Source: Streptomyces nigrescens
GTDB lineage: Bacteria > Actinomycetota > Actinomycetes > Streptomycetales > Streptomycetaceae
NCBI GenBank assembly: GCA_024349765.1
Contig: AP026073.1
Location: 6,696,001 to 6,760,000 of the forward strand
Length of the DNA stretch: 64,000 nt
Direction of reading: 5' to 3'
A program made the translations under genes and the position numbers. Positions 1-64,000 of this stretch are shown piece after piece. The notes beneath the pieces were generated by a model. The model searched no databases and was not told the DNA's origin. It saw only the letters and a program-made list of their open reading frames with translations. Each line of letters begins with the position of its first letter. Positions within the stretch are counted from its first letter, which is position 1.

Positions 1-172
1 TCGCGGTGGCCCGTGCCACGCCCGAGAGCATCTTGTGCGCCTCCCGGACGTCCTCGATCGTGACCGGGATCGCGACGGGGGGCGTGACAGGGGGTAGTTC
101 GGCGTCGGTCTGTCCGGAGTCGGGGCGGGGCTCGTGCGGCGGACGCGGCGGATGAGGCGTATGAGCAGCCAT
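1..172 (-). CDS. ilvA: Threonine ammonia-lyase, N-terminal part (gene runs off the left edge)
   Basis: The minus strand reads an open frame from ATG at 172 to the edge of the window. After a Pro/His-rich leader of about 35 residues it gives VTIEDVREAHKMLSGVARATA, the usual start of the PLP-dependent threonine dehydratase fold in actinobacteria. The enzyme deaminates threonine to 2-oxobutanoate, a precursor for isoleucine and for propionyl-CoA. Only about 57 codons are visible, so the PLP lysine and any ACT regulatory domain cannot be checked, and a catabolic (TdcB-like) form is equally possible. The ribosome-binding site before the ATG is weak. The gene is divergent from the MarR gene at 337. 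Confidence 0.75.
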   Translation of the reverse strand, partial: MAAHTPHPPRPPHEPRPDSGQTDAELPPVTPPVAIPVTIEDVREAHKMLSGVARATA

Positions 173-336
173 ACCGCCAGTCTCGCAGTTCGACGGTGCG
201 CGGGCCCGCCCACCCACGGGCACCAACGAGGGGGACGGAGCGTTATCGGAATGGACGGCGCAGGTACGCCGTGCGCCGGGTCCGCGTACGCTGTCCTCCC
301 ATCCATACGCACTTCCATCGAAGCGAGCTCCCGGCC

Positions 337-837
337 ATGCCCACCTCTTCGGACATGACGACCCACACCGACCCCGCTCTCCTCGACGCGCTGCAGCACC
401 AAGTGGCCGTCTTCGCCCGCCGCGCCGAACAGAGCCGGCTCGGCGGCGTCGGGCAGGCGCGCAATTCCATGGACCGCGCCGCCTACCTGCTGCTCAACCG
501 CCTCGACCAGGAAGGCCCGATGGGCGTCAAGGCCCTGGCCGCCGGCATGGGCATCGACTCCTCGACGGTCACCCGGCAGGTCGCCCCGCTCGTCGACTCC
601 GGGCTCGTCAGCCGGGCCACCCACCCGGAGGACGGCCGCGCCGTGGTGCTCGAACTGTCCGAGCGCGGCCACGCCCGGCTGGACGAGGTGCGGGCCTCGC
701 GCCGTGCGCTGATGGCGCTGGTCACGGAGAAGTGGACCGACGAGGAGCGCGAGGCGTTCACGACGCTGCTGACCCGCTTCAACGTCTCCCTCTCCGACAT
801 CACCGCGTCCCTGACGCCCACGGGGCAGGCGTCCTGA
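337..837 (+). CDS. MarR-family transcriptional regulator
   Basis: A 166-residue protein with the MarR winged-helix layout. A helical N-terminus (LLDALQHQVAVFARRAEQ) is followed by the recognition segment GMGIDSSTVTRQVAPLVDSG around residues 70-90, the wing RATHPEDGRAVVLELSERG, and a C-terminal dimerisation helix. MarR proteins are dimeric repressors that release DNA on binding small phenolic or oxidant ligands. ATG 337 is preferred because the shared fold begins soon after it; ATG 355 is an alternative and the frame extends upstream without homology. It is divergent from the threonine ammonia-lyase gene, so it may control that promoter, but no dyad operator is evident between them. Confidence 0.85.
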   Translation: MPTSSDMTTHTDPALLDALQHQVAVFARRAEQSRLGGVGQARNSMDRAAYLLLNRLDQEGPMGVKALAAGMGIDSSTVTRQVAPLVDSGLVSRATHPEDGRAVVLELSERGHARLDEVRASRRALMALVTEKWTDEEREAFTTLLTRFNVSLSDITASLTPTGQAS

Positions 838-969
838 CACCAGCGGCAGCTCCGGCCGGCGGCACGCCACTGCCCGGCCGGCAGCCCGCCGCGTACCGGC
901 CGGCGACATACCGCGGCCCGGCGGCCGGTGACGCGCCCCGGCCCGGGCCCGGGTAAGTCGTCACGCCTC

Positions 970-998
970 TTGACCGGGTGGCCGCGCTGCCGTGCTAT
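970..998 (+). promoter_or_regulatory. Housekeeping-type promoter for the sigma-like gene
   Basis: TTGACC at 970-975 and TGCTAT at 993-998 are separated by exactly 17 bp. This is a good match to the Streptomyces HrdB-type consensus and is placed 42 bp before the GTG at 1040. A GGGAGG ribosome-binding site at 1030-1035 follows. No experimental start site is known from the sequence. Confidence 0.6.
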
Positions 999-1039
999 AG
1001 GAGCCCAGGGGGTCGGGCGTCCGTCATCCGGGAGGCGCG

Positions 1040-1513
1040 GTGCGAGAGCGGCGGCCGGTGCAGCAGCGCCGCCACGCCCGGGAGTTCGAGTCGTTCGTGG
1101 CGGGCGCGGCCGGACGGCTGTTCCGCGCCGCCACCCTCCTGACCGGCGAGCCCGCCGCCCATCCCGCCCCGGCCGCCGAGGAATTGCTGATCCACGCGCT
1201 GGCCCGGACGTACGCCGACTGGGACCGGCTGCGCGGCGAGGACCCGTACGAGCGCACCCGCCGGGAGCTCGCCGACCGTTTCGCCCGCACCGCCCGGCGG
1301 CACCGACGGCCGCGCGGCGGGCCGCTGGACCGGCTGACCCCGCAGGAACGCCTGGTCCTCGTGCTGCGGCTGCACGAAGGGGTGGCCGAGGAGCAGACCG
1401 CGGCCCAACTCGGCCTGCCCGCCGAGCGGATACGCGCGCTGTGCCGGCACGCCGTCGCCGCGCTTCGCAGCCACCGGCCGGTGCGCCGGGTCCGCGGCGG
1501 CGGGGCGCCATGA
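1040..1513 (+). CDS. ECF (SigE-family-like) sigma factor-like protein, divergent
   Basis: A 157-residue protein starting at GTG 1040 behind GGGAGG. The N-terminal FESFVAGAAGRLFRAATLLTG matches the start of SigE-family ECF sigma region 2, and LTPQERLVLVLRLHEGVAEEQTAA with LPAERIRALCRHAVAALR matches region 4. The middle is reduced: the acidic AED-L-Q motif of region 2.2 reads AAEELLIHALARTYADW, and the -10-reading helix (normally AYVRR-L-N) is PYERTRRELADRFAR. The protein is shorter than the family's usual 165-180 residues, so promoter recognition may be altered or lost. Its stop overlaps the start of the next, membrane-protein gene (ATGA), as in sigma/anti-sigma pairs. Confidence 0.6.
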   Translation: MRERRPVQQRRHAREFESFVAGAAGRLFRAATLLTGEPAAHPAPAAEELLIHALARTYADWDRLRGEDPYERTRRELADRFARTARRHRRPRGGPLDRLTPQERLVLVLRLHEGVAEEQTAAQLGLPAERIRALCRHAVAALRSHRPVRRVRGGGAP

Positions 1514-1794
1514 ACCTCTACCCCGAGGCCGCCGTGCCGGACCCGGGCGTCCCCGACCGCAAGGAGGCCGAGGCCCGGCGGATGCTGGCCGGGCTGCCAC
1601 TGCCGCCCGTACCGCCGGACCTGGCCGCCCGGGCCCTCGCCCGCGGCCGGCGGCTGCGCGCGCACCGCCGGCTGCGGCGCCGCCTCGGCTGGCTGCTGGC
1701 GCTGCTCGCCGTGGCGGCGCTGACCTGGACCGCCGCGGCCCAGCCCTGGGTCCCGCCGCCGTCCCGCACCACCCCTCCCGTCGAGGGGTGGTGA
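1510..1794 (+). CDS. Small single-pass membrane protein, possible partner of the sigma-like protein
   Basis: A 94-residue protein whose ATG overlaps the previous stop (ATGA at 1510-1513), implying translational coupling. An acidic/proline N-terminal half (cytoplasmic side) is followed by an Arg-rich stretch and one hydrophobic segment, LGWLLALLAVAALTWTAAA, near residues 58-78. There is no HxxxCxxC zinc anti-sigma motif, so it is not a recognisable ZAS-type anti-sigma factor. Position and topology fit an unusual membrane tether or anti-sigma factor for the protein at 1040, but that is inference from context only. Confidence 0.6.
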   Translation: MNLYPEAAVPDPGVPDRKEAEARRMLAGLPLPPVPPDLAARALARGRRLRAHRRLRRRLGWLLALLAVAALTWTAAAQPWVPPPSRTTPPVEGW

Positions 1795-1827
1795 CGGGCC
1801 CCTCCGGTTCGAGGGGTGGTGACGGGC
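1781..1827 (+). repeat. Direct repeat of about 18 bp at the end of the membrane-protein gene
   Basis: The string CGAGGGGTGGTGACGGGC occurs at 1782-1799, covering the stop codon, and again at 1810-1827 just downstream. It looks like a local duplication of the gene's 3' end. No hairpin terminator is obvious between this and the convergent metB gene. Confidence 0.6.
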
Positions 1828-1870
1828 AAGCGGCCGCACGAGGCAGCGCCCGGCGGCTATCGGCAGGGTG

Positions 1871-3031
1871 TCAGCCCAGCGCCTGCGCCAGGTCGGCCAG
1901 CAGGTCCTCGGCGGACTCGATGCCGACCGAGAGGCGCACGAGGTCGTTGGGGACCTCCAGCTGCGAGCCGGCCGTCGACGCGTGCGTCATCCGCCCCGGG
2001 TGCTCGATCAGCGACTCGACGCCGCCCAGCGACTCACCGAGGGTGAACAGCTGCGACCGGTTGCAGACCTCGATGGCGGCCTGCTCCCCGCCCGCGACCT
2101 GGAACGACACCATGCCGCCGAACGACCGCATCTGCTTGGCCGCGACCTCGTGCCCCGGGTGCTCGGACAGGCCCGGGTAGTAGACCCGGGTCACCTTGTT
2201 GTGGGAGGTCAGCAGCTCCGCGATCCGCTCGGCGTTGGAGCTGTGCCGGTCCATCCGTACGGCGAGGGTCTTGATGCCGCGCATCACCAGCCACGAGTCG
2301 AACGGGCCGGCGACCGCGCCCATCGCGTTCTGGTGGTAGGCGAGTTCCTCACCGAGGGTGTCGTCGTTGACGACCAGGGCGCCGCCGACCACGTCCGAGT
2401 GGCCGCCCATGTACTTGGTCGTGGAGTAGACCACCACGTCCGCGCCGAGGGCGAGCGGCTGCTGGAGGTAGGGGCTGGCGAAGGTGTTGTCGACGACGAG
2501 CCGGACCCCGGCGTCCCGCGAGACGGCGGCCAGCGCCTCGATGTCGCTGATGCCGAGCAGCGGGTTGCTGGGCGTCTCCACCCAGATCAGCTTCGTACGG
2601 GGGCGCAGGGCCTCGCGCACCGCCCGCGGGTCGGAGGTGTCGGCCACCGACCACTCCACGCCCCACCGCTCGACGACCTTGGAGATCAGCCGGAACGTTC
2701 CGCCATAGGCGTCGTTGGGGATGATGATGTGGTCACCGGGGACCAGCAGGGTGCGCAGCAGGGTGTCCTCGGCCGCGAGGCCGGAGGCGAAGGCGAGCCC
2801 GCGGCGTCCGCCGTCGAGCGCGGCGAGGTTCTCCTCCAGGGCGGTACGGGTCGGGTTGGCGCTGCGGCTGTATTCGTAACCGCCGCGCAGCCCGCCCACA
2901 CCGTCCTGCTTGTAAGTGGATACCTGGTAGATGGGCGGAACCACCGCGCCGGTCGTCGGGTCGGGTTCCTGACCTGCGTGGATGGCAAGGGTTTCGAAAT
3001 GCTGGTGGCGCTGTTCGCGCTGATCGCTCAT
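1871..3031 (-). CDS. metB: Cystathionine gamma-synthase / gamma-lyase family PLP enzyme
   Basis: A 386-residue Cys/Met-metabolism PLP enzyme. The PLP lysine is Lys206 in YSTTKYMGGHSDVVGG; other family marks are YEYSRSANPTR near the start, the cofactor-stacking FASGLAAEDTLL region, VETPSNPLLGISD and SLGGVESLIEHP near the C-terminus. It condenses O-acyl-homoserine with cysteine to cystathionine in methionine synthesis. The family cannot be split from cystathionine gamma-lyase by motifs alone, and actinobacterial members can do both. ATG 3031 (MSDQREQRHQHFETLA) is chosen because homology starts there; the frame extends 29 codons upstream without support. It stands alone, convergent with the gene at 1510. 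Confidence 0.9.
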   Translation of the reverse strand: MSDQREQRHQHFETLAIHAGQEPDPTTGAVVPPIYQVSTYKQDGVGGLRGGYEYSRSANPTRTALEENLAALDGGRRGLAFASGLAAEDTLLRTLLVPGDHIIIPNDAYGGTFRLISKVVERWGVEWSVADTSDPRAVREALRPRTKLIWVETPSNPLLGISDIEALAAVSRDAGVRLVVDNTFASPYLQQPLALGADVVVYSTTKYMGGHSDVVGGALVVNDDTLGEELAYHQNAMGAVAGPFDSWLVMRGIKTLAVRMDRHSSNAERIAELLTSHNKVTRVYYPGLSEHPGHEVAAKQMRSFGGMVSFQVAGGEQAAIEVCNRSQLFTLGESLGGVESLIEHPGRMTHASTAGSQLEVPNDLVRLSVGIESAEDLLADLAQALG

Positions 3032-3245
3032 GCCTGCCGAGGGTAGTCGGCCGCGCGGCCGGCGTTCCCGGAACTTTCTGGTTCGCTTGTTAGTGGATAC
3101 GTACGAGGGGTCGCACACTGGTTCCCGCCACGCCCCCTCCGCCCCGCCCGACGCCCCCGAACCGCCGCCGCCACAGCCACAGCCACAGCCACCGCCACCA
3201 TCACCCGTTGTTCACCACAGGCACAGGACACAGGACACACACCCC

Positions 3246-4376
3246 ATGGACGCTCTGCTGGTTCTCCTCGCCGCGCTCGCGCTGGGCGGCCTCGTCTTCC
3301 TGCCCTGGATGCGCCGCCGGCGGGCCGGTCGGCAAACCCGGCAGGGGCTCGCGGTGGCCTCCGACCCGATGGCGGGCTACGGCTTCGTCCCGCTGGAGGA
3401 GCTCGACGTACGGCTGCCCGGCCCGGACCGGGAGCTGGAGGACGCGCTGGACGCGGTCCGGCGTACGCACGACTGGCGCCCGGCGGCCGAGCTGCTGAAG
3501 TCCACCGGTGACGACTGGGAGCGCCGCTGGCAGCGGGTGCAGACGCTGGCCGGCGCGGCCGCGTTCGAGCTGGCCGCGGGCGGGCCGGCGCAGGAGGGCG
3601 GGCGACGGACCGGCGGCATCTGGCTGCGCACCTGGCGCTCGGAGGCGCCGAAGGACCCCGGCGGCGCCGAGACGCACGCCCAGTTCCTCGTCGTCCAGGC
3701 GCTGCGCGACCCCGGCTCGCAGGACTTCCGGATGATCCTGGAGGAGGCCCGTACGGTCTGCCGGGAGGCCGGCCTGCTGGCACCGGGCAGCCCGATCCCG
3801 TACATCATCGAGCTGGCCGTGGCCCGCGGCCTGCACGACCGGCCCGCCGACTACGAGGAGCTGTGGTCCGAGGCCGCCCGGCGCGCCCCGCACCACATGG
3901 GCGCCCACCTCGCGGCGCTCCCCTACTGGTCCCAGAAGTGGCACGGCTCCCGCACGGAGGCCGAGGCGTTCGCCGAACGCTCCGCGGCCGGCGCACCCAC
4001 CGGCTCCCTCCTCCCGGCCCTCCCGCTCTTCGCGGTCTACGAGCACCTGCCCGAGGCCAACATGGTCCGCAGCCTGTACCAGAGCGCGGTCGTCGAGCGC
4101 GCCATCGAGGGCGCCCACTTCGCCCTCCGCGAGGCCCCGGCCGACCACCCCATGGCCCCGCACGTCCGGCACCTGCTCGTCTGGTTCCTGGTACGCGCCG
4201 AGCGCTACGCCGAGGCCATGGAGCAGCTGCGCCTGGTCGACGGCCACGTGGGCGCCGTGCCGTGGTCGTACGGCCGCAGCCCGGCCGCCGAGTACGCCGC
4301 CTACCGCGCCCTGGCCATCGCCGGCTGGGAACAACTGGGCGGCACATCGACCGGCTTCCCCCAGGACCGCCCGTAA
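3246..4376 (+). CDS. Membrane-anchored protein of unknown function
   Basis: A 376-residue protein with one N-terminal transmembrane helix ([19 protein letters not shown], residues 3-21) followed by Arg-rich residues, which places the bulk in the cytoplasm. The remainder is an alpha-helical, TPR-like repeat domain, with helix pairs such as [28 protein letters not shown] and [15 protein letters not shown] recognise it only as a conserved streptomycete hypothetical protein. There are no catalytic motifs. It is divergent from metB; the leader at 3166-3205 contains a short CCACAG repeat. Confidence 0.75.
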
Positions 4377-4696
4377 ACGCAACGGGGCGGCCCTGGGGAG
4401 GCCCGCAACGCGACCGCGAGCCGTCCCGCCCACCCGCGACCGCATCCCCGAGGCGTCCCGCACACCCGCGACCGCACCCGCGAGGCACCGACACGGCCGC
4501 GAACGCGAGACGGCCCGCCCCGCCCGGATCACGACCGGGCGGCACCCTGCACACACTCCGGACACCCCGCACACCCCGCACACCCCGGAATGCGACCGCG
4601 CCCGCCGACGTTGACGCAAGGGCCGACCACGAACCGCTCCCTCCCGAACCGCTCCCTCCCGAACTGGCACCTCCCGCCCTCCCTGGAGCCGCTCCC
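4377..4696. repeat. Intergenic region with short direct repeats, no gene
   Basis: About 320 bp between the membrane-protein gene and msrA. It contains loosely repeated GCACACCCGCGACCGC-type units (about 4430-4490), ACACCCCGC repeated three times (about 4555-4590) and a doubled CCGCTCCCTCCCGAA (about 4637-4665). Frames crossing it show no protein-family similarity that I recognise, and no strong promoter is visible. Confidence 0.5.
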
Positions 4697-5413
4697 ATGC
4701 TCTTCTCCCGCTTCAAGAACCAGCTCCCGACCCCCGAGGAAGCACTCGGGGGCCGCCCCGAGCCGGCCTTCGCCGTCCCCGAGCGGCACACCGTCCTCGG
4801 CAACCCGCTCCTGGGCCCGTACCCGGAGGGCCTGGAGATCGCCGACTTCGGCCTGGGCTGCTTCTGGGGCGCCGAGCGGAAGTTCTGGCAGACCGAGGGC
4901 GTCTGGACCACCCTCGTCGGCTACCAGGGCGGCCACACCCCGAACCCCACCTACGAAGAGGTCTGCAGCGGCCACACCGGCCACACCGAGGCCGTCCGCG
5001 TCGTCTACGACCCGGCAGTGGTCCCCTACACGTCCCTCCTGAAGCTCTTCTGGGAGTCCCACGACCCCACCCAGGGCTTCCGCCAGGGCAACGACGTCGG
5101 CACCCAGTACCGCTCCGCCATCTACACCCACTCCCCCGCCCAACAACAGGCCGCCGAAGCCTCCCGCGACGCCTACCGCACCGTCCTCCACAACTCCGGC
5201 TACACCGACATCACCACCGAAATCCTCCCCGCCGACACCACCCGCCCCTTCTACCCGGCGGAGGCGTACCACCAGCAGTACTTGGACAAGAACCCGGGCG
5301 GGTACTGCGGGATCGGGGGGACGGGGGTCAAACTCAGTGCCCCGTCGGAGACGAACTGGGGTCGGTCGTGCCCGACGGGGATCGCACCCGCCCCGGACGT
5401 CACCGAGCAGTAG
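4697..5413 (+). CDS. msrA: Peptide-methionine (S)-S-oxide reductase MsrA, with a C-terminal insert
   Basis: A 238-residue MsrA that reduces methionine-S-sulfoxide in oxidised proteins using thioredoxin. The catalytic cysteine is in [15 protein letters not shown] (about residue 55); [25 protein letters not shown] and [23 protein letters not shown] are family blocks. The C-terminal resolving region reads [10 protein letters not shown], then 12 residues [12 protein letters not shown], then [15 protein letters not shown]. In the homologs I remember, GTGV runs directly into SCP, so this looks like an in-frame 36-bp insert between the two recycling cysteines. The ATG follows a TGGAG ribosome-binding site. 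Confidence 0.9.
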
Positions 5414-5505
5414 AAAGCTCCAGGCGGAGGTGGTCCCGCAGGTCCGGGCCGGGCGGGTGGCCGTCCGGCCTCTCCCTCACTCGTTCGAGCGGAGGGAGAG
5501 GACTC

Positions 5506-5910
5506 ATGCCCGATACGCTGACCAACGGGACCAGAATCACGCCCATGGGAGTAGCCATGACCACCTCCGCCGCTGGGCAGCCACTCATTCCGCAGCCTCC
5601 TGCCACGGTTGCCGCGCTCCGGCAGGCCATCAGTCAGATCGCGCCGGCAGCGTTGCCGGCCTTCACGCGGGAGCTCGACCAAGCGGCCGACCAGTCCCGG
5701 CAGGGCTCCGATCTGGCACCGCTCCAGCGGTTCATCGCCCAGTGGGCCGTCTACGTCCACATCCAGCGTCGCCCCGACGCGGCAGCGGACCTCCGCCGCT
5801 GGGAGGACGCTGCCGAATCGGGCGACGCGACTCAGGCGCGGAAGGCCGCCTCCGAGATCGGCCGCATCCTGGACGAAGCCCACGCCGCCATCGGCCTCTC
5901 CGCCCGGTGA
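5506..5910 (+). CDS. DUF6247-like small protein, putative antitoxin of a pair
   Basis: A 134-residue protein. ATG 5506 is chosen because a strong GGAGGGAGAGG site (about 5490-5500) lies just upstream; ATG 5545 or 5557 is also possible. The core, PPATVAALRQAISQIAP through FTRELDQAADQSRQGSDL, FIAQWAVYVHIQRRPDA and ASEIGRILDEAHAAIG, is all-helical and matches small streptomycete proteins I associate with DUF6247. The family has no established function. The 4-nt overlap with the next gene (GTGA at 5907-5910) and that gene's RelE-like pattern suggest the antitoxin half of a type II module. This is inference. Confidence 0.55.
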   Translation: MPDTLTNGTRITPMGVAMTTSAAGQPLIPQPPATVAALRQAISQIAPAALPAFTRELDQAADQSRQGSDLAPLQRFIAQWAVYVHIQRRPDAAADLRRWEDAAESGDATQARKAASEIGRILDEAHAAIGLSAR

Positions 5911-6179
5911 GCGCCGACTGGCGCTGGGAGTACGACCCCGACCACGAGCATGTAGCAGGCGGCATCCCCGTTCGCGTGGTGGCGGAGGTGGAACGTCTGA
6001 CCGGCCAGCTCGTCGACCTGGCACGTACGGGCGTCGACCTCAGCGGCATCGGCAACGGTCCCCGACCGGGCGGTCTGCGCCGCATGGACGCCGCCGGCGG
6101 CTGGTTTTACTTCCTGGTGGCACCGCGTGCGCAGCTGATCATCGTCGTCCGCATCGTGCCGCCGTTCGACGCGCTGTAG
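5907..6179 (+). CDS. Small RelE/ParE-like protein, putative toxin partner
   Basis: A 90-residue protein beginning at GTG 5907 inside the stop of the previous gene. Its predicted order is short beta (WRWEYDP), two helices (VVAEVERLTGQLVDLARTG), then a beta-rich C-terminus (GGLRRMDAAGGWFYFLVAPRAQLIIVVRIVPPF). This resembles the RelE/ParE toxin fold, in which the GLRR-x-GWFY-strand segment packs into the sheet. No catalytic residue can be assigned by eye. It may be a ribosome-dependent or gyrase-directed toxin, or an inactive relative. It contains the rare codon TTT. Confidence 0.5.
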   Translation: MSADWRWEYDPDHEHVAGGIPVRVVAEVERLTGQLVDLARTGVDLSGIGNGPRPGGLRRMDAAGGWFYFLVAPRAQLIIVVRIVPPFDAL

Positions 6180-6403
6180 CCGTCATCACTGCCCCTCTCG
6201 CGCGCCAGGGGCTACCTGGCACGCGACCCGCCGGCGTGGGGAGCGGGGGTGAACCCGGGCGTCTTCCTCCGTCGCGCGTGCCTGGATGCAGAAAGCGCCA
6301 GCTCCCTCACAACCTGACGTTGCTCGGCCTCCGGAGGGCCGGGTCCCGACCTGAGCAATGTGCAGGCGTCCGGGGACCGCTGCGGTATGTACGTGACGCG
6401 CAG

Positions 6404-7057
6404 TCAGCTACCGGCACGCGGTGCGCCGTGCCAACGCCAGTCCGTGCGGCGCGGGCGATCGGGAGTATCGAGGCGGCCGGTGGCCCACAGCAGGGTTGAC
6501 CACGGGGTGCCGGTGAGGGGTACGTCAGGGAAGAGGCGTGCGAGAGCTCGCTCGCTCAAGTCCTGCGGGGGCTCGTACGCGCGGTGCAGGCCCTGAGCGA
6601 TGTCGTGGGTGTGGACGAGGGTCTCGACGACGCCCATCGCCGCGAATCCCTCCGGGTCGGAGGCGCCGAAGACATGCGGGGCCAAGGTCGTGGGAGCCGC
6701 GGTGTCGACGGCGGCTGCGAGCAGGCCGCCGCAGGCCGTCACCACGGTCAGGAGTCCCTCGGGTCCCGCGTCCTCGTCGCCGAAGATGACATTGGCCGGC
6801 CCGTCGGGTCGGTCACGGGAGATGCGCAGTGGCACGCGTGGTACGTCCATCGGCTGCGCGAGGCCGAACCGCAGTGCGTAGGTGAGCAGATCGTCCGCGA
6901 GGTGTTCCAGGGTCTCCCAGCATGTCCACTCCAGGCTGCCGGCCCTGACCTGCCATTGGGCCGCGGGGACGCCGGTGAGGGTATCGACGCAGTGGGCGAC
7001 GGCTCGGCGCACATGGCTCCCGCTCACCAGCACTTGCGGTTCGACGGACGGTGGCAT
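6404..7057 (-). CDS. DinB/mycothiol-dependent isomerase-like protein
   Basis: A 217-residue protein of the DinB-like four-helix family common in mycothiol-producing actinobacteria. Metal-ligand-type histidines are seen in WTCWETLEHLADDLLTYALRF (about residues 43-63) and in VVETLVHTHDIAQGLHRAY (about 143-161), the usual H/HxxxH spacing of the maleylpyruvate isomerase N-domain. Members use mycothiol or unknown thiols as co-substrate; the substrate here cannot be predicted. It is divergent from the glycosyltransferase gene at 7306, with repeats in the shared intergenic region. Confidence 0.75.
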   Translation of the reverse strand: MPPSVEPQVLVSGSHVRRAVAHCVDTLTGVPAAQWQVRAGSLEWTCWETLEHLADDLLTYALRFGLAQPMDVPRVPLRISRDRPDGPANVIFGDEDAGPEGLLTVVTACGGLLAAAVDTAAPTTLAPHVFGASDPEGFAAMGVVETLVHTHDIAQGLHRAYEPPQDLSERALARLFPDVPLTGTPWSTLLWATGRLDTPDRPRRTDWRWHGAPRAGS

Positions 7058-7119
7058 GCGGGAAGCCTACAAGGCCGGGCTGACAGCGCCCCAGGATCCC
7101 GGCTCTCTGACGTGACGGG

Positions 7120-7272
7120 GGCTGGGGCTGTGACTGGGGCTGTGACTGGGACTGCGACTGGCGCTGCGACGAGGAGTGCGACCTGCGCAAGTCGGGTGTG
7201 CCGGCGGCTCGTTGGCCGGTTCGGCACTGGGGCAGCGAAAGCGAAAGGGAAAGGGAAAGAGAAAAGAAGATG
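7120..7272. repeat. 12-bp tandem repeats followed by a polypurine tract
   Basis: About 7120-7172 holds four imperfect 12-bp units of the type GGGGCTGTGACT. From about 7229 to 7272 the plus strand is nearly all purine, with repeated GAAAGG-type units ending just before the -35 of the glycosyltransferase promoter. Both stretches lie between the divergent genes at 7057 and 7306. The A-rich purine run is unusual at this GC content. Confidence 0.6.
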
Positions 7273-7299
7273 GACGAGACGGTTCGTCTCGTTTAGCGT
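7271..7299 (+). promoter_or_regulatory. Promoter with embedded repressor operator for the glycosyltransferase
   Basis: TGGACG (7271-7276), 17 bp, then TAGCGT (7294-7299) places the start point at or beside the ATG at 7306, predicting a leaderless message. Between the two hexamers lies the dyad ACGAGACG-GTT-CGTCTCGT (7274-7292), with perfect 8-bp arms of the kind bound by TetR-family repressors. A protein on this dyad would occlude RNA polymerase. No TetR gene lies next to it. Confidence 0.6.
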
Positions 7300-7305
7300 G
7301 GGGGG

Positions 7306-8517
7306 ATGACGAACCAAAAGCACGGCAAGTGCGCTCATATCGCCATGTTCTCCATCGCCGCCTACGGGCATGTGAACCCGAGCCTCGAAGTGATCCGGGA
7401 GCTCGTCGCCCGAGGGCACCGCGTCACGTACGCGATTCCTCCTCGCTTAAAGGAGGTGGTCGCCGAGACGGGTGCCGAACCGGTCCCGTACCGCACGACC
7501 CTGCCGTCGCCCGACAGCGACCCATCGGCGTGGGGGACCACGCTCCTCGACAACGTCGAGCCGTTCCTGGACGACGCGATCCAGGCGCTGCCGCAACTCA
7601 TCGAGGCGTATCGAGGCGACGAGCCGGATCTCGTGCTGCATGACATCACCTCGTATCCGGCCCGCGTCCTCGCTCACCGCTGGGGCGTGCCCGCGATCTC
7701 CCTCTCGCCGAACCTCGTCGCGTGGGAGGGGTACGAGGAGGAGGTCGCCGAGCCGATGTGGGCGGAGGCCAGGGCGACCGAGCGCGGCAGGGCGTACTAC
7801 GAGAAGTTCACCAACTGGCTCGCGGGGAACGGGATCACGCAGCATCCCGACCCGTTCGTCGGTCGCCCCGGCCGGTCGATCGTGCTCATCCCCAAGGCGC
7901 TGCAGCCGCACGCCGACCGGGTCGACGAGAACGTCCACTCCTTCGTCGGCGCCTGCCAGGGCGACCGTACGGCGCAGGGCGACTGGGAGCGGCCCGCGGA
8001 CGCCGAGCGGGTGCTGCTCGTCTCGCTCGGCTCGTCCTTCACCAAGCAGCCCGATTTCTACCGCGAGTGCGTCAAGGCGTTCGGCGGCCTGCCGGGCTGG
8101 CACGTCGTGCTCCAGGTGGGAAAGCACGTCACCGCCGACGAGCTCGGGGAGCTCCCCGGGAACGTCGAGGTGCACCACTGGGTACCGCAGTTGGCGATCC
8201 TGAAGAAGGCCGACGCCTTCATCACGCACGCCGGCGCAGGAGGCAGCCAGGAGGGCCTGGCCACCGCCACACCGATGGTGGCGGTCCCGCAGGCCGTCGA
8301 CCAGTTCGGCAACGCGGACCTGCTCCAGGGACTCGGCGTGGCCCGCCACCTCCCGATGGACCAGGCGGACGCCGCCACCCTCCGCGCGGCGGTGCTCGCG
8401 CTCGTCGCCGATCCGGAGGTGGGACGCCGCCTCGCGGCCGTACAGCGGGAGATGGCCACCGAGGGCGGCACCCGGCGAGCGGCTGACCTCATCGAGGCCG
8501 AATTGCCCGCCGGGTAA
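7306..8517 (+). CDS. mgt: Macrolide glycosyltransferase (OleD/Mgt type)
   Basis: A 403-residue GT-B fold, GT1-family enzyme that is very close in sequence to Streptomyces OleD and Mgt. These enzymes transfer glucose from UDP-glucose to the 2'-OH of macrolide desosamine, inactivating the drug. The catalytic histidine is His22 in [21 protein letters not shown]; the partner acid is in [16 protein letters not shown]; the donor-binding C-domain block is [21 protein letters not shown] followed by [10 protein letters not shown]. Codon 48 (7447-7449) is TTA, so translation should depend on the bldA tRNA and be favoured late in growth. It stands alone; no macrolide cluster is visible, so a self-resistance or xenobiotic-defence role is inferred. 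Confidence 0.93.
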
Positions 8518-8562
8518 GGGCACCAGCAGTAGGTGGAGCAGCGGTTCCCCCCGGCACGGTCG

Positions 8563-9414
8563 CTATGACGGTGGCGGTGCCTGATCGGTCGCCGGGCTGC
8601 CGTCGAAATAGATCACGAGGGTGTGCTCCGGCTGTTCTGCCAGGTGGAAGGCGGTGTAGCGGTAGTCGAGCGGTCCGCGGGTGGGGTGGCGGAGGCGTTT
8701 GTGGCCGCTGTGGCGGAGTTGTAGCTCGTAGTGGGGCCACCAGGTGCGGGCTTCCGGGCTTCGCTCGTGCAGCTCGTCTATCAGGTGGGTGTAGCGCGGG
8801 TCGTCGGGGTGGTGGGTGGAGAGGGTGCGGAGGCGGGCGAGGAGGGCGCGGGCCTCGGGTTCCCAGTCGACCAGGACCTCGCGGGCCGCGGGTTCGAGGA
8901 AGACCCAACGGACCAGGTTGGGCGGGCGGTTGGCCTCGGCGGTGGGGTGCGGGGAGAAGAGGTGGGGGAAGAGCTGGGCGGCGGCCTGGTTGTGGCTGAG
9001 CACGTCGTAGTTGCCGGCGATGAGGTACGCCGGGTGCGGCTGCAGGAGGAGGGGGACGGCTGCCGCCTCGGCGGTGAGGGGTTCGGGGTGCCCGGCCTCG
9101 GGGGCGGGGGTGTGGCCGGCGAGGTGGAAGAGGTGGTCGCGCTCGTGCCGGTCGAGCCGCAGTGCCGCGGCGAGGGCGTTCAGCACCTGCTCGGAGGCGC
9201 GGATCTCGCGGCCTTGCTCCAGGTACGTGTACCAGGTGGCGCTGATACCGGCGAGCAGGGCGAGTTCTTCCCGGCGGAGTCCCGGGGTTCGGCGGCGGCC
9301 GGTCCGTGGCAGGCCGACATCGTCCGGGGTGAGGCGCTCCCGGCGGGTGCGCAGGAACGTGCCGAGTTGGCGACGTAGCGGGTCCGGCTGCTGCTTCGGC
9401 TGCTGCTTCGGCAT
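8563..9414 (-). CDS. XRE-family regulator with MmyB-like ligand-binding domain
   Basis: A 283-residue regulator. The N-terminal helix-turn-helix (LGTFLRTRRERLTPDDVGLP, then TPGLRREELALLAGISATWY and TYLEQGREIRASEQVLNALA, about residues 17-85) is the XRE type. The C-terminal two thirds (HPAYLIAGNYDVLSHNQAAA, VDWEPEARALLARLR) is the MmyB-like, PAS-related domain that binds fatty-acid-like ligands in related proteins. Such regulators usually control an adjacent divergent oxidoreductase gene, and here a short-chain dehydrogenase is divergent. The 240-bp gap holds a five-copy 17-bp repeat and a separate dyad. Confidence 0.88.
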   Translation of the reverse strand: MPKQQPKQQPDPLRRQLGTFLRTRRERLTPDDVGLPRTGRRRTPGLRREELALLAGISATWYTYLEQGREIRASEQVLNALAAALRLDRHERDHLFHLAGHTPAPEAGHPEPLTAEAAAVPLLLQPHPAYLIAGNYDVLSHNQAAAQLFPHLFSPHPTAEANRPPNLVRWVFLEPAAREVLVDWEPEARALLARLRTLSTHHPDDPRYTHLIDELHERSPEARTWWPHYELQLRHSGHKRLRHPTRGPLDYRYTAFHLAEQPEHTLVIYFDGSPATDQAPPPS

Positions 9415-9424
9415 GGGTGTGGCA

Positions 9425-9510
9425 CCTCTCGGTTACGGGTGCCTCTCGATTGCGGGCGCCTCTCGGTTGCGGGTCCCTCTCGGTTGCGAGGTGCCTCTCG
9501 GTTACCGGCA
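9425..9510. repeat. Five tandem 17-bp repeats upstream of the XRE gene
   Basis: Five consecutive units of CCTCTCGGTTGCGGGTG type start at 9425, 9442, 9459, 9476 and 9494. The core CCTCTCGGTT is kept in four copies and changed by one base in the second; the spacing is 17,17,17,18 bp. The array begins 10 bp upstream of the XRE start codon. It could be a cooperative operator for the regulator or a simple slippage array. Confidence 0.7.
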
Positions 9511-9551
9511 CCTGCCCCTCGTGCAGCGCTTCTCGCCCTCGCATGGCACCG

Positions 9552-9584
9552 CTGGTTCCAGAATAAGTGCGTTCTGGATACCAG
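9552..9584. promoter_or_regulatory. Two-tier inverted repeat, candidate operator of the dehydrogenase gene
   Basis: CCAGAA (9558-9563) and TTCTGG (9572-9577) form perfect arms around an 8-bp spacer. They are nested within CTGGT (9552-9556) and ACCAG (9580-9584). It lies about 70 bp before the dehydrogenase ATG and on the far side of the repeat array from the XRE gene. An operator role is inferred from symmetry only. Confidence 0.55.
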
Positions 9585-9654
9585 GGTGAGCGCCTTTCAG
9601 ACTGACGTGGTGGCCGGGCAACGGGCCCGGTCCCGTACGGCAGGGGAGGAGACC

Positions 9655-10392
9655 ATGTCCGGTATCGAGGGGAAAGTCGTGGCGATCACGGGGGCCAGCA
9701 GCGGCATCGGGGAGGCGACCGCGTTGCTGCTTGCCGAGCGGGGGGCGCGGCTCGTGTTGGGGGCGCGTCGGTCGGAGCGGCTGGCGGAGCTCGTGGGTCG
9801 GATCGCGGCGGCGGGGAGCGTGGCCGTGCGGATCCGTACCGACGTGACCCGGCGGGAGGATCTGAAGGCCCTGGTCGCGCTGGCAGTTGAGCGCTTCGGG
9901 CGGCTCGACGTACTCGTCGGCAACGCCGGGGTCGGGACGATCTCGCCGCTCGACGATCTGCGGGTCGAGGAGTGGGATCACATGGTCGATGTGAATGTGA
10001 AGGGGGTGCTGCACGGGATCGGCGCCGCGCTCCCGGTCTTCCGGGCACAGGGCAGCGGGCACTTCGTCACCACCGCCTCCACGGCTGCGTTTCGCGTCGT
10101 GCCGGCCATGGCGGTCTACGCCGGTACCAAGTTCGCGGTCCGGGCGATCTGCGAGGGGCTGCGCCAGGAAGCAGGCGGGGCGCTGCGGGTGACCACCGTC
10201 TCCCCCGGCCCCATCGCGACGGACTTCGCCGAGGCGTCGACCAACAGCCGGGTACGGGCCGAGATCACGGCGATGCGGGACCGTCTCGCCATCCCGCCCG
10301 ACGCGATCGCCCGGGCCATCGCGTTCGCCATCGAGCAGCCCGCGGAGGTCGACGTGAACGAGGTCGTGGTGCGGCCCACCGCGCAAGGCTAG
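9655..10392 (+). CDS. Short-chain dehydrogenase/reductase
   Basis: A 245-residue classical SDR. The NADP-binding motif is TGASSGIG (residues 12-19), followed by NAG (about 88-90), the catalytic serine in VTTASTAAF (about 140), and the Tyr/Lys pair in YAGTKFAVRAICEGLRQE (about 155-159). PGPIATDF follows. It most resembles the serine/threonine-dehydrogenase-like SDR group, but the substrate cannot be deduced. ATG 9655 follows GGGGAGGA. It is divergent from the XRE regulator that probably controls it. Confidence 0.9.
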   Translation: MSGIEGKVVAITGASSGIGEATALLLAERGARLVLGARRSERLAELVGRIAAAGSVAVRIRTDVTRREDLKALVALAVERFGRLDVLVGNAGVGTISPLDDLRVEEWDHMVDVNVKGVLHGIGAALPVFRAQGSGHFVTTASTAAFRVVPAMAVYAGTKFAVRAICEGLRQEAGGALRVTTVSPGPIATDFAEASTNSRVRAEITAMRDRLAIPPDAIARAIAFAIEQPAEVDVNEVVVRPTAQG

Positions 10393-10446
10393 CGTCCGTG
10401 GAGGGGCTCGGGGACGTGTGCGTGGGACCAACTCGCGGCTGCCTGT

Positions 10447-10513
10447 GCCGACTTCGCCGGAGTTCTTGCGTATCTTCGCTGGATACGCCGACTTCGTCGG
10501 GGTTCTCGCGTAT
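10447..10513. repeat. 27-bp imperfect direct repeat, period 40 bp, before the endonuclease gene
   Basis: The stretch beginning GCCGACTTCGCCGGAGTTCT at 10447-10473 recurs at 10487-10513 with three substitutions in 27 positions. The period of 40 bp is close to four helical turns. It ends about 42 bp before the endonuclease ATG, so it may be a regulatory site or an accidental duplication. Confidence 0.6.
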
Positions 10514-10555
10514 GCGTGCGGGGCGGCGGTGGGGCGCGTCCTACAGTCGGCTGTC

Positions 10556-11461
10556 ATGGACTGGATCGAGCGGGTGGGGAAACTGCGGCAGTGGTCGCGG
10601 AACGGGGCCCGGGCGCCGCACAAGCCGTTGTTGATGTTGTACGCGCTGGGGCGGTTCCGGCGGCAGCCCGACGGGGTCATGCGGTACTCGGATGTGGAGC
10701 AGGATCTGCGGGATCTGCTGGCGGACTACGGGCCGGCGCATCAGACGTCGCCGGCGTATCCGTTTCACCATCTGGTGAGTGACGGGGTGTGGGAGGTCCG
10801 GACGGACAGCGGGGCGGGGAGTCCGGGGACCGGGGTGCAGGTGTTGCGGGAGAGCGGGGCGCGGGGGCAGTTCGTGCCCGGGTTGCGGTCCGCGTTGTCC
10901 GAGGACCCCGCTCTGCTCGGGCGGCTGGCGCAGGTGTTGCTGGACGTTCATTTTCCGCCGTCGATTCATGGGGACATCGCTGCCGCGGTGGGGCTCGATC
11001 TGGAAACGGGTGGTGGGGTGGTGCTGCCCGGCGGCGGTGCGAGGTCCGGCCGGCGGCGGGCGGAGGAGCTGCGCAGGCAGGTGCTGATCGCCTACGAATA
11101 CCGTTGCGCCTTCTGCGGGTTCGACGGGGCGATGGGGCGGGTGCCGGTGGGGCTGGAGGCGGCCCATGTGCGGTGGTGGGCGTTCCAGGGGCCGGATGAC
11201 CTCGCGAACTGTCTGTGTCTGTGCTCGCTGCACCACAAGCTGTTCGACCGGGGGGTACTGGGGTTGGACCCGGGGCGGCGGATCACCGTTTCCCGGGAGT
11301 TCGTGGGGCGGAGCGGCGCGGCGAAGGGGCAGGTGCTGGACCTCACGGGGCGGACGCTGATCGGTCCGCAGGGCGGGAGTGAGCGGGTCGCGGGCGAGCA
11401 CATCGCGTGGCACACGGCGCAGGTTTTTCGCGGCCGACCGCGCGTTCCGGAGTGTGTGTGA
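10556..11461 (+). CDS. Phosphorothioate-DNA-dependent type IV restriction endonuclease (SBD-HNH, SprMcrA-like)
   Basis: A 301-residue protein matching the streptomycete family that binds sulfur-modified (phosphorothioate) DNA and cuts nearby. The N-terminal sulfur-binding-type domain covers MDWIERVGKLRQWSRNGARA, PHKPLLMLYALGRF, SPAYPFHHLVSDGVWEVRT and VLLDVHFPPSIHGD. The C-terminal HNH domain has CAFCG, LEAAHVRWWAFQGPDDLANC and CSLHHKLFDRGVLGLD. It would restrict incoming dnd-modified DNA; no dnd genes are present here, consistent with a host that lacks the modification. Leucine codons include many TTG, unlike its neighbours, suggesting acquisition. ATG 10556 marks the start of homology. Confidence 0.85.
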   Translation: MDWIERVGKLRQWSRNGARAPHKPLLMLYALGRFRRQPDGVMRYSDVEQDLRDLLADYGPAHQTSPAYPFHHLVSDGVWEVRTDSGAGSPGTGVQVLRESGARGQFVPGLRSALSEDPALLGRLAQVLLDVHFPPSIHGDIAAAVGLDLETGGGVVLPGGGARSGRRRAEELRRQVLIAYEYRCAFCGFDGAMGRVPVGLEAAHVRWWAFQGPDDLANCLCLCSLHHKLFDRGVLGLDPGRRITVSREFVGRSGAAKGQVLDLTGRTLIGPQGGSERVAGEHIAWHTAQVFRGRPRVPECV

Positions 11462-11579
11462 GGGGCGTGCGCGTGCGGGGCGTGCGCGTGCGGGAGTGGG
11501 CCTGAGGCAGTGGGACTGAGGCAGTGGGACTGAGGCGGTGGGGCTGAGGGAGTGGGCCTCAAGTCTGAGGGAGGGGGCC
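11462..11579. repeat. Short tandem repeats between convergent genes
   Basis: GGGGCGTGCGCGTGCG-type units (about 11462-11492) are followed by four to five units of GTGGGACTGAGGCA type (about 11495-11560). The array separates the endonuclease gene from the convergent DUF2786 gene. No hairpin terminator is evident. Confidence 0.55.
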
Positions 11580-13052
11580 TTACTCCCCCTGCAACCGTGC
11601 CCGGTCCGCCGCTGCCCGTCCCTGGTGCCAGCCGGCCGCGTCGCGGATGCCGCGGAGGCGGACCGGGGCGGTGTCCGGGAAGAGGGCGCCGGTGGTTTCC
11701 TCGACGGCGAGTTCGCGGGCGGCGAGGACGGGGAGGAGGTCCGGGGCGGTGGTGGCGGACTCGGCGGTGACGGCCGCCGTGGCGGCCGCGGTCGCCGCGG
11801 CGAGCCGGTCGCGGATGCGGTCCGCGTACGCCACGAGGAAGGTCTGGCGGAAGTCCCGGGTACGGCGGGCGCGGCCGCGGGCGTGGTGGTCGTCGCCGGC
11901 GCGGTTCATGGCCGTGGTGGCCTGCAACAGCAGCGAGGTGTAGAGCAGTTCGGCCGCCTCCAGGTCGGGCGGGAAGCCGACGACCGTGGAGAAGCCGGCC
12001 TCGGCGGCCCAGACGGCCTGGCAGCGGTTGGCGGCCGCGACCGCGTCCAGGAGCAGCGCCTTGGCCTGTTCGTACGGGCCCTCGATGCCGATGCGGACCG
12101 CCGACGGGCCGCCGGCCGGGCCGCCCGCGGCGCCGGGTCCGCCGGCCAGCAGCGCCTCGTCGATGCTGTGCCGGGCCATCAGCTCCTGCGCCTTGGCGGA
12201 GAGCGCCTCGGCCTCCTCGGCGTAGGTCGTCGCCTCGGCCTTGGCGAGCAGGGCGCGGATCCGGCCGAGCGCCCGGGAGGCGGCGGTGCGGGCGGTGCCC
12301 GCCGGGGAGCCGGCGGGCGGGGCGGACGGTGGCGGGGGCGGCGGCAGCGGGGTGATGCGGGGCAGCCGGGCGAGCAGGCGCAGCGCCGCCAGGACGGCGT
12401 AGGCGGCCTCGAAGCGGGAGGTGCGGCCGCGCCGGGCGAGGGCGTCCAGGTAGCCGCGGTCGCCGTCCCACCAGACGTCGGCGCCGAGCCGGCTCAGCTG
12501 CTCCTGCCAGCGGGGATCGCCTCCGGGACCGGTCCCGGACGTGTTGCCACCGCGGCCACGGACCGGCCGGGCGGCCTCGGCCGCGATGGCGTCCACGACG
12601 ATCGCGACGGGCGTGGGGCCGTCGGCCTCCCGGCGGACGATGCGTTCCAGGTCGGCGGGGTGCCAGCCGCCCGCCCAGCACTGCCGTACGGCCGCGACGG
12701 CGGCCGCGACCAGCGCCGCGCTCACCGCCTCCGGGCCTGACTCCGATCCGACGTTCCGTCCGGCATTCGGCCCGGCGTTCCGTCCGGCACTCCGCCCGGA
12801 ATGCGGCCCGGCCCCCGGTCCCGCCTCCGGTCCCGGCTTCCCTCCTGACGGCGGTCCTGTCTGCGGTCCTGCCGGCGGTCCTGCCGGCGGTGCGGGCTCG
12901 GCGGCGGCCAGGATCGAGGCGCCCGCCTCGATGGCGTCCTCGGACGCGGTGCCGTCGGGCGCGTAACGGACCCGGCCCAGCACCTCGGCGACCAGCTCTT
13001 CGGCCGCCTGGGGCCGCGGCCCGCCGCGTCCTCTGTTTCCGCGCTCGCTCAC
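11580..13052 (-). CDS. DUF2786-domain protein
   Basis: A 490-residue protein. The DUF2786 signature is RIRALLAKAEATTYAEEAEA followed by LSAKAQELMARHSIDEALL (about residues 270-310). It is followed by an alpha-helical region (LLYTSLLLQATTAMNRAGDD, then RDFRQTFLVAYADRIRDRLA) found in many actinobacterial paralogs. Between the helical N-terminus and the middle domain lies a Gly/Pro/Asn linker of repeated GPNAGRN-type units (about 55-105). DUF2786 has no proven function; phage- and DNA-associated roles are guessed in related proteins. It shares a short gap with the HxlR gene upstream in the same direction. Confidence 0.8.
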   Translation of the reverse strand: MSERGNRGRGGPRPQAAEELVAEVLGRVRYAPDGTASEDAIEAGASILAAAEPAPPAGPPAGPQTGPPSGGKPGPEAGPGAGPHSGRSAGRNAGPNAGRNVGSESGPEAVSAALVAAAVAAVRQCWAGGWHPADLERIVRREADGPTPVAIVVDAIAAEAARPVRGRGGNTSGTGPGGDPRWQEQLSRLGADVWWDGDRGYLDALARRGRTSRFEAAYAVLAALRLLARLPRITPLPPPPPPSAPPAGSPAGTARTAASRALGRIRALLAKAEATTYAEEAEALSAKAQELMARHSIDEALLAGGPGAAGGPAGGPSAVRIGIEGPYEQAKALLLDAVAAANRCQAVWAAEAGFSTVVGFPPDLEAAELLYTSLLLQATTAMNRAGDDHHARGRARRTRDFRQTFLVAYADRIRDRLAAATAAATAAVTAESATTAPDLLPVLAARELAVEETTGALFPDTAPVRLRGIRDAAGWHQGRAAADRARLQGE

Positions 13053-13056
13053 CCGT

Positions 13057-13461
13057 TCACTCTACGGAGGTGCCGGGCGGAGCCGTGCCCCGGTGGCCGG
13101 CGGTGGCCGCTCCCCAGTCCCAGAGGGACTGCAGGACGGGGCCCAACGCGCGGCCCCGCTCCGTGAGTTCGTAGCGGACGGTGGACGGCCAGCCGGCGGT
13201 GCGGTCGCGGTGTGCCACGCCGTCGGCGACGAGCTGGCCGAGGCGGTCGGTGAGCACCTTGTCGGAGAGCGCGGGGAGGGCGGCGGCGAGCTCGCTGTAG
13301 GTGTGCGGGCCGCGCAGCAGTTCGCGGAGGACGAGCGTGGTCCAGCGGCCGCGGAGCGCGCCGAGCGCGATCTCCACGGGGCAGTCCGGCGACGGCGCGC
13401 GCACCGCTGCCCGGGCGTCGTCGGGCAGGCCGGGCACGTGCCGAACCGTTCGGTGAGTCAC
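13057..13461 (-). CDS. HxlR-family transcriptional regulator
   Basis: A 134-residue HxlR winged-helix protein with the family marks CPVEIALGALRGRWTTLVLR and ELLRGPHTYSELAAALPALS, then KVLTDRLGQLVADGV and VRYELTERGRALGPVLQSLW. HxlR proteins are small dimers that sense electrophiles, often through the Cys near the N-terminus (here in SPDCPVE). GTG 13461 is chosen because AGGAGG lies 7 nt upstream; the longer frame has no ribosome-binding site. It is divergent from the gene at 13523, which it probably regulates. Confidence 0.85.
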   Translation of the reverse strand: MTHRTVRHVPGLPDDARAAVRAPSPDCPVEIALGALRGRWTTLVLRELLRGPHTYSELAAALPALSDKVLTDRLGQLVADGVAHRDRTAGWPSTVRYELTERGRALGPVLQSLWDWGAATAGHRGTAPPGTSVE

Positions 13462-13522
13462 GAGGGGGCCTCCTAGGGTTGCGCCCGCGATCGCACGGAC
13501 CACCACCGAGGAGGCGACGACC

Positions 13523-14023
13523 GTGCCCATGCCCCACCATTCTGCTCAGCCCGCCACGTCCCCGACCGCCATGTCCCCGTCCGCCCCGTCGCCCACCGCG
13601 CCGGGCACGCCGCCCGCGCTGCCGCGTACGGCCCATGACGTGCCGTACGTCTTCGCGGCGCGGTTCAACGCGGGGGATCCGGACGCGGTGCAGGAGATGT
13701 ATGCGCCGGACGCGGTCTTCGTGCCGCCGGACGGCGTGCCGGCCACCACGTCGGAGGAGATCCGCCGGGCCAACGCCGCCTTTCTCGCGCTCGGCCTGCC
13801 GATCACCGTGCGGCCGCGCCAGGTGCGGGTCGCCGGCGACACCGCGCTCCTCGTCGTCGACTGGGAGCTCGGCGCCGGGGAGGGGGAGGGCGGCGACGGC
13901 GGCGGGGCGCACGACGCCGTGGCCGGCCCGGTGCGCGGGACGGCCACGGACGTGGCCCGGCGGGGGCCGGACGGCTGCTGGCGCTATCTGATCGACAGCC
14001 CCTTCGGCGGCGGCCCGGCCTAG
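13523..14023 (+). CDS. SnoaL/NTF2-like protein
   Basis: A 166-residue protein with an NTF2-like cone fold. YVFAARFNAGDPDAVQEMYA, PDAVFVPPDGVPATTSEEIR and QVRVAGDTALLVVDWEL are the typical strands and helices of DUF4440/SnoaL proteins. The N-terminal 35 residues are Pro/Ser/Thr-rich and probably disordered. An acidic Gly loop (GAGEGEGGDGGG) interrupts the fold near residue 115. The start is GTG 13523 after GAGGAGG (8-nt spacing); ATG 13529 is possible. The function is not predictable. Confidence 0.75.
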   Translation: MPMPHHSAQPATSPTAMSPSAPSPTAPGTPPALPRTAHDVPYVFAARFNAGDPDAVQEMYAPDAVFVPPDGVPATTSEEIRRANAAFLALGLPITVRPRQVRVAGDTALLVVDWELGAGEGEGGDGGGAHDAVAGPVRGTATDVARRGPDGCWRYLIDSPFGGGPA

Positions 14024-14069
14024 TCAGGGCCCCCGGCCCGGTCAGGCCCCGGTACCGCTGTGGTGGCGG

Positions 14070-14150
14070 GTCACTTCACCGCGCCGTCGCTACCGGGCGC
14101 GGTCAGTTCACCGCGCCGTCGCTACCGGGCGCGGTCAGTTCACCGCGCTG
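14070..14150. repeat. 32-bp tandem duplication across the transpeptidase stop codon
   Basis: The unit starting TCAGTTCACCGCGCCGTCGC repeats with a 32-bp period at about 14070 and 14102, and a third, partial copy at 14134 is the real 3' end of the transpeptidase gene. Each copy carries a TCA (minus-strand TGA), so the duplications lie just outside the coding sequence. Confidence 0.7.
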
Positions 14151-15403
14151 CCCGCCACCCACTGCGACCAGTCCATGTTCCAGCCGTTGAGGCCGTTGTC
14201 CGGCTTGATGGTGCGGTCCGGGGAGTTGATCACCCGGACGACGTCGCCGGTCTGGGAGTGGGTGAAGAACCAGGCGCCGTCCGTCTTCGGGTCGTCGGCA
14301 CCCTTGACGTCCTCCAGGCCGATGCAGCCGTGGCTGGTGTTGGCGGTGCCGAAGATGCCCTTGCCCCAGTAGTTGCCGTGGATGAAGGTGCCGGAGGAGG
14401 TCAGGCGCTGGGCGTGCGGGACGTCGGGGATGTCGTACTCGCCCTTGCCGCCCTTCTTCTTGAAGCCGACGGTCGAGCCGTCCATCCGGGTCTGCTTGAA
14501 GCGCTCCGAGATGACCATCTGGCCGTTGTAGGTCGGGTGCTCGGCGCTGCCGGCCGAGATCGGGATGGTCTTGATCGGCCGGCCGTCGCGCACCACGGTC
14601 ATCTCGTGGCTCTTGGTGTCCACGGTGCTGATCTGCGAGTGGCCGACGGTGAAGCTGACGGTCTTGTTCTGGATGCCGGTGACCCCGGGGGACGCCTGGA
14701 CGCCGTCCAGGCCGAGGGTCATGGTGACCTTGGAGTGCGCCTTCCAGTACTCCTGGGGGCGGAAGTCCAGGCGGGTGTCGCTGAACCAGTGGCCGACGAC
14801 CTGCTGGTTGCTGCTCGACGAGACCTTGATCGCGGATTCCACGGCGGCCTTGTTCTTGACCGGCTTGTCGAAGTTGAGCGACACCGGCATGCCGACGCCG
14901 ACGGTCGAGCCGTCCTCCGGCGTGAAGTTCCCGATGAAGCTGTGCGCCGGGGCGACCGTGGTGAAGCGGGTGTTCTCCACCGCCTTGCGGCCCTGGGAGT
15001 CGACCGCGTGGGCGGTGACCTTGTACGTGGTGGAGCGCTGCAGCGGCTGGTTCGGCTGCCAGGAGGTGCCGTCGGCGGAGAGCGTGCCGTCGACGGTGCG
15101 CTGGGAGTCGACCGCGGTCATGGTGACGTCGGTGAGCCTGCCGCCACTGACCGTGACCTTGGAGTCATTGCTGTTGATGCCCGCGTCGGTGGCCCCGTCC
15201 TCGGGCGTGACGGTGATTCTGGCGTCGGAGGCGTCCTTGGCGGCCGCCTCGTCCACCTGCTGGGCATTCTCGTGACGGGTGCTGCCCGCACCGCCACTGC
15301 CTCCGTCAGCCGCATTGCTGCCGCCACACGCCGCCAGCGTGAGTACGCCCCCGAGCAGCGCGGCACTGGCTATGAGGCCCTTGCGGCGCTTGCTGTCCGT
15401 CAT
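14135..15403 (-). CDS. Lipoprotein L,D-transpeptidase (YkuD) with Ig-like domains
   Basis: A 422-residue secreted lipoprotein. The signal peptide ends in the lipobox LTLAACGG (Cys about residue 26), then a Ser/Gly linker, two Ig-like domains (ITVTPEDGATDAGINSNDSK; NFTPEDGSTVGVGMPVSLNF) and the YkuD domain with the catalytic block IHGNYWGKGIFGTANTSHGC followed by IGLEDVKGADD. It forms 3-3 cross-links in peptidoglycan on the outer membrane face and is carbapenem-sensitive as a family. ATG 15403 follows GGAG; upstream ATGs are possible. A Trp-rich tail (GLNGWNMDWSQWVAGSAVN) is typical of actinobacterial Ldt enzymes. Confidence 0.92.
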   Translation of the reverse strand: MTDSKRRKGLIASAALLGGVLTLAACGGSNAADGGSGGAGSTRHENAQQVDEAAAKDASDARITVTPEDGATDAGINSNDSKVTVSGGRLTDVTMTAVDSQRTVDGTLSADGTSWQPNQPLQRSTTYKVTAHAVDSQGRKAVENTRFTTVAPAHSFIGNFTPEDGSTVGVGMPVSLNFDKPVKNKAAVESAIKVSSSSNQQVVGHWFSDTRLDFRPQEYWKAHSKVTMTLGLDGVQASPGVTGIQNKTVSFTVGHSQISTVDTKSHEMTVVRDGRPIKTIPISAGSAEHPTYNGQMVISERFKQTRMDGSTVGFKKKGGKGEYDIPDVPHAQRLTSSGTFIHGNYWGKGIFGTANTSHGCIGLEDVKGADDPKTDGAWFFTHSQTGDVVRVINSPDRTIKPDNGLNGWNMDWSQWVAGSAVN

Positions 15404-15611
15404 CACACGCATCTCCATTGCTACCGGTTTCGCACGTTTTCCCCGAGCGAGGCGCCAACTGAACGCAGGCATATCTGGACGCAGGCATTCCGGCCGACGC
15501 CATAGAAACGCCTTTTCGGTTTCACCCGTTCCAATCCTCCGTGAAGTGTGGGGTAGGACACTTTTGGCCCGGAATCATCACAGAACGTGTGCAGCCGGGA
15601 CAGAAAGGCGA

Positions 15612-15639
15612 CCCCCGTACGAAACATCTCGTACGGGGG
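15612..15639 (-). terminator. Perfect 11-bp hairpin downstream of the gene at 15700
   Basis: CCCCCGTACGA (15612-15622) and TCGTACGGGGG (15629-15639) pair fully around a 6-nt loop. It lies after the stop of the minus-strand gene at 15700 and before the transpeptidase promoter. There is no U-tract, as is usual in Streptomyces. Confidence 0.6.
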
Positions 15640-15699
15640 CCGTATGGGACGGAAGGAAAGGGAAGGAGCGGGACGGTGGGCGGCGGGTGGTCCGGGATG

Positions 15700-16056
15700 T
15701 CAGCCAGCTCCCTCCGAGTCGTCCGCCAGATCCCACTCCGCGGCCTCCCACTCGGCGTCCGGGTCGTAATCGGTCAGCTCCTCGCTGCTCCAGGACGCCT
15801 GGGCGAGCTCGGCGCCCGGTACGGCGGCGACGAGGTCGAACGGGTCGACCAGCTGGGCCAGCGCCTCGGCCGGCTCCTCCCGGACGGTCTCCTGGGACTG
15901 CCGGCGCTCCTCCTCGGGCAGCGACGGGTCGCCGTCGATGCGCGTGAGGGCGGCGCCGGTCAGCAGGGCGGCGTCGGTGACTTCCATGATCAGTTCGACA
16001 TGAAGCCGCACAAAACGTGATGTCTCACCATTGCTCATAGCACGGAGGTTAGGCAT
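15700..16056 (-). CDS. Conserved small acidic protein of unknown function
   Basis: A 118-residue protein. ATG 16056 has AGGAG 6 nt upstream; ATG 16038 is an in-frame alternative. The N-terminal half (RFVRLHVELIMEVTDAALLT) looks folded, and the C-terminal tail is strongly acidic with several Trp (SEELTDYDPDAEWEAAEWDL). I do not recognise a family. The acidic tail suggests a protein-protein interaction role, perhaps as an inhibitor or adaptor. It is divergent from the LADTG surface protein. Confidence 0.65.
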   Translation of the reverse strand: MPNLRAMSNGETSRFVRLHVELIMEVTDAALLTGAALTRIDGDPSLPEEERRQSQETVREEPAEALAQLVDPFDLVAAVPGAELAQASWSSEELTDYDPDAEWEAAEWDLADDSEGAG

Positions 16057-16148
16057 GACCGGCTCCTGACTTCCCCGCGACCCGCGGCGGTCATTAACAT
16101 CTGAGGTCAACGGCCAATTCACCGAACCCACAAGGGGGATCGTTCGCC

Positions 16149-16499
16149 GTGACCGCACGACGACCACTGCTGACCGCCGCAGCCGCGGGATCGGTACTGT
16201 TCGCCCTGTGGTTCGTCCCCTCCGCCCACGCGATCGTCGGCGCCTCGGGGCCGGACGGAACGAAGAATTCTGCGGCGGGCCGGGAGGTCCGGACCCAGTC
16301 CGTGCCGGCGAAGCCGGGGGCGGCCGGCGGTCCGCGGCCGGGCCACGGACCCGGGTCCGCCACGGCCCCGACGCACTCCCTCGCCGACACCGGCAACCCG
16401 GACACCACGCCGTACGTGATCGGCGGCGCCGCCTGTCTCGCCCTCGGGGCGGGCCTGGTCAGCTACTCCGTGCGCCGCAGCCACGGCGGAGCCGTCTGA
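16149..16499 (+). CDS. Sortase-anchored surface protein (LADTG signal)
   Basis: A 116-residue exported protein. The signal peptide is RRPLLTAAAAGSVLFALWFV with a likely cut after SAHA. A Pro/Gly-rich mid region follows, and the C-terminal sorting signal is LADTG (about residues 79-83), a hydrophobic helix (YVIGGAACLALGAGLVSYSV) and the basic tail RRSHGGAV. LAXTG is the motif recognised by class E sortases, which anchor chaplins in Streptomyces. The mature surface part is only about 50 residues with no recognised domain. GTG 16149 follows AAGGGGGA. Confidence 0.75.
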   Translation: MTARRPLLTAAAAGSVLFALWFVPSAHAIVGASGPDGTKNSAAGREVRTQSVPAKPGAAGGPRPGHGPGSATAPTHSLADTGNPDTTPYVIGGAACLALGAGLVSYSVRRSHGGAV

Positions 16500-16522
16500 G
16501 CGGGGCGGACCCGGGAACGTCA

Positions 16523-16564
16523 CGGGGCGCCCGGTGCGGGAAGAACCCCGCTCCGGGCGCCCCG
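16523..16564. terminator. Convergent hairpin terminator
   Basis: CGGGGCGCCCGG (16523-16534) pairs with CCGGGCGCCCCG (16553-16564). The inner GCGGG/CCCGC continues the stem after one mismatch. It closes both the surface-protein gene and hutH. Confidence 0.7.
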
Positions 16565-16571
16565 CGCCGTA

Positions 16572-18116
16572 TCAGGCCAGCTCTCCGGTGACCGCCTCCA
16601 CGGCCGCCACCAGCTTCCCGTCCCGGACGAACGCGTACGCGGCCTCCAGGTCCGGCGCCAGGAAGCGGTCCTCGCCGGGGCCCTGGATGCCCGCGGCGCG
16701 CACCGCGTCCAGCACCGCGCGGGTGGCGGGCGCCGGGGTCAGACCCTCGCGCAGTTCGACGGCGCGGGTCGCGGCGAACAGCTCGACGGCGACGACCCGG
16801 GTCAGGTTGTCGACCGCGGTACGCAGCTTGCGCGCCGCCGACCAGCCCATCGAGACGTGGTCCTCCTGCATGGCCGAGGACGGGATGGAGTCCACCGAGG
16901 CGGGGGCGGCCAGCCGCTTCAGCTCGCTGACCAGCGCGGCCTGGGTGTACTGGGCGATCATCAGGCCCGAGTCGACGCCCGGGTCGCCGGCCAGGAAGGC
17001 GGGCAGGCCGTGCGAGCGGTTCTTGTCGAGCAGGCGGTCGGTGCGGCGCTCGGCGATCGAGCCGAGGTCGGCCGCGGCGATGGCGAGGAAGTCCAGGACG
17101 TAGGCGACCGGGGCGCCGTGGAAGTTGCCGTTGGACTCGACCCGGCCGTCGGGCAGCACGACGGGGTTGTCGACCGCGGCGGCCAGCTCGCGGTCGGCGA
17201 CCAGCCGGGCGTGCGCGAGGGTGTCCCGGCCGGCGCCGGCGACCTGCGGGGCGCAGCGGATGGAGTAGGCGTCCTGGACCCGCGGGGCGTCGTCCTGGTG
17301 GTGGCCGGTGAGCTCCGAACCTGCCAGCACCTTGTGCATGTTGGCGGCCGAGGCGGCCTGGCCGGGGTGCGGGCGGATGGCGTGCAGCTCGGGGGCGAGG
17401 ACCTTGTCCGTGCCGAGCAGCGCCTCCAGGGAGAGGGCGGCGGTGATGTCCGCGGAGGTGAACAGCCGGGCGAGGTCGGCGCAGGCCATGACGAGCATGC
17501 CGAGCATGCCGTCGGTGCCGTTGAGCAGCGCCAGGCCCTCCTTCTCGCGGAGTTCGACGGGCTCGATGCCGTGTGCGGCCAGCAGTTCGCCGGCCGGCCG
17601 GACCACGCCGTCCGGGCCCTCGGCGTCGCCCTCGCCCATCAGCGTCAGCGCGCAGTGCGAGAGCGGGGCGAGGTCGCCGGAGCAGCCGAGCGAGCCGTAT
17701 TCGTGCACGACGGGCGTGATGCCGGCGTTGAGTATCGCGGTCATGGTCTCGACGACCAGGGGGCGGACGCCGGTGTGGCCGCTGGCCAGGGTCTTGAGGC
17801 GGAGGAACATCAGCGCCCGGACGACCTCGCGCTCGACCCGCGGGCCCATGCCGGCCGCGTGCGACCGGACGATGTTGCGCTGGAGCTGGACGCGCAGCTC
17901 GGGGCTGATGTGGCGGACGGCGAGGGCGCCGAAGCCGGTGGAGACGCCGTAGACCGGGTCGGGCTTGGCGGCGAGTTCGTCGATGAAGGCGCGGGAGGCG
18001 GTGACGGCGGCGAGGGCCTCCTCGGACAGCTCGATCCGGGCCGCGCCGCGGGCTACCGCGATGACGTCCTGTGCGGTCGTGCCGGACGTCCCCAGCACCA
18101 CAGTGTGCATATCCAT
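16572..18116 (-). CDS. hutH: Histidine ammonia-lyase
   Basis: A 514-residue HAL converting histidine to urocanate, the first step of histidine use. The MIO prosthetic group forms from the triad in YGSLGCSGDLAPLSH; here it is Cys145-Ser146-Gly147 rather than Ala-Ser-Gly, a variant I recall from Streptomyces HutH. The active-site Tyr region is DPVYGVSTGFGALAVRHISP; other blocks are QLQRNIVRSHAAGMG, QDAYSIRCAPQVAG and SAMQEDHVSMGWSAARKLR. The start is ATG 18116, with a -10 box 8 nt upstream, so translation may be leaderless. Other hut genes are not next to it. Confidence 0.95.
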   Translation of the reverse strand: MDMHTVVLGTSGTTAQDVIAVARGAARIELSEEALAAVTASRAFIDELAAKPDPVYGVSTGFGALAVRHISPELRVQLQRNIVRSHAAGMGPRVEREVVRALMFLRLKTLASGHTGVRPLVVETMTAILNAGITPVVHEYGSLGCSGDLAPLSHCALTLMGEGDAEGPDGVVRPAGELLAAHGIEPVELREKEGLALLNGTDGMLGMLVMACADLARLFTSADITAALSLEALLGTDKVLAPELHAIRPHPGQAASAANMHKVLAGSELTGHHQDDAPRVQDAYSIRCAPQVAGAGRDTLAHARLVADRELAAAVDNPVVLPDGRVESNGNFHGAPVAYVLDFLAIAAADLGSIAERRTDRLLDKNRSHGLPAFLAGDPGVDSGLMIAQYTQAALVSELKRLAAPASVDSIPSSAMQEDHVSMGWSAARKLRTAVDNLTRVVAVELFAATRAVELREGLTPAPATRAVLDAVRAAGIQGPGEDRFLAPDLEAAYAFVRDGKLVAAVEAVTGELA

Positions 18117-18124
18117 ATTCAGGC

Positions 18125-18153
18125 ACCCTAGAGACTGAATCGCCGAATGTCAC
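18125..18153 (-). promoter_or_regulatory. Probable hutH promoter giving a leaderless message
   Basis: On the minus strand GTGACA (18153-18148) and TAGGGT (18130-18125) are 17 bp apart. The ATG begins 8 nt after the -10 hexamer. No ribosome-binding site precedes the start. Confidence 0.5.
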
Positions 18154-18226
18154 CACCGAGTTTCGCAAGCACCCCTTACGGATCTCCGCGCCCCGGCCGC
18201 GCATCCGCCCGGCCCGGACTGTTGGA

Positions 18227-19423
18227 TCACCTCCGGAAGCGGCGGCGCTCCGGGCCCGGCCGCCGGTCGGGGGCGTCCGCGAGCCGGACCACCGGGTCGT
18301 CCTTGCCGCCGTGCCGGCCGGCGACCACCGGCTCGCCCGACCGCGCCGCCTTGGCCTTGTACTGCGCGGCGTCCGCGAGCCGGAAGAGCCGGCGGGCGCT
18401 GCGCACCGGGCCGATCGGGTCGCCGGTCGAGGCGACCCCCACCGCGACCCCCTCACCGAGCTCCAACTCCGCGGCACGCTCGCAGAGTTCACCGGCCACC
18501 TTGACCACCTCGTCGGCCGCCGGGCCCACCGCGAGCAGACAGAACTCGTCACCGCCGAGCCGGGCCGCGAGGGTGCCGGGCAGCATCGCCCCGCACAGCG
18601 ACAGCACCGAGCCGAACCGTTCCAGCAGCCGGTCGCCGACCGCGTGCCCGCGGGAGTCGTTGACCCGCTTGAGCCCGTTGAGGTCGCAGACCACCAGGCT
18701 CACCACCGTCCGCTCGGTGCGGTGCAGCTCCAGCCCCTCGTCCAGCCGCATGTCGACGGCGCGGCGGTTGGCCAGGCCGGTCAGGGCGTCGGTGAAGGCC
18801 AGCCGGCGGGCCTCGGCCAGCCGCTCGGTCTGGGCGATCCCGGCGGCCGTGACGGCGGCCAGCACGCTCGCGAAGTCGGCGTCCGCCCGGTCGAAGACCG
18901 GTGCGCCGGCGGGCCGGGCGACGTACAGCTCGCCCCACGCCCGGCCGTGCAGCACGATCGGGGCGACCACGCACGCACCGCGGCCCCGGCGGCGCAGCGC
19001 GGCCACCCGCTGCCGGTTGGCGGCGCCACCCCCGCAGTCCGCCGGGGTGCCGGGCAGCGGGTCGGCGGTCTCCACCCAGGCGCTGGGCTCACCGCCCCCG
19101 GCCCACTGTTCGTGCAGGAAACCGACGATCTCCGGGAACTCGTGGACCGGGTAGCTCTCGTCGTCCGGGAACTCCTCCTCGTCGTCGGCGAGTTCACCGA
19201 CGTTGACGAGCACCCGCAGCTGCCCCAGCTCGCGCTCCCATTTCGAGATCGCGGCGAACGACCCGGCCAGGGCCTGGCGCACGCCCTGTGCCGCGGCGTG
19301 CGCCGATTCGCGCGGCGTGTGCGCGGCCGCCATCGCCTGCGCCAGCTCCACCACGGCCCGCAGCCTCGCATCGCCCTCGCCCTCAGCCGCCACCGGACCC
19401 TCACATTCCGTCACCGTGCGCAC
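18227..19423 (-). CDS. GAF-GGDEF diguanylate cyclase
   Basis: A 398-residue cytosolic protein. The N-terminal half has a GAF-like sensor (ALAGSFAAISKWERELGQLR; ACVVAPIVLHGRAWGELYVA). The C-terminal domain begins FTDALTGLANRRAVD and carries the intact active loop LGGDEFC, preceded by DLNGLKRVND, so it should make cyclic di-GMP, the regulator of streptomycete development through BldD. There is no EAL domain. GTG 19423 (VRTVTECEGP) is chosen because upstream codons lie in an AT-rich promoter-like region. It follows hutH's upstream region in the same direction but probably has its own promoter. Confidence 0.88.
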   Translation of the reverse strand: MRTVTECEGPVAAEGEGDARLRAVVELAQAMAAAHTPRESAHAAAQGVRQALAGSFAAISKWERELGQLRVLVNVGELADDEEEFPDDESYPVHEFPEIVGFLHEQWAGGGEPSAWVETADPLPGTPADCGGGAANRQRVAALRRRGRGACVVAPIVLHGRAWGELYVARPAGAPVFDRADADFASVLAAVTAAGIAQTERLAEARRLAFTDALTGLANRRAVDMRLDEGLELHRTERTVVSLVVCDLNGLKRVNDSRGHAVGDRLLERFGSVLSLCGAMLPGTLAARLGGDEFCLLAVGPAADEVVKVAGELCERAAELELGEGVAVGVASTGDPIGPVRSARRLFRLADAAQYKAKAARSGEPVVAGRHGGKDDPVVRLADAPDRRPGPERRRFRR

Positions 19424-19566
19424 GCTCTGTACTACAGCGTAGGAATGTTTAACCCGTTTCGCCCCCTTTAAGTGTGCGAGCAACACCTGGGCGTTATCCG
19501 CGTCGTGGCTGGTGGTGACCCGGGATACGAACGAGAGTCATGCGACTACGCGGAGTTAGCGTCGGG

Positions 19567-20379
19567 CTACTCCCCCGGCCACTCCGGATCCCGCTTCTCG
19601 TTGAAGGCCGCGACGCCCTCCGCGCGGTCCCCGGAGAAGGCCACGCTGCGCCAGGCGCCGTCCTCCACCTCCAGTCCGGCCCGCAGGTCCAGCCCGTGGC
19701 CCAGGCGCAGGGCGCGCTTGGCGGCGCGCAGTCCGACCGGGGAGTTACGGGCGATCCGGGCCGCCAGCTCCAGCGCCTCGGTCCGGTCCTGCCCGTCCGC
19801 GACCAGCCGGTCGACCAGCCCCAGCTCCGCGGCCTCCGGTGCCGGCACCCGCCGGGCGGTGAACACCAGCTCGGCGGCGCGCGCGGCACCCACCCGGCGC
19901 GGCAGCAGCTGCGTCCCGCCGCCGCCCGGGATGACGCCCACCGAGACCTCCGGCAGGCCGACCACCGCGCTGCCGTCCGCGACGATCAGATCGCAGGCCA
20001 GCGCCAGCTCGAAGCCGCCGCCGAGCGCGAAGCCGTGCACCGCGGCGATGGTGGGCACCGGCAGTTCCAGTACGCCGGTGTAGGCGGCGCGGGTGTGCGG
20101 GCGCTGGCGCATCAGATCCGCGTCGGTGAAGGAATTGCGCTCCTTGAGGTCGGCGCCCACGCAGAACGCCCGCTCATGGGTGGAGCTGAGCACCACGGCC
20201 CGTACGGAGCGGTCCGCGGCGAGTTCGGCGCAGGCCTCGGCCAGCGCATCGGCCATGGCCGTGGACACCGCGTTCATCGCCTTGGGCCGGTCCATGACCA
20301 GTTCCGCCGCGAAACCGTGGCGCCGGACGGCGACCCAGCCGTCCGCGCCGAACCGCCGCTCCTCTTCCTGCCCCTGCAT
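19567..20379 (-). CDS. Enoyl-CoA hydratase/isomerase family protein
   Basis: A 270-residue crotonase. The oxyanion hole is formed by FCVGADLKER (about residues 71-80) and the HGFALGGGFELALACD block (about 115-130). The catalytic-glutamate region is LPEVSVGVIPGGGGTQLLPR. It hydrates 2-enoyl-CoA in fatty-acid or branched-chain breakdown. The exact substrate cannot be told. It lies downstream of cya on the same strand with a 138-bp gap. Confidence 0.9.
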   Translation of the reverse strand: MQGQEEERRFGADGWVAVRRHGFAAELVMDRPKAMNAVSTAMADALAEACAELAADRSVRAVVLSSTHERAFCVGADLKERNSFTDADLMRQRPHTRAAYTGVLELPVPTIAAVHGFALGGGFELALACDLIVADGSAVVGLPEVSVGVIPGGGGTQLLPRRVGAARAAELVFTARRVPAPEAAELGLVDRLVADGQDRTEALELAARIARNSPVGLRAAKRALRLGHGLDLRAGLEVEDGAWRSVAFSGDRAEGVAAFNEKRDPEWPGE

Positions 20380-20517
20380 CCGGCCCTCCCTGTTAACGAG
20401 CGTTGACCTGACGGACTGCTGCGATCATGCCAGGCGGGCGCTCCGTGGAACAGGGCCGACCGCGCGCAGGGGGCAGGGACGAGCGCCGCGCAACGGGCGC
20501 GGCGGAGAACGGCGGGC

Positions 20518-21684
20518 TCAGCCGCGGCGGGTCAGCAGCCAGGGCTCGACGACGCCCAGTCCGCGCACCGGGCGCTGCCACATCGGCTGGAGCGCGAAGC
20601 GGTACGAGGGCGGCGGTTCGCCGGTGCCCTCCTCGGCGGCCTTCTCCGCGGCCGCGGCGTCCGCCTCGGACACCGGGGCGTCACCGATCCGGCCCAGCTC
20701 CTCGGCGAAGGCCTCGTCCACCAGCACAGTGTCCTTCGGCGCTATCGACGTGAGCCGGCTGGCCAGATTGACGGTCGTGCCGAAGACGTCGCCCATCCGG
20801 GTCGTGACCGTGCCGAAGGCGATGCCGACCCGCAGCTCCGGCATGGTCTCGTCGTGGGTCATGGTCTCGATCAGCCGGAGCCCGATCTCGGCGGCCACCC
20901 CGGCGTCGTCGGCGGAGAACAGCACCTCGTCACCGAGGGTCTTGATCAGCCGGCCGCCGTGCGCCGCCACCAGGTCGGAGCAGGTGGTCTCGAACGCCTC
21001 GACCAGCTCGCCGAGTTCCTCCTCCTCCAGGCGCCGGGTCAGCCGGGTGAAGCCCACCAGGTCCGCGAAGCCCACGGCCAGCCGCCGGTCGACCATTTCG
21101 GCGTCGTCCTGGGCCCGGACGACCCGGCCGGTCGCGGCGGCGAGCTGGCGCCGCCAGACGTAGACCAGGAACTCCTCCAGCTCGGGGAGGAGCAGCTCGA
21201 CCAGCGGGTAGGTGATCTCGGTGCGGGTCAGGCCGGAGTCCTGGGGCTCGGTGAGGCCCTCCAGGAAGGAATCGATCTGCCAGTCGGCCAGCCGGGCGGT
21301 CGTCTGGCCCGTGGAACGGGCGACCTGGACGGCCATCGCCTCGCTCAGCAGACCGGCCTCGACCAGACCGGCGAGCCGGCGCAGGGCCAGCACGTCGGCC
21401 TCGGTGAGCGCCTTGACCTGGCCGATGTCGGCGAAGCCCATGGCCCGCCAGAAACGGGCCGCGAGGTCCATCGAGACCCCGGCGCTGCGGGCCGCCTGGA
21501 ACGGCGTGTACCGGCGGTCGGCGCCGAGGATGAGCTGTTCGAGGCGGACGGCGATGTTGTTCTCGTCGCCGATCCCGTCACCGTCGTTGCCGGCCCCCGG
21601 GGGGTCGCCGGCCGGGACGTCGCGTACGGCATCGCCCTCGGTGGCCACATCGCGCGGGGTGACGCCCGAGTCGTCGGCACTCAC
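20518..21684 (-). CDS. cya: Class III adenylate cyclase
   Basis: A 388-residue soluble class III cyclase. The N-terminal about 170 residues are a helical regulatory domain (RLEQLILGADRRYTPFQAAR, LAARFWRAMGFADIGQVKAL), related to the pH/autoinhibitory domain of Rv1264-type cyclases. The catalytic domain has the metal Asp in VGFADLVGFTRLTRRL, the adenine-selecting Lys in GGRLIKTLGDEVLF with the second metal Asp, and the transition-state Asn/Arg in TVNLASRLTSIAP. Streptomyces cyclase of this type affects germination and antibiotic production. ATG 21684 starts an acidic leader. Confidence 0.95.
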   Translation of the reverse strand: MSADDSGVTPRDVATEGDAVRDVPAGDPPGAGNDGDGIGDENNIAVRLEQLILGADRRYTPFQAARSAGVSMDLAARFWRAMGFADIGQVKALTEADVLALRRLAGLVEAGLLSEAMAVQVARSTGQTTARLADWQIDSFLEGLTEPQDSGLTRTEITYPLVELLLPELEEFLVYVWRRQLAAATGRVVRAQDDAEMVDRRLAVGFADLVGFTRLTRRLEEEELGELVEAFETTCSDLVAAHGGRLIKTLGDEVLFSADDAGVAAEIGLRLIETMTHDETMPELRVGIAFGTVTTRMGDVFGTTVNLASRLTSIAPKDTVLVDEAFAEELGRIGDAPVSEADAAAAEKAAEEGTGEPPPSYRFALQPMWQRPVRGLGVVEPWLLTRRG

Positions 21685-21912
21685 CGGCCGCTCCCTGTCC
21701 GATCCCTGCGCACTGCCCTTCCGATCACTGCTCGCCCGTGGCCCGCTCCCCGGCGGACCGCCTCAACGATACGGCAGGTGTGCTCTGGCTCACTCTCACA
21801 TGTCCGCCCTGACCACGGAAGAGGTGTGGACACGCCGCCCGGTGGGGCCGGTCGGCCCGCCCGGCGCGGGGGCACACCGGGGGGCGCACATCGGGGTCCG
21901 GGAGGGGGCTCA

Positions 21913-22785
21913 TCAGGAGCCGTCCGCCGGGCGCAGATGGATGATGTCACCCGCCCCCACGGGCTGCTGCACCCCGTCGGCGGTGGCCAGCACCAGCCGC
22001 CCGTCACCGTCGATCGCGACCGCCTCACCGGTGATCTCCTGATCGCCCGGCAGTTCGGCGCGCACCGAACGGCCCAGCGTGGCGCAGCCGGCCGCGTAGG
22101 TCTCCTGCAGACGGCTGCGGACCGGGTCGCCGTCGGCGTCCTGCCACCGGCCGTACCACTGCTCCAGGGAGCGCAGCACGGCGCGCAGCAGCGGGTCGCG
22201 GTCGGTGCTCTGCGCGCCGGCCAGGGCCAGCGAGCCCGCGGCCGGGACCGGGAGTTCCTCGGCGGTCAGGGAGACGTTGAGGCCGATGCCGATGACGACG
22301 CCGGAGCCGGCCCGTTCGGCGAGGATGCCGCCGGTCTTGCGCTCCTGGCCGTCGACAGTGACGAGCAGGTCGTTGGGCCACTTGAGTGCGGTGTCGACGC
22401 CGGCCGTGCGGGACAGGGCCGTTGCGGTGGCGACGCCGGCGAGCAGCGGCAGCCAGCCCCAGCGCTCCAGGGGGACGCGGGGGGTGAGGAAGACGGAGAA
22501 GAAGAGGCCGGAGCGCGGGGGCGCCGACCAGCTGCGGTCGAGCCGGCCGCGGGCGGCGGACTGCTCCTCGGCCACCAGGACGGCGCCCTCGTCCTCGCCC
22601 TTGGCGGCCCGGGCGGCCAGGTCGGTGTTGGTGGAGCCGGTGGCGGGCACGACGTCCAGACCGGTCCACAGGCCGTCGGGCCGGACCAGGGCCCGGCGCA
22701 GCGCGGTGGCGTTCAGCGGGGGCCGGCCCAGATCACTCCAGCGGCCGGCGTCTTTGTCCCGGTTTTCCGGTGGTTGAGGCGTCAT
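21913..22785 (-). CDS. birA: Biotin-[acetyl-CoA-carboxylase] ligase
   Basis: A 290-residue biotin protein ligase without the N-terminal DNA-binding domain, so a class I enzyme. The biotin/ATP loop is AARGRLDRSW (GRGRxxR-type), the substrate block is TGSTNTDLAARA, the lysine region KWPNDLLV precedes GGILAE, and IGIGLNV is the family core. A C-terminal SH3-like domain ends at IIHLRPADGS. It attaches biotin to the carrier lysine of AccA2 and related proteins. It is divergent from pccB, whose enzyme needs the biotinylated subunit. Confidence 0.93.
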   Translation of the reverse strand: MTPQPPENRDKDAGRWSDLGRPPLNATALRRALVRPDGLWTGLDVVPATGSTNTDLAARAAKGEDEGAVLVAEEQSAARGRLDRSWSAPPRSGLFFSVFLTPRVPLERWGWLPLLAGVATATALSRTAGVDTALKWPNDLLVTVDGQERKTGGILAERAGSGVVIGIGLNVSLTAEELPVPAAGSLALAGAQSTDRDPLLRAVLRSLEQWYGRWQDADGDPVRSRLQETYAAGCATLGRSVRAELPGDQEITGEAVAIDGDGRLVLATADGVQQPVGAGDIIHLRPADGS

Positions 22786-22916
22786 GGCACCAGCCTAGGT
22801 GTGGTCAACGACGCAGTGCCGCTGAGCAGTCCCGCCGATACGCTACGGATTGGTAGCCACACACGTACCACCCTCAGTACGAGCACCAGTCCAGGACGAG
22901 CAGGAGCCGCATCCCG

Positions 22917-24506
<1,590 letters not shown>

Positions 24507-24568
24507 CCGGCCGGTACACGGCGCGGACCGGCGAAGACCGGCGAAGACCGGCGAAAGGAGCCGTCTCG

Positions 24569-24784
24569 ATGATCAAGGTCGTACGGGGCAATCCGACACC
24601 CGAGGAGCTGGCCGCCGCACTGGCGGTGGTGCAGGCCCGGGCCGCGGCGGCCGCTGCCGCCGGGCCCGGGGACGGCGAGGCGGGCAGGACCGAATGGGCC
24701 GATCCGGCGGCCACGGTCCCGGCGCGGTCACGGCTGCCGCACCCGGGGCCGCGGGCCTGGCGGACGAGTTACTGGCCGCGCTGA
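24569..24784 (+). CDS. pccE: Acyl-CoA carboxylase epsilon subunit
   Basis: A 71-residue protein starting MIKVVRGNPTPEELAAALAV, the hallmark of actinobacterial AccE/PccE subunits, then an Ala-rich helix and a C-terminus with WADPAATVPARSRLPHPGPR and AWRTSYWPR. Epsilon subunits bind the beta ring and enhance its assembly with the alpha subunit. The gene sits directly behind pccB with an AAAGGAG site. The pccB-pccE order is the standard one. Confidence 0.92.
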   Translation: MIKVVRGNPTPEELAAALAVVQARAAAAAAAGPGDGEAGRTEWADPAATVPARSRLPHPGPRAWRTSYWPR

Positions 24785-24860
24785 CCGCTCACCGGCCGGT
24801 GCGGTGCCGGCCGGCCCCTCCGGCTGATCGATGCATGATGCATTGACTAGTCCCTCGGAC

Positions 24861-24894
24861 CGTGGCGCCTGAGTACGCGTACTCAGGCGCCACG
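24861..24894. terminator. Perfect 34-bp palindrome after pccE
   Basis: CGTGGCGCCTGAGTACG is followed immediately by its exact reverse complement. As RNA it folds to a long stem with a minimal loop, suited to end the pccBE transcript and able to act on both strands. Thirty bases upstream at 24831-24843 is ATGCAT-G-ATGCAT, an AT-rich doublet that stands out here. Confidence 0.65.
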
Positions 24895-24919
24895 AGCGTC
24901 ATGGGCACAGGATCGTTAC

Positions 24920-25048
24920 ATGCTGTGGTCCGATCCGCCCGATGAACCGCCCGAGGAGCTGCGCGACGCGCAGGCCAAGCTCCGCCGGCTGGGCATCGTG
25001 CTGGCCGTCGCCGCGGTGCTGCTGATGGTCATGCTCGCGGAGCGCTGA
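24920..25048 (+). CDS. 42-residue single-pass membrane protein
   Basis: ATG 24920 begins MLWSDPPDEPPEELRDAQAK, followed by LRRLGIVLAVAAVLLMVMLAER and a TGA at 25046-25048. The acidic/proline N-terminus, amphipathic Arg/Lys helix and single hydrophobic helix of about 16 residues make a plausible tail-anchored peptide with third-position G/C bias. No strong ribosome-binding site is seen, so translation could be leaderless or weak. Function unknown. It sits between the palindromic terminator and the penicillin-binding protein gene. Confidence 0.65.
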   Translation: MLWSDPPDEPPEELRDAQAKLRRLGIVLAVAAVLLMVMLAER

Positions 25049-25210
25049 ACCGGGCCGGACCCGCGGACGGCCGCCCCGGGGAGGTAACACTCACACCCCC
25101 CGACCGCTCCCGACCGCAACCATCTCCCCGTCTTTCGCATCTTTCCCTCCTGACAGCGCAATTCGGACGCCCGGCCTCCGGTCCGGCCGCCGACGGGGAG
25201 TGGGAGAGCG

Positions 25211-26695
25211 ATGAACAGGCCGCTGAGACACATAGCCGTCTTCTGCGGGGTACTGGTACTGGCTCTGCTGGTACGGGCGACCTGGGTCCAGTTCGTCCAG
25301 GGCGACGACCTGGCCAATGACCCGAACAACCGCCGCGTGAAGATCGAGGCGTTCTCCTACCCGCGCGGCAACATCATCGTGGGCGGCAAGCCGATCACCG
25401 GCTCCGTGGCGACCTCCGGCGACTTCAAGTACAAGCGGACCTACACCGACGGCCCGATGTACGCCCCGGTCACCGGCTTCGCCTCCCAGGCCCAGGGCTC
25501 CACCTTCCTCGAAGGCATCTACAACAAGCTGCTCAGCGGCAAGGACGACAAGCTCGCCCTCAAGCGGGCCCAGGCCATCCTGACCGGCGAGAAGCCGCGC
25601 GGCGGCGACGTCATCACCACCATCGACCCCAAGGCGCAGAAGGCCGCCTACAAGGGGCTGACCGAGCTGAACGCCAAGGGCGCGGTGGTCGCCCTCGACC
25701 CGCGCAACGGCCGGGTCCTCGCGCTGGCCTCCACCCCCTCGTACGACCCCTCGGTGTTCGCGGGCATCTCCAACTCCGAGAGCCGGAAGTTCAAGGCGCT
25801 GGACGCCGACAAGAACAAGCCGCTCAGCAACCGGGCGCTGCGCGAGACCTACGCCCCCGGCTCCACCTTCAAGATCGTCACCGCCGCCGCGGCCCTGGAG
25901 CACGGCGTGATCACCGACATCGACGCCCACACCGGCGCCCCCGCCCCGTACCAGCTGCCGCTCAGCACCACCAAGATCGGCAACGACGTGGCCGGTGCGC
26001 CCTGCGACAAGGCGTCCCTGAAGACCGGCATGCAGTGGTCCTGCAACAACGTCTTCCTCGACACCGCGCTGAAGGTCGGCAAGGACAAGATGCGCGAGAC
26101 CGCCGAGAAGTTCGGCTTCAACTCCGACGTCTACGACAAGGAGCTCGGCGACCTGCTGGCCACCAAGAGCCTCTACCCGGACAAGCTCGACAAGCCGCAG
26201 ACCGCGCTCACCGGCATGGGCCAGGGCAGCCTGACCAGCACTCCGATGCAGATGGCGATGGTCGCCGCGGCGATCGCCAACGACGGCAAGCTGATGACGC
26301 CGCACATCGTCGACGAGCTGCGCGGCCCCGACCTGACCACGATCCAGAAGTTCGAGCCGAAGGCGATGTCCCAGGCCGTCTCCGCCGGCACCGCGAAGAA
26401 GGTGCAGGAGATGATGGAGTACACCGTCTCGGACGGCACCGCCTCGAAGGCCGAGATCGACGGCGTGACGGTCGGCGGCAAGACCGGCACCGCCCAGCAC
26501 GGCGCGAACGTCAACGACGAGCGGCCCTACGCCTGGTTCGTCTCCTACGCCAAGCAGAGCGACGGCTCCTCCCCGGTCGCGGTCGCCGTCTTCGTCGACC
26601 CCAAGGACATGGACATCCCGCGCTCCGAGATCGCCGGCGGCAAGCTCGGCGGCCCGATCGCCAAGCAGGTCATGCAGGCCGTCCTCGGCAAGTAG
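25211..26695 (+). CDS. Class B penicillin-binding protein (PbpA-like transpeptidase)
   Basis: A 494-residue class B PBP. An N-terminal membrane anchor ([20 protein letters not shown], residues 8-27) precedes the pedestal domain with [15 protein letters not shown]. The transpeptidase motifs are S218-TFK, S277-CN and K424-TGT. It should cross-link peptidoglycan at the outer membrane face. It resembles PbpA, the partner of RodA/FtsW, but the usual pbpA-ftsW-kinase neighbours are absent, so this looks like an extra paralog. ATG 25211 follows a GGGAGTGGGAG site. It could be a low-affinity, beta-lactam-tolerant copy; sequence alone cannot show that. Confidence 0.92.
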
Positions 26696-26738
26696 TCCGC
26701 CCGCCCCCGGCCCGGCCCGGCTCCGTACGATGGCGGGC

Positions 26739-27353
26739 ATGACCGAACAGCCGCTCCCCCGCCGTCTCGTCCTCGCCTCCCAGTCCCCCGCCCGGCTGGG
26801 CCTGCTGCGCCAGGCCGGGCTGGCACCCGAGGTCATCGTCAGCGGCGTCGACGAGGACGCGCTCACCGCCGACACCCCCGCCGAGCTGGCCCGGGTCCTG
26901 GCCGAGGCCAAGGCCGCCGCGGTCGCCGCCCGCCCGGAGGCGGCCGGTGCGCTGGTCGTGGGCTGCGACTCGGTCCTGGAGCTGGACGGCCGGGCGCTGG
27001 GCAAGCCGGCCGACGCCGAGGACGCCACCGCCCGCTGGAAGTCGATGCGCGGCCGGTCCGGCGTGCTGCAGACCGGCCACTGCGTCATCGACACCGCGGC
27101 GGGCGGCCGCCGGGTCTCCGCCACCGCCTCGACCACGGTCCGCTTCGGCGAGCCGACCGACGCGGAGATCGCCGCCTACGTCGCGAGCGGTGAGCCGCTC
27201 TTCGTCGCCGGCGCCTTCACCCTCGACGGCCGCTCCGCGCCCTTCATCGACGGCATCGACGGCGACCCCGGCAACGTCATCGGCCTGTCCCTGCCCCTGC
27301 TGCGCCGCCTGCTGGCCGAACTGGACGTCTGCATCACCGACTTGTGGACCTGA
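26739..27353 (+). CDS. maf: Maf-family nucleotide pyrophosphatase
   Basis: A 204-residue Maf protein with [20 protein letters not shown] at the N-terminus, the central [20 protein letters not shown] and the C-terminal [20 protein letters not shown] with [13 protein letters not shown]. Maf proteins hydrolyse non-canonical or pyrimidine nucleoside triphosphates to monophosphates and affect septation when overproduced. ATG 26739 is preferred over 26730 because a TACGAT hexamer (26726-26731) lies 7 nt upstream, predicting a leaderless message. It follows the PBP gene closely. Confidence 0.92.
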
Positions 27354-27454
27354 ACCACCGGCTCGGGGCGGCCGGCGTCACGCCCGCGACCGGGACGTCT
27401 CCGGGCGCGGAAATCCCGACGCCCGGCGGCCGTCCGGCCCCCTACTCTGCCCCC

Positions 27455-28285
27455 ATGGCAACTGTCGTGGAACTGATCAGCTACCCCGTCAAGGGCTGCG
27501 CCGGTGTGCCGGTGGACGAGGTGGAACTCACCGAGGCCGGACTCGCCCATGACCGCAGCTTCCTGGTCGTCGGTGCGGACGGTGTCTTCCGCAGCCAGCG
27601 CACCGACCCCGGCCTGGCGGTGATCCGCCCGGAGGTCAGCGCCGACGGCACCCACCTCACGCTCTCCGCGCCGGGCACCGAGCCGCTGCACCACCGCATC
27701 GAGGACGGCACCGCCTCGCCCGCCAGGGCGGACGTGACCATGTTCGGCGCGCCCTACCGGGCCGTCGACCAGGGCGAGGCGGCCGCCGGGTGGCTGTCCG
27801 AGGTCCTCGGCGCGCCCAGCCGGCTCGTCCGCGTACCGCCGGAGCACGACCGGGTCACCGACGGCCTCACCCCCGGCACCTCCGGCTTCGCCGACTCCAG
27901 CGCCGTCCACGTCATGTCCCGCGCCTCCCTCGACGACCTCAACTCCCGTATCGCCGCCGCCGGCCGCGCACCGGTCCCGATGACGCGCTTCCGCCCCAAC
28001 ATCGTGGTGGACGGCTGGGACGTCCCGCAGACCGAGGACCGCGTCCGGCGGGCCACGGTCGGCGGCGGCGAGCTGGGCTTCACCAAGCTCGCCATCCGTT
28101 GCGCGGTCACCCTCGTCGACCCGGCGACCGGCACCAAGGCGGGCCCCGAGCCCCTGCGCACGCTCGCCGGCTACCGCCGGGTGCCCGAGGGCGGCGTCGC
28201 CCTGGGCGCGAAGTTCTCCGTGACGGCCACCGGAAAGCTGGCGGTCGGCGACGCATTCCAGGTCACCGCTTGGGGAACCGATTGA
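27455..28285 (+). CDS. MOSC-domain protein (mARC/YcbX-like)
   Basis: A 276-residue protein with an N-terminal MOSC beta-barrel (VVELISYPVKGCAGVPVDEV, AGLAHDRSFLVV) and a C-terminal MOSC domain (FRPNIVVDGWDVPQTEDRVR; LGFTKLAIRCAVTLVDPATG). The conserved cysteine in IRCAVT is the molybdenum ligand of mARC-type N-hydroxylated-base reductases. The C-terminal ferredoxin domain of YcbX is missing, so an outside electron donor would be needed. ATG 27455 lies 6 nt after TACTCT, a likely leaderless start. Confidence 0.88.
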   Translation: MATVVELISYPVKGCAGVPVDEVELTEAGLAHDRSFLVVGADGVFRSQRTDPGLAVIRPEVSADGTHLTLSAPGTEPLHHRIEDGTASPARADVTMFGAPYRAVDQGEAAAGWLSEVLGAPSRLVRVPPEHDRVTDGLTPGTSGFADSSAVHVMSRASLDDLNSRIAAAGRAPVPMTRFRPNIVVDGWDVPQTEDRVRRATVGGGELGFTKLAIRCAVTLVDPATGTKAGPEPLRTLAGYRRVPEGGVALGAKFSVTATGKLAVGDAFQVTAWGTD

Positions 28286-28343
28286 CCCGATAAGCCCGGT
28301 CGGCCCGACCGGGCCGGGTACGTCCACCCCAAGGAGTGCGCAG

Positions 28344-28910
28344 ATGCCCCGGATCCTGCTCGTCGCCGGTGACGCCACCGAGGACCTGGAGTTCTTCTAC
28401 CCCTACCAGCGGCTGCTGGAGGAGGGCTACGAGGTCCACGTCGCGGCCCCGTCCCGCAAGAAGCTGCGGTTCGTCGTACACGACTTCGTCGACGACTTCG
28501 ACACCTACGTCGAACGCGAGGGCCACTCCTGGCCGTCCGACGTGGCGCTGTCCGAGGTCGACCCGGCCGAGTACGCCGCGCTGGTCCTGCCCGGCGGCCG
28601 GGCCCCCGAATACCTCCGCAACGACACCGACTACCGCCGCGTCGTCACCCACTTCTTCGACGCCGACAAGCCCGTCGCCCACATCTGCCACGCGGCCATC
28701 ACCCTGGCCCCCCTCGGCGTCCTCAAGGACCGCCGCACCGCCGCCTACCCCGCCTGCGCCCCCGACGTGGCCCTCGGCGGCGGCACCTTCGTCGACGCCT
28801 CCGCAGTCGTCGACGGCAAGATCGTCTCCGCCCGCGCCTGGAACGACCACCCGGAGTGGATGCGCGCCTTCATGGAGGTCCTGCGGGAGCACGCGCCGGT
28901 GAAGGGGTAA
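28344..28910 (+). CDS. DJ-1/PfpI-family protein
   Basis: A 188-residue class I glutamine-amidotransferase-like protein. The nucleophile elbow is VAHICHAAITLAPLG (Cys about residue 116), with the acid in GDATEDLEFFYP (about residue 14) and VLPGGRAPEYLRND. It is longer near residues 40-65 than PfpI. Members act as deglycases, isonitrile hydratases or chaperones; the subclass cannot be fixed. An AAGGAG site precedes ATG 28344. It lies in line with the MOSC gene. Confidence 0.88.
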   Translation: MPRILLVAGDATEDLEFFYPYQRLLEEGYEVHVAAPSRKKLRFVVHDFVDDFDTYVEREGHSWPSDVALSEVDPAEYAALVLPGGRAPEYLRNDTDYRRVVTHFFDADKPVAHICHAAITLAPLGVLKDRRTAAYPACAPDVALGGGTFVDASAVVDGKIVSARAWNDHPEWMRAFMEVLREHAPVKG

Positions 28911-28917
28911 CAAGCCG

Positions 28918-28951
28918 CGGGCTCCGGGGCGTCGGAGCGCTCCGGAGCCCG
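28918..28951. terminator. Convergent hairpin terminator
   Basis: CGGGCTCCGG (28918-28927) pairs with CCGGAGCCCG (28942-28951). It lies between the DJ-1 gene and the convergent SH3-protein gene. Confidence 0.6.
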
Positions 28952-29037
28952 GTCCACCGGCTGCCACGTCAGACCGGGAGGGGCCGGTGAGGCAGCGGGC
29001 AACAGCTACTCATGGCGCGCCGTCGGCACCACGAGCG

Positions 29038-29397
29038 TTACCAGCCCGGGGCCTTCCGGCACGTGCGGACGACCCACCCCGCAATATTGGTGCCGTCCTT
29101 CGCCACACGCAGCCACACGTTTCCTCGTTCCCCACAAGCCTTGTACTTCCCGTGGATCGCACCTTCGTAGATGGTGACTTTCACGCCCTTGCCGAGAACC
29201 GCCAGGGCAGTGGAACGAGACGACGGCTCCTTTCGCACCGTCACCGCCTCCAGAGTCCTTCCCCAACCCGTCGACGCGGCGTGAGCACTGCGCGCGGCCG
29301 TCTGCGTAAGAGCGCTCGCCGTCGCGATTCCGCTGGTCAAGGTGGTGCCGGTCAGTGCCAAAGCGACCGCGGCAACTCTCACACGTGTCTTCGTCAT
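29038..29397 (-). CDS. Secreted bacterial SH3-domain protein
   Basis: A 119-residue protein with an N-terminal signal peptide (VRVAAVALALTGTTLTSGIA, likely cut after ATASA or HAA). The rest is one SH3b-like domain: LEAVTVRKEPSSRSTALAVL, GKGVKVTIYEGAI, NVWLRVAKDGTNIAGWVVRT and a final Cys. The two cysteines (KACGE, RTCRK) may form a disulfide. SH3b domains bind peptidoglycan peptides. It lies just downstream of the kinase gene, same strand, and like that gene's 3' end it has lower GC than its surroundings. Confidence 0.82.
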   Translation of the reverse strand: MTKTRVRVAAVALALTGTTLTSGIATASALTQTAARSAHAASTGWGRTLEAVTVRKEPSSRSTALAVLGKGVKVTIYEGAIHGKYKACGERGNVWLRVAKDGTNIAGWVVRTCRKAPGW

Positions 29398-29462
29398 GCT
29401 TCCCCCTTATGGATAACTTGCCGAATCCCGCAGCTCAGCGGTTCCAGAAAGGCGGACCGACC

Positions 29463-31580
29463 TCAGAACACCGGTAGGGCATACAGCAATGTGCCGTTCA
29501 TGATGAAGACCCGGTTACCGTCGGCCACCAACCAGCGGCGGTCCGCCTTGGGCAGTTTGAAAGACCAGACGGGATAGCCGCTCCGCTGGTCCACCGCATT
29601 GACCTGGTTCCAGATGTCCTCATCGATGAACCAGACACCCTTCCCCTGAACGAGTACCGGGCGGCTGAGGTCTGCCGTTCCACGGCATTCCATGATCTTA
29701 CTTCCGTCACTGCGCTTGATCTTGCGGGCCCAGTTTCCATGCGTCGCGTAGAGCAGATCGCCGCCGTACGGGGTAGCAGGCCCCCAGTCCTGGTGTTTGT
29801 GCCATGCCGCGTCCCGCGCCTCAACCTTCCACAGCTCCTTGCCGTCGGCCAGTCTCCGGGCCGTGAGGGTGCTGCCGTTGAGGTAGACCGTCGAGCCATG
29901 AACCGCCGGCCGGATCAAACCGTCCCACTGCTTACGCAGTTCCCAGACCTGGCGCCCATCAGAGGTGGCGAAAGCCAGTACGTCCCCCTTGTCGGTGGAG
30001 ACGACCAGCCGGCCTTCGGCGGCGACACCCGGCGGGGTAATAGCGCCCCGGAATGCGCTGGTGAGCCGCACCGTCCAGCGGATCCTCGCGTCCGAGCGGT
30101 CGATGGCGCGGAGTCGGTGGTCCTTGGTGACGAGGTAGACGGACTCGTCGTCCGCGGCGAGGAGTTGGTCGGCGTCGGCGTCGGCGGTCCAGCGGGGTTC
30201 GCCCGTGGAGGCGACGTAGGTGCGCAGCGTCCCCTTGGTGTCCACCGCGGCGATCAGGCGGTCGGAGAGGGAGAGGTAGCGGCCCTGGCCCCGGATGCCC
30301 TTCGCGGCCCAACGGCGTTTGCCGTCCACGACGTTGTACGCCGCGATGCCGCCGCCGGCCGCCCCGACGACGATGACGTCCCGCACGGGCAGCGGCGCCG
30401 GGGTGTCCTCGGCGAGCACGTCGATCGGGCCCCACAGCGGCTTCGGCGAGCCGCCGACGAGGTAGTCGCCGTCGTCGGCGTTGAGGACGTGCGCCATGGG
30501 CGTCTTGACGGCCGGCGGGAAGGCGAAGAGGTCGGGCTTCTCGCGGGGCGGGGTCTCGGTACGCGGCCAGAGCGCCGCGGCCGCGCCGCCGGCCCCCGCG
30601 AGGACGACCCCGCCGACGGCCAGACCGGTGAGCAGCCGGCGCCGCGTCACCACCGGCGACGGCGCACCGGGGGCGCCGGGGGTGAGCGCCACGGCCACGG
30701 TGGTCAGGTCGTGGATCCTGGTTTCCCGCTCCTTGATGGCGTCCGCCACCTTGCCGCGCCGCCAGGCCCGTTCGGCCCCCTTGGGCGGTGCGAGGGCCGC
30801 GGCGATCTGTGCCGGGGTGGGCCGGGCGGCCGGGTCCTTGGCGAGGAGGGGGAGGATCAGCGGACGCAGGGGCTCCGGGACGCCGGCGAGGTCGGGTTCG
30901 TCGTGGACGACCTTGTACTGGAGCGCGGCGATGTGGCTGGCGTCGAAGGCCCGCCGCCCGCCGGCCGCGTGGACGAGGACCGCGCCGAGGGAGAAGACGT
31001 CGGCGGGCGGTGCCACCCGGCGGCCCAGCACCTGTTCGGGCGCGCCGTAGCCGGGGGTGACCGGGACCTGGCCGGTGGAGGTGAGGGTGAGGCCGTGCTC
31101 CGGGCGGGCGATGCCGAAGTCGATGACGCGCGGGCCGGCCGAGGTCAGGACGATGTTCGGGGGCTTGAGGTCGCGGTGGATCAGGCCCGCGGCGTGGATG
31201 TCCGTCAGGGTCCGGGCGATCGACGCGGCGAGGGCGCGGACGGCCGGTTCGTCGAACGGGCCGTACGCCTCGACGGCCTCGTCGAGGGTCGGCCCGGCGA
31301 GGAACTCGGTGGCGATCCACGGCCGGCCGCCCTCGGTCTGCGCGCCGAGCACCCGCGCCACGCCCCCGCTCGTCACGGCCTGCGCCGCCTGCGCCTCGCG
31401 GACGAAGCGCTGGACGAGGTTGGTCTCGTGGGTGAGTTCGGGCCGGAGCACCTTGACCGCGGCGACGGTCCCGGCGCCGTCCTGGCCGACGTAGACCTTG
31501 CCCATGCCGCCTTCGCCGAGCACGCCGAGCAGGCGGTACGGGCCGAGCCGGAGGGGGTCGCCGGTGCCGAGGGGGTTCAT
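29463..31580 (-). CDS. Membrane Ser/Thr protein kinase with PQQ-like beta-propeller sensor
   Basis: A 705-residue PknB-type kinase. The glycine loop is LGEGGMGKVYVG, the ATP lysine is Lys43 (AAVKVLRP), the catalytic loop IHRDLKPPN and the metal loop IDFGIARPE are intact, and the activation segment ends YGAPEQVLG. A single transmembrane helix near residue 325 (LLTGLAVGGVVLAGAGGAAA) leads to an outside PQQ-type propeller with repeated GKRRWAAKG, GEPRWTADA, ARIRWTVRL and DGKELWKVE blades. The last about 600 bp (29463 to about 30050) are visibly less GC-rich than the rest. It is the last kinase gene of a four-gene minus-strand cluster. Confidence 0.92.
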   Translation of the reverse strand: MNPLGTGDPLRLGPYRLLGVLGEGGMGKVYVGQDGAGTVAAVKVLRPELTHETNLVQRFVREAQAAQAVTSGGVARVLGAQTEGGRPWIATEFLAGPTLDEAVEAYGPFDEPAVRALAASIARTLTDIHAAGLIHRDLKPPNIVLTSAGPRVIDFGIARPEHGLTLTSTGQVPVTPGYGAPEQVLGRRVAPPADVFSLGAVLVHAAGGRRAFDASHIAALQYKVVHDEPDLAGVPEPLRPLILPLLAKDPAARPTPAQIAAALAPPKGAERAWRRGKVADAIKERETRIHDLTTVAVALTPGAPGAPSPVVTRRRLLTGLAVGGVVLAGAGGAAAALWPRTETPPREKPDLFAFPPAVKTPMAHVLNADDGDYLVGGSPKPLWGPIDVLAEDTPAPLPVRDVIVVGAAGGGIAAYNVVDGKRRWAAKGIRGQGRYLSLSDRLIAAVDTKGTLRTYVASTGEPRWTADADADQLLAADDESVYLVTKDHRLRAIDRSDARIRWTVRLTSAFRGAITPPGVAAEGRLVVSTDKGDVLAFATSDGRQVWELRKQWDGLIRPAVHGSTVYLNGSTLTARRLADGKELWKVEARDAAWHKHQDWGPATPYGGDLLYATHGNWARKIKRSDGSKIMECRGTADLSRPVLVQGKGVWFIDEDIWNQVNAVDQRSGYPVWSFKLPKADRRWLVADGNRVFIMNGTLLYALPVF

Positions 31581-31620
31581 GGGCAGGAAGCTTTCTGCGG
31601 TCGGTGGTCCGGGGCGGGGG

Positions 31621-33846
31621 TCACTGGAGGGGGAAGGCGGCGAGGAAGTGCTTCCCGGACGCGAGGATCACCTTGCCGCGTTCCTGGGCGGTGAAGCGGT
31701 CGCCGTTGGCCTTGTAGAGGCGGGCGGTGGTGCGCGTGGCGCGGTCGATCGCCCGGAGCGCGCCCTCGTCCGCGTGGTACGTGTACGCGCAGCGGCTGCC
31801 GATGACGGGGCGGGAGGTGAGGGACGCCCGCGCGCCGTCGCCGCCCTTCTCCGCCCAGCGCGGCTTCCCGCTGCGGGCGTCGGTCCCGACCAGGCCGCGG
31901 CCCTGCTGCACCGCGTACACCACACCGTCCTTCAGCAGCGGCACGCCGTGGACCGTGCCGGCGGGCGCCGCCCACGTCTGCCGGCCGTCGCTCAGCCGCA
32001 GTGCCCGCAGTCGTCCGCTGCCGAGGTAGAGGTGGCCGCCGTCGGCCGTGAGCGGCTGGCGGGCGGCGGCCGGCTCGATGCCGTCCCACGGCCGGTCCCA
32101 GTCGACCTTGCCGGTACGGGTGTCCCGGACGACGATCCGGACCGTGCCGTCGTTCCGCTCCTGCAGGAGCAGCAGCCGGTCGCCCACGACCGTGGCGGCG
32201 AGGAAGTGGTTCCGGTCCGACTTCTGCGACCGGAACGCGAGCCGCTCGGTCCACCGGCGGCTTCCCGTGGCGAGATCCACGGCGGTCACCGCCCACGGGT
32301 TCTGGCGCAGGTACTCCTTGACCTTGCCGAGCGAGATCGCCAGGTAGGCGGTGCCGCCGGCGACGGCCAGCAACTGGCTGTCGATACCGCCGAATTGGGG
32401 GTCCGTCACCTCGGCGAGGTGCTTGCCGGCCTTGCCGGTGGTGAGGTCGACCCGGGAGAGGTACCGCGAGACGGTGCTCGGGAAGGCGCTGCCGTGCTCG
32501 TAGTGCGCGACCCGCACGTTCTGGTAGACGTTCCTGCCGTCCGAGGCGACCTGCCAGGTGCCGTCGATGTCGGCCGTCCACGTCACCGCGCCCGACGCGG
32601 GATCGATGCGGTACAGCTGCGTGGGGGCGAGCAGGACGGCCGCGTCACCCGGCATGAAGGGGGCCGCGGGCGATTCCTCGTCCTCCGTGCCGCCGGTCTG
32701 GATCTGCCACAGCGAGTCCAGCTTCTTCTTCTTGAGCGCACTCACGCTCGGGCCCGGCTTCGGCTTCTCGTACGGGCCCGTCGGCCCCGGTGCCGGCCCG
32801 CCGCCGCTCAGCCATGCCCACACCCCGGCTCCGGCACCCGCCACGCCGAGCACCGAGCCCGCGCCCGCCATCAGCAGCCCCCGGCGGGAGGGGCCGGACG
32901 GGGCGGGCACCTCGGCGGACGGGACGGTCGCCGGCTGGTCGGGCGGGGCGGGCAGCCGCTGCGGGACGACCTGCCAGACCTCGTTCGCCCGCCGGCCGAT
33001 CTCGGCGAGGACGGGGTCGGGCAGCCGGTCGGCGAAGTCGCCTGTTCCGTCCTGGAGTTGGGTGGCGAGCCACTCCGTGTCGGGGCGGTCGGCGGGGTCC
33101 TTGGCCAGGCAGCGGGCGAGGACGCCGGCCAGGGCGGCGGGGACGCCGGTGAGGTCCGGTTCGGCGTAGCGGACGCGGTAGAGGAGGTCGGCGGGCCGGC
33201 CGTCGCCGAACGGGCCGCGGCCGGTGGCGGCGAAGACCAGGACGCCGGCGAGCGCGAAGACGTCGCCGGCCGGCGTGTGCTCCTGGCCGGTGGCCTGCTC
33301 CGGTGACATGAACGCCGGGGTGCCGACCGCGGCGCCCGTGTGGGTCAGCCGGTCGTCGCCGAGGGCCCGGGCGATGCCGAAGTCGATGACCTTCGGGCCG
33401 TACGCGGTGACCATGATGTTCGACGGCTTGAGGTCGCGGTGCACGACGTCGGAGCGGTGCAGCTGGCCGAGCGCCCCGCACAGCGCCGCCCCGAGGGCGC
33501 GGACCGTCGTCTCGGGCAGCGGGCCGGCCAGCGCCACCGCCTCGTCGAGCGGCGGGCCGATCACGTACTCGGTGGCCATCCAGGGGGTTTCGGCGAGCGG
33601 ATCGGCGTCGACGACCTGTGCGCCGTGGCGGCCGCCGATGACCCGGGCGGCGTCCGACTCCAGCCGGAAGCGGGTGCGGAACTCGGTCTGCGTGGCGATC
33701 CGGGCGTGCATCGTCTTGAGCGCCAGGGTCCGGCCGCCCGGGGAACGCCCCAGGTAGACGGTGCCCATCCCGCCGCTGCCGAGCCGGGCGATGAGGCGGT
33801 ACGGGCCGAGGGCGGCCGGGTCGTCATGGGTGAGCGGCGAAGGCAT
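31621..33846 (-). CDS. Membrane Ser/Thr protein kinase with PQQ-like beta-propeller sensor (second copy)
   Basis: A 741-residue paralog of the next kinase. LGSGGMGTVYLG, Lys44 (LALKTMHA), VHRDLKPSN, IDFGIARAL and the segment FMSPEQATG are intact, so it should be active. The transmembrane helix is RRGLLMAGAGSVLGVAGAGA near residue 365, followed by a proline linker and propeller blades (SGAVTWTADI, GSRRWTERLAF, GKVDWDRPWD, SGKPRWAEKG). ATG 33846 (MPSPLTHDDP) is chosen because homology starts there; the open frame runs on upstream through the neighbouring gene. Its start is 7 nt after the pseudokinase stop, so the two are almost surely co-translated. Confidence 0.92.
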   Translation of the reverse strand: MPSPLTHDDPAALGPYRLIARLGSGGMGTVYLGRSPGGRTLALKTMHARIATQTEFRTRFRLESDAARVIGGRHGAQVVDADPLAETPWMATEYVIGPPLDEAVALAGPLPETTVRALGAALCGALGQLHRSDVVHRDLKPSNIMVTAYGPKVIDFGIARALGDDRLTHTGAAVGTPAFMSPEQATGQEHTPAGDVFALAGVLVFAATGRGPFGDGRPADLLYRVRYAEPDLTGVPAALAGVLARCLAKDPADRPDTEWLATQLQDGTGDFADRLPDPVLAEIGRRANEVWQVVPQRLPAPPDQPATVPSAEVPAPSGPSRRGLLMAGAGSVLGVAGAGAGVWAWLSGGGPAPGPTGPYEKPKPGPSVSALKKKKLDSLWQIQTGGTEDEESPAAPFMPGDAAVLLAPTQLYRIDPASGAVTWTADIDGTWQVASDGRNVYQNVRVAHYEHGSAFPSTVSRYLSRVDLTTGKAGKHLAEVTDPQFGGIDSQLLAVAGGTAYLAISLGKVKEYLRQNPWAVTAVDLATGSRRWTERLAFRSQKSDRNHFLAATVVGDRLLLLQERNDGTVRIVVRDTRTGKVDWDRPWDGIEPAAARQPLTADGGHLYLGSGRLRALRLSDGRQTWAAPAGTVHGVPLLKDGVVYAVQQGRGLVGTDARSGKPRWAEKGGDGARASLTSRPVIGSRCAYTYHADEGALRAIDRATRTTARLYKANGDRFTAQERGKVILASGKHFLAAFPLQ

Positions 33847-33853
33847 GGCGGCG

Positions 33854-34852
33854 TCAGTCCTGGGGGGCGGCGGGCGGGACCGGGGCGTTCGTGGCGAGCA
33901 GTTCGGCCGACTGGCGGGCGAGCGCGGCGATGATCCGGCCGGGCAGCCAGCCCGGGCCGAGCGCGGCGGCGGCCCGCCCGGCCGGGTCACCGTGGGCGTC
34001 GGGCCCGAGCGCGGGCCGGCCCTGGTCCGCCGGGCCGCCGGGAGCCGGCTCCGCCGTACGGGGCACGAGCGCGTCCAGCAGCTCGGCGGGGCGCGGCCGG
34101 GCCGCCGGGTCGCGGGCCAGGCAGGCGGTGAGGACCGAACGCAGGGCGGCCGGTAGTTCCTCCCGTTCCGGCACGGTATGGCCGGTGGCGGCGTACGCGA
34201 GCGTCGCGCCGAGGGCGTAGACGTCGCCCATCGGCTGCGGGGACCCGCCGTCGGCCTGTTCGGGCGGCAGGCTGCCGGACTCCAGCCCGGGCAGCCCGGA
34301 GCGCGCGGCACCGTCCGGGGCGGCGGCCCGTACCGCGCCGAAGCAGGTGAGCCGGGGCCCGTCCGCCGCCAGCAGCACCGCCCCGGGCGACACCCCGGCA
34401 TGCGCGAGGCCCTGCCCGTGGCCGATGACCAGGGTTTCCACCAGGGCCGCGCCGAGCGCCCGTACGGTGCGCTCGGGCAGCGGCCCGCCGTGTACGGCGA
34501 GCGCACCGGGCAGCGGGATCACGGGGACGTACGGGCGGGCGTGCCAGGGGGCCCCGCCGGGCGCGGCGACCTCGGCGGCCGGCGCGGACCAGGGTCCGAG
34601 GAGATAGCGCGAGGCCTCCGCCTCGGCGAGGAAACGCGCCGGGTCGGCCCCCGGCAGCGGCACGCCGACGAGGACCGTACGGTCGCCGTCCGCGCTCCGC
34701 CCGATGAACCGGCGTTCGGGGACGGGAAGGCCGCGCGTCTCGTCGTCCAGCCGGCGGAGCACCGCGTACGGGCCGATCCGCCCGCCGCGCACCTCTCCCC
34801 CGGCACCCGCAACCGGCGCCTGCATCCGCGCACCATCCCCCGTCGACGACAC
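33854..34852 (-). CDS. Pseudokinase related to the adjacent Ser/Thr kinases
   Basis: A 332-residue protein with the kinase C-lobe layout (PERTVRALGAALVETLVIGH, GLPGLESGSLPPEQADGGSP, GDVYALGATLAYAATGHT, ACLARDPAARPRPAELLDAL) but no catalytic residues. The glycine loop is gone, the VAIK lysine is replaced (TVLVGVP), HRDLKPSN reads HAGVSPGAV, and DFG reads CFG. It has no membrane helix. It probably acts as a scaffold or allosteric partner of the kinase at 31621, to which it is coupled. GTG 34852 is used; ATG 34825 is an alternative. The losses are clean and the frame is intact, so this is not a decaying pseudogene. Confidence 0.85.
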   Translation of the reverse strand: MSSTGDGARMQAPVAGAGGEVRGGRIGPYAVLRRLDDETRGLPVPERRFIGRSADGDRTVLVGVPLPGADPARFLAEAEASRYLLGPWSAPAAEVAAPGGAPWHARPYVPVIPLPGALAVHGGPLPERTVRALGAALVETLVIGHGQGLAHAGVSPGAVLLAADGPRLTCFGAVRAAAPDGAARSGLPGLESGSLPPEQADGGSPQPMGDVYALGATLAYAATGHTVPEREELPAALRSVLTACLARDPAARPRPAELLDALVPRTAEPAPGGPADQGRPALGPDAHGDPAGRAAAALGPGWLPGRIIAALARQSAELLATNAPVPPAAPQD

Positions 34853-34932
34853 CGCCCGGAGAGCCTACCCGGGCGTGTCGCGGCGCCCGGCGGCGCGTCG
34901 ACGGGCGCCCGGGCGGCGGCAGTTCGCGGGAC

Positions 34933-35421
34933 TCAGAGCGCGCCCGGTGCCGCCGGGCGCGGTCCGTTCGGGGGACCGCCGGCGGACGGTTCACCGGCCG
35001 CCTCGCCGTTCGCGGGGGCGCGCCCCTCCCCGTACGCCACCAGCGTCAGCACCAGCAGTGCCAGCACCACCATCAGCCCGAGGAACGCGGGCCAGCCGGC
35101 CAGGCCGACGGAGAGGGCGCCGACGATGCCGTGCACCACCGCCGCACTGATGAGGACGATCCGGGCGAAGCCGCCGGGGGCCCGGTCGCGGACACCCGTA
35201 CGGACCAGGATGCCCGCGCAGAACAGGAGATAGAGGCCGAAGACGGCACCGGCTATCCAGGAGCCGGCGGACATCGCCCGCGGATCGAGGCCGGCCAGCG
35301 ACATCTGCTGCCGGTCCACGACGATGCTCAGGATCCAGTTGAGCAGCACGATCCCGCCCGCCTCCAGGACCAGTACCACCGCCGCGACCAGGGCCACCGG
35401 TCGTCGCGCCACCACATCCAC
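34933..35421 (-). CDS. Four-helix membrane protein heading the kinase cluster
   Basis: A 162-residue protein with four predicted transmembrane helices: VALVAAVVLVLEAGGIVLLN, IAGAVFGLYLLFCAGILV, FARIVLISAAVVHGIVGALS and AFLGLMVVLALLVLTLVAYG. A Gly/Pro/Glu-rich tail of about 35 residues follows. No family is recognised. The start is GTG 35421. It is the most upstream gene of the minus-strand run leading into the pseudokinase (80-bp gap), and may be a membrane partner of that system. Confidence 0.7.
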   Translation of the reverse strand: MDVVARRPVALVAAVVLVLEAGGIVLLNWILSIVVDRQQMSLAGLDPRAMSAGSWIAGAVFGLYLLFCAGILVRTGVRDRAPGGFARIVLISAAVVHGIVGALSVGLAGWPAFLGLMVVLALLVLTLVAYGEGRAPANGEAAGEPSAGGPPNGPRPAAPGAL

Positions 35422-35887
35422 CCACTTCCGCCAAGTGCCGGGCCCGATGCCGGTGCCGCACGCACAGCCGCCGCCCGGAGTCCAAGAAGGGCATCGCGCA
35501 CGCTACTAATGGGTAATAGCCGGGGCAAGGGTTCTGCACGGGTGGGTGCGGGACGCTGCGCGGGCCGCGGCCCCCGGCCGCTCCCGGCGCGCCCGGCGGA
35601 CGGAGCGGCCCGCAAAGTTTCCTTCGCCCATTCGTAGGGACTCCACAAAGAATTGACGATCCGCTGGATGCGGAACGTTCGAGATCTAGGCCACACCGCG
35701 TCCCGCGCCGGAGCCCGGGAATCCGGGCCTACCCTGGGATACCAGGGGACTTAGGTCCCTCACTGGCGCCCCGAGCACACTCCGTGTGGGAAAGCTCACC
35801 CCAGGGAACGGGTCGGCACGCGGTGTCGCCAGTCCCTAAAATCGCCGCATCCCTTTGTTGCGGCGAAGCGCCAAGGAAGGACCCATC
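35422..35887. other. 466-bp intergenic region between the kinase cluster and accA2
   Basis: I see no gene. It holds promoter-like material for accA2: TTGACG near 35653 in an AT-richer stretch, TAGGGA near 35634, and a small dyad with GGGAC-TTAG-GTCCC near 35747-35760. The long leader before accA2 (from any of these to 35888) may carry regulation. The minus-strand promoter of the membrane-protein gene must also lie here. Confidence 0.4.
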
Positions 35888-37657
35888 GTGCGCAAGGTGC
35901 TCATCGCCAACCGTGGCGAAATCGCTGTTCGCGTTGCCCGTGCATGCCGGGACGCGGGGATCGGCAGCGTCGCTGTCTATGCCGACCCCGACCGGGACGC
36001 ACTGCACGTCCGCGCGGCAGACGAGGCATACGCCCTGGGCGGTGACACTCCTGCCACCAGCTACCTGGACATCGCCAAGGTCCTGGCTGCGGCCGCCGAT
36101 TCGGGCGCGGACGCCATCCACCCCGGTTACGGCTTCCTCTCCGAGAACGCCGAGTTCGCGCAGGCGGTGCTCGACGCGGGGCTCACCTGGATCGGCCCGC
36201 CCCCGCAGGCCATCCGCGACCTCGGCGACAAGGTCGCGGCCCGGCACATCGCCCAGCGCGCCGGCGCCCCGCTGGTCGCCGGCACCCCCGACCCGGTCTC
36301 CGGCGCGGAGGAGGTCGTCGCCTTCGCCAAGGAGCACGGCCTGCCGATCGCGATCAAGGCGGCCTTCGGCGGCGGCGGCCGCGGCCTGAAGGTCGCCCGT
36401 ACCCTCGACGAGGTACCGGAGCTGTACGACTCGGCCGTGCGCGAGGCGGTCGCCGCCTTCGGCCGCGGCGAGTGCTTCGTCGAGCGCTACCTGGACCGTC
36501 CGCGGCACGTCGAGACCCAGTGCCTGGCCGACAAGCACGGCAACGTCGTCGTCGTCTCGACCCGTGACTGCTCGCTCCAGCGCCGCCACCAGAAGCTGGT
36601 GGAGGAGGCCCCCGCGCCGTTCCTGACGGCCGAACAGAACGCCGAGCTGTACCGCGCTTCCAAGGCCATCCTCAAGGAGGCCGGCTACGAGGGCGCCGGC
36701 ACCTGCGAATTCCTCGTCGGCCAGGACGGCACCATCTCCTTCCTGGAGGTCAACACCCGCCTCCAGGTCGAGCACCCGGTCACCGAGGAGGTCACCGGCA
36801 TCGACCTGGTCCGCGAGATGTTCCGGATCGCCGACGGCGAGGAGCTCGGCTACGACGACCCGGCACTGCGCGGCCACTCCTTCGAGTTCCGCATCAACGG
36901 CGAGGACCCGGGCCGCAACTTCCTCCCCGCGCCCGGCACGGTCACCAGGTTCGACGCGCCGACCGGCCCCGGTGTCCGGCTGGACGCCGGTGTCGAGTCC
37001 GGTTCGGTCATCGGCCCGGCCTGGGACTCCCTGCTGGCCAAGCTGATCGTCACCGGCGCCACCCGCGAGCAGGCCCTGCAGCGGGCCGCCCGCGCCCTGG
37101 CGGAGTTCACCGTCGAGGGCATGGCCACCGCCATCCCGTTCCACCGCACGGTCGTCCGGGACCCCGCCTTCGCGCCCGAACTCACCGGCTCCGCCGACCC
37201 GTTCACGGTCCACACCCGCTGGATCGAGACCGAGTTCGTCAACGAGATCCCGCCGTTCGCCGCGCCCGGCGCCGACGAGGCCGAGGCCGACACCCGTGAG
37301 ACGGTCGTCGTCGAGGTCGGCGGCAAGCGCCTGGAGGTCTCGCTGCCGTCCTCGCTGGGGATGCCGCTGGCCCGGGCCGCGGTCGCCGGTGGCGCCAAGC
37401 CCAAGCGGAAGGCCGCCAAGAAGGCCGGCAGCGCCGCCTCCGGTGACGCCCTCGCCTCCCCGATGCAGGGCACCATCGTCAAGGTCGCCGTCGAGGAGGG
37501 CCAGCAGGTCACCGAGGGCGAACTGGTCGTCGTCCTGGAGGCCATGAAGATGGAGCAGCCGATCAACGCCCACCGCACCGGCACGGTCAAGGGCCTGACC
37601 GCCGAGGTCGGCGCCGCGCTCACGTCCGGCGCGGTGATCTGCGAGATCAAGGACTGA
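35888..37657 (+). CDS. accA2: Acyl-CoA carboxylase alpha subunit (biotin carboxylase plus BCCP)
   Basis: A 589-residue fusion of biotin carboxylase and biotin carrier. The N-terminal carboxylase has [35 protein letters not shown], the ATP-grasp loop [31 protein letters not shown] and [17 protein letters not shown]. The carrier domain ends with EAMKMEQP, Lys554 being the biotin site. An Ala/Lys linker ([16 protein letters not shown]) separates them. It carboxylates its own biotin for transfer by PccB or AccB to propionyl- or acetyl-CoA. GTG 35888 follows AAGGAAGGA. BirA, PccB and PccE are encoded 11-14 kb upstream. Confidence 0.95.
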
Positions 37658-37676
37658 TCCGCGGCCGTACGCACGA

Positions 37677-37720
37677 CGCGTGAGGGGCTCCCGGCGGTGC
37701 TGCCGGGAGCCCCTCACGCG
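37677..37720. terminator. Perfect 19-bp convergent hairpin after accA2
   Basis: CGCGTGAGGGGCTCCCGGC (37677-37695) pairs fully with 37702-37720 around GGTGCT. It ends 15 bp before the esterase stop, so it serves both strands. Confidence 0.8.
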
Positions 37721-37734
37721 TCCGTGCCGTGCCG

Positions 37735-38919
37735 TTACGAGTTCCCCACCACGTCCTCCGGGAACGTCAGCTGCTCGTTCATCCAGGTGAGCGCGGCGGG
37801 CAGTTCGCGCCGCCAGGTGGCGAAGTTGTGGCTGCCGTGGTCGAGCACGACCGAGTCCGCCTTCATCGGCGGGCGCACCGCGGCCAGGAAGGCCCGCGCG
37901 GCCGGGTAGTTCTTCTCGCCGGTACGGCTCGTGCCGATCAGCACGTTCACCTGCGGCGCGGGCAGGTGCCGCAGCCGCCACATCAGATCGTGCTCCGCAC
38001 GCCGCCGGGACCGGTCCCGGCCGTCACCGAAGAGGTTGCCGGTGGTCGGGTCGTTGCTGACCTTGTAGTCGGGCGAGAGGGCGGCCGCCGAGGTGTACGT
38101 GCGGTCGTGCCGCATGGCCAGCTGCAGGGCGCAGCTGCCGCCCGAGGAGTAGCCCAGGACGCCCCAGCCGCCCGGGTCGTGGCCGACGCGGTAGTGCGAC
38201 TTCAGCGCCTCCGGCACGTCCCGCGCGAAGAACGTCTCGGCCTGCGGGCCGCCGGGCACGTCGACGCACTGGGTGTCGCGCGGCGGCGCGATCGTGGGCC
38301 GCAGCATCACGATGACGGTCGGCTGCATCCGGCCGGACCGGATCATCGCGGCGGCGGTCTGCGGCAGCCGCAGGTGCTGCCCCAGCAGGAACGTCCCGCC
38401 CGGGTAGCCGCTCAGCGCGACGATGACGGGGAAGCGCTGGCGGGCGTACTGCGGCTGGAAGTACTGCGGCGGCAGATAGACGTACGCCGGGTCCACCGCC
38501 CGGGTCCGCCGCCCGACGATCCGCACCGACTCGACCCGGCCCACCAGCTCCGGCCGGCCCTTCGGCAGCCCGTGCACCTTGTCCAGGCCGTCCGGGCCGG
38601 ACGTCTGCACCAGCCCCTTCGACGGGTCGCCGGCCGGGCCCGCCGCACCGCCGTCGCCCCACTTCCCGACCGCGGCCGGCGCGTCGTCGTACAGGCCGAG
38701 CAGCTCGTGCCACGACGCGTAGAACTGGAAGTTGGCGTTCACCGCCAGGCCGAGTGCCGAGACGACGGCCAGCTGGGTCGCCACGATCGACCCGAGCCGC
38801 CCCAGCAGCGCCCGCGGGCCGCGCCCGGCGAACCGCGGCCACAGCCAGAGCGTGAGCGCCACACAGACCACGGCGACCGCGGCCATGGCGTACAACAGCG
38901 ACCGGCTGGTCAGTCCCAT
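37735..38919 (-). CDS. Membrane-anchored alpha/beta-hydrolase (esterase D/mycolyltransferase-like)
   Basis: A 394-residue protein. Two N-terminal membrane helices (LLYAMAAVAVVCVALTLWLW; LGSIVATQLAVVSALGLAVN) place the enzyme outside. The catalytic domain resembles Fes/EstA/antigen-85 esterases: nucleophile elbow LGYSSGGSCALQLAMRH, oxyanion region VIVALSGYPGG, acid in the SPDYKVSND/GTSRTGEKN region, and the histidine in DHGSHNFATWRRELPAALTW. A lipid or cell-wall ester substrate is likely but not shown. It is convergent with accA2. Confidence 0.85.
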   Translation of the reverse strand: MGLTSRSLLYAMAAVAVVCVALTLWLWPRFAGRGPRALLGRLGSIVATQLAVVSALGLAVNANFQFYASWHELLGLYDDAPAAVGKWGDGGAAGPAGDPSKGLVQTSGPDGLDKVHGLPKGRPELVGRVESVRIVGRRTRAVDPAYVYLPPQYFQPQYARQRFPVIVALSGYPGGTFLLGQHLRLPQTAAAMIRSGRMQPTVIVMLRPTIAPPRDTQCVDVPGGPQAETFFARDVPEALKSHYRVGHDPGGWGVLGYSSGGSCALQLAMRHDRTYTSAAALSPDYKVSNDPTTGNLFGDGRDRSRRRAEHDLMWRLRHLPAPQVNVLIGTSRTGEKNYPAARAFLAAVRPPMKADSVVLDHGSHNFATWRRELPAALTWMNEQLTFPEDVVGNS

Positions 38920-39328
38920 GACGTATTTCCCCAGACGTCCCGCGCCGTGCGCCGCTCCCCCGGCGGCCCGCCACGGCGTATTCCGCGGTCCTCCGGAAGA
39001 GCCCGGAAGACCTCATTGCGCCAGGTTTGATGTCCCTTGAGGCCCCGGCGTTGCGGGCCCCCGCAGGAGTTCGGCCGCGCGACCACCGCGGTACGCCGGG
39101 GATTCACGCACAGGCCGCCGGGTGGCCACGGGGGCGGGCGCGCAAAGGCGGGAGGGAGGGTCGGCGAGGGCCGTGCGACGGCAACCGGAGGAGCCCTCCG
39201 CCCCGGCCCGGTGGAGCCCTCCGTCCCGTCCCGGAAATCCTTGCCCACCGCACCGGATCACCCCGCAATCCGGCAATGGCATGCTGGAGCCACCGGGCCG
39301 CAACCGGCCGGGTCGAGGGAGGACGGCG
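38920..39328. other. 409-bp intergenic region, no supported gene
   Basis: It lies between the divergent esterase and TetR genes. Frames crossing it are proline/arginine shadows of no known family. There is a GGGAGGGAGGG run near 39150 and no clear dyad operator. Promoters for both flanking genes must be here. Confidence 0.4.
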
Positions 39329-39955
39329 ATGGCGACCGAGACGGCAGGGCAGCGGCAGGTGGGCGGCCCGCCGGCGACCGCGGCGGTGCGGACACCGGAC
39401 GTGCGACCGATGCGGGCCGACGCCCGCCGCAACTACGAACGGCTGCTGACCGAGGCCCGTACGGCCTTCACCGAGCACGGCACGGACACCTCGCTGGAGG
39501 ACATCGCACGCCGCGCCGGCGTCGGCATCGGCACCCTCTACCGGCACTTCCCCAACCGCACCGCCCTGATGGGCGCGGTCTTCCAGAGCGAGGTCGACGC
39601 CCTGCTCGGCTATGCCAGGGAGCTCGCCGACGCCCCGCAGCCGTGCGCCGCGCTGGTCGACTGGCTGCGCGCGATCATCACCCACGCCAGCACCTACCGC
39701 GGCCTGTCCCGCGCCCTGATGACGGCGTCGGCGGACGAGAGCTCGGGGATGGCGCGGTGCAGCGTGCCGATGCGGGAGGCCGGCGGCGCGCTGCTGGCCC
39801 GCGCCCAGCAGGCCGGGGCGGTACGGCCCGATGTCAACATCAGCGATCTGATGCAGCTGACCAACGGCATCGCGCTGGCCGTCGAGGAGTCCCCGGACGA
39901 CCCGCAACTCGCCGACCGGCTGCTGACCCTGACCCTGAGGGGCTTGAAGCCCTGA
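39329..39955 (+). CDS. TetR-family transcriptional regulator
   Basis: A 208-residue TetR regulator. The helix-turn-helix is LLTEARTAFTEHGTDTSLED followed by IARRAGVGIGTLYRHFPNRT (about residues 40-80); the ligand-binding C-domain (VDWLRAIITHASTYRGLSRA, LMQLTNGIALAVEE) is of the SbtR/TetR_C_33 kind. A 28-residue disordered leader precedes it. ATG 39329 follows GAGGGAGGA; the Met at residue 28 is an alternative. The target is unknown; the divergent esterase is a candidate. Confidence 0.88.
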   Translation: MATETAGQRQVGGPPATAAVRTPDVRPMRADARRNYERLLTEARTAFTEHGTDTSLEDIARRAGVGIGTLYRHFPNRTALMGAVFQSEVDALLGYARELADAPQPCAALVDWLRAIITHASTYRGLSRALMTASADESSGMARCSVPMREAGGALLARAQQAGAVRPDVNISDLMQLTNGIALAVEESPDDPQLADRLLTLTLRGLKP

Positions 39956-40000
39956 CCCGGCAGGCGTGCCGACCGGGCCGGAACCCCGGCCCCACGGCCC

Positions 40001-40984
40001 TCAGCGCCGCCGTGGGGCGAGGTCCGCGACCCGGCCGCCCGGCGCCTCGGACAGCGACGGGGCCGACCGCAGCTGCGGCCCCCCGCCCCCGCCCGGCCCG
40101 TGGCTGCGCCGCTGGCCCGGCAGCGGGACGTCCCGCCGGGGGCCCCGGCGGTCACCCGCCCCGCCGTCCAGGCCCGGCTGGCCGGCACCGTGCCCGGCAC
40201 CCGCACCCCCGGCGACGGCGATCTGGACGCCCTGGTCGGCCAGCGCCTGGAGCTCCGTCGCGGCACGGTCGTCGTGGGCCGGCGGCTCGTCCGTCACCAG
40301 ACGCGTGATCACATCCGTCGGCACGGTCTGGAACATCGTGTCGGAACCGAGCTTGGTGTGGTCGGCGAGCACCACCACCTCCCCCGCCGCCTGCACCAGC
40401 GCCCGGTCGACGCTCGCGGAGAGCATGTTGGACGTGGAGAGCCCGCGCTCGGCGGTCAGCCCGCTGCCCGACAGGAAGGCGCGGGACACCCGCAGGCCCT
40501 GGAGGGACTGCTCGGCGCCGCTGCCGACCAGCGCGTAGTTGGAGCCGCGCAGGGTGCCCCCGGTCATCACCACCTCGACGCGGTTGGCGTGCGCCAACGC
40601 CTGGGCGACCAGCAGGGAGTTGGTGACGACGGTCAGCCCGGGCACCCGGGCGAGCCGGCGGGCCAGCTCCTGGGTGGTCGTTCCGGCGCCGACGACGATG
40701 GCCTCGCCCTCGTCGACGAAACCGGCCGCGAGATCGGCGATGGCCGTTTTCTCCGCGGTCGCTAGATGGGATTTCTGCGGGAATCCGGATTCGCGGGTAA
40801 AGCCTCCCGGGAGGACCGCGCCGCCGTGCCGGCGGTCGAGCAGTCCCTCTGCCTCCAGCGCCCGCACGTCCCGCCGTACGGTCACTTCGGAGGTCTGGAC
40901 GACGCGGGCGAGCTCCCGGAGCGAAACCGCCCCGTTGGCGCGCACCATTTCAAGGATCAATTGGCGACGTTCTGCAGCGAACAC
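40001..40984 (-). CDS. DeoR-family sugar-phosphate-sensing regulator
   Basis: A 327-residue DeoR/GlpR-type protein. The N-terminal helix-turn-helix is MFAAERRQLILEMVRANGAV through SLRELARVVQTSEVTVRRDV and RALEAEGLLDRRHGGAVLPG. The sensor domain carries VVGAGTTTQELARRLA, TVVTNSLLVAQALA and VVLADHTKLGSD, the phosphosugar-isomerase-like ligand site. A Gly-rich tail of about 75 residues with a conserved-looking end (GGRVADLAPRRR) follows. Neighbours downstream are nucleoside-catabolism genes whose intermediates are pentose phosphates, so it is a candidate regulator of them; its own promoter lacks the 12-bp palindrome. Confidence 0.9.
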   Translation of the reverse strand: MFAAERRQLILEMVRANGAVSLRELARVVQTSEVTVRRDVRALEAEGLLDRRHGGAVLPGGFTRESGFPQKSHLATAEKTAIADLAAGFVDEGEAIVVGAGTTTQELARRLARVPGLTVVTNSLLVAQALAHANRVEVVMTGGTLRGSNYALVGSGAEQSLQGLRVSRAFLSGSGLTAERGLSTSNMLSASVDRALVQAAGEVVVLADHTKLGSDTMFQTVPTDVITRLVTDEPPAHDDRAATELQALADQGVQIAVAGGAGAGHGAGQPGLDGGAGDRRGPRRDVPLPGQRRSHGPGGGGGPQLRSAPSLSEAPGGRVADLAPRRR

Positions 40985-41405
40985 GAAACTGACAGTAACG
41001 CCAACGACCGTCTGTTTTCAGCAGGTTGCACCAATTAACGGAAGTTGTTCACGCGGCACAGCGTGACGTGGTATGCGCGGTGCATATGTCGCGCGTGCGT
41101 CGAACTCCCTTGCGCCGCGGACCGCTTGCTGCCTGGTCAACCGGCGTGCCGGCGGGAGCGCGACGGAACCGGACGACGACCCCGTGGCCACCCGTGCCGG
41201 AGCGGACTGCAGGGACGTTTCATCCCAAGTGCTCACCGAGGGCACAAAGTTTTCAATCACCGCTCGGCGGCCGTATATCGGCGCTTTATCGGTTGTTCAC
41301 CGTCGTCACCGCCGCACGCCGGCCCCGCACCGGCCGTCGGGCGCCCGCCCGACGGCCGTCCACGCGCTCCGCGCCGCGCGCCCGCGGCCGTCGCGCGTGG
41401 CCCGC
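40985..41405. other. 421-bp region upstream of the DeoR gene, no supported gene
   Basis: The first 100 bp are unusually AT-rich (around 41000-41050) and should hold the DeoR-gene promoter. An 80-codon minus-strand frame (41018-41260) has no ribosome-binding site or family similarity and is not called. No hairpin is clear at the end of the lpdA gene. Confidence 0.4.
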
Positions 41406-42851
41406 TTACTCGCTGCCCGTCTTCCGCGCGTGCAGCTGCCGGGCGACCTCGGCGATCGAACCGGACAGCGACGGGTAAACAGTGAAAGCGCTGGCGATCT
41501 GCTCGACGGTCAGATTGTTGTCGACCGCGATCGAGATCGGGTGGATGAGCTCGCTGGCGCGCGGGGAAACGACCACACCGCCGACCACGATGCCCGTACC
41601 GGGACGGCAGAACAGCTTCACGAAACCGTCGCGAATGCCCTGCATCTTCGCCCGCGGATTGCGCAGCAGCGGAAGCTTCACGACCCGGGCGTCGATCTTC
41701 CCGGCGTCGACATCGGCCTGCGAATAACCGACCGTGGCGATCTCCGGGTCGGTGAAGACGTTCGCGGAGACCGTCTTGAGGTTCAGCGGCGCGACCGCGT
41801 CACCGAGGAAGTGGTACATCGCGATCCGGCCCTGCATCGCCGCGACCGACGCCAGCGCGAAGACGCCGGTGCAGTCACCCGCCGCGTACACGCCCGGCGC
41901 GCTGGTCCGCGAGACCTTGTCCGTCCAGACGTGGCCGGACTCCTTCAGCTTGACCCCGGCGCCCTCCAGGCCGATGCCCTCGGTGTTGGGGATCGAGCCG
42001 ACCGCCATCAGGCAGTGCGTACCGGAGATCGTCCGGCCGTCGGCCAGCGTCACCTCGACCCGGTCGCCCACCCGCTTGGCCGACTGCGCCCGCGAACGCG
42101 CCATGACGTTCATGCCGCGCCGCCGGAAGACGTCCTCCAGGACCGCGGCCGCGTCCGGGTCCTCGCCCGGCAGCACCCGGTCCCGGGACGAGACCAGCGT
42201 GACCCGCGAGCCGAGCGCCTGGTAGGCACCGGCGAACTCGGCGCCCGTGACACCCGACCCGACCACGATGAGCTCCTCGGGCAGCTCGTCGAGGTCGTAG
42301 ACCTGCGTCCAGTTCAGGATCCGCTCGCCGTCGGGCAGCGCGTCCGGGATCTCACGGGGGTGCGCGCCGGTGGCGATCAGCACCGCGTCCGCGATCAGGC
42401 CCTCGGTCGTGCCGTCCGCCGCGGTCACCGTCACCTTGCGCGAACCGTCCGGCGCCTGGCCCGGCTCCAGCCGGCCGCGGCCGCGCATGACCCGGCCGCC
42501 GGCGCGGGTCACCGAGGCCGTGATGTCATGCGACTGGGCGAGCGCGAGCCGCTTCACCCGTCGGTTGACCTTCCCCAGGTCAACGCCCACGACGCGGGCC
42601 GGCCGCTCGTTGTAGGGGGTGTCGTCCTCGACGATGATGCCGAGCTCTTCGTACGACGAGTCGAAGGTCGTCATCACCTCGGCCGTCGCGATCAGGGTCT
42701 TCGACGGCACGCAGTCGGTGAGCACCGACGCCCCGCCCAGACCGTCGCAGTCGACGACGGTCACCTCCGCGCCGAGAGAGGCCCCCACCAGGGCCGCTTC
42801 ATATCCGCCGGGTCCGCCACCGATGATCACGATCCGAGTCACGTACTCCAT
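41406..42851 (-). CDS. lpdA: LpdA-type flavoprotein (NAD(P)H:quinone/disulfide reductase family)
   Basis: A 481-residue pyridine-nucleotide-disulfide oxidoreductase fold. The FAD motif is [17 protein letters not shown] at the N-terminus, the NAD motif [20 protein letters not shown] in the middle, and the second FAD block [10 protein letters not shown]. The redox pair is incomplete: [16 protein letters not shown] has Ser where lipoamide dehydrogenases have the first Cys, as in mycobacterial LpdA, which reduces quinones rather than lipoamide. ATG 42851 is used; GTG 42842 (VTRIVIIGG) is the usual start in homologs. It is divergent from the cyclotransferase gene. Confidence 0.9.
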
Positions 42852-42989
42852 TGTCCCGCACGCCCGTACGTCCCTCGCGCCCGGGGGCGGAGTGTGGCCC
42901 CCACGTGCGCCGGGACGCGCGCTGCCCCGCCCTTGTGCGAACCTCCGGTACCACGAGCCCGACGGGCATCCTCCCGTACCCTCGGAACC

Positions 42990-43427
42990 ATGTCGCTCTA
43001 CGCCGCGTACGCCGGCAACCTCGACGCGCGGCTGATGTCCCGCCGCGCACCGCACTCGCCGCTGCGCGGCACGGGCTGGCTCAGCGGCTGGCGGCTCACC
43101 TTCGGCGGCGAGCAGATGGGCTGGGAGGGCGCCCTCGCGACGGTCGTCGAGGACCCGGACTCCCAGCTCTTCGTCGCGCTCTACGACATCGCTCCGATGG
43201 ACGAGGAGTCCATGGACCGCTGGGAGGGCGTCGGCATGGGCATCTACCGCCGGATGCGGGTCCGGGCGCACACCCTCGAAGGCGACGAGACCGCCTGGAT
43301 CTACGTCCTCAACGGCTACGAGGGCGGCCTCCCCTCCGCCCGCTACCTGGGCGAGATCGCCGACGCCGCGGAATCCGCCGGCGCCCCCCACGACTACGTC
43401 ATGGAACTCCGCAAGCGGCCCTGCTGA
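42990..43427 (+). CDS. Gamma-glutamylcyclotransferase-like protein
   Basis: A 145-residue GGCT-fold protein starting [20 protein letters not shown], the equivalent of the YGSN substrate loop. [16 protein letters not shown] and [20 protein letters not shown] (with the acidic catalytic region) follow. Such proteins cleave gamma-glutamyl amines to pyroglutamate; the natural substrate in mycothiol-using bacteria is unknown. TACCCT (42977-42982) lies 7 nt before ATG 42990, predicting a leaderless message. It precedes the phosphorylase gene in the same direction but that gene has its own promoter. Confidence 0.82.
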
Positions 43428-43545
43428 GGCACGGGCCCGCGGACGGGCCCGCGGACGGGCCGGTGGGGCGCGACGGCGACACGCGACGGCACGCCGTTCG
43501 TCAAAAGCCACAAGACAACGTCCTCAGCACCGTGAGCAGCGACAT

Positions 43546-43557
43546 CTACGCGCGTAG
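43546..43557. promoter_or_regulatory. 12-bp palindromic operator upstream of the purine nucleoside phosphorylase gene
   Basis: Perfect CTACGCGCGTAG. It covers the expected -35 position of a promoter whose -10 is TACCCT (43570-43575), 7 nt before the GTG start. Identical copies occur before deoC and add. The CG-centred even palindrome is typical of LacI-like or other dimeric repressors. Confidence 0.65.
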
Positions 43558-43582
43558 GGGATTACCGGCTACCCTCGTCCGC

Positions 43583-44404
43583 GTGAACGCATCTGTTACC
43601 CCGGACATCGCGCGCGACCCCCAGGGCGCCGCCGACGCCGCCGCCGCCCGCCTGCGCGAGCTGACCGGCGCCGAGACCCACGACGTCGCCCTGGTGATGG
43701 GCTCCGGCTGGGCGCCGGCAGCCGAGGCCCTGGGCGCGCCCGAGCACGAATTCCCCGTCACCGAGCTGCCCGGCTTCCCGCCCCCGGCCGTCGCCGGCCA
43801 CGGCGGCAAGATCCGCTCCTACCAGGTCGGCGAGAAGCGCGCCCTGGTCTTCCTGGGCCGCACGCACTACTACGAGGGCCGGGGCGTCGCCGCCGTCGCG
43901 CACGGCGTCCGCACCGCCGTCGCCGCCGGCTGCAAGACCGTCGTGCTCACCAACGGGTGCGGTGGCCTGCGCGAGGGCATGCGCCCGGGCCAGCCGGTCC
44001 TCATCAGCGACCACCTCAACCTCACCGCCACCTCCCCGATCGTCGGCGCGAACTTCGTCGACCTCACGGACCTGTACTCGCCGCGGCTGCGCGCGCTGTG
44101 CAAGGAGATCGACCCGAGCCTGGAGGAGGGCGTCTACGCCCAGTTCCCCGGCCCGCACTACGAGACCCCGGCCGAGATCAAGATGATCCGGACCCTGGGC
44201 GCCGACCTGGTCGGCATGTCCACCGTCCTGGAGGCCATCGCGGCCCGCGAGGCCGGTGCGGAGGTGCTCGGGCTGTCGCTGGTGACGAACCTCGCCGCCG
44301 GCATGACGGGTGAGCCGCTCAACCACGAAGAGGTCCTGCAGGCCGGCCGCGACTCCGCGACCCGGATGGGCACCCTGCTCGGACAGGTCCTCAGCAAGAT
44401 CTGA
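43583..44404 (+). CDS. punA: Purine nucleoside phosphorylase (trimeric type)
   Basis: A 273-residue PNP of the low-molecular-mass, trimeric class: [17 protein letters not shown] at the phosphate site, [22 protein letters not shown], the base-binding [20 protein letters not shown] and [20 protein letters not shown]. It splits inosine, guanosine and their deoxy forms with phosphate, yielding base plus pentose 1-phosphate. GTG 43583 is chosen because homology begins there and a -10 hexamer is 7 nt upstream (leaderless). The next gene, a phosphosugar mutase, would process the pentose 1-phosphate. Confidence 0.94.
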
Positions 44405-44531
44405 GACCCGGCCGAGGGCCCGGCCGTGGCCGGACGCGCCGCCATGGCCGGACCACCGCGGGCCCGGCCGCGGCCGGGCCGGGGCCGGTTCCCCCCACCT
44501 CACCCACCGCACCCACAGGCAGGAGCATGAC

Positions 44532-46211
44532 GTGGCTACCGAATCCGCGGAGCCGATCGACCGGGCCCGGGCCTGGCTGGCCGAGGACCCCGACCCGGAG
44601 ACCCGGGACGAGTTGGCCAAGCTGATCGCGGCCGAGGACACCGACGAGCTGGCGGCCCGGTTCGCCGGCACCCTGCAGTTCGGCACGGCCGGGCTGCGCG
44701 GGGAACTGGGCGCGGGCCCGATGCGGATGAACCGTTCGGTGGTCATCCGGGCCGCGGCCGGCCTCGCCGCGTACCTCCGGGCGAAGGGCGAGGGTTCCGG
44801 CCTGGTCGTGATCGGCTACGACGCGCGCCACAAGAGCGCCGACTTCGCGCGGGACACCGCGGCCGTCATGGTCGGCGCCGGCCTGCGCGCCGCGCTGCTG
44901 CCGCGCCCGCTGCCCACCCCCGTGCTGGCCTTCGCGATCCGGCACCTGGGCGCGGTGGCCGGCGTCGAGGTCACCGCCAGCCACAACCCGCCGCGCGACA
45001 ACGGCTACAAGGTGTACCTGGGCGACGGTTCGCAGATCGTGCCGCCGGCCGACGGCGAGATCGCCGCGGAGATCGCCGCGGTGCGCTCGCTGGCCGACGT
45101 ACCGCGGCCCGAGTCCGGCTGGGAGACCCTCGACGACGCGGTCCTGGACGCCTACCTGGCGCGTACGGACGCGGTGCTGACGCCCGGCTCGGCCCGGGAC
45201 CTCGATGTCGTCTACACGCCGATGCACGGCGTCGGCCGGGACGTGCTCGTCGCCGCCTTCGCCCGGGCCGGCTTCCCGGCCCCCGTCGTCGTCCAGGAGC
45301 AGGCCGAGCCGGACCCGGACTTCCCGACGGTCGCGTTCCCCAACCCGGAGGAGCCGGGCGCGATGGACCTCGCGTTCGCCACCGCCCGGGCGCGGGGCGC
45401 GGACGTGGACCTGGTCATCGCCAACGACCCGGACGCGGACCGCTGCGCCGTCGCCGTCCCGGCCCCCGGCACCCCCGAGGGCTGGCGGATGCTGCGCGGC
45501 GACGAGGTCGGCGCGCTGCTCGCCGCCCACCTCGTCAGCAAGCAGGCGGCCGGCACGTTCGCGACGACCATCGTCTCCTCGCAGCTGATGTCCCGTATCG
45601 CCGCCGCCTCCTCGCTCCCCTACGAGGAGACCCTGACCGGCTTCAAGTGGCTGGCCCGGGTGGACGGTCTGCGGTACGCCTACGAGGAGGCACTCGGCTA
45701 CTGCGTCGACCCGGAGGGCGTCCGCGACAAGGACGGCATCACCGCCGCCCTGCTGGTCACCGAGCTGGCCGCGGAGCTCAAGCGGGCCGGCCGGACGCTC
45801 GCCGACCTGCTGGACGACCTCGCGGTGGAGTTCGGGGTGCACGCGACCGACCAGCTGTCGGTGCGGGTCGAGGACCTGACGCTGATCGCCGACGCGATGC
45901 GCAGGCTCCGCGAGCAGCCGCCGGCCGCGCTGGCCGGTCTGGCGGTGACCCGGGCGGACGACCTGAACCAGGGCACCGAGGCCCTCCCGCCGACCGACGG
46001 GCTGCGCTACTACCTCTCCGGCTCCCCGGAGGGCGGTGTCGAGTCCGCCCGGGTCGTCGTGCGCCCGAGCGGCACCGAGCCCAAGCTGAAGTGCTACCTG
46101 GAGGTCGTCGCGCCGGTGTCCGGCCCGGAGGCGCTCGACGCGGCGCGTACGAAGGCGGCCGCCACCCTGGCCGCCATCAAGGAGGACGTGTCGGCGGCGG
46201 CCGGGGTCTGA
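44532..46211 (+). CDS. Alpha-D-phosphohexomutase family enzyme, probably phosphopentomutase in this context
   Basis: A 559-residue four-domain mutase. The sugar/first-domain loop is FGTAGLRGELGAGPMRMNR, the phosphoserine is in VEVTASHNPPRDNGYKVY, the metal loop is IANDPDADRCAV, the sugar-binding loop is LTGFKWLARV with EEALGYCV, and the phosphate loop is VVRPSGTEPKLKCYLE. Length and motifs fit the PGM2/phosphopentomutase branch. Being directly downstream of PNP and near deoC, it most likely converts ribose/deoxyribose 1-phosphate to 5-phosphate. GTG 44532 follows AGGAG. Confidence 0.9.
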   Translation: MATESAEPIDRARAWLAEDPDPETRDELAKLIAAEDTDELAARFAGTLQFGTAGLRGELGAGPMRMNRSVVIRAAAGLAAYLRAKGEGSGLVVIGYDARHKSADFARDTAAVMVGAGLRAALLPRPLPTPVLAFAIRHLGAVAGVEVTASHNPPRDNGYKVYLGDGSQIVPPADGEIAAEIAAVRSLADVPRPESGWETLDDAVLDAYLARTDAVLTPGSARDLDVVYTPMHGVGRDVLVAAFARAGFPAPVVVQEQAEPDPDFPTVAFPNPEEPGAMDLAFATARARGADVDLVIANDPDADRCAVAVPAPGTPEGWRMLRGDEVGALLAAHLVSKQAAGTFATTIVSSQLMSRIAAASSLPYEETLTGFKWLARVDGLRYAYEEALGYCVDPEGVRDKDGITAALLVTELAAELKRAGRTLADLLDDLAVEFGVHATDQLSVRVEDLTLIADAMRRLREQPPAALAGLAVTRADDLNQGTEALPPTDGLRYYLSGSPEGGVESARVVVRPSGTEPKLKCYLEVVAPVSGPEALDAARTKAAATLAAIKEDVSAAAGV

Positions 46212-46243
46212 CGGCCGCCGCGGCGGCCGGCCGACGGCTGATG

Positions 46244-46273
46244 AGGCCCCTCGCCCACAGCGGCGGGGGGCCT
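46244..46273. terminator. Hairpin terminator after the phosphomutase gene
   Basis: AGGCCCCTCGCC (46244-46255) pairs with GGCGGGGGGCCT (46262-46273), with one G-U type pair, around CACAGC. It separates the PNP-mutase operon from the convergent PH-domain gene. Confidence 0.7.
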
Positions 46274-46357
46274 TCCGCGTACGCGTCCCGTAGGCGCCCT
46301 CCGGGCGCGGGCCCGGCCCGTCCCCCGTCGCCCGGCGCGAGCCCCCGGCCCGGTCCG

Positions 46358-46984
46358 TCAGAGGGCGATCATCACGACCAGGCCGACCGCGCCCGCCACC
46401 AGGGGCGCGAGGATCGCGTACGACCAGCGGACCACCGGCTCGCCCTGGGCCTCCGCCCGGCCCGCGACGCGTTCCTTGATCTCGCGCAGTTCGTCGAGGG
46501 CCTGGTCGGCCATCGCGCGCGGTGCCGGTCCGGCGCCCGCGTCCCGGCCGAACCGGGGGCTGTCCGCGCCGGCGCCCCGCAGGGCCTGCTGGTTCGCCTT
46601 CTTGCGCTGCCGCAGGGAGACCGGGATGGCCCAGAGCTGGAATTTCCCGGCGGTGGTGAACACCTCCGTCGAGAACGACGCGCGCAGCTCCTCGACCGCG
46701 CCCCAGGGCAGCGTGATGGTGCGGAACGGATTGCGCACGGTCAGCCGCTCGTCGCCGGCCCGTACCAGCGGCCGCAGGGTGAAGGCGGCCACCAGCGGGA
46801 CACCGAGGAGCAGCGCGAACACCGCGGTCAGCTTGGCGTGCGGGGCGCCGCGCAGCAGGGCGTCGGCGCCGAGCCAGCCGCCGAGCAGCAGGAGCAGGAC
46901 GCCGCCGACGAGGGCCGCCGGCGAGCGGTAGCTGCGCTCGGCGTACTGCTGCGGTGGCGGGGTGGTCCGGTCCTGGCGCGTCAT
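46358..46984 (-). CDS. Bacterial PH-domain membrane protein
   Basis: A 208-residue protein. Two helices (SPAALVGGVLLLLLGGWLGA; LTAVFALLLGVPLVAAFTL) are followed by a bacterial pleckstrin-homology domain (LTVRNPFRTITLPWGAVEEL; AIPVSLRQRKKANQ), a helical linker and a C-terminal membrane helix (AILAPLVAGAVGLVVMIAL). Function unknown. It lies between the PNP and deoC operons on the opposite strand. Confidence 0.82.
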   Translation of the reverse strand: MTRQDRTTPPPQQYAERSYRSPAALVGGVLLLLLGGWLGADALLRGAPHAKLTAVFALLLGVPLVAAFTLRPLVRAGDERLTVRNPFRTITLPWGAVEELRASFSTEVFTTAGKFQLWAIPVSLRQRKKANQQALRGAGADSPRFGRDAGAGPAPRAMADQALDELREIKERVAGRAEAQGEPVVRWSYAILAPLVAGAVGLVVMIAL

Positions 46985-47074
46985 GCCGCCGATTCTGCCT
47001 GACCGTCCGGATGCCGGACATTGCGTTACGGCATCATTCAGGGCGGAGCGGCCGGAATGGCGGCATCCAGGGGG

Positions 47075-47104
47075 ATGACATTGCGCTACGCGCGTAGATA
47101 TGCT
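47075..47104 (+). promoter_or_regulatory. deoC promoter with embedded palindromic operator
   Basis: TGACAT (47076-47081) and TATGCT (47099-47104) are 17 bp apart, and between them CTACGCGCGTAG fills 47086-47097. The GTG at 47111 begins 6 nt after the -10, so the message should be leaderless. A dimer on the palindrome would block polymerase. Confidence 0.7.
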
Positions 47105-47110
47105 CCCCTC

Positions 47111-48112
47111 GTGACCATGCCCATCACTGTTCCCGCATACGGCAAGGAAGCCGCGGGGCGTCTGGCGTCAATGGCGGACGTGACCGCCGACGACGGTGCG
47201 CTGCGCCGCTTCCTCCACGGCCTCCCCGGCGTCGACGCGGTCGGCCTCGAGGCCCGCGCCGCCACCCTCGGCACCCGCTCGATCAAGACCACGGCGAAGG
47301 CGTACGCCATCGACCTCGCCCTCACGATGATCGACCTGACGACCCTCGAAGGCGCGGACACCCCGGGCAAGGTCCGGGCGCTGTGCGCCAAGGGCATCAA
47401 CCCGGACCCCACCGACCGCACCGCCCCCAAGGTCGCGGCGATCTGCGTCTACCCCGACATGGTCGCGACGGCCAAGGAGGCGCTCGGCGACTCCGGCATC
47501 CACGTCGCGTCCGTCGCCACCGCGTTCCCGGCCGGCCGCGCCGCGCTGCCGGTCAAGCTGGCCGACACCCGGGACGCGGTCGCGGCCGGCGCCGACGAGA
47601 TCGACATGGTGATCGACCGGGGCGCCTTCCTCTCCGGCCGCTACATGCAGGTCTTCGAGGAGATCAAGGCCGTCAAGGAGGCCTGCGCCCGGCCCGACGG
47701 GACCGCCGCCCACCTGAAGGTCATCTTCGAGACCGGCGAGCTCCAGACGTACGACAACGTCCGCCGGGTCTCCTGGCTGTCGATGCTGGCCGGCGCCGAC
47801 TTCATCAAGACCTCCACCGGCAAGGTGGCCGTGAACGCCACCCCGCCCGTCACGCTGCTGATGCTGGAGGCGGTGCGCGACTTCCACGCCGCCACCGGCG
47901 TGCAGGTCGGCGTGAAGCCGGCCGGCGGGATCCGCACCACCAAGGACGCGATCAAGTACCTGGTGATGGTCAACGAGACGCTCGGCGAGCCCTGGCTGAC
48001 CCCCGACTGGTTCCGCTTCGGCGCCTCCAGCCTCCTGAACGACCTGCTGATGCAGCGCCAGAAGCTCAGCACCGGCCGCTACTCCGGCCCCGACTACGTC
48101 ACGGTGGACTGA
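47111..48112 (+). CDS. deoC: Deoxyribose-phosphate aldolase
   Basis: A 333-residue class I aldolase of the longer, eukaryote-like DeoC branch. KAYAIDLALTMIDLTTLEGA opens the barrel, VAAICVYPDMVATAKEAL is strand two, EIDMVIDRGAFLSGRY carries the catalytic Asp, and the Schiff-base lysine is Lys233 in GADFIKTSTGKVAVNATPPV. VGVKPAGGIRTTKDAI follows with the second lysine. It cleaves deoxyribose 5-phosphate to acetaldehyde and glyceraldehyde 3-phosphate. ATG 47117 is an alternative start. Two aldehyde dehydrogenase genes follow in the same operon. Confidence 0.95.
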   Translation: MTMPITVPAYGKEAAGRLASMADVTADDGALRRFLHGLPGVDAVGLEARAATLGTRSIKTTAKAYAIDLALTMIDLTTLEGADTPGKVRALCAKGINPDPTDRTAPKVAAICVYPDMVATAKEALGDSGIHVASVATAFPAGRAALPVKLADTRDAVAAGADEIDMVIDRGAFLSGRYMQVFEEIKAVKEACARPDGTAAHLKVIFETGELQTYDNVRRVSWLSMLAGADFIKTSTGKVAVNATPPVTLLMLEAVRDFHAATGVQVGVKPAGGIRTTKDAIKYLVMVNETLGEPWLTPDWFRFGASSLLNDLLMQRQKLSTGRYSGPDYVTVD

Positions 48113-48119
48113 GGCACCC

Positions 48120-49574
48120 ATGACCTTCGATTACGCACCCGCACCCGAGTCCCGCTCGGTCGTCGACATCGCGCCGTCCTACGGACTGTTCATCGACGGC
48201 GAGTTCGCCCCGGCCGCCGACGGCAAGGTCTTCAAGACCGTCTCCCCGTCGTCCGAGGAGGTCCTCTCCGAGGTCGCCCAGGCGACCTCGGACGACGTCG
48301 ACCGGGCCGTGAAGGCCGCCCGCAAGGCGTTCGAGAAGTGGTCGGCGCTGCCGGGCGCCGAGCGCGCCAAGTACCTGTTCCGGATCGCCCGGATCATCCA
48401 GGAGCGCTCGCGCGAGCTGGCCGTCCTGGAGTCGCTGGACAACGGCAAGCCGATCCGCGAGTCCCGCGACGCCGACCTGCCGCTGGTCGCCGCGCACTTC
48501 TTCTACTACGCGGGCTGGGCCGACAAGCTCGACCACGCCGGCTACGGCCCGAACCCCCGCCCCCTGGGCGTCGCGGGCCAGGTCATCCCGTGGAACTTCC
48601 CGCTGCTGATGCTGGCGTGGAAGATCGCCCCGGCGCTGGCGACCGGCAACACGGTCGTGCTGAAGCCGGCCGAGACCACCCCGCTGTCCGCCCTGTTCTT
48701 CGCGGACGTCTGCCGCCAGGCGGGCCTGCCCAAGGGCGTCGTCAACATCCTCACGGGAGACGGCTCGACGGGCGCGGCGCTGGTGGCCCACCCCGACGTC
48801 AACAAGGTCGCCTTCACCGGCTCCACCGAGGTCGGCAAGGCCATCGCCCGTACGGTCGCCGGCACGGACAAGAAGCTCACCCTCGAACTGGGCGGCAAGG
48901 CGGCGAACATCGTCTTCGACGACGCCCCCATCGACCAGGCCGTCGAGGGCATCGTCAACGGCATCTTCTTCAACCAGGGCCACGTCTGCTGCGCCGGCTC
49001 CCGCCTCCTGGTGCAGGAGTCGGTCCAGGACGAGCTGCTGGACGCGCTCAAGCGGCGGATGCAGACCCTGCGGGTGGGCGACCCACTGGACAAGAACACC
49101 GACGTCGGCGCGATCAACTCCGCCGAGCAGCTGGCCCGGATCACCGAGCTGGCCGACGCGGGCGAGGCCGAGGGCGCCGAACGCTGGGCCCCGGCCTGTG
49201 AACTCCCCTCCTCCGGCTACTGGTTCGCGCCGACACTCTTCACCGGCGTCACCCAGGCCCACCGGATCGCCCGGGAGGAGATCTTCGGCCCGGTGCTGTC
49301 CGTGCTGACCTTCCGCACCCCGGCCGAGGCCGTGGAGAAGGCCAACAACACCCCGTACGGCCTCTCCGCGGGCATCTGGACGGAGAAGGGCTCGCGCATC
49401 CTGTGGATGGCGAACAAGCTCCGTGCCGGTGTCATCTGGTCCAACACGTTCAACAAGTTCGACCCGGCCTCGCCGTTCGGCGGCTACAAGGAGTCGGGCT
49501 TCGGCCGCGAGGGCGGCCGGCACGGTCTGGAGGCGTACCTCGCCCCGTCGAACCCGAAGGGTGAGCGCCGATGA
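48120..49574 (+). CDS. Aldehyde dehydrogenase
   Basis: A 484-residue NAD(P)-dependent ALDH starting 7 bp after deoC. The cofactor motif is FTGSTEVGKAIA, the general-base glutamate is in LTLELGGKAANIVFDDA, and the nucleophile is Cys290 in FFNQGHVCCAGSR. PWNFPLLMLAWKIAPALATG is the family Asn motif, and the end of the fold is GGYKESGFGREGGRHGLEAY. Coupling to DeoC strongly suggests it oxidises the acetaldehyde released by that enzyme to acetate. The next gene overlaps its stop by 4 nt. Confidence 0.93.
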   Translation: MTFDYAPAPESRSVVDIAPSYGLFIDGEFAPAADGKVFKTVSPSSEEVLSEVAQATSDDVDRAVKAARKAFEKWSALPGAERAKYLFRIARIIQERSRELAVLESLDNGKPIRESRDADLPLVAAHFFYYAGWADKLDHAGYGPNPRPLGVAGQVIPWNFPLLMLAWKIAPALATGNTVVLKPAETTPLSALFFADVCRQAGLPKGVVNILTGDGSTGAALVAHPDVNKVAFTGSTEVGKAIARTVAGTDKKLTLELGGKAANIVFDDAPIDQAVEGIVNGIFFNQGHVCCAGSRLLVQESVQDELLDALKRRMQTLRVGDPLDKNTDVGAINSAEQLARITELADAGEAEGAERWAPACELPSSGYWFAPTLFTGVTQAHRIAREEIFGPVLSVLTFRTPAEAVEKANNTPYGLSAGIWTEKGSRILWMANKLRAGVIWSNTFNKFDPASPFGGYKESGFGREGGRHGLEAYLAPSNPKGERR

Positions 49575-50440
49575 GCACCGTTGATGCAAGGCTCAGTGTC
49601 TTCAAGACCTACAAGCTGTACGTCGGGGGCAAGTTCCCCCGGTCCGAGAGCGGGCGGGTGTACGAGGTGACCGACGGTAAGGGCAACTGGCTCGCCAACG
49701 CGCCGCTGTCCTCCCGCAAGGACGCGCGGGACGCGGTGGTCGCCGCCCGCAAGGCGTTCGGCGGCTGGTCGGGCGCCACGGCGTACAACCGCGGGCAGAT
49801 CCTCTACCGCGTCGCCGAGATGCTGGAGGGCCGCCGCGACCAGTTCATCGCCGAGGTCGCCGACGCCGAGGGCCGCTCGAAGTCCAAGGCCACCGCCCAG
49901 GTGGACGCGGCGATCGACCGCTGGGTCTGGTACGCGGGCTGGTCCGACAAGGTCGCCCAGATCGCCGGCGGCGCCAACCCCGTCGCGGGCCCGTACTTCA
50001 ACCTCTCCGCGCCCGAGCCGACCGGTGTGGTCGCGGCCCTGGCCCCGCAGGAGTCGTCGTTCCTGGGCCTGGTCTCGGTGATCGCGCCGGCCGTCGTCAC
50101 CGGCAACACCGTCGTGGTGGTCGCCTCGGAGAACTCCCCGCTGCCGGCCCTGTCGCTGGGCGAGGTGCTGGCCACGTCCGACCTGCCGGGCGGTGTGGTC
50201 AACGTCCTCTCGGGCCGTACGGCGGAGATCGCCGCGCCGCTCGCCGCCCACCAGGACGTCAGCGCGCTCGATCTCGCGGGTGCGGACGCCGGACTGGCCA
50301 AGGAGCTGGAGACCGCGGCGGCCGACAACCTCAAGCGGGTGCTGCGCCCGCGCGCGGAGGACTGGAGCGCCGACCCGGGCACGGACCGGCTGCTGGCCTT
50401 CCTGGAGACGAAGACGGTCTGGCACCCGATGGGTGTCTGA
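49571..50440 (+). CDS. Half-length aldehyde dehydrogenase homolog without the catalytic domain
   Basis: A 289-residue protein with only the N-terminal, cofactor-side half of an ALDH: KLYVGGKFPRSESGRVYEVT, ARDAVVAARKAFGGWSGATA, EVADAEGRSKSKATAQVDAA, VVALAPQESSFLGLVSVIAP and VVTGNTVVVVASE. It stops before the glutamate and cysteine motifs and ends with RLLAFLETKTVWHPMGV. ATG 49571 overlaps the previous stop (ATGA), so it is co-translated with the full-length enzyme. The frame is intact and ends in a compact C-terminal tail, so it looks selected rather than decayed. A structural or regulatory partner role is inferred. Confidence 0.85.
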   Translation: MSTVDARLSVFKTYKLYVGGKFPRSESGRVYEVTDGKGNWLANAPLSSRKDARDAVVAARKAFGGWSGATAYNRGQILYRVAEMLEGRRDQFIAEVADAEGRSKSKATAQVDAAIDRWVWYAGWSDKVAQIAGGANPVAGPYFNLSAPEPTGVVAALAPQESSFLGLVSVIAPAVVTGNTVVVVASENSPLPALSLGEVLATSDLPGGVVNVLSGRTAEIAAPLAAHQDVSALDLAGADAGLAKELETAAADNLKRVLRPRAEDWSADPGTDRLLAFLETKTVWHPMGV

Positions 50441-50460
50441 TCCGGCGCGTCCACGACGCA

Positions 50461-50496
50461 CGACCGCCCCGGGTGCCGCGGCACCCGGGGCGGTCG
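50461..50496. terminator. Perfect 36-bp palindrome, convergent terminator
   Basis: CGACCGCCCCGGGTGCCG is followed at once by its exact reverse complement. It closes the deoC operon and the minus-strand secreted-protein gene. Confidence 0.8.
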
Positions 50497-50525
50497 GCTG
50501 TCCAGCGGGGGACGGGAGTTCGCGG

Positions 50526-50972
50526 TCAGCCGGGCAGGATCCGTTCGACCTTGTTGACCAGCGGGACGTCGCGGATCGCCGCGCCGCGCGAGAGGCTGCC
50601 GGTCACGAGGGTGGTGCTGAGCGGCTTGAAGTCGGCGACCTGGGTGCCGACGGCGTTGGCGAGCGGGTCGACCGGGGTGTTGGCCAGCGGGTCCACCTGG
50701 ATGTTCTTCAGCGGCCCGACGCCGCCGGCCGCGGAGTTCAGCAGCGCGCCGGTCAGCGCGGAGGCGGTGGCGCCGGTGTCGGTGCTGTGCCGATCGGGAC
50801 CGGGCCGGCCGGGGCCGTGGTCCGGGCCGTGGTGCGGGGCCGACGCGGGGGCCGCGCCCGCCGTCGCCGCACCGCCCCCCGCGAGCGCGGCGCCGGCCGC
50901 GGAGACCACCAGCCCGGCGCGCAGCAGGGTGCGCGGGACGCGGCTGGGCTTGGGACGTGCGTGGGAGGGCAT
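50526..50972 (-). CDS. Small secreted protein of unknown function
   Basis: A 148-residue protein. The basic N-terminus RPKPSRVPRTLLRAG precedes a signal helix (LVVSAAGAALAGGGAATAGA) with likely cleavage after AGAAPA. The mature part has a His/Gly/Pro stretch and then a short domain with repeated VDPLANTPVDPLANAVG and a C-terminal RDVPLVNKVERILPG. ATG 50972 is chosen because the signal peptide follows it. It resembles the short secreted protein at 58200 in style but not closely in sequence. Confidence 0.72.
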   Translation of the reverse strand: MPSHARPKPSRVPRTLLRAGLVVSAAGAALAGGGAATAGAAPASAPHHGPDHGPGRPGPDRHSTDTGATASALTGALLNSAAGGVGPLKNIQVDPLANTPVDPLANAVGTQVADFKPLSTTLVTGSLSRGAAIRDVPLVNKVERILPG

Positions 50973-51140
50973 CTGCCACCTGCCTGTGGTTCGGAAGCGT
51001 CGGAATGCGTCGGAAGCGTGCGGCGTTCCAGGGGCATCGGGTAATCGTCTGACCGCGTAGCGTAGTTGAGCCGCGGGTGGGCGGGCCACCTCGCGCGCCA
51101 GGGGTAGCCCACACGGCGCAATGCGGGACAATGGCTGTCC

Positions 51141-51833
51141 GTGACCACCGACTCCGCCACCCGGCCGCCCTCCCCCGAGCCCTCGACCCCCGTCGAACCG
51201 GGAGGTGCCCGCACCCGCGTCGTCCTGCTGACCGGCCCGTCCGGCACCGGCAAGACCTCACTGGCCGCCCACAGCGGTCTGCCCGTCCTGCGTCTCGACG
51301 ACTTCTACAAGGAGGCGACGGACCCCACGCTGCCCCAACTGCCGGACGGCGGCGGCGCGGACTGGGACTCGCCGCTCTCCTGGGACGCCGGCGCCGCCGT
51401 CGCGGCGATCGAGGCGCTGTGCCGTACGGGACGGACGGACGTCCCGGTGTACGACATCTCCCTCAGCGCCCGGGTCGGTGCCGCCGAACTCGATCTCCGG
51501 GGTGCCCCGCTGTTCATCGCCGAGGGCATCTTCGCCGCCGATGTGATCGCGGCGTGCCGGGCGGCGGGCCTGCTGGCCGATGCGCTGTGTCTGCGCGGGC
51601 ATCCGGTCACCACCTTCCGCCGCCGGCTGCAACGGGACCTGCGCGAGGCCCGCAAACCGGTCCCGTACCTGATCCGCCGGGGGCTGCGGCTGCTGCGCGC
51701 CGAGCGGTCGGTGGTGGCCCGCCACACGGCGCTGGGCGCCCACCCGTGCGCCGGGCCGGAGGCGCTGACCCGTATTTCCGCCGCGGGTACGGCCCGTGCC
51801 ACGGATGCGGGACGGGCGGCCGTAGGCTCCTGA
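51141..51833 (+). CDS. Uridine kinase-like P-loop protein
   Basis: A 230-residue kinase. The Walker A motif is LLTGPSGTGKTSLAAH (about residues 30-43); LPVLRLDDFYKEATD is the uridine-kinase/phosphoribulokinase aspartate loop, VPVYDISLSAR the nucleoside-side loop, and LFIAEGIFAADVI the Walker-B-like strand; FRRRLQRDLREARKP is the lid. It probably phosphorylates uridine or another nucleoside, in keeping with the surrounding salvage genes. A -10-like GACAAT lies 8 nt before GTG 51141. The first about 25 residues are disordered. Confidence 0.82.
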   Translation: MTTDSATRPPSPEPSTPVEPGGARTRVVLLTGPSGTGKTSLAAHSGLPVLRLDDFYKEATDPTLPQLPDGGGADWDSPLSWDAGAAVAAIEALCRTGRTDVPVYDISLSARVGAAELDLRGAPLFIAEGIFAADVIAACRAAGLLADALCLRGHPVTTFRRRLQRDLREARKPVPYLIRRGLRLLRAERSVVARHTALGAHPCAGPEALTRISAAGTARATDAGRAAVGS

Positions 51834-51883
51834 CCACCGGCCGGGCACGTCGGGTGTCCCGGCAACTCAGGGAGGACGTACCG

Positions 51884-52360
51884 ATGCCGAGGGAGCACCA
51901 CTACCGCACGACGGTCACCTGGACCGGCAACAACGGCACGGGGACCAGCAACTACCGGGCGTACGGGCGGGACCACGAGGTGAGCGCCGAGGGCCTGCCG
52001 CCGCTGCCGGGCACCGCGGACCCGGCGTTCCGCGGGACGGCCGACCGCTGGAACCCCGAGCAGCTGCTGCTCGCCTCCCTGGCGCAGTGCCACATGCTGT
52101 CGTATCTGGCGCTGTGCGCGCTGGCCGGTGTGGTGGTGACCGGGTACACGGACGACGCGGCCGGCACGATGGCGGAGGACGGCAAGGGCGGCGGCGCGTT
52201 CAGCGAGGTGGTGCTACGGCCGCGCGTCGAGGTGGCGTCGGCGGACGACCTCGAACGGGCCCGGGCGCTGCACGGCGACGCCCACGAGAAGTGCTTCATC
52301 GCCAACTCGGTCAACTTCCCGGTCCACCACGAGCCGGTGGTGACGGTGCGGGGCGCCTAG
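51884..52360 (+). CDS. OsmC-family peroxidase-like protein
   Basis: A 158-residue OsmC/Ohr-fold protein. The two redox cysteines are in LLLASLAQCHMLSYLALCAL (about residue 70) and DAHEKCFIANSVNFPV (about residue 138). The N-terminal strand block is YRTTVTWTGNNGTGTSNYRA. Such proteins reduce organic hydroperoxides using dihydrolipoamide or small thiols. An AGGGAGGA site precedes the ATG. It follows the uridine-kinase-like gene by 50 bp and may be co-transcribed. Confidence 0.9.
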   Translation: MPREHHYRTTVTWTGNNGTGTSNYRAYGRDHEVSAEGLPPLPGTADPAFRGTADRWNPEQLLLASLAQCHMLSYLALCALAGVVVTGYTDDAAGTMAEDGKGGGAFSEVVLRPRVEVASADDLERARALHGDAHEKCFIANSVNFPVHHEPVVTVRGA

Positions 52361-52386
52361 CCGCGCGCGGGCGGCGGACGCACGGA

Positions 52387-52425
52387 AGCGGGCTCGGGCA
52401 GACCCCCCGGCCGCCCGAACCCGCT
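52387..52425. terminator. Convergent hairpin between osmC and sigQ
   Basis: AGCGGGCTCGGGC (52387-52399) pairs with GCCCGAACCCGCT (52413-52425) with one mismatch. Confidence 0.6.
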
Positions 52426-52556
52426 CATTCCCCCGTACTTCCCCCGTATCCCCGATCCCCCTCGGGCCTTTCCCCCTCGGACGCCCACCTTCAGGCGCCC
52501 CTCGGGTGTTTCCCCCGGTGGCGCGGCCCGTTCCCCCGTCGGGCCGCGCCGTTCCT

Positions 52557-53357
52557 TCAGGCCACCAGCTCGCCGAAGGACTCTTCCTCGTCACGGCCGA
52601 AGCTGAGCACCTCGTCGTCGCGCAGCCGTCGCAGCGCGCGCCAGATGCTCGACTTCACCGTGCCGACACTGATGTTGAGGATGTCCGCGATCTCCGGGTC
52701 CGTGCGGCCCTCGTAGTAGCGCAGCACCAGCATGGTGCGCTGCGTCTCGGGCAGCCGGGCCAGCGCCTGCCACAGCACGGCGCGCAGTTCGGTGCCGCGC
52801 ATCGCGTCGACGTCGCCGGCGGTCTCCGGCAGCTCCTCGGTCGGGTACTCGTTGAGCTTGCGCCGGCGCCAGGCGCTGATGTGCAGGTTGGTCATGGTGC
52901 GGCGCAGGTAGCCGCCGAGCGCCGCCTTGTCGCTGATCCGGTCCCACGCCTTGTACGTCGAGAACAGCGCGCTCTGCAGCAGGTCCTCGGCCTCGAAGCG
53001 GTCGCCGGTCAGGTGGTAGGCGGTGGCGTACAGGGAGGCGCGGCGCTCCTGGACGTAGGCGGTGAAGGCCGCTTCGGCCTCGGCCGCCTCCGACGCGGAA
53101 CGCCGTTCCCCCGTGGCCTCCCCGTACTCCGCTCCCCCGTTGTTCCCCCCGTGGACGGCGCTTCCCCCGTGCCGTCCCGTTCCCCCGTTGATCTCCACCG
53201 TCGTCGCGTCGATGGCCACCATGTACGGCGGCCGCTGACGCCCGATGCCGCGAGCACACCCCCGCAAGCCCGCGGCACCGGACTTCTCCGGTGTCCGCAC
53301 GACGTCGTGGAGTCGCGTGATAACTGCGCTGGAAGTGGTGCCGTGCAGTGTGGTCAT
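52557..53357 (-). CDS. sigQ: ECF RNA polymerase sigma factor SigQ
   Basis: A 266-residue SigE-family ECF sigma factor. Region 2 is FTAYVQERRASLYATAYHLT, DRFEAEDLLQSALFSTYKAW and LGGYLRRTMTNLHISAWRRR; region 4 is LPETQRTMLVLRYYEGRTDP with EIADILNISVGTVKSSIWRA. About 115 residues precede it, ending in a Gly/Asn-rich tract encoded by G-runs on the message strand. ATG 53357 follows GGGGGGCG; an in-frame Met 37 codons upstream lacks support. The gene is divergent from afsQ1, the arrangement in which AfsQ1 activates sigQ and SigQ tempers antibiotic production in S. coelicolor. Confidence 0.95.
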   Translation of the reverse strand: MTTLHGTTSSAVITRLHDVVRTPEKSGAAGLRGCARGIGRQRPPYMVAIDATTVEINGGTGRHGGSAVHGGNNGGAEYGEATGERRSASEAAEAEAAFTAYVQERRASLYATAYHLTGDRFEAEDLLQSALFSTYKAWDRISDKAALGGYLRRTMTNLHISAWRRRKLNEYPTEELPETAGDVDAMRGTELRAVLWQALARLPETQRTMLVLRYYEGRTDPEIADILNISVGTVKSSIWRALRRLRDDEVLSFGRDEEESFGELVA

Positions 53358-53482
53358 CTCGCGCCCCCCGTCGTAGAGCCGGCTCGTTCGGTCCGTTTCG
53401 GTGTCCCGGGTGGCGATCGGTGTTGATCTCTCCCGGTGCCCCAAAGCCTGCCAACCCAGTTTCATCACGTTGTCCGCCGACT

Positions 53483-53498
53483 GTCACAGGCCTGTCAC
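53483..53498. promoter_or_regulatory. AfsQ1-binding box in the sigQ-afsQ1 intergenic region
   Basis: GTCAC-AGGCCT-GTCAC fits the described AfsQ1 pattern GTnAC-N6-GTnAC exactly. It is about 125 bp upstream of the sigQ start and about 100 bp from afsQ1. Confidence 0.75.
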
Positions 53499-53600
53499 AG
53501 GGGCAGGTCCGGTGCGTCGGGCGGTTCACGGAGGCGGCGGCCCGGGTAGGCCGGGGTCACTGGTCGATGTCCCGCCGTCCCATGGGCCAGAATGGCTGCC

Positions 53601-54278
53601 GTGCCTTTCCTGTTGCTGATCGAGGACGACGACGCCATCCGCACGGCCCTCGAACTCTCGCTGTCCCGCCAGGGTCACCGTGTGGTGACCGCGGCGACGG
53701 GCGAGGACGGTCTGAAGCTGCTGCGCGAGCAGCGCCCGGACCTGATCGTGCTGGATGTGATGCTGCCGGGCATCGACGGTTTCGAGGTGTGCCGCCGGAT
53801 CCGGCGTACGGACCAGCTGCCCATCATCCTGCTCACCGCGCGCAACGACGACATCGACGTCGTGGTGGGGCTGGAGTCCGGGGCGGACGACTACGTCGTC
53901 AAACCGGTCCAGGGGCGGGTGCTGGACGCCCGGATCCGGGCCGTGCTGCGCCGCGGGGAGCGCGAGTCCAGCGACTCGGCGACCTTCGGTTCGCTGGTGA
54001 TCGACCGGTCGGCGATGACCGTCACCAAGAACGGCGAGGACCTGCAACTGACACCGACCGAGCTGCGGTTGCTGCTGGAGCTGAGCCGGCGGCCCGGCCA
54101 GGCGCTGTCCCGCCAGCAGCTGCTGCGGCTGGTGTGGGAGCACGACTACCTCGGCGACTCGCGCCTGGTGGACGCCTGTGTGCAGCGGCTGCGGGCGAAG
54201 GTGGAGGACGTGCCGTCCTCGCCGACGCTGATCCGTACGGTCCGCGGTGTCGGCTACCGGCTGGACTCGCCGCAGTGA
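53601..54278 (+). CDS. afsQ1: Response regulator AfsQ1 (OmpR type)
   Basis: A 225-residue OmpR-family regulator from GTG 53601. The acidic pocket is IEDDD (8-11) with the phosphoacceptor Asp52 in LIVLDVMLPGIDGFEV, the switch Thr in ILLTARND and Lys in YVVKPVQ. The winged-helix DNA-binding domain is LQLTPTELRLLLELSRRPGQ, SRQQLLRLVWEHDYLGDSRL and RTVRGVGYRLDSPQ. CAGAAT (53588-53593) ends 7 nt before this GTG, giving a leaderless message, and the resulting length equals that known for S. coelicolor; ATG 53592 is less likely. AfsQ1 responds to nitrogen excess and controls antibiotic genes and sigQ. Confidence 0.96.
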   Translation: MPFLLLIEDDDAIRTALELSLSRQGHRVVTAATGEDGLKLLREQRPDLIVLDVMLPGIDGFEVCRRIRRTDQLPIILLTARNDDIDVVVGLESGADDYVVKPVQGRVLDARIRAVLRRGERESSDSATFGSLVIDRSAMTVTKNGEDLQLTPTELRLLLELSRRPGQALSRQQLLRLVWEHDYLGDSRLVDACVQRLRAKVEDVPSSPTLIRTVRGVGYRLDSPQ

Positions 54279-56110
54279 GGGAAGGCACCAAGGACGGCGG
54301 GACGGCGCAGGAGAGCGCGCGGGGCCCGGCCGGCGGCCCCGACGCGCCCGCGTCCGCGCCCGGGTCGGGCAGCCGGCTGCTGCGGCTGCTCGGCCGGGCG
54401 CCGGGACTGCTGCGCTGGACGAGCCTGCGGCTGCGGCTGGTGGTGGTCTTCGCACTGGTGGCGCTGACCGCGGCGGTGTCCGCGTCCGGCATCGCGTACT
54501 GGCTCAACCGCAACACCGTGCTGGACCGCACGCAGAACGCGGTGCTCAAGGACTTCCGCAAGTCGCTGGAGGACAGTACGCGGTCGCTGCCGCTGCGTCC
54601 GCGGTGCGCCGAACTGCAGGACGCGGCACGGCAGATGGCGGCCGGGCCGCAGAACTACGCGGTGCTGCTGATCGGCGTGGACCGGTCGGGCAAGCCCTGC
54701 GCGGCCACCACGGACAAGGACCTGCTGACGCTGACGACGGTGCCGGACTCGCTGCGCAAGGCGGTGAACGAGGTCCGTCCGGTCGACGAGTCCAACCGCT
54801 ATGCGCACCACCTGTACTGGCAGCGCAAGCAGATCGGGGACACCCCCTACCTGGTCGCCGGGGCGAAGGTGATCGGCGGCGGGCCGACCGGCTACATGAT
54901 GAAGTCGCTGGCCACCGAGCGGCAGGACCTCAACTCGCTGGCCTGGTCGCTGGGGATCGCGACGGCGCTCGCACTGGTCGGCTCGGCGCTGCTGGCGCAG
55001 GCCGCCGCGACGACCGTGCTGCGGCCCGTACAGCGGCTGGGGCACGCGGCCCGGCAGCTCGGCGAGGGACGGCTGGACACCCGGCTGCGGGTCACCGGCA
55101 CCGACGAACTCGCCGATCTCTCCCGGACGTTCAACCGCACGGCGGAGCGGCTGGAACAGCGGGTCGAGGAGCTCAGCGCCCGGGAGGCGGCCTCCCGCCG
55201 CTTCGTCGCGGACATGTCGCACGAGCTGCGCACGCCCCTGACGGCGATCACCGCGGTCTCCGAGGTGCTGGAGGAGGAGGCCGACTCCCTCGACCCGATG
55301 ATCGCGCCCGCGGTCCAGCTGGTGGTGAGCGAGACCCGGCGGCTGAACGACCTGGTGGAGAACCTGATGGAGGTCACCCGCTTCGACGCGGGGACGGCCC
55401 GGCTGGTGCTCGACGACGTCGACGTCGCGGACCAGGTCACGGCGTGCATCGACGCGCGGGCCTGGCTGGACGCGGTGGACCTGGACGCGGACCGCGGCAT
55501 CGTGGCCCGGCTGGACCCGAGGCGGCTCGACGTCATCCTGGCCAATCTGATCGGCAACGCCCTCAAACACGGCGGCTCGCCGGTCCGGGTGTCGGTGCGC
55601 ACCGAGGACGCGACGGGCGAGGAGCCGGACGCCACGGCCGCTACGGAGACACCGGGCGGCGCCGACCAGGAGGGCCCCGCGGCGGGGACCGGCCCGGCGG
55701 GGGCGTGCCGCACCGCGGGCGGGCCGGAACAGGCCGCCGGCGGGCCCGAGCGGGCCGGAGAGCCGGCGGACGGCACCCGTCCCGGTGGCGGCCGGCTGGT
55801 GATCCGCGTACGGGACCACGGCCCCGGCATCCCCGAAGAGGTCCTGCCGCACGTCTTCGACCGCTTCTACAAGGCGAGCGCCTCCCGCCCCCGCTCCGAG
55901 GGCAGCGGCCTGGGCCTGTCCATCGCCCTGGAGAACGCGCACATCCACGGCGGCGAGATCACCGCGGCCAACCTCCCCGAGGGCGGAGCGGTCTTCACCC
56001 TGCGACTGCCGATGGACGCGTCCCCCCTGGCCGACGACACCCGACGCGACGGCTCCCCGGACAGGCCCGGGCCCGGCCCCGGCAACAACGGCACGGAGGG
56101 CGAGCGATGA
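54275..56110 (+). CDS. afsQ2: Sensor histidine kinase AfsQ2
   Basis: A 611-residue membrane kinase beginning at a GTG that overlaps the afsQ1 stop. Membrane helices are near residues 55-75 (LVVVFALVALTAAVSASGIA) and 228-250 (LGIATALALVGSALLAQAAA), bracketing an outside sensor domain; HAMP follows. His316 in FVADMSHELRTPLTAI is the phosphorylated residue; the N box is LIGNALKHGG and the G boxes are VRDHGPGIP and EGSGLGLSIA. Between N and first G box lies a roughly 60-residue low-complexity insert (about 445-506). It phosphorylates AfsQ1. Confidence 0.95.
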   Translation: MREGTKDGGTAQESARGPAGGPDAPASAPGSGSRLLRLLGRAPGLLRWTSLRLRLVVVFALVALTAAVSASGIAYWLNRNTVLDRTQNAVLKDFRKSLEDSTRSLPLRPRCAELQDAARQMAAGPQNYAVLLIGVDRSGKPCAATTDKDLLTLTTVPDSLRKAVNEVRPVDESNRYAHHLYWQRKQIGDTPYLVAGAKVIGGGPTGYMMKSLATERQDLNSLAWSLGIATALALVGSALLAQAAATTVLRPVQRLGHAARQLGEGRLDTRLRVTGTDELADLSRTFNRTAERLEQRVEELSAREAASRRFVADMSHELRTPLTAITAVSEVLEEEADSLDPMIAPAVQLVVSETRRLNDLVENLMEVTRFDAGTARLVLDDVDVADQVTACIDARAWLDAVDLDADRGIVARLDPRRLDVILANLIGNALKHGGSPVRVSVRTEDATGEEPDATAATETPGGADQEGPAAGTGPAGACRTAGGPEQAAGGPERAGEPADGTRPGGGRLVIRVRDHGPGIPEEVLPHVFDRFYKASASRPRSEGSGLGLSIALENAHIHGGEITAANLPEGGAVFTLRLPMDASPLADDTRRDGSPDRPGPGPGNNGTEGER

Positions 56111-56850
56111 CGGGGCGGCGAGGACTGATGGGGCACCTGGCTGGGCGCTCTGCTGGGCAGCTGGACGGGGAGCCTGTGCGGCGCCTGGACGGGGGCCCGA
56201 CGGAGCGCGCGACGGGACGCACGGCCGGGCGTCGAGCGGGACGCGGGTGGCGGCGTACCGCCGGGGCGGTGGCGCTGCTGACGCTGGCGGCGACCGGCTG
56301 CGGGATCCGCGGCACGTCCGTGCCGGTGGACGCGGGCGGGGCGCCCGCACGGGTCAGCTGCAAGGCGCCGGCCGGCACAGCCGCGCCGGGCGAGGGCACC
56401 CAGGCCACCCTGTACCTGGTGTGCGGCTCCGCGCTGGCCCAGGTGGAGCGGACGGTCCCACCCGCCAAGGGCGCGGCCGGCACCGACGTCCGCCTGCGGA
56501 CCGCCCGTGCCCTCCTCCGGTCCCTGCAGCAGCCGCCCTCCCCCGAAGAGGAGAAGGCCGGCTTCAGCAGCGCGCTGCCCGCCGACCTGAAGGTCGAGGG
56601 CCCGCACCCGGGAGACCCGGCGGACGCCCTCCGCCTGAGCCTCCCCCCGGACGACCTCCCGTCCTTCGCCCTGGCCCAACTGGTGTGCACCTACGGCGCC
56701 AGCCCGGCCCTCGGCCGCACTCACGCCGCCGTCCTCTCCGGCCCCGACCACACCACCCCCCACCGCTACGACTGCTCCGCCGACGTCCTCTCCAACCCGG
56801 ACATCGCCGAACACGCGGGGTGGGGGGACACCTTGACGGGGCGGGGCTGA
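56107..56850 (+). CDS. Lipoprotein of the afsQ operon (GerMN-like)
   Basis: A 247-residue lipoprotein whose ATG overlaps the afsQ2 stop (ATGA). An unusually long 50-residue basic, Gly/Arg-rich leader precedes the signal helix, with the lipobox LAATGCGIRG. The mature domain (ATLYLVCGSALAQVERTVPP, ARALLRSLQQPPSPEEEKAG, LPADLKVEGPHPGDPADALR) resembles the GerMN fold found in lipoproteins next to two-component systems. Conserved operon position suggests it tunes the AfsQ2 sensor. The real start may be an internal GTG/ATG closer to the signal peptide, for example where WRRTAGAVALL begins. Confidence 0.82.
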   Translation: MTGRRGLMGHLAGRSAGQLDGEPVRRLDGGPTERATGRTAGRRAGRGWRRTAGAVALLTLAATGCGIRGTSVPVDAGGAPARVSCKAPAGTAAPGEGTQATLYLVCGSALAQVERTVPPAKGAAGTDVRLRTARALLRSLQQPPSPEEEKAGFSSALPADLKVEGPHPGDPADALRLSLPPDDLPSFALAQLVCTYGASPALGRTHAAVLSGPDHTTPHRYDCSADVLSNPDIAEHAGWGDTLTGRG

Positions 56851-56912
56851 GGGGCGGGGGCTGAGAAGGCCTGAGCGGCGGGGTCCGAGGAGGCCTGAGC
56901 GGCGGGGACTGA

Positions 56913-57064
56913 GGCTTCGCGGGGCACGCGACGGGCTTCGCGGGGCACGTCCTGGGCTTCGCGAGGCACGCGACGGGCTTCGCGGGGCACGCGATGGTGA
57001 GGACTTCGCGGGGCACGCAACCGGCTCCGCGGGGCACGCGATCGGCTTCGCCCGCCGCGCCCGG
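56913..57064. repeat. Tandem 21-bp minisatellite downstream of the afsQ operon
   Basis: About seven units of GGCTTCGCGGGGCACGCGAC type with 21-bp spacing begin at 56913, 56934, 56955, 56976, about 57001, about 57023 and 57044. Units diverge toward the right end. Two copies of an earlier GGCCTGAGCGGCGGGG unit precede it. The minus strand stays open through the array as a PREARRV-type repeat, but I do not regard it as coding. Confidence 0.75.
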
Positions 57065-57072
57065 GGCTTCCC

Positions 57073-57118
57073 CCGCCCCCTCCCCCTCTCCCCCTTCGGG
57101 GGAGGGGGCGAGGGGTGG
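57073..57118. terminator. C-rich/G-rich hairpin with UUCG loop after the afsQ operon
   Basis: A run of C and T (57073-57094) folds onto a G/A run (57098-57118) with TTCG at the turn. It is probably the terminator for afsQ1-afsQ2-lipoprotein. Confidence 0.65.
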
Positions 57119-57238
57119 GTTCGGGGGTGGGGGGATGCGGCCCTCGCGCGCGCGGCCGAACCGGCCCCCGGCTGCCCCACCCCAAGCCGGGTGCAATAGG
57201 GCGGAACCATTGCCACCGGTCCTGGCGTCCTGGGCTTT

Positions 57239-57793
57239 GTGCAGCGTCATGGCCACGGCACCACCGCCTCCCCCCGAATGCGCGTCACCGGACTTCTTCT
57301 CCTTGTGGCGCATCTGCTGGTCGTCGGCTGGCTCACGCTGCGTCCCCGAACCGTGCCCTGGGTGCCGGCGGCCAACCTCGAACCGCTCGCGACGATCCGG
57401 GCCGAGCTGGCGCACGGTGCGTCGTGGGAGGCCGTGCAGCACCTGGGTGGCTCGGTGCTGCTGCTGGCGCCGCTGGGTGTGCTGCTGCCCCTCTCCGCCG
57501 GCCGCCTGAACGTTTCGCCGCTGGTCTCCTTCACCCGTACCGTCTTCGCCGGCGCGATGATCGCGCTGGCCATCGAACTGCTGCAGTCAGGGATCCCCGG
57601 ACGGGTCCCCGATGTCGACTCGGTGCTGCTGAGCACCCTGGGCGTGGCGGTGGTGCACCTGGTGGTCGTCCCCGGGGCCCGGTGCCGGCTCCGCCGGCGG
57701 TACGAGCATCTCGGGGAGGTGACCCCGAAGATCTCCAGGGTCGGCCTCACACCACAGGCTGACGTGCTCTCGGGCAGCCGGACCTACCTTTGA
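57239..57793 (+). CDS. VanZ-family membrane protein
   Basis: A 184-residue VanZ-like protein with four helices: MRVTGLLLLVAHLLVVGWLT, AVQHLGGSVLLLAPLGVLLP, FAGAMIALAIELLQS and SVLLSTLGVAVVHLVVVPGA. The family core is the region N-x-(E)PLATIR-AELAHG and ELLQSGIPGRVPDVDSVLLS (VanZ's R-x-x-D-x-x-D-x-x-xN-type motif, with Asn replaced here). VanZ gives low-level teicoplanin resistance in enterococci; most actinobacterial relatives have unknown roles. GTG 57239 is the longest start; ATG 57278 at the first helix is as likely. Confidence 0.82.
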   Translation: MQRHGHGTTASPRMRVTGLLLLVAHLLVVGWLTLRPRTVPWVPAANLEPLATIRAELAHGASWEAVQHLGGSVLLLAPLGVLLPLSAGRLNVSPLVSFTRTVFAGAMIALAIELLQSGIPGRVPDVDSVLLSTLGVAVVHLVVVPGARCRLRRRYEHLGEVTPKISRVGLTPQADVLSGSRTYL

Positions 57794-57838
57794 GACATCG
57801 GGCAAACGCCCCACGTAGTCGCAAAGGAGTCACCTCTC

Positions 57839-58048
57839 ATGGCCGCCGCACTGGTCCGCCCCCGCAGCAACCGAATGATCGCCGGAGTGTGCGCGGGCCT
57901 GGCCCGTCGCTTCGGTACGACACCGACCACGATGCGCGTGATCTTCCTGGTGTCGTGTCTGCTTCCCGGCCCGCAGTTCCTCGTCTACCTCGCGCTCTGG
58001 ATACTCCTCCCCTCGGAGGAGAAGGCCCACGGCGCCGCCGCCTGGTAG
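57839..58048 (+). CDS. Small PspC-domain membrane protein
   Basis: A 69-residue protein that is essentially one PspC domain: LVRPRSNRMIAGVCAGLARR, FGTTPTTMRVIFLVSCLLPG and FLVYLALWILLPSEE. PspC proteins bind partners at the membrane in envelope stress. An AAAGGAG site lies 9 nt before ATG 57839. It follows the VanZ gene by 45 bp. Confidence 0.9.
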   Translation: MAAALVRPRSNRMIAGVCAGLARRFGTTPTTMRVIFLVSCLLPGPQFLVYLALWILLPSEEKAHGAAAW

Positions 58049-58120
58049 GCCCACCACGCCTGGCAGGCCACCGCCCGGTGAGTCACCGCGCCGGATGAGC
58101 CACCGCACCCCGGCAAGCCA

Positions 58121-58154
58121 CCGGCCCGTACGCCTGCGGAGGCGTACGGGCCGG
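58121..58154. terminator. Perfect 14-bp convergent hairpin
   Basis: CCGGCCCGTACGCC (58121-58134) pairs with 58141-58154 around TGCGGA, between the PspC gene and the minus-strand secreted-protein gene. Confidence 0.75.
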
Positions 58155-58199
58155 GGACGGTGCGCCGCGTGCCCCTGAGGGCGGCGGGGTGTGCGGGGC

Positions 58200-58490
58200 T
58201 CAGCCCAGCGGGAGGGCCTTGCCGACGGCGCCGGTGGGCAGGCCGCCGAGGAGCTTGTTGCCCTTGGAGTTCAGGGGCGTCTTGATGTCGTTGTTGCCCG
58301 GCTTGGCGTTGGTGCCGCCGTTGACGCTCTTGGTGGCCCCCGAGACGGTGTCGGTGGCGCTGTGCAGCAGACCGCCGGCGGTGTCGGCGGCGCCGGCCGC
58401 CGGAGCGGCCGAGGCGGCGCCCGCGGCGGTGACGGCGAAGGCGGCACCGAGCGCGGCGACACCGAGAGTCTTGATCGTTCCCTGCTTCAT
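58200..58490 (-). CDS. Small secreted ATP-binding-like/unknown protein
   Basis: A 96-residue exported protein. The signal peptide MKQGTIKTLGVAALGAAFAV leads to a likely cut after ASAAP. The mature 65 residues are Gly/Thr/Asn-rich (GGLLHSATDTVSGATKSVNG, NSKGNKLLGGLPTGAVGKAL). It belongs to a set of abundant short secreted streptomycete proteins of unknown role; no motif supports an enzymatic function. The TTCATCGAA start context has no clear ribosome-binding site beyond a purine stretch. Confidence 0.72.
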   Translation of the reverse strand: MKQGTIKTLGVAALGAAFAVTAAGAASAAPAAGAADTAGGLLHSATDTVSGATKSVNGGTNAKPGNNDIKTPLNSKGNKLLGGLPTGAVGKALPLG

Positions 58491-58574
58491 CGAATTACGT
58501 CCTCATTGATGGGGGCTTGACCGGCCCATCAACCTAGTGATGCGGCAACCGGCGCCGCAAACAGCCACAAGGAA

Positions 58575-58609
58575 ACAAAAAACGGCCGGTGGACATTCCA
58601 CCGGCCGTT
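58575..58609 (-). terminator. Intrinsic terminator of the add gene with U-tract
   Basis: On the minus strand AACGGCCGGTGGA and TCCACCGGCCGTT (58609-58581) form a perfect 13-bp stem with a 3-nt loop, followed by TTTTTTG. A real T-tract is rare in this genome type. Confidence 0.85.
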
Positions 58610-58670
58610 GCGCTATATGCTCGCAGCGCCTCCGTTACGTACGGTCAGAAGCGCTGCTGGGAGCGGATGT

Positions 58671-59795
58671 TCAGCCCGTCGTGCGGAACAGCCACTCGGC
58701 CCGCAGTTCCGCGTAACCGGGCTTGATGACGTCATTGATCATCGCCAGACGTTCATCGAAAGGAATGAATGCTGATTTCATCGCATTGACTGTAAACCAC
58801 TGCATGTCATCGAGCGTGTAGCGAAATGTCTTGACCAGGTGCTCGAATTCCCGGGACATGTTCGTACCGCTCATCAGCCGGTTGTCGGTGTTGACGGTGA
58901 GGCGGAATTGCAGCCGGCGCAGCAGGCCGATGGGGTGCTCGGCGTAGGAGGGCGCGGCGCCGGTCTGGAGGTTGGAGGTGGGGCACATCTCCAGCGGGAT
59001 CCGCTTGTCGCGCACGTAGGAGGCGAGCCGGCCGAGCTTGACGGTGCCGTCGTCGGCGACCTCGATGTCGTCGATGATCCGGACGCCGTGGCCGAGGCGG
59101 TCGGCGCCGCACCACTGGAGCGCCTGCCAGATGGAGGGCAGCCCGAAGGCCTCCCCCGCGTGGATGGTGAAGTGGTTGTTCTCCCGCTTGAGGTACTCGA
59201 ACGCGTCGAGGTGGCGGGTGGGCGGGTAGCCGGCCTCGGCGCCCGCGATGTCGAAGCCGACGACGCCGGAGTCGCGGTAGCGGTTGGCGAGTTCGGCGAT
59301 CTCCAGGGCGCGGGCGGCGTGCCGCATGGCGGTCAGCAGGGCGCCGACGCGGATGCGGTGGCCGTTCTCGCGGGCCCGCCGCTCGCCCTCACGGAAGCCC
59401 TCGTTGACGGCCTCGACGACCTCTTCGAGGGTCAGCCCCTGCTCCAGGTGCTGCTCGGGCGCGTAGCGGACCTCGGCGTAGACCACGCCGTCGGCGGCCA
59501 GGTCCTCGGCGCACTCGGCGGCCACCCGGGCCAGTGCGTCGCGGGTCTGCATGACGGCGCAGGTGTGCGCGAAGGTCTCCAGGTAGCGCTCCAGCGAGCC
59601 GGAGTCGGCGGCTTCGCGGAACCAGATGCCCAGCTTCTCGGCATCGGTCTCGGGCAGACCGGTGTATCCGTTCTCGCGGGCCAGGTCGACGACCGTGGCG
59701 GGGCGCAGGCCGCCGTCGAGGTGATCGTGCAGCAGCACCTTGGGGGCGCGGCGGATCTGTTCACTGCTCGGAAGGGTGGTGGTCTCGCTCGTCAT
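58671..59795 (-). CDS. add: Adenosine deaminase
   Basis: A 374-residue zinc deaminase turning adenosine and deoxyadenosine into inosines. Metal ligands are in [14 protein letters not shown] (HxH, about residues 22-24), [16 protein letters not shown] (His and catalytic Glu), HGVRIIDD and [12 protein letters not shown] (Asp). ATG 59795 is chosen over the longer frame because the CTACGCGCGTAG operator and a TACAGT -10 lie just upstream, with the ATG 6 nt after the -10 (leaderless). Its product feeds the PNP encoded at 43583. Confidence 0.95.
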
Positions 59796-59811
59796 TTCGG
59801 CACTGTAGCCC

Positions 59812-59823
59812 CTACGCGCGTAG
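59812..59823. promoter_or_regulatory. 12-bp palindromic operator in the add promoter
   Basis: Perfect CTACGCGCGTAG, 4 bp upstream of the -10 TACAGT (59807-59802, minus strand). It is identical to the sites before the PNP and deoC genes. Confidence 0.65.
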
Positions 59824-59898
59824 ATCTCACCGAACGATACGTAACAGTGACCCGTCCACAGGGTGGCGTGCCGGTCTCCTTCTGCCATCGTTCTGGTC

Positions 59899-60666
59899 AT
59901 GGCTCAGCAAGCACTGCCGGTGCGCGAGGCCCGGCTGGGAAAACCGCTGGGAGCGAACGGCAAGGAGGGAACGGTCAGCGGGGTCGCCCTGTTACTGCCG
60001 GGGGGCGGACCGACCGGGATCCGCCGACCGTCGCCGGTGACCGCGCTCGCGGTACGCCCCCTCGCCCTCCGGCTGGCCCGGGCGGGCCGCCCCGAGGGGC
60101 TGGCCACCCATGTCGTGCACTACCGCTGCCGCGGCTGGAACGGTTCCGCCGCCCACCCCGCGCGCGACGCCACCTGGGCCCTGGACGAGGTGGTGCGCCG
60201 CTACGGCGACGTGCCGGTCTGCCTCGTCGGTACGGGTATGGGCGCCCGCGCCGCCCTGCACGCCGCCGGCCACCCCGCCGTCCACTCCGTACTGGCCATC
60301 GCGCCGTGGCTGCCCGACCACCGCGCCACCGGTGAGCAGCCCGATCCGGTGAAGCAGCTCGTCGGCCGTCAGGTCCTGCTCGTGCACGGCACCAACGACG
60401 AGCGCCACGCCCCCGACCTGTCCTACCGCTACGCCGAGCGCGCCAAGAAGATCAACCGCGACACCTGCCGCTTCGAGGTGCACTCCGACGGCCACTCCCT
60501 CCACCAGCACCGCGCCGAAGTCCTCGCGCTGGCCACCGACTTCCTCCTCGGTTCCCTCTTCGCCCACGACTACGCCCGCCCCGTCAAGGACGCCCTCGCC
60601 GCACCCCCACCCCTCGGCCTCCGCATGCCCCTGGCCACCGGCTTCGGGGCGTCACTGCGGCACTGA
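59899..60666 (+). CDS. Alpha/beta-hydrolase with a TTA codon
   Basis: A 255-residue alpha/beta hydrolase. [20 protein letters not shown] holds the oxyanion loop, [20 protein letters not shown] the elbow (here G-T-G-M-G, with Thr in place of Ser), [14 protein letters not shown] the acid strand and [13 protein letters not shown] the histidine. A Thr at the nucleophile position casts doubt on classic esterase activity. Codon 32 (59992-59994) is TTA, implying bldA control. It is divergent from add, so the palindrome at 59812 might also influence it. Confidence 0.8.
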
Positions 60667-60719
60667 GCGACGTTCCCACTCGACTCCCACCAGGGCCGGT
60701 TCCGCCGCACCGGCGCCCG

Positions 60720-61685
60720 TCACCGCGGCAGCAGCCGCCCCCGTCTGCTCAGCAGGAACTTCTTGAAGGCGGCGACCGGTGGGGTGTCGGGGTGGCCGTC
60801 CAGCCAGGCCACGCCGATCTCGCGGACCGCGCGCGGGGCGGTCACGGTCAGTTCGGCAACTCCCGGGCGGGGTACGGCGGGTGGCGGCAGCAGGGCCACG
60901 CCGAGGCCGGCCGCGACCAGTCCGCGGAGCGTCTCGGCCTCCTCGCCCTCGAAGGCCACGCGCGGGGTGAAGCCCGCCTCGGCGCACAGCGCGTCGGTGA
61001 TCCGGCGCAGCCCGTAGCCCGGTTCGAGGGTCACGAACAACTCGCCGGCGGCCTCCGCGAGCCGGATGCGTTTGCGGGCGGCCAGCGGGTGGTCGTCCGG
61101 GACGACCAGCCGCAGCTTCTGCTCGTCGAGCCGGCGGGCGACCAGGTCCGGGTAGTCCGGCACCGGCGAGGTCAGGCACAGGTCGAGGTCGCCGGCGCGG
61201 AGCCGTTCGATCATCGCCTCGCCGTAGTTCTGCACGAGCTGGAAGCGGACGCGGGGGTGGTCGGCGCGGAAGCTGCGGATCAGCCCCGGTACGGTCTCCG
61301 ACCCGAGGGTGTGCAGGAACCCGAAGGCGACCTTGCCGGCGGCCGGGTCGACGTCGGCGCGTACCGACTCGGTGGCCCGCTCCAGGTCCGTCAACGCCCG
61401 CTCGGCGGAGGCGAGGAAGGACCGGCCGGCCGGGGTGAGGGAGAGCGTACGGCCGTGCCGGGCGAAGAGCGCGACGCCGAGGTCGTCCTCCAGCCGGACG
61501 ATGGCGCGGCTGAGGGTCGGCTGCGGCACGCCGAGTTCCTGCGCGGCCCGGGTGACGTGTTCGTGCCGGGCGACGGCGGTGAACTGGGCGAGCCGCGGGG
61601 CGAGCACCGCCGCCCACGACCCGATACCGAGCTCGGCCGCCTCACCGGACTCCGCGCCGGCCGCCCCGCCCCGGCCCCGGGTCAC
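60720..61685 (-). CDS. LysR-family transcriptional regulator
   Basis: A LysR regulator of 321 residues from GTG 61685, which has GGAG 7 nt upstream. The longer frame reaching 61811 would leave only 26 bp to the divergent transporter and is rejected. The DNA-binding domain is LAQFTAVARHEHVTRAAQEL with GVPQPTLSRAIVRLEDDLGV, and the co-inducer domain is PBP-like (VAFGFLHTLGSETVPGLIRS; GVAWLDGHPDTPPVAAFKKF). It is expected to control the MFS gene via the GCAACA/TGTTGC sites between them. Confidence 0.9.
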   Translation of the reverse strand: MTRGRGGAAGAESGEAAELGIGSWAAVLAPRLAQFTAVARHEHVTRAAQELGVPQPTLSRAIVRLEDDLGVALFARHGRTLSLTPAGRSFLASAERALTDLERATESVRADVDPAAGKVAFGFLHTLGSETVPGLIRSFRADHPRVRFQLVQNYGEAMIERLRAGDLDLCLTSPVPDYPDLVARRLDEQKLRLVVPDDHPLAARKRIRLAEAAGELFVTLEPGYGLRRITDALCAEAGFTPRVAFEGEEAETLRGLVAAGLGVALLPPPAVPRPGVAELTVTAPRAVREIGVAWLDGHPDTPPVAAFKKFLLSRRGRLLPR

Positions 61686-61712
61686 CGCCCCGCTCCGGCC
61701 GCGGCGGCCCGC

Positions 61713-61744
61713 TGCAACATCTTTTCTGTTGCGACCTTGCAACA
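61713..61744. promoter_or_regulatory. Three alternating half-sites for the LysR regulator
   Basis: GCAACA (61714-61719), TGTTGC (61727-61732) and GCAACA (61739-61744) give two overlapping dyads, including TGTTGC-N6-GCAACA. They lie between the divergent LysR and MFS starts. Confidence 0.6.
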
Positions 61745-61801
61745 GGGACCCCGCTGACCTCTGCTCATGCTGCACGGAATCGATTATGCCGTTTCCATGC
61801 A

Positions 61802-61831
61802 TTGGACGCATGAACTGCCGGGTCCTACGGT
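61802..61831 (+). promoter_or_regulatory. Promoter of the MFS gene
   Basis: TTGGAC (61802-61807), 18 bp, TACGGT (61826-61831), then 6 nt to ATG 61838, predicting a leaderless message. CATGC-N7-GCATG (61796-61812) overlaps the -35. Confidence 0.55.
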
Positions 61832-61837
61832 CGAAGC

Positions 61838-63157
61838 ATGCCTCCCGCTGATACCGGGGCGTCCGTCACCGACCGTGCGGCCGCCTCTCCCCAGTCGTCC
61901 ACCAGCTCCTCTTCCTCCGCCGCCGCGCCCGACCCCGAGGCGGGCAAGCTGCGGCCGGGCGGCCCCGGTTACCGCCGGATGAGCTTCGCCCTCTTCGCCG
62001 CCGGAGTGGCCACCTTCGCCCTCCTGTATTCGACCCAGGCACTGCTGCCCGCCATCTCCGGCGACCTCGGGGTCTCCCCGGACCAGGCGAGCTGGACCGT
62101 CTCGGCGGCCACCTTCGGACTGGCCCTCGGCGTGATCCCGCTGAGCGCGGTGTCCGAACGCTTCGGGCGGCGCACGCTCATGACCGCGTCGCTCGCGGTC
62201 GCCGCGGTGATCGCCCTGCTGGTGCCGTTCGCGCCGTCGCTCGGCGTCCTGATCGCCCTGCGCGCCGTCCAGGGCGTGGCGCTGGCCGGGCTGCCGGCAT
62301 CGGCGATGGCCTTCCTGGCCGAGGAGGTACGTGCCAAGGCACTGGTGGCGGCCATCGGACTGTTCGTGGCCGGCAACAGCATCGGCGGGATGTCCGGCCG
62401 GATCGTGACCGGCTGGGTCGCCCAGGCCTGGGGCTGGCGGGCCGCGCTCGGCGCGGTCGGGCTGATGGCCGTGGTGTGCGCGGTGACGTTCCGGCTGCTG
62501 GTGCCCAAGGCCCGGCACTTCGTGCCCCGTTCGGTCGGCCCGCGGGCGCTGGCCCGTACGCTCGGCGGCCACCTCGCCGATCCGCTGCTCCGCCGGCTCT
62601 ACGGCATCGGCGCGCTGTTCATGACGGTCTTCGGCGCGGTCTACACGGTCATCGGCTACCGCCTGGTCGCCGAGCCGTTCAACCTCCCGCAGGGCATCGT
62701 CGGTTCGGTCTTCGTGATCTACCTGGTCGGTACGGTCTCCTCGGCGGCGGCCGGCCAGCTGGTCGCCCGGGTGGGCCGCCGCGGCGCGCTCTACCTGGCC
62801 GTCGGCACCACCTCGGCGGGCCTGCTGCTCACCCTCGCCGACTCGGTCGCCGCGGTGCTCGCGGGCCTGGTCCTGATCACCGCCGGCTTCTTCGCGGGCC
62901 ACGCGGTCGCCTCGTCGTCGGTCAGCCGCACCGCCAAGACGGCCCGCGCCCAGGCGTCGGCCCTCTACCAGTGCGCGTACTACGTCGGCAGCAGCCTGGG
63001 CGGCGCGCTGGGTGCCGCCGCCTTCCACGCGGTCGGCTGGCAGGGCACCGTCCTCCTCGGCCTCGCCGCGATGCTCGGCGCCGCGTCGATCACCCTCTAC
63101 GCCACCCGCAAGGCCGTGGCGGAACAACGCCTGCTCCACCTGGCCCGCGCGGCATAA
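61838..63157 (+). CDS. MFS transporter (YnfM-like)
   Basis: A 439-residue major-facilitator protein with 12 helices after a 45-residue Ser/Ala-rich cytoplasmic leader. Family marks are FALLYSTQALLPAISGDLGV, SERFGRRTLM (the helix 2-3 motif), GLFVAGNSIGGMSGRIVTGW, KARHFVPRSVGPRALA and YYVGSSLGGALGAAAFHAVG. It is close to E. coli YnfM, a proton-driven efflux-type carrier, of the arabinose-efflux subgroup. The natural substrate is unknown. It is divergent from and probably controlled by the LysR gene. Confidence 0.92.
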   Translation: MPPADTGASVTDRAAASPQSSTSSSSSAAAPDPEAGKLRPGGPGYRRMSFALFAAGVATFALLYSTQALLPAISGDLGVSPDQASWTVSAATFGLALGVIPLSAVSERFGRRTLMTASLAVAAVIALLVPFAPSLGVLIALRAVQGVALAGLPASAMAFLAEEVRAKALVAAIGLFVAGNSIGGMSGRIVTGWVAQAWGWRAALGAVGLMAVVCAVTFRLLVPKARHFVPRSVGPRALARTLGGHLADPLLRRLYGIGALFMTVFGAVYTVIGYRLVAEPFNLPQGIVGSVFVIYLVGTVSSAAAGQLVARVGRRGALYLAVGTTSAGLLLTLADSVAAVLAGLVLITAGFFAGHAVASSSVSRTAKTARAQASALYQCAYYVGSSLGGALGAAAFHAVGWQGTVLLGLAAMLGAASITLYATRKAVAEQRLLHLARAA

Positions 63158-63202
63158 CCCCACCCGGCCGGGACCACCACAGGCCCCGCCCGCCCCTCGG
63201 TC

Positions 63203-63247
63203 CGAAGGGCCCGCCCCACCACCTGTCCTGGTGGGGCGGGCCCTTCG
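63203..63247. terminator. Perfect 19-bp convergent hairpin after the MFS gene
   Basis: CGAAGGGCCCGCCCCACCA (63203-63221) pairs with 63229-63247 around a 7-nt loop. It separates the MFS and thymidine phosphorylase genes. Confidence 0.82.
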
Positions 63248-63316
63248 TCGTCGTTCGCCGTCAGTCGACGGGGAACGCGCTCGTGTCGAGGGTGAGACGT
63301 ACGGGAAACCCGCAGG

Positions 63317-64000
63317 TCAGCCGATGCGTTCCAGGACCACCGGGCCCGCCGTGAAGGTGGTGTCCGGGGCGCCGATAAGTACTCCGCCGTCCAGGGCCTC
63401 CAGGGCGTAGGGGAGCTTTTCGGGGGTGTCGGTGTGGAGGGTGAGGAGGGGCTGGCCGGCGGTGACGCGGTCGCCGGGCTTGGCGTGGAGTTCGATGCCG
63501 GCGGCGGCCTGGACCGGGTCCTCCTTGCGGGCGCGGCCGGCGCCCAGGCGCCAGGCGGCGAGGCCGACGGCGTAGGCGTCGAGGGTGGTGAGGGTGCCGG
63601 TGCCGGCGGCGGTGACGGTGTGCTGTTCGCGGGCGACCGGAAGCGGGGCGTCCGGGTCGCCGCCCTGGGCGGTGATCATGCGGCGCCAGTGGTCCATGGC
63701 GGAGCCGTCGGCGAGCGCCTTGGCCGGGTCGGCGTCCGGCAGGCCTGCCGCGTCGAGCATCTCGCGGGCGAGGGCGAGGGTGAGGTCGATGACGTCCTGG
63801 GGGCCGCCGCCGGCCAGTACCTCGACGGACTCGCGGACTTCGAGGGCGTTACCGGCGGTGCGGCCGAGCGGGGTGGCCATGTCGGTGAGCAGGGCGACCG
63901 TCCGTACGCCGTGGTCGGTGCCCAACTCGACCATGGTGGAGGCGAGTTCGCGGGCGTCGTCGAGGTGCTTCATGAACGCGCCGGAGCCGACCTTGACGTC
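63317..64000 (-). CDS. deoA: Thymidine phosphorylase, C-terminal part (start beyond the right edge)
   Basis: The frame is open from the window edge (DVKVGSGAFMKHLDDARELA) to a stop at 63317. GSGAFMKHLDDARELASTMV is the substrate/dimer region of DeoA/Pdp enzymes, followed by LLTDMATPLGRTAGNALEVR. The C-terminal domain with the biotinyl-lipoyl-like fold (AKPGDRVTAGQPLLTLHTDT) completes it. It phosphorolyses thymidine and deoxyuridine to deoxyribose 1-phosphate, feeding the mutase and DeoC. The N-terminal phosphate-binding motif and the promoter are outside the window, so the palindrome cannot be checked here. Confidence 0.93.
   Translation of the reverse strand, partial: DVKVGSGAFMKHLDDARELASTMVELGTDHGVRTVALLTDMATPLGRTAGNALEVRESVEVLAGGGPQDVIDLTLALAREMLDAAGLPDADPAKALADGSAMDHWRRMITAQGGDPDAPLPVAREQHTVTAAGTGTLTTLDAYAVGLAAWRLGAGRARKEDPVQAAAGIELHAKPGDRVTAGQPLLTLHTDTPEKLPYALEALDGGVLIGAPDTTFTAGPVVLERIG

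What the first reader, a model, noticed from the sequence alone, without database searches (positions are those of the whole stretch)
43546..59823. Identical palindrome CTACGCGCGTAG marks a putative nucleoside-catabolism regulon
The exact 12-mer occurs at 43546-43557, 47086-47097 and 59812-59823, just before the genes for purine nucleoside phosphorylase, deoC and adenosine deaminase. These are three separate promoters of one pathway. In each case it overlaps the promoter (at the -35 or in the spacer), and the predicted start point falls at the start codon. Flanking bases extend the shared motif to ATCTACGCGCGTAG. I saw no other exact copy. A single repressor sensing a nucleoside or pentose phosphate would coordinate the whole route.
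Basis: partly seen in the sequence, partly recalled or inferred. Interest (0 to 1): 0.75.

Follow-up and report, generated by a model that had tools for sequence, protein, structure and literature searches.

The report
Shared switch for nucleic-acid scavenging genes
In streptomycete bacteria one short palindromic DNA sequence sits at the promoters of genes that digest nucleic acids outside the cell, import the pieces and recycle them, so a single, still unidentified regulator probably controls the whole scavenging route.

Summary
CTACGCGCGTAG occurs exactly three times in the window, at punA, deoC and add; chance predicts about 0.003 copies. The only other exact copy in the 9.3-Mb genome lies 11 kb past the window, at a nucleoside-type ABC transporter. 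All 61 genus genomes sampled carry 2-6 exact copies; in 14 of them 54 of 55 copies sit at punA, deoC, add, the transporter or an unlinked add paralogue.

"Nucleoside-catabolism regulon" is too narrow. Relaxed copies mark purS (31 of 31 loci), an NCS2 purine permease (30 of 30), a secreted 5'-nucleotidase (29 of 30) and a secreted nuclease (17 of 26), all fetched by protein similarity. In the own genome 14 of 18 near-matches to TCTACGCGCGTAGA lie at such genes; a reversed control has 5 places.

Best reading: the operator of one repressor of nucleic-acid scavenging plus purSQ, seen only in Streptomycetaceae in our samples. The regulator is unidentified; the linked DeoR-family gene and an unlinked LacI-type protein are equal candidates. 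No paper describing this regulon turned up.

The parts
43546..43557 (.). operator CTACGCGCGTAG before punA, about -37 to -26 if the start codon is +1
   Evidence: 35 of 38 distinct punA promoters exact, 3 with one mismatch (many fetched for an exact site)
43583..44404 (+). punA, purine nucleoside phosphorylase
   Evidence: Pfam PNP_UDP_1
47086..47097 (.). operator CTACGCGCGTAG in the promoter spacer of deoC (ATGACA-18-TATGCT)
47111..48112 (+). deoC, deoxyribose-phosphate aldolase; followed by two aldehyde-dehydrogenase-like genes (48120-49574, 49571-50440; named by eye) that may share the transcript
   Evidence: Pfam DeoC; ORFs
59812..59823 (.). operator CTACGCGCGTAG before add
58671..59795 (-). 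add, adenosine deaminase
   Evidence: Pfam A_deaminase
63317..64000 (-). deoA, pyrimidine nucleoside phosphorylase (runs on to 64594 outside the window); operator variant CTACACGCATAG at window-equivalent 64632
   Evidence: a site within 3 mismatches in only 5 of 15 distinct deoA promoters
40001..40984 (-). DeoR-family regulator with DeoRC sensor domain (start moved 12 codons upstream of the called ATG); candidate, unproven, for the binding protein

Best explanation
CTACGCGCGTAG is the core of a 14-bp operator, TCTACG-CG-CGTAGA, bound by one dimeric transcription factor that in Streptomycetaceae controls scavenging of nucleic acids: secreted nucleases, 5'-nucleotidase and acid phosphatase; nucleobase permeases (NCS1, NCS2) and a nucleoside-type ABC transporter; nucleoside cleavage and deamination (punA, add, deoA, cdd, deoC); and the purSQ step of purine synthesis. 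Shown by computation: the palindrome, its target promoters and its conservation. Inferred: the factor is a repressor that covers the -35 or spacer of mostly leaderless promoters and lets go when purines run short (a signal such as PRPP, or loss of a purine co-repressor). Unknown: the factor itself.
For: Rarity and clustering: 4 exact copies in 9.3 Mb, all within 31.5 kb; CTANNCGCGTAG has only 5 places in the genome, all at regulon genes, while its reversed control has 10+13 matches. Conservation: exact copies in 61 of 61 genus genomes and in 60 of 61 family genomes, 16 of 17 genera; the one family genome without (G312) keeps one-mismatch and two-mismatch sites directly before deoC and punA. 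Outside the family 10 of 224 genomes have an exact copy, 9 of them one copy. 54 of 55 exact copies in 14 relatives are at punA, deoC, add, nupA or an unlinked add paralogue. Unlinked targets fetched by protein similarity only: purS 31 of 31 at 1-2 mismatches of the 12-mer (reversed control 3-5), NCS2 30 of 30 at 1 (control 3-5); 5'-nucleotidase 29 of 30 at 2-3 mismatches of the 14-mer (control 4-7); secreted nuclease 17 of 26 at 2. Own genome: 18 places within 2 mismatches of the 14-mer against 5 for the control; 14 of 18 beside nucleic-acid or nucleobase genes by my reading. Promoter classes keep their own variants (bmpA CTACGCGCGTTA 16 of 16, NCS2 CTACGCGCGGAG 26 of 30). Sites overlap conserved -10/-35 regions.
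Against: No binding or expression data. Four of 18 own-genome places (L302, L305, L308, C1:7567431) have no clear link, and the other 14 were judged after seeing the genes. Several sites lie between divergent genes (NCS2 and a small membrane-protein-like gene, nucleotidase, NCS1, purS and an Lsr2-like gene), so the target was chosen by function. A second purS copy in the own genome (C1:2068073) has no site within 2 mismatches. Two nuclease orthologues in Streptomycetaceae (L363, L366; hits from residues 16 and 37) show no site. deoA sites are found in only 5 of 15 distinct promoters. Many punA, deoC, add and nupA loci were fetched for carrying an exact site. At NCS2 the site lies upstream of the -35 region, where an activator could sit. 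Conservation was not tested for acid phosphatase, the first HNH-type nuclease, NCS1 and the carbon-nitrogen hydrolase. In S. coelicolor WblC is reported at the SCO4914 (deoC) promoter, and the SCO4914 protein is under-represented in an argR mutant (passages), so other regulators may also act there.
Confidence: 0.82

Rival explanations
1. The binding protein is the linked DeoR-family regulator (window 40001-40984), sensing a phosphorylated pentose (deoxyribose-5-phosphate, ribose-1-phosphate or PRPP).
For: Orthologue (74-93% identity) in 28 of 28 Streptomycetaceae genomes tested, next to lpd in 27 of the 28 fetched loci, and near punA also in the rearranged g107 clusters. Its 66-residue DNA-binding region is 94-100% identical in the 28 loci. 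DeoRC domain; only solved relative is a deoxyribose operon repressor, 7l6l.
Against: No operator within 2 mismatches in the 330 bp upstream of deoR in any of 30 sequences (best 3), so no sign of autoregulation. Best f17 relatives keep 63-79% of the DNA-binding region but sit beside an ABC ATPase (3 loci) or a glycosyltransferase-like gene (4 loci, by eye), and 16 of 16 f17 deoC loci have no site (at least 4 mismatches of 12, as in the control at 3-5). LysR and other genes of the cluster are as closely linked.
Confidence: 0.3
2. The binding protein is an unlinked LacI-family regulator, a functional counterpart of enterobacterial PurR/CytR.
For: The N6-CG-N6 format of the 14-mer matches LacI-type operators (recalled, e.g. 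CebR sites). Regulon content resembles PurR and CytR together. Streptomycetaceae average about 32 LacI regulators per genome (PMC4052901, passages read).
Against: No LacI gene was recognised beside a site, but I did not search for LacI genes. The passages of PMC4052901 that I read name no nucleoside or purine LacI regulon in Streptomycetaceae. The format argument is weak.
Confidence: 0.3
3. The factor is another protein, for instance the MarR-family protein downstream of the NCS2 permease, or an activator rather than a repressor.
For: MarR gene at 77% identity or more in 27 of 30 NCS2 loci, plus one weak hit. NCS2 site lies upstream of the -35.
Against: No site within 2 mismatches upstream of the MarR gene in the own genome; an MFS-like gene follows it and may be its real target. 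Most sites lie over -35 or spacer, typical of repression.
Confidence: 0.3
4. Narrow nucleoside-catabolism regulon induced by nucleosides or pentose phosphates, as first proposed.
For: punA, deoC, add, nup, deoA sites.
Against: purS, NCS2 and nucleotidase sites are as widely conserved in the genus as those of the catabolic genes.
Confidence: 0.08
5. Chance, a promoter element for a sigma factor, or a structural palindrome.
For: Some exact copies elsewhere look like chance (G146; a stem-loop-like context in L156).
Against: Conservation at unlinked promoters with class-specific variants and at varying distance from the start.
Confidence: 0.02

Closest known systems
DeoR and CytR regulons of Escherichia coli (recalled)
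   Same: Coordinate deoC, thymidine phosphorylase, purine nucleoside phosphorylase, cytidine deaminase and nucleoside uptake through palindromic operators.
   Different: No purine-synthesis gene, secreted nuclease or nucleotidase under one operator there; operator sequence unlike this one.
PurR of E. coli (LacI family) and the non-homologous PurR of Bacillus subtilis (PMC10912719, passages read; regulon details partly recalled)
   Same: Purine synthesis genes and purine permeases under one regulator; signals are hypoxanthine/guanine or PRPP.
   Different: Here only purS among the pur genes was shown genus-wide (purN in one other genus), and deoC, add and extracellular enzymes are included; operator differs.
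XdhR of Streptomyces coelicolor (PMC6627660, passages read; TetR family recalled)
   Same: Purine-linked regulator in Streptomyces.
   Different: Controls xdhABC in response to ppGpp; none of the present promoters is named in the passages read.

Membership tests
Palindromic operator of a dimeric repressor | inverted repeat overlapping the promoters of several unlinked target genes | tested here: met
Palindromic operator of a dimeric repressor | binding by a protein and derepression when it is removed | not testable with these tools
   needs EMSA or pull-down and a mutant
E. coli DeoR/CytR-type nucleoside regulon | deoC, punA, deoA, cdd and nucleoside transport share one operator | tested here: met
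   deoA only in 5 of 15 distinct promoters; cdd only as a gene behind nupA
E. coli DeoR/CytR-type nucleoside regulon | regulon limited to nucleoside uptake and breakdown | tested here: not met
   purS, NCS2, nucleotidase and nuclease promoters carry it
PurR-type purine regulon | most de novo pur genes carry the operator | tested here: inconclusive
   purS 31 of 31, but not the own genome's second purS copy; purN only in genus g116; the purD-, purC- and purL-like genes in L262 have no site within 2 mismatches; other pur genes not searched
DeoR family as the binding protein | operator at its own promoter (common, not obligatory) | tested here: not met
   0 of 30 upstream regions within 2 mismatches
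DeoR family as the binding protein | direct binding to the 14-mer | not testable with these tools
   no DNA-binding assay
LacI family as the binding protein | a LacI gene whose product binds the 14-mer | not tested

The most novel reading that the evidence does not exclude
Streptomycetaceae have one undescribed master regulator of nucleic-acid scavenging: a single 14-bp operator ties extracellular DNA/nucleotide digestion, import, nucleoside breakdown and purSQ to one purine-status signal, with affinity set promoter by promoter through class-specific conserved operator variants.
Probability: 0.6. Interest if true: 0.72.

Novelty: new variant of a known kind. Interest (0 to 1): 0.6.

Why it matters
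Purine and (p)ppGpp status affects antibiotic production in streptomycetes (PMC6627660, passages read). In the papers I could search, no regulator of nucleoside salvage or purine synthesis in Streptomyces other than XdhR came up. A sharply defined operator with a predicted regulon makes the regulator directly catchable by pull-down, and predicts that nuclease secretion, uptake and purSQ move together.

Tried and rejected
Chance: rejected. Motif outside the family: G146 has 3 exact copies, none recognised beside a nucleoside gene; contexts of the single copies were looked at for six other genomes (L087, L089-L093) but not for G168, G219 and G299. One-mismatch 12-mers in the own genome as a class are not above background (18 against 30 for the control); the 14-mer form separates signal from noise. 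Autoregulation of deoR: none found. f17 deoC promoters: no motif. Unlinked exact copies left unassigned: L076, L094, L095, L113, L154, L155, L156. The secreted protein beside the site in genus g116 (L152, L153, L159, L163; a shorter one at L142) has no telling Pfam hit (three of the five scanned). Literature: 10 searches listed no paper with this motif or regulon; the library lacks most subscription journals and preprints, so absence is weak. Passages found by term search were read in PMC3224704, PMC4848846, PMC6627660, PMC4052901, PMC7157823, PMC3293853 and PMC10912719; no whole text was read. AfsQ/SigQ labels, SCO numbers used as search words, gene names given by eye and the CebR comparison are recalled. 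A viral-contig scan for the 14-mer gave 29 stretches; genes around three of them (L380, L390, L393) were listed and site contexts of a few more printed: nothing linked to nucleosides was recognised.

Corrections of own steps: one search guessed strands and misread 13 of 30 purS loci and the minus-strand deoC loci; searches repeated both with strands from tblastn. In one search six add rows and three deoC rows showed no good site: the six are all the add paralogue, whose site lies inside the gene, and the three deoC loci do carry sites (L139 exact, L149 and L197 one mismatch), missed because the start was extrapolated wrongly.
Full report
OBSERVATION. The palindrome CTACGCGCGTAG is at the stated places and nowhere else in the window. 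The genes are purine nucleoside phosphorylase, deoxyribose-phosphate aldolase and adenosine deaminase by Pfam. Markov models of order 1-4 expect 0.002-0.0035 exact copies in the window; at <=2 mismatches the window holds 4 hits, no more than shuffles (4.5). The own genome (9,326,742 bases) has 4 exact copies against 0 for the pattern read backwards, all within 31.5 kb. The fourth, at C1:6771064, lies between a PnrA/Bmp-type lipoprotein gene and an ABC ATPase gene, followed by two permease-like genes, cdd and, further on, deoA.

CONSERVATION WITH SYNTENY. All 61 genus genomes have 2-6 exact copies, the reversed control 0-3. For 14 of the 60 relatives, chosen because all their copies were printed and lay on usable contigs, I fetched the DNA around all 55 exact copies. 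54 of 55 lie at punA, deoC, add, nupA or an unlinked add paralogue, 1 (L076) is unassigned; for two sites at locus edges (L056, L075) the gene is on the neighbouring locus. The add paralogue (61-63% identity) carries the site inside its first codons, written with GCT and GTA, unusual codons in such GC-rich genes (rarity recalled). Distances to the start codon recur: 25 for punA (12 of 13), 13 for deoC (9 of 13), 16 for add (10 of 14). In the family 60 of 61 genomes and 16 of 17 genera have exact copies. In genera with fewer exact copies the sites persist with mismatches: punA CTACGCGCATAG and deoC CTACTCGCGTAG in g107, deoC CTACACGCGTAG and punA CTATGCGCGTAG in G304, and in G312, the one family genome without an exact copy, deoC CTACTCGCGTAG and punA TAACGCGCGTAG, 11-13 bp before the called starts. 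In a class-wide draw all 22 genus genomes match, and 10 of 224 others do, 9 of these with a single copy; G146 with three has none recognised at a nucleoside gene.

THE REGULON IS WIDER. Scanning cluster DNA at <=2 mismatches showed sites before bmpA (CTACGCGCGTTA in 16 of 16 distinct promoters) and, in part of the lineages, deoA (5 of 15 within 3 mismatches). An exact copy before purS in one relative led to the purS loci: 41 genomes were searched and 30 loci returned; with the own copy, 31 of 31 carry a site within 2 mismatches, 57-92 bp upstream (reversed control 3-5 mismatches). The own genome has a second purS copy without a site. An own one-mismatch site (CTACGCGCGGAG) lies before an NCS2 permease; 30 of 30 best-hit loci from 31 genomes keep a one-mismatch site (control 3-5); further NCS2 paralogues were not tested. 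The 14-mer TCTACGCGCGTAGA with <=2 mismatches has 18 places in the own genome against 5 for the control. The seven with one mismatch lie at acid phosphatase, a GmrSD_C-type secreted nuclease (site inside the first codons), punA, deoC, add, NCS2 and purS. Of the eleven with two mismatches, seven lie at the 5'-nucleotidase, a second secreted GmrSD_C nuclease, NCS1 permease, a carbon-nitrogen hydrolase (beta-ureidopropionase-like by eye, with a dihydropyrimidinase-like gene nearby), deoA, nupA and bmpA; four (L302, L305, L308, C1:7567431) are unclear. Several of these sites lie between divergent genes, so the target was picked by function. Conservation was then tested for two of them without using the motif: 5'-nucleotidase 29 of 30 loci within 3 mismatches of the 14-mer (the miss, L344, is a partial hit; control 4-7), and the second nuclease 17 of 26 loci at 2 mismatches (control 3-6 in those 17); the other 9 are partial hits, a 44% relative, orthologues in Actinoallomurus and Actinomadura (66%), and two Streptomycetaceae orthologues without a recognisable site (L363, L366; hits from residues 16 and 37). 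Ten of the 14 own-genome targets have thus been checked in relatives; acid phosphatase, the first nuclease, NCS1 and the hydrolase have not. In genus g116 exact copies also lie about 250 bp before purN, shared with a divergent gene (4 genomes), and before a secreted protein of unknown function (4 genomes).

ARCHITECTURE. Aligning promoters on the operator gives TAccCT followed by the GTG of punA, TATGCT six bases before the GTG of deoC in the window, TA.AGT six bases before the ATG of add, and GGTAgtCTGA downstream of the purS site. The consensus scan (punA-deoC stretch only) finds the deoC promoter, with the operator in its spacer. These positions over -35 or spacer suit a repressor; at NCS2 the site is further upstream. 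Most operators keep one TCTACGCG-type half, while the other half varies in a promoter-specific manner (5'-nucleotidase mostly TCTACGCGCGT followed by a varying end such as TGT, with a doubled TCTACGCGCGT in L335 and L338). I read this as affinity tuned per promoter; that is inference.

SIGNAL. Secreted nucleases and phosphatases, permeases, salvage enzymes and purSQ share an interest only when nucleobases, above all purines, are short; a pure inducer-of-catabolism logic leaves purS and the secreted enzymes unexplained. This is inference.

REGULATOR. Not identified. The DeoR-family gene at 40001-40984 has an orthologue in 28 of 28 family genomes tested, next to lpd in 27 of the 28 fetched loci, with a DNA-binding region 94-100% identical over 66 residues and a sensor domain related to a solved deoxyribose operon repressor. 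Against it: no site at its own promoter (0 of 30 within 2 mismatches), different neighbours in f17 and no site at f17 deoC (0 of 16). The N6-CG-N6 operator format suggests a LacI-type protein equally (recalled comparison; LacI genes were not searched). I give each about 0.3. In S. coelicolor WblC is reported at the deoC promoter, and the DeoC protein is under-represented in an argR mutant (passages), so the promoter may not be under one regulator alone.

ASCERTAINMENT. Many punA, deoC, add and nupA promoters came from loci fetched for an exact site, so their fractions are biased upward: punA 35 of 38 exact and 3 with one mismatch; add 23 of 23 exact once the six paralogue rows are set apart; deoC 16 exact and 2 with one mismatch of 18 after correcting starts; nupA 17 of 17. 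The purS, NCS2, nucleotidase and nuclease counts do not have this bias.

LITERATURE. Ten searches of the held library listed no description of this motif or regulon. SCO4920, taken from memory as the S. coelicolor counterpart of the DeoR gene, was listed in two papers, as the centre of a co-expression module and in a table of glucose-responsive regulators (passages).

Noticed in passing
window 52557-56110: A highly conserved response regulator (96-98% identity in the 14 relatives), histidine kinase and small sigma-factor-like gene, probably AfsQ1/AfsQ2/SigQ (recalled names), sit inside the nucleoside cluster.
   Followed up: no
window 40984-41300: The deoR promoter region carries blocks conserved across genera (GAACAACTTC, GTGCAAACTGCTGAAA, GTTACTGTC) without the palindrome; deoR itself seems controlled by something else.
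   Followed up: partly
L062, L066, L070: Unlinked adenosine deaminase paralogue with the operator inside its first codons, using unusual codons GCT and GTA.
   Followed up: partly
L335, L338: 5'-nucleotidase promoters with a second TCTACGCGCGT copy directly after the first.
   Followed up: no
L402:2067-2309 (G000:C1:2068073-2068321): Second purS-purQ pair in the own genome, without the operator.
   Followed up: partly
L379, L386, L388 (IMGVR_UViG_3300043403_000222 and _000172): Viral contigs of about 50% GC with repeated AAATCTACGCGCGTAGATTT copies; same core, probably an unrelated viral operator or repeat family.
   Followed up: no
L264:6614: One-mismatch copy GTACGCGCGTAG directly at the called start of an rpoB-like gene (by eye) in the own genome.
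   Followed up: no
L152, L153, L159, L163: Secreted protein with a conserved LFDNxKAETAGNADWIIS segment and an exact operator 42-93 bp upstream in genus g116; function unknown.
   Followed up: partly
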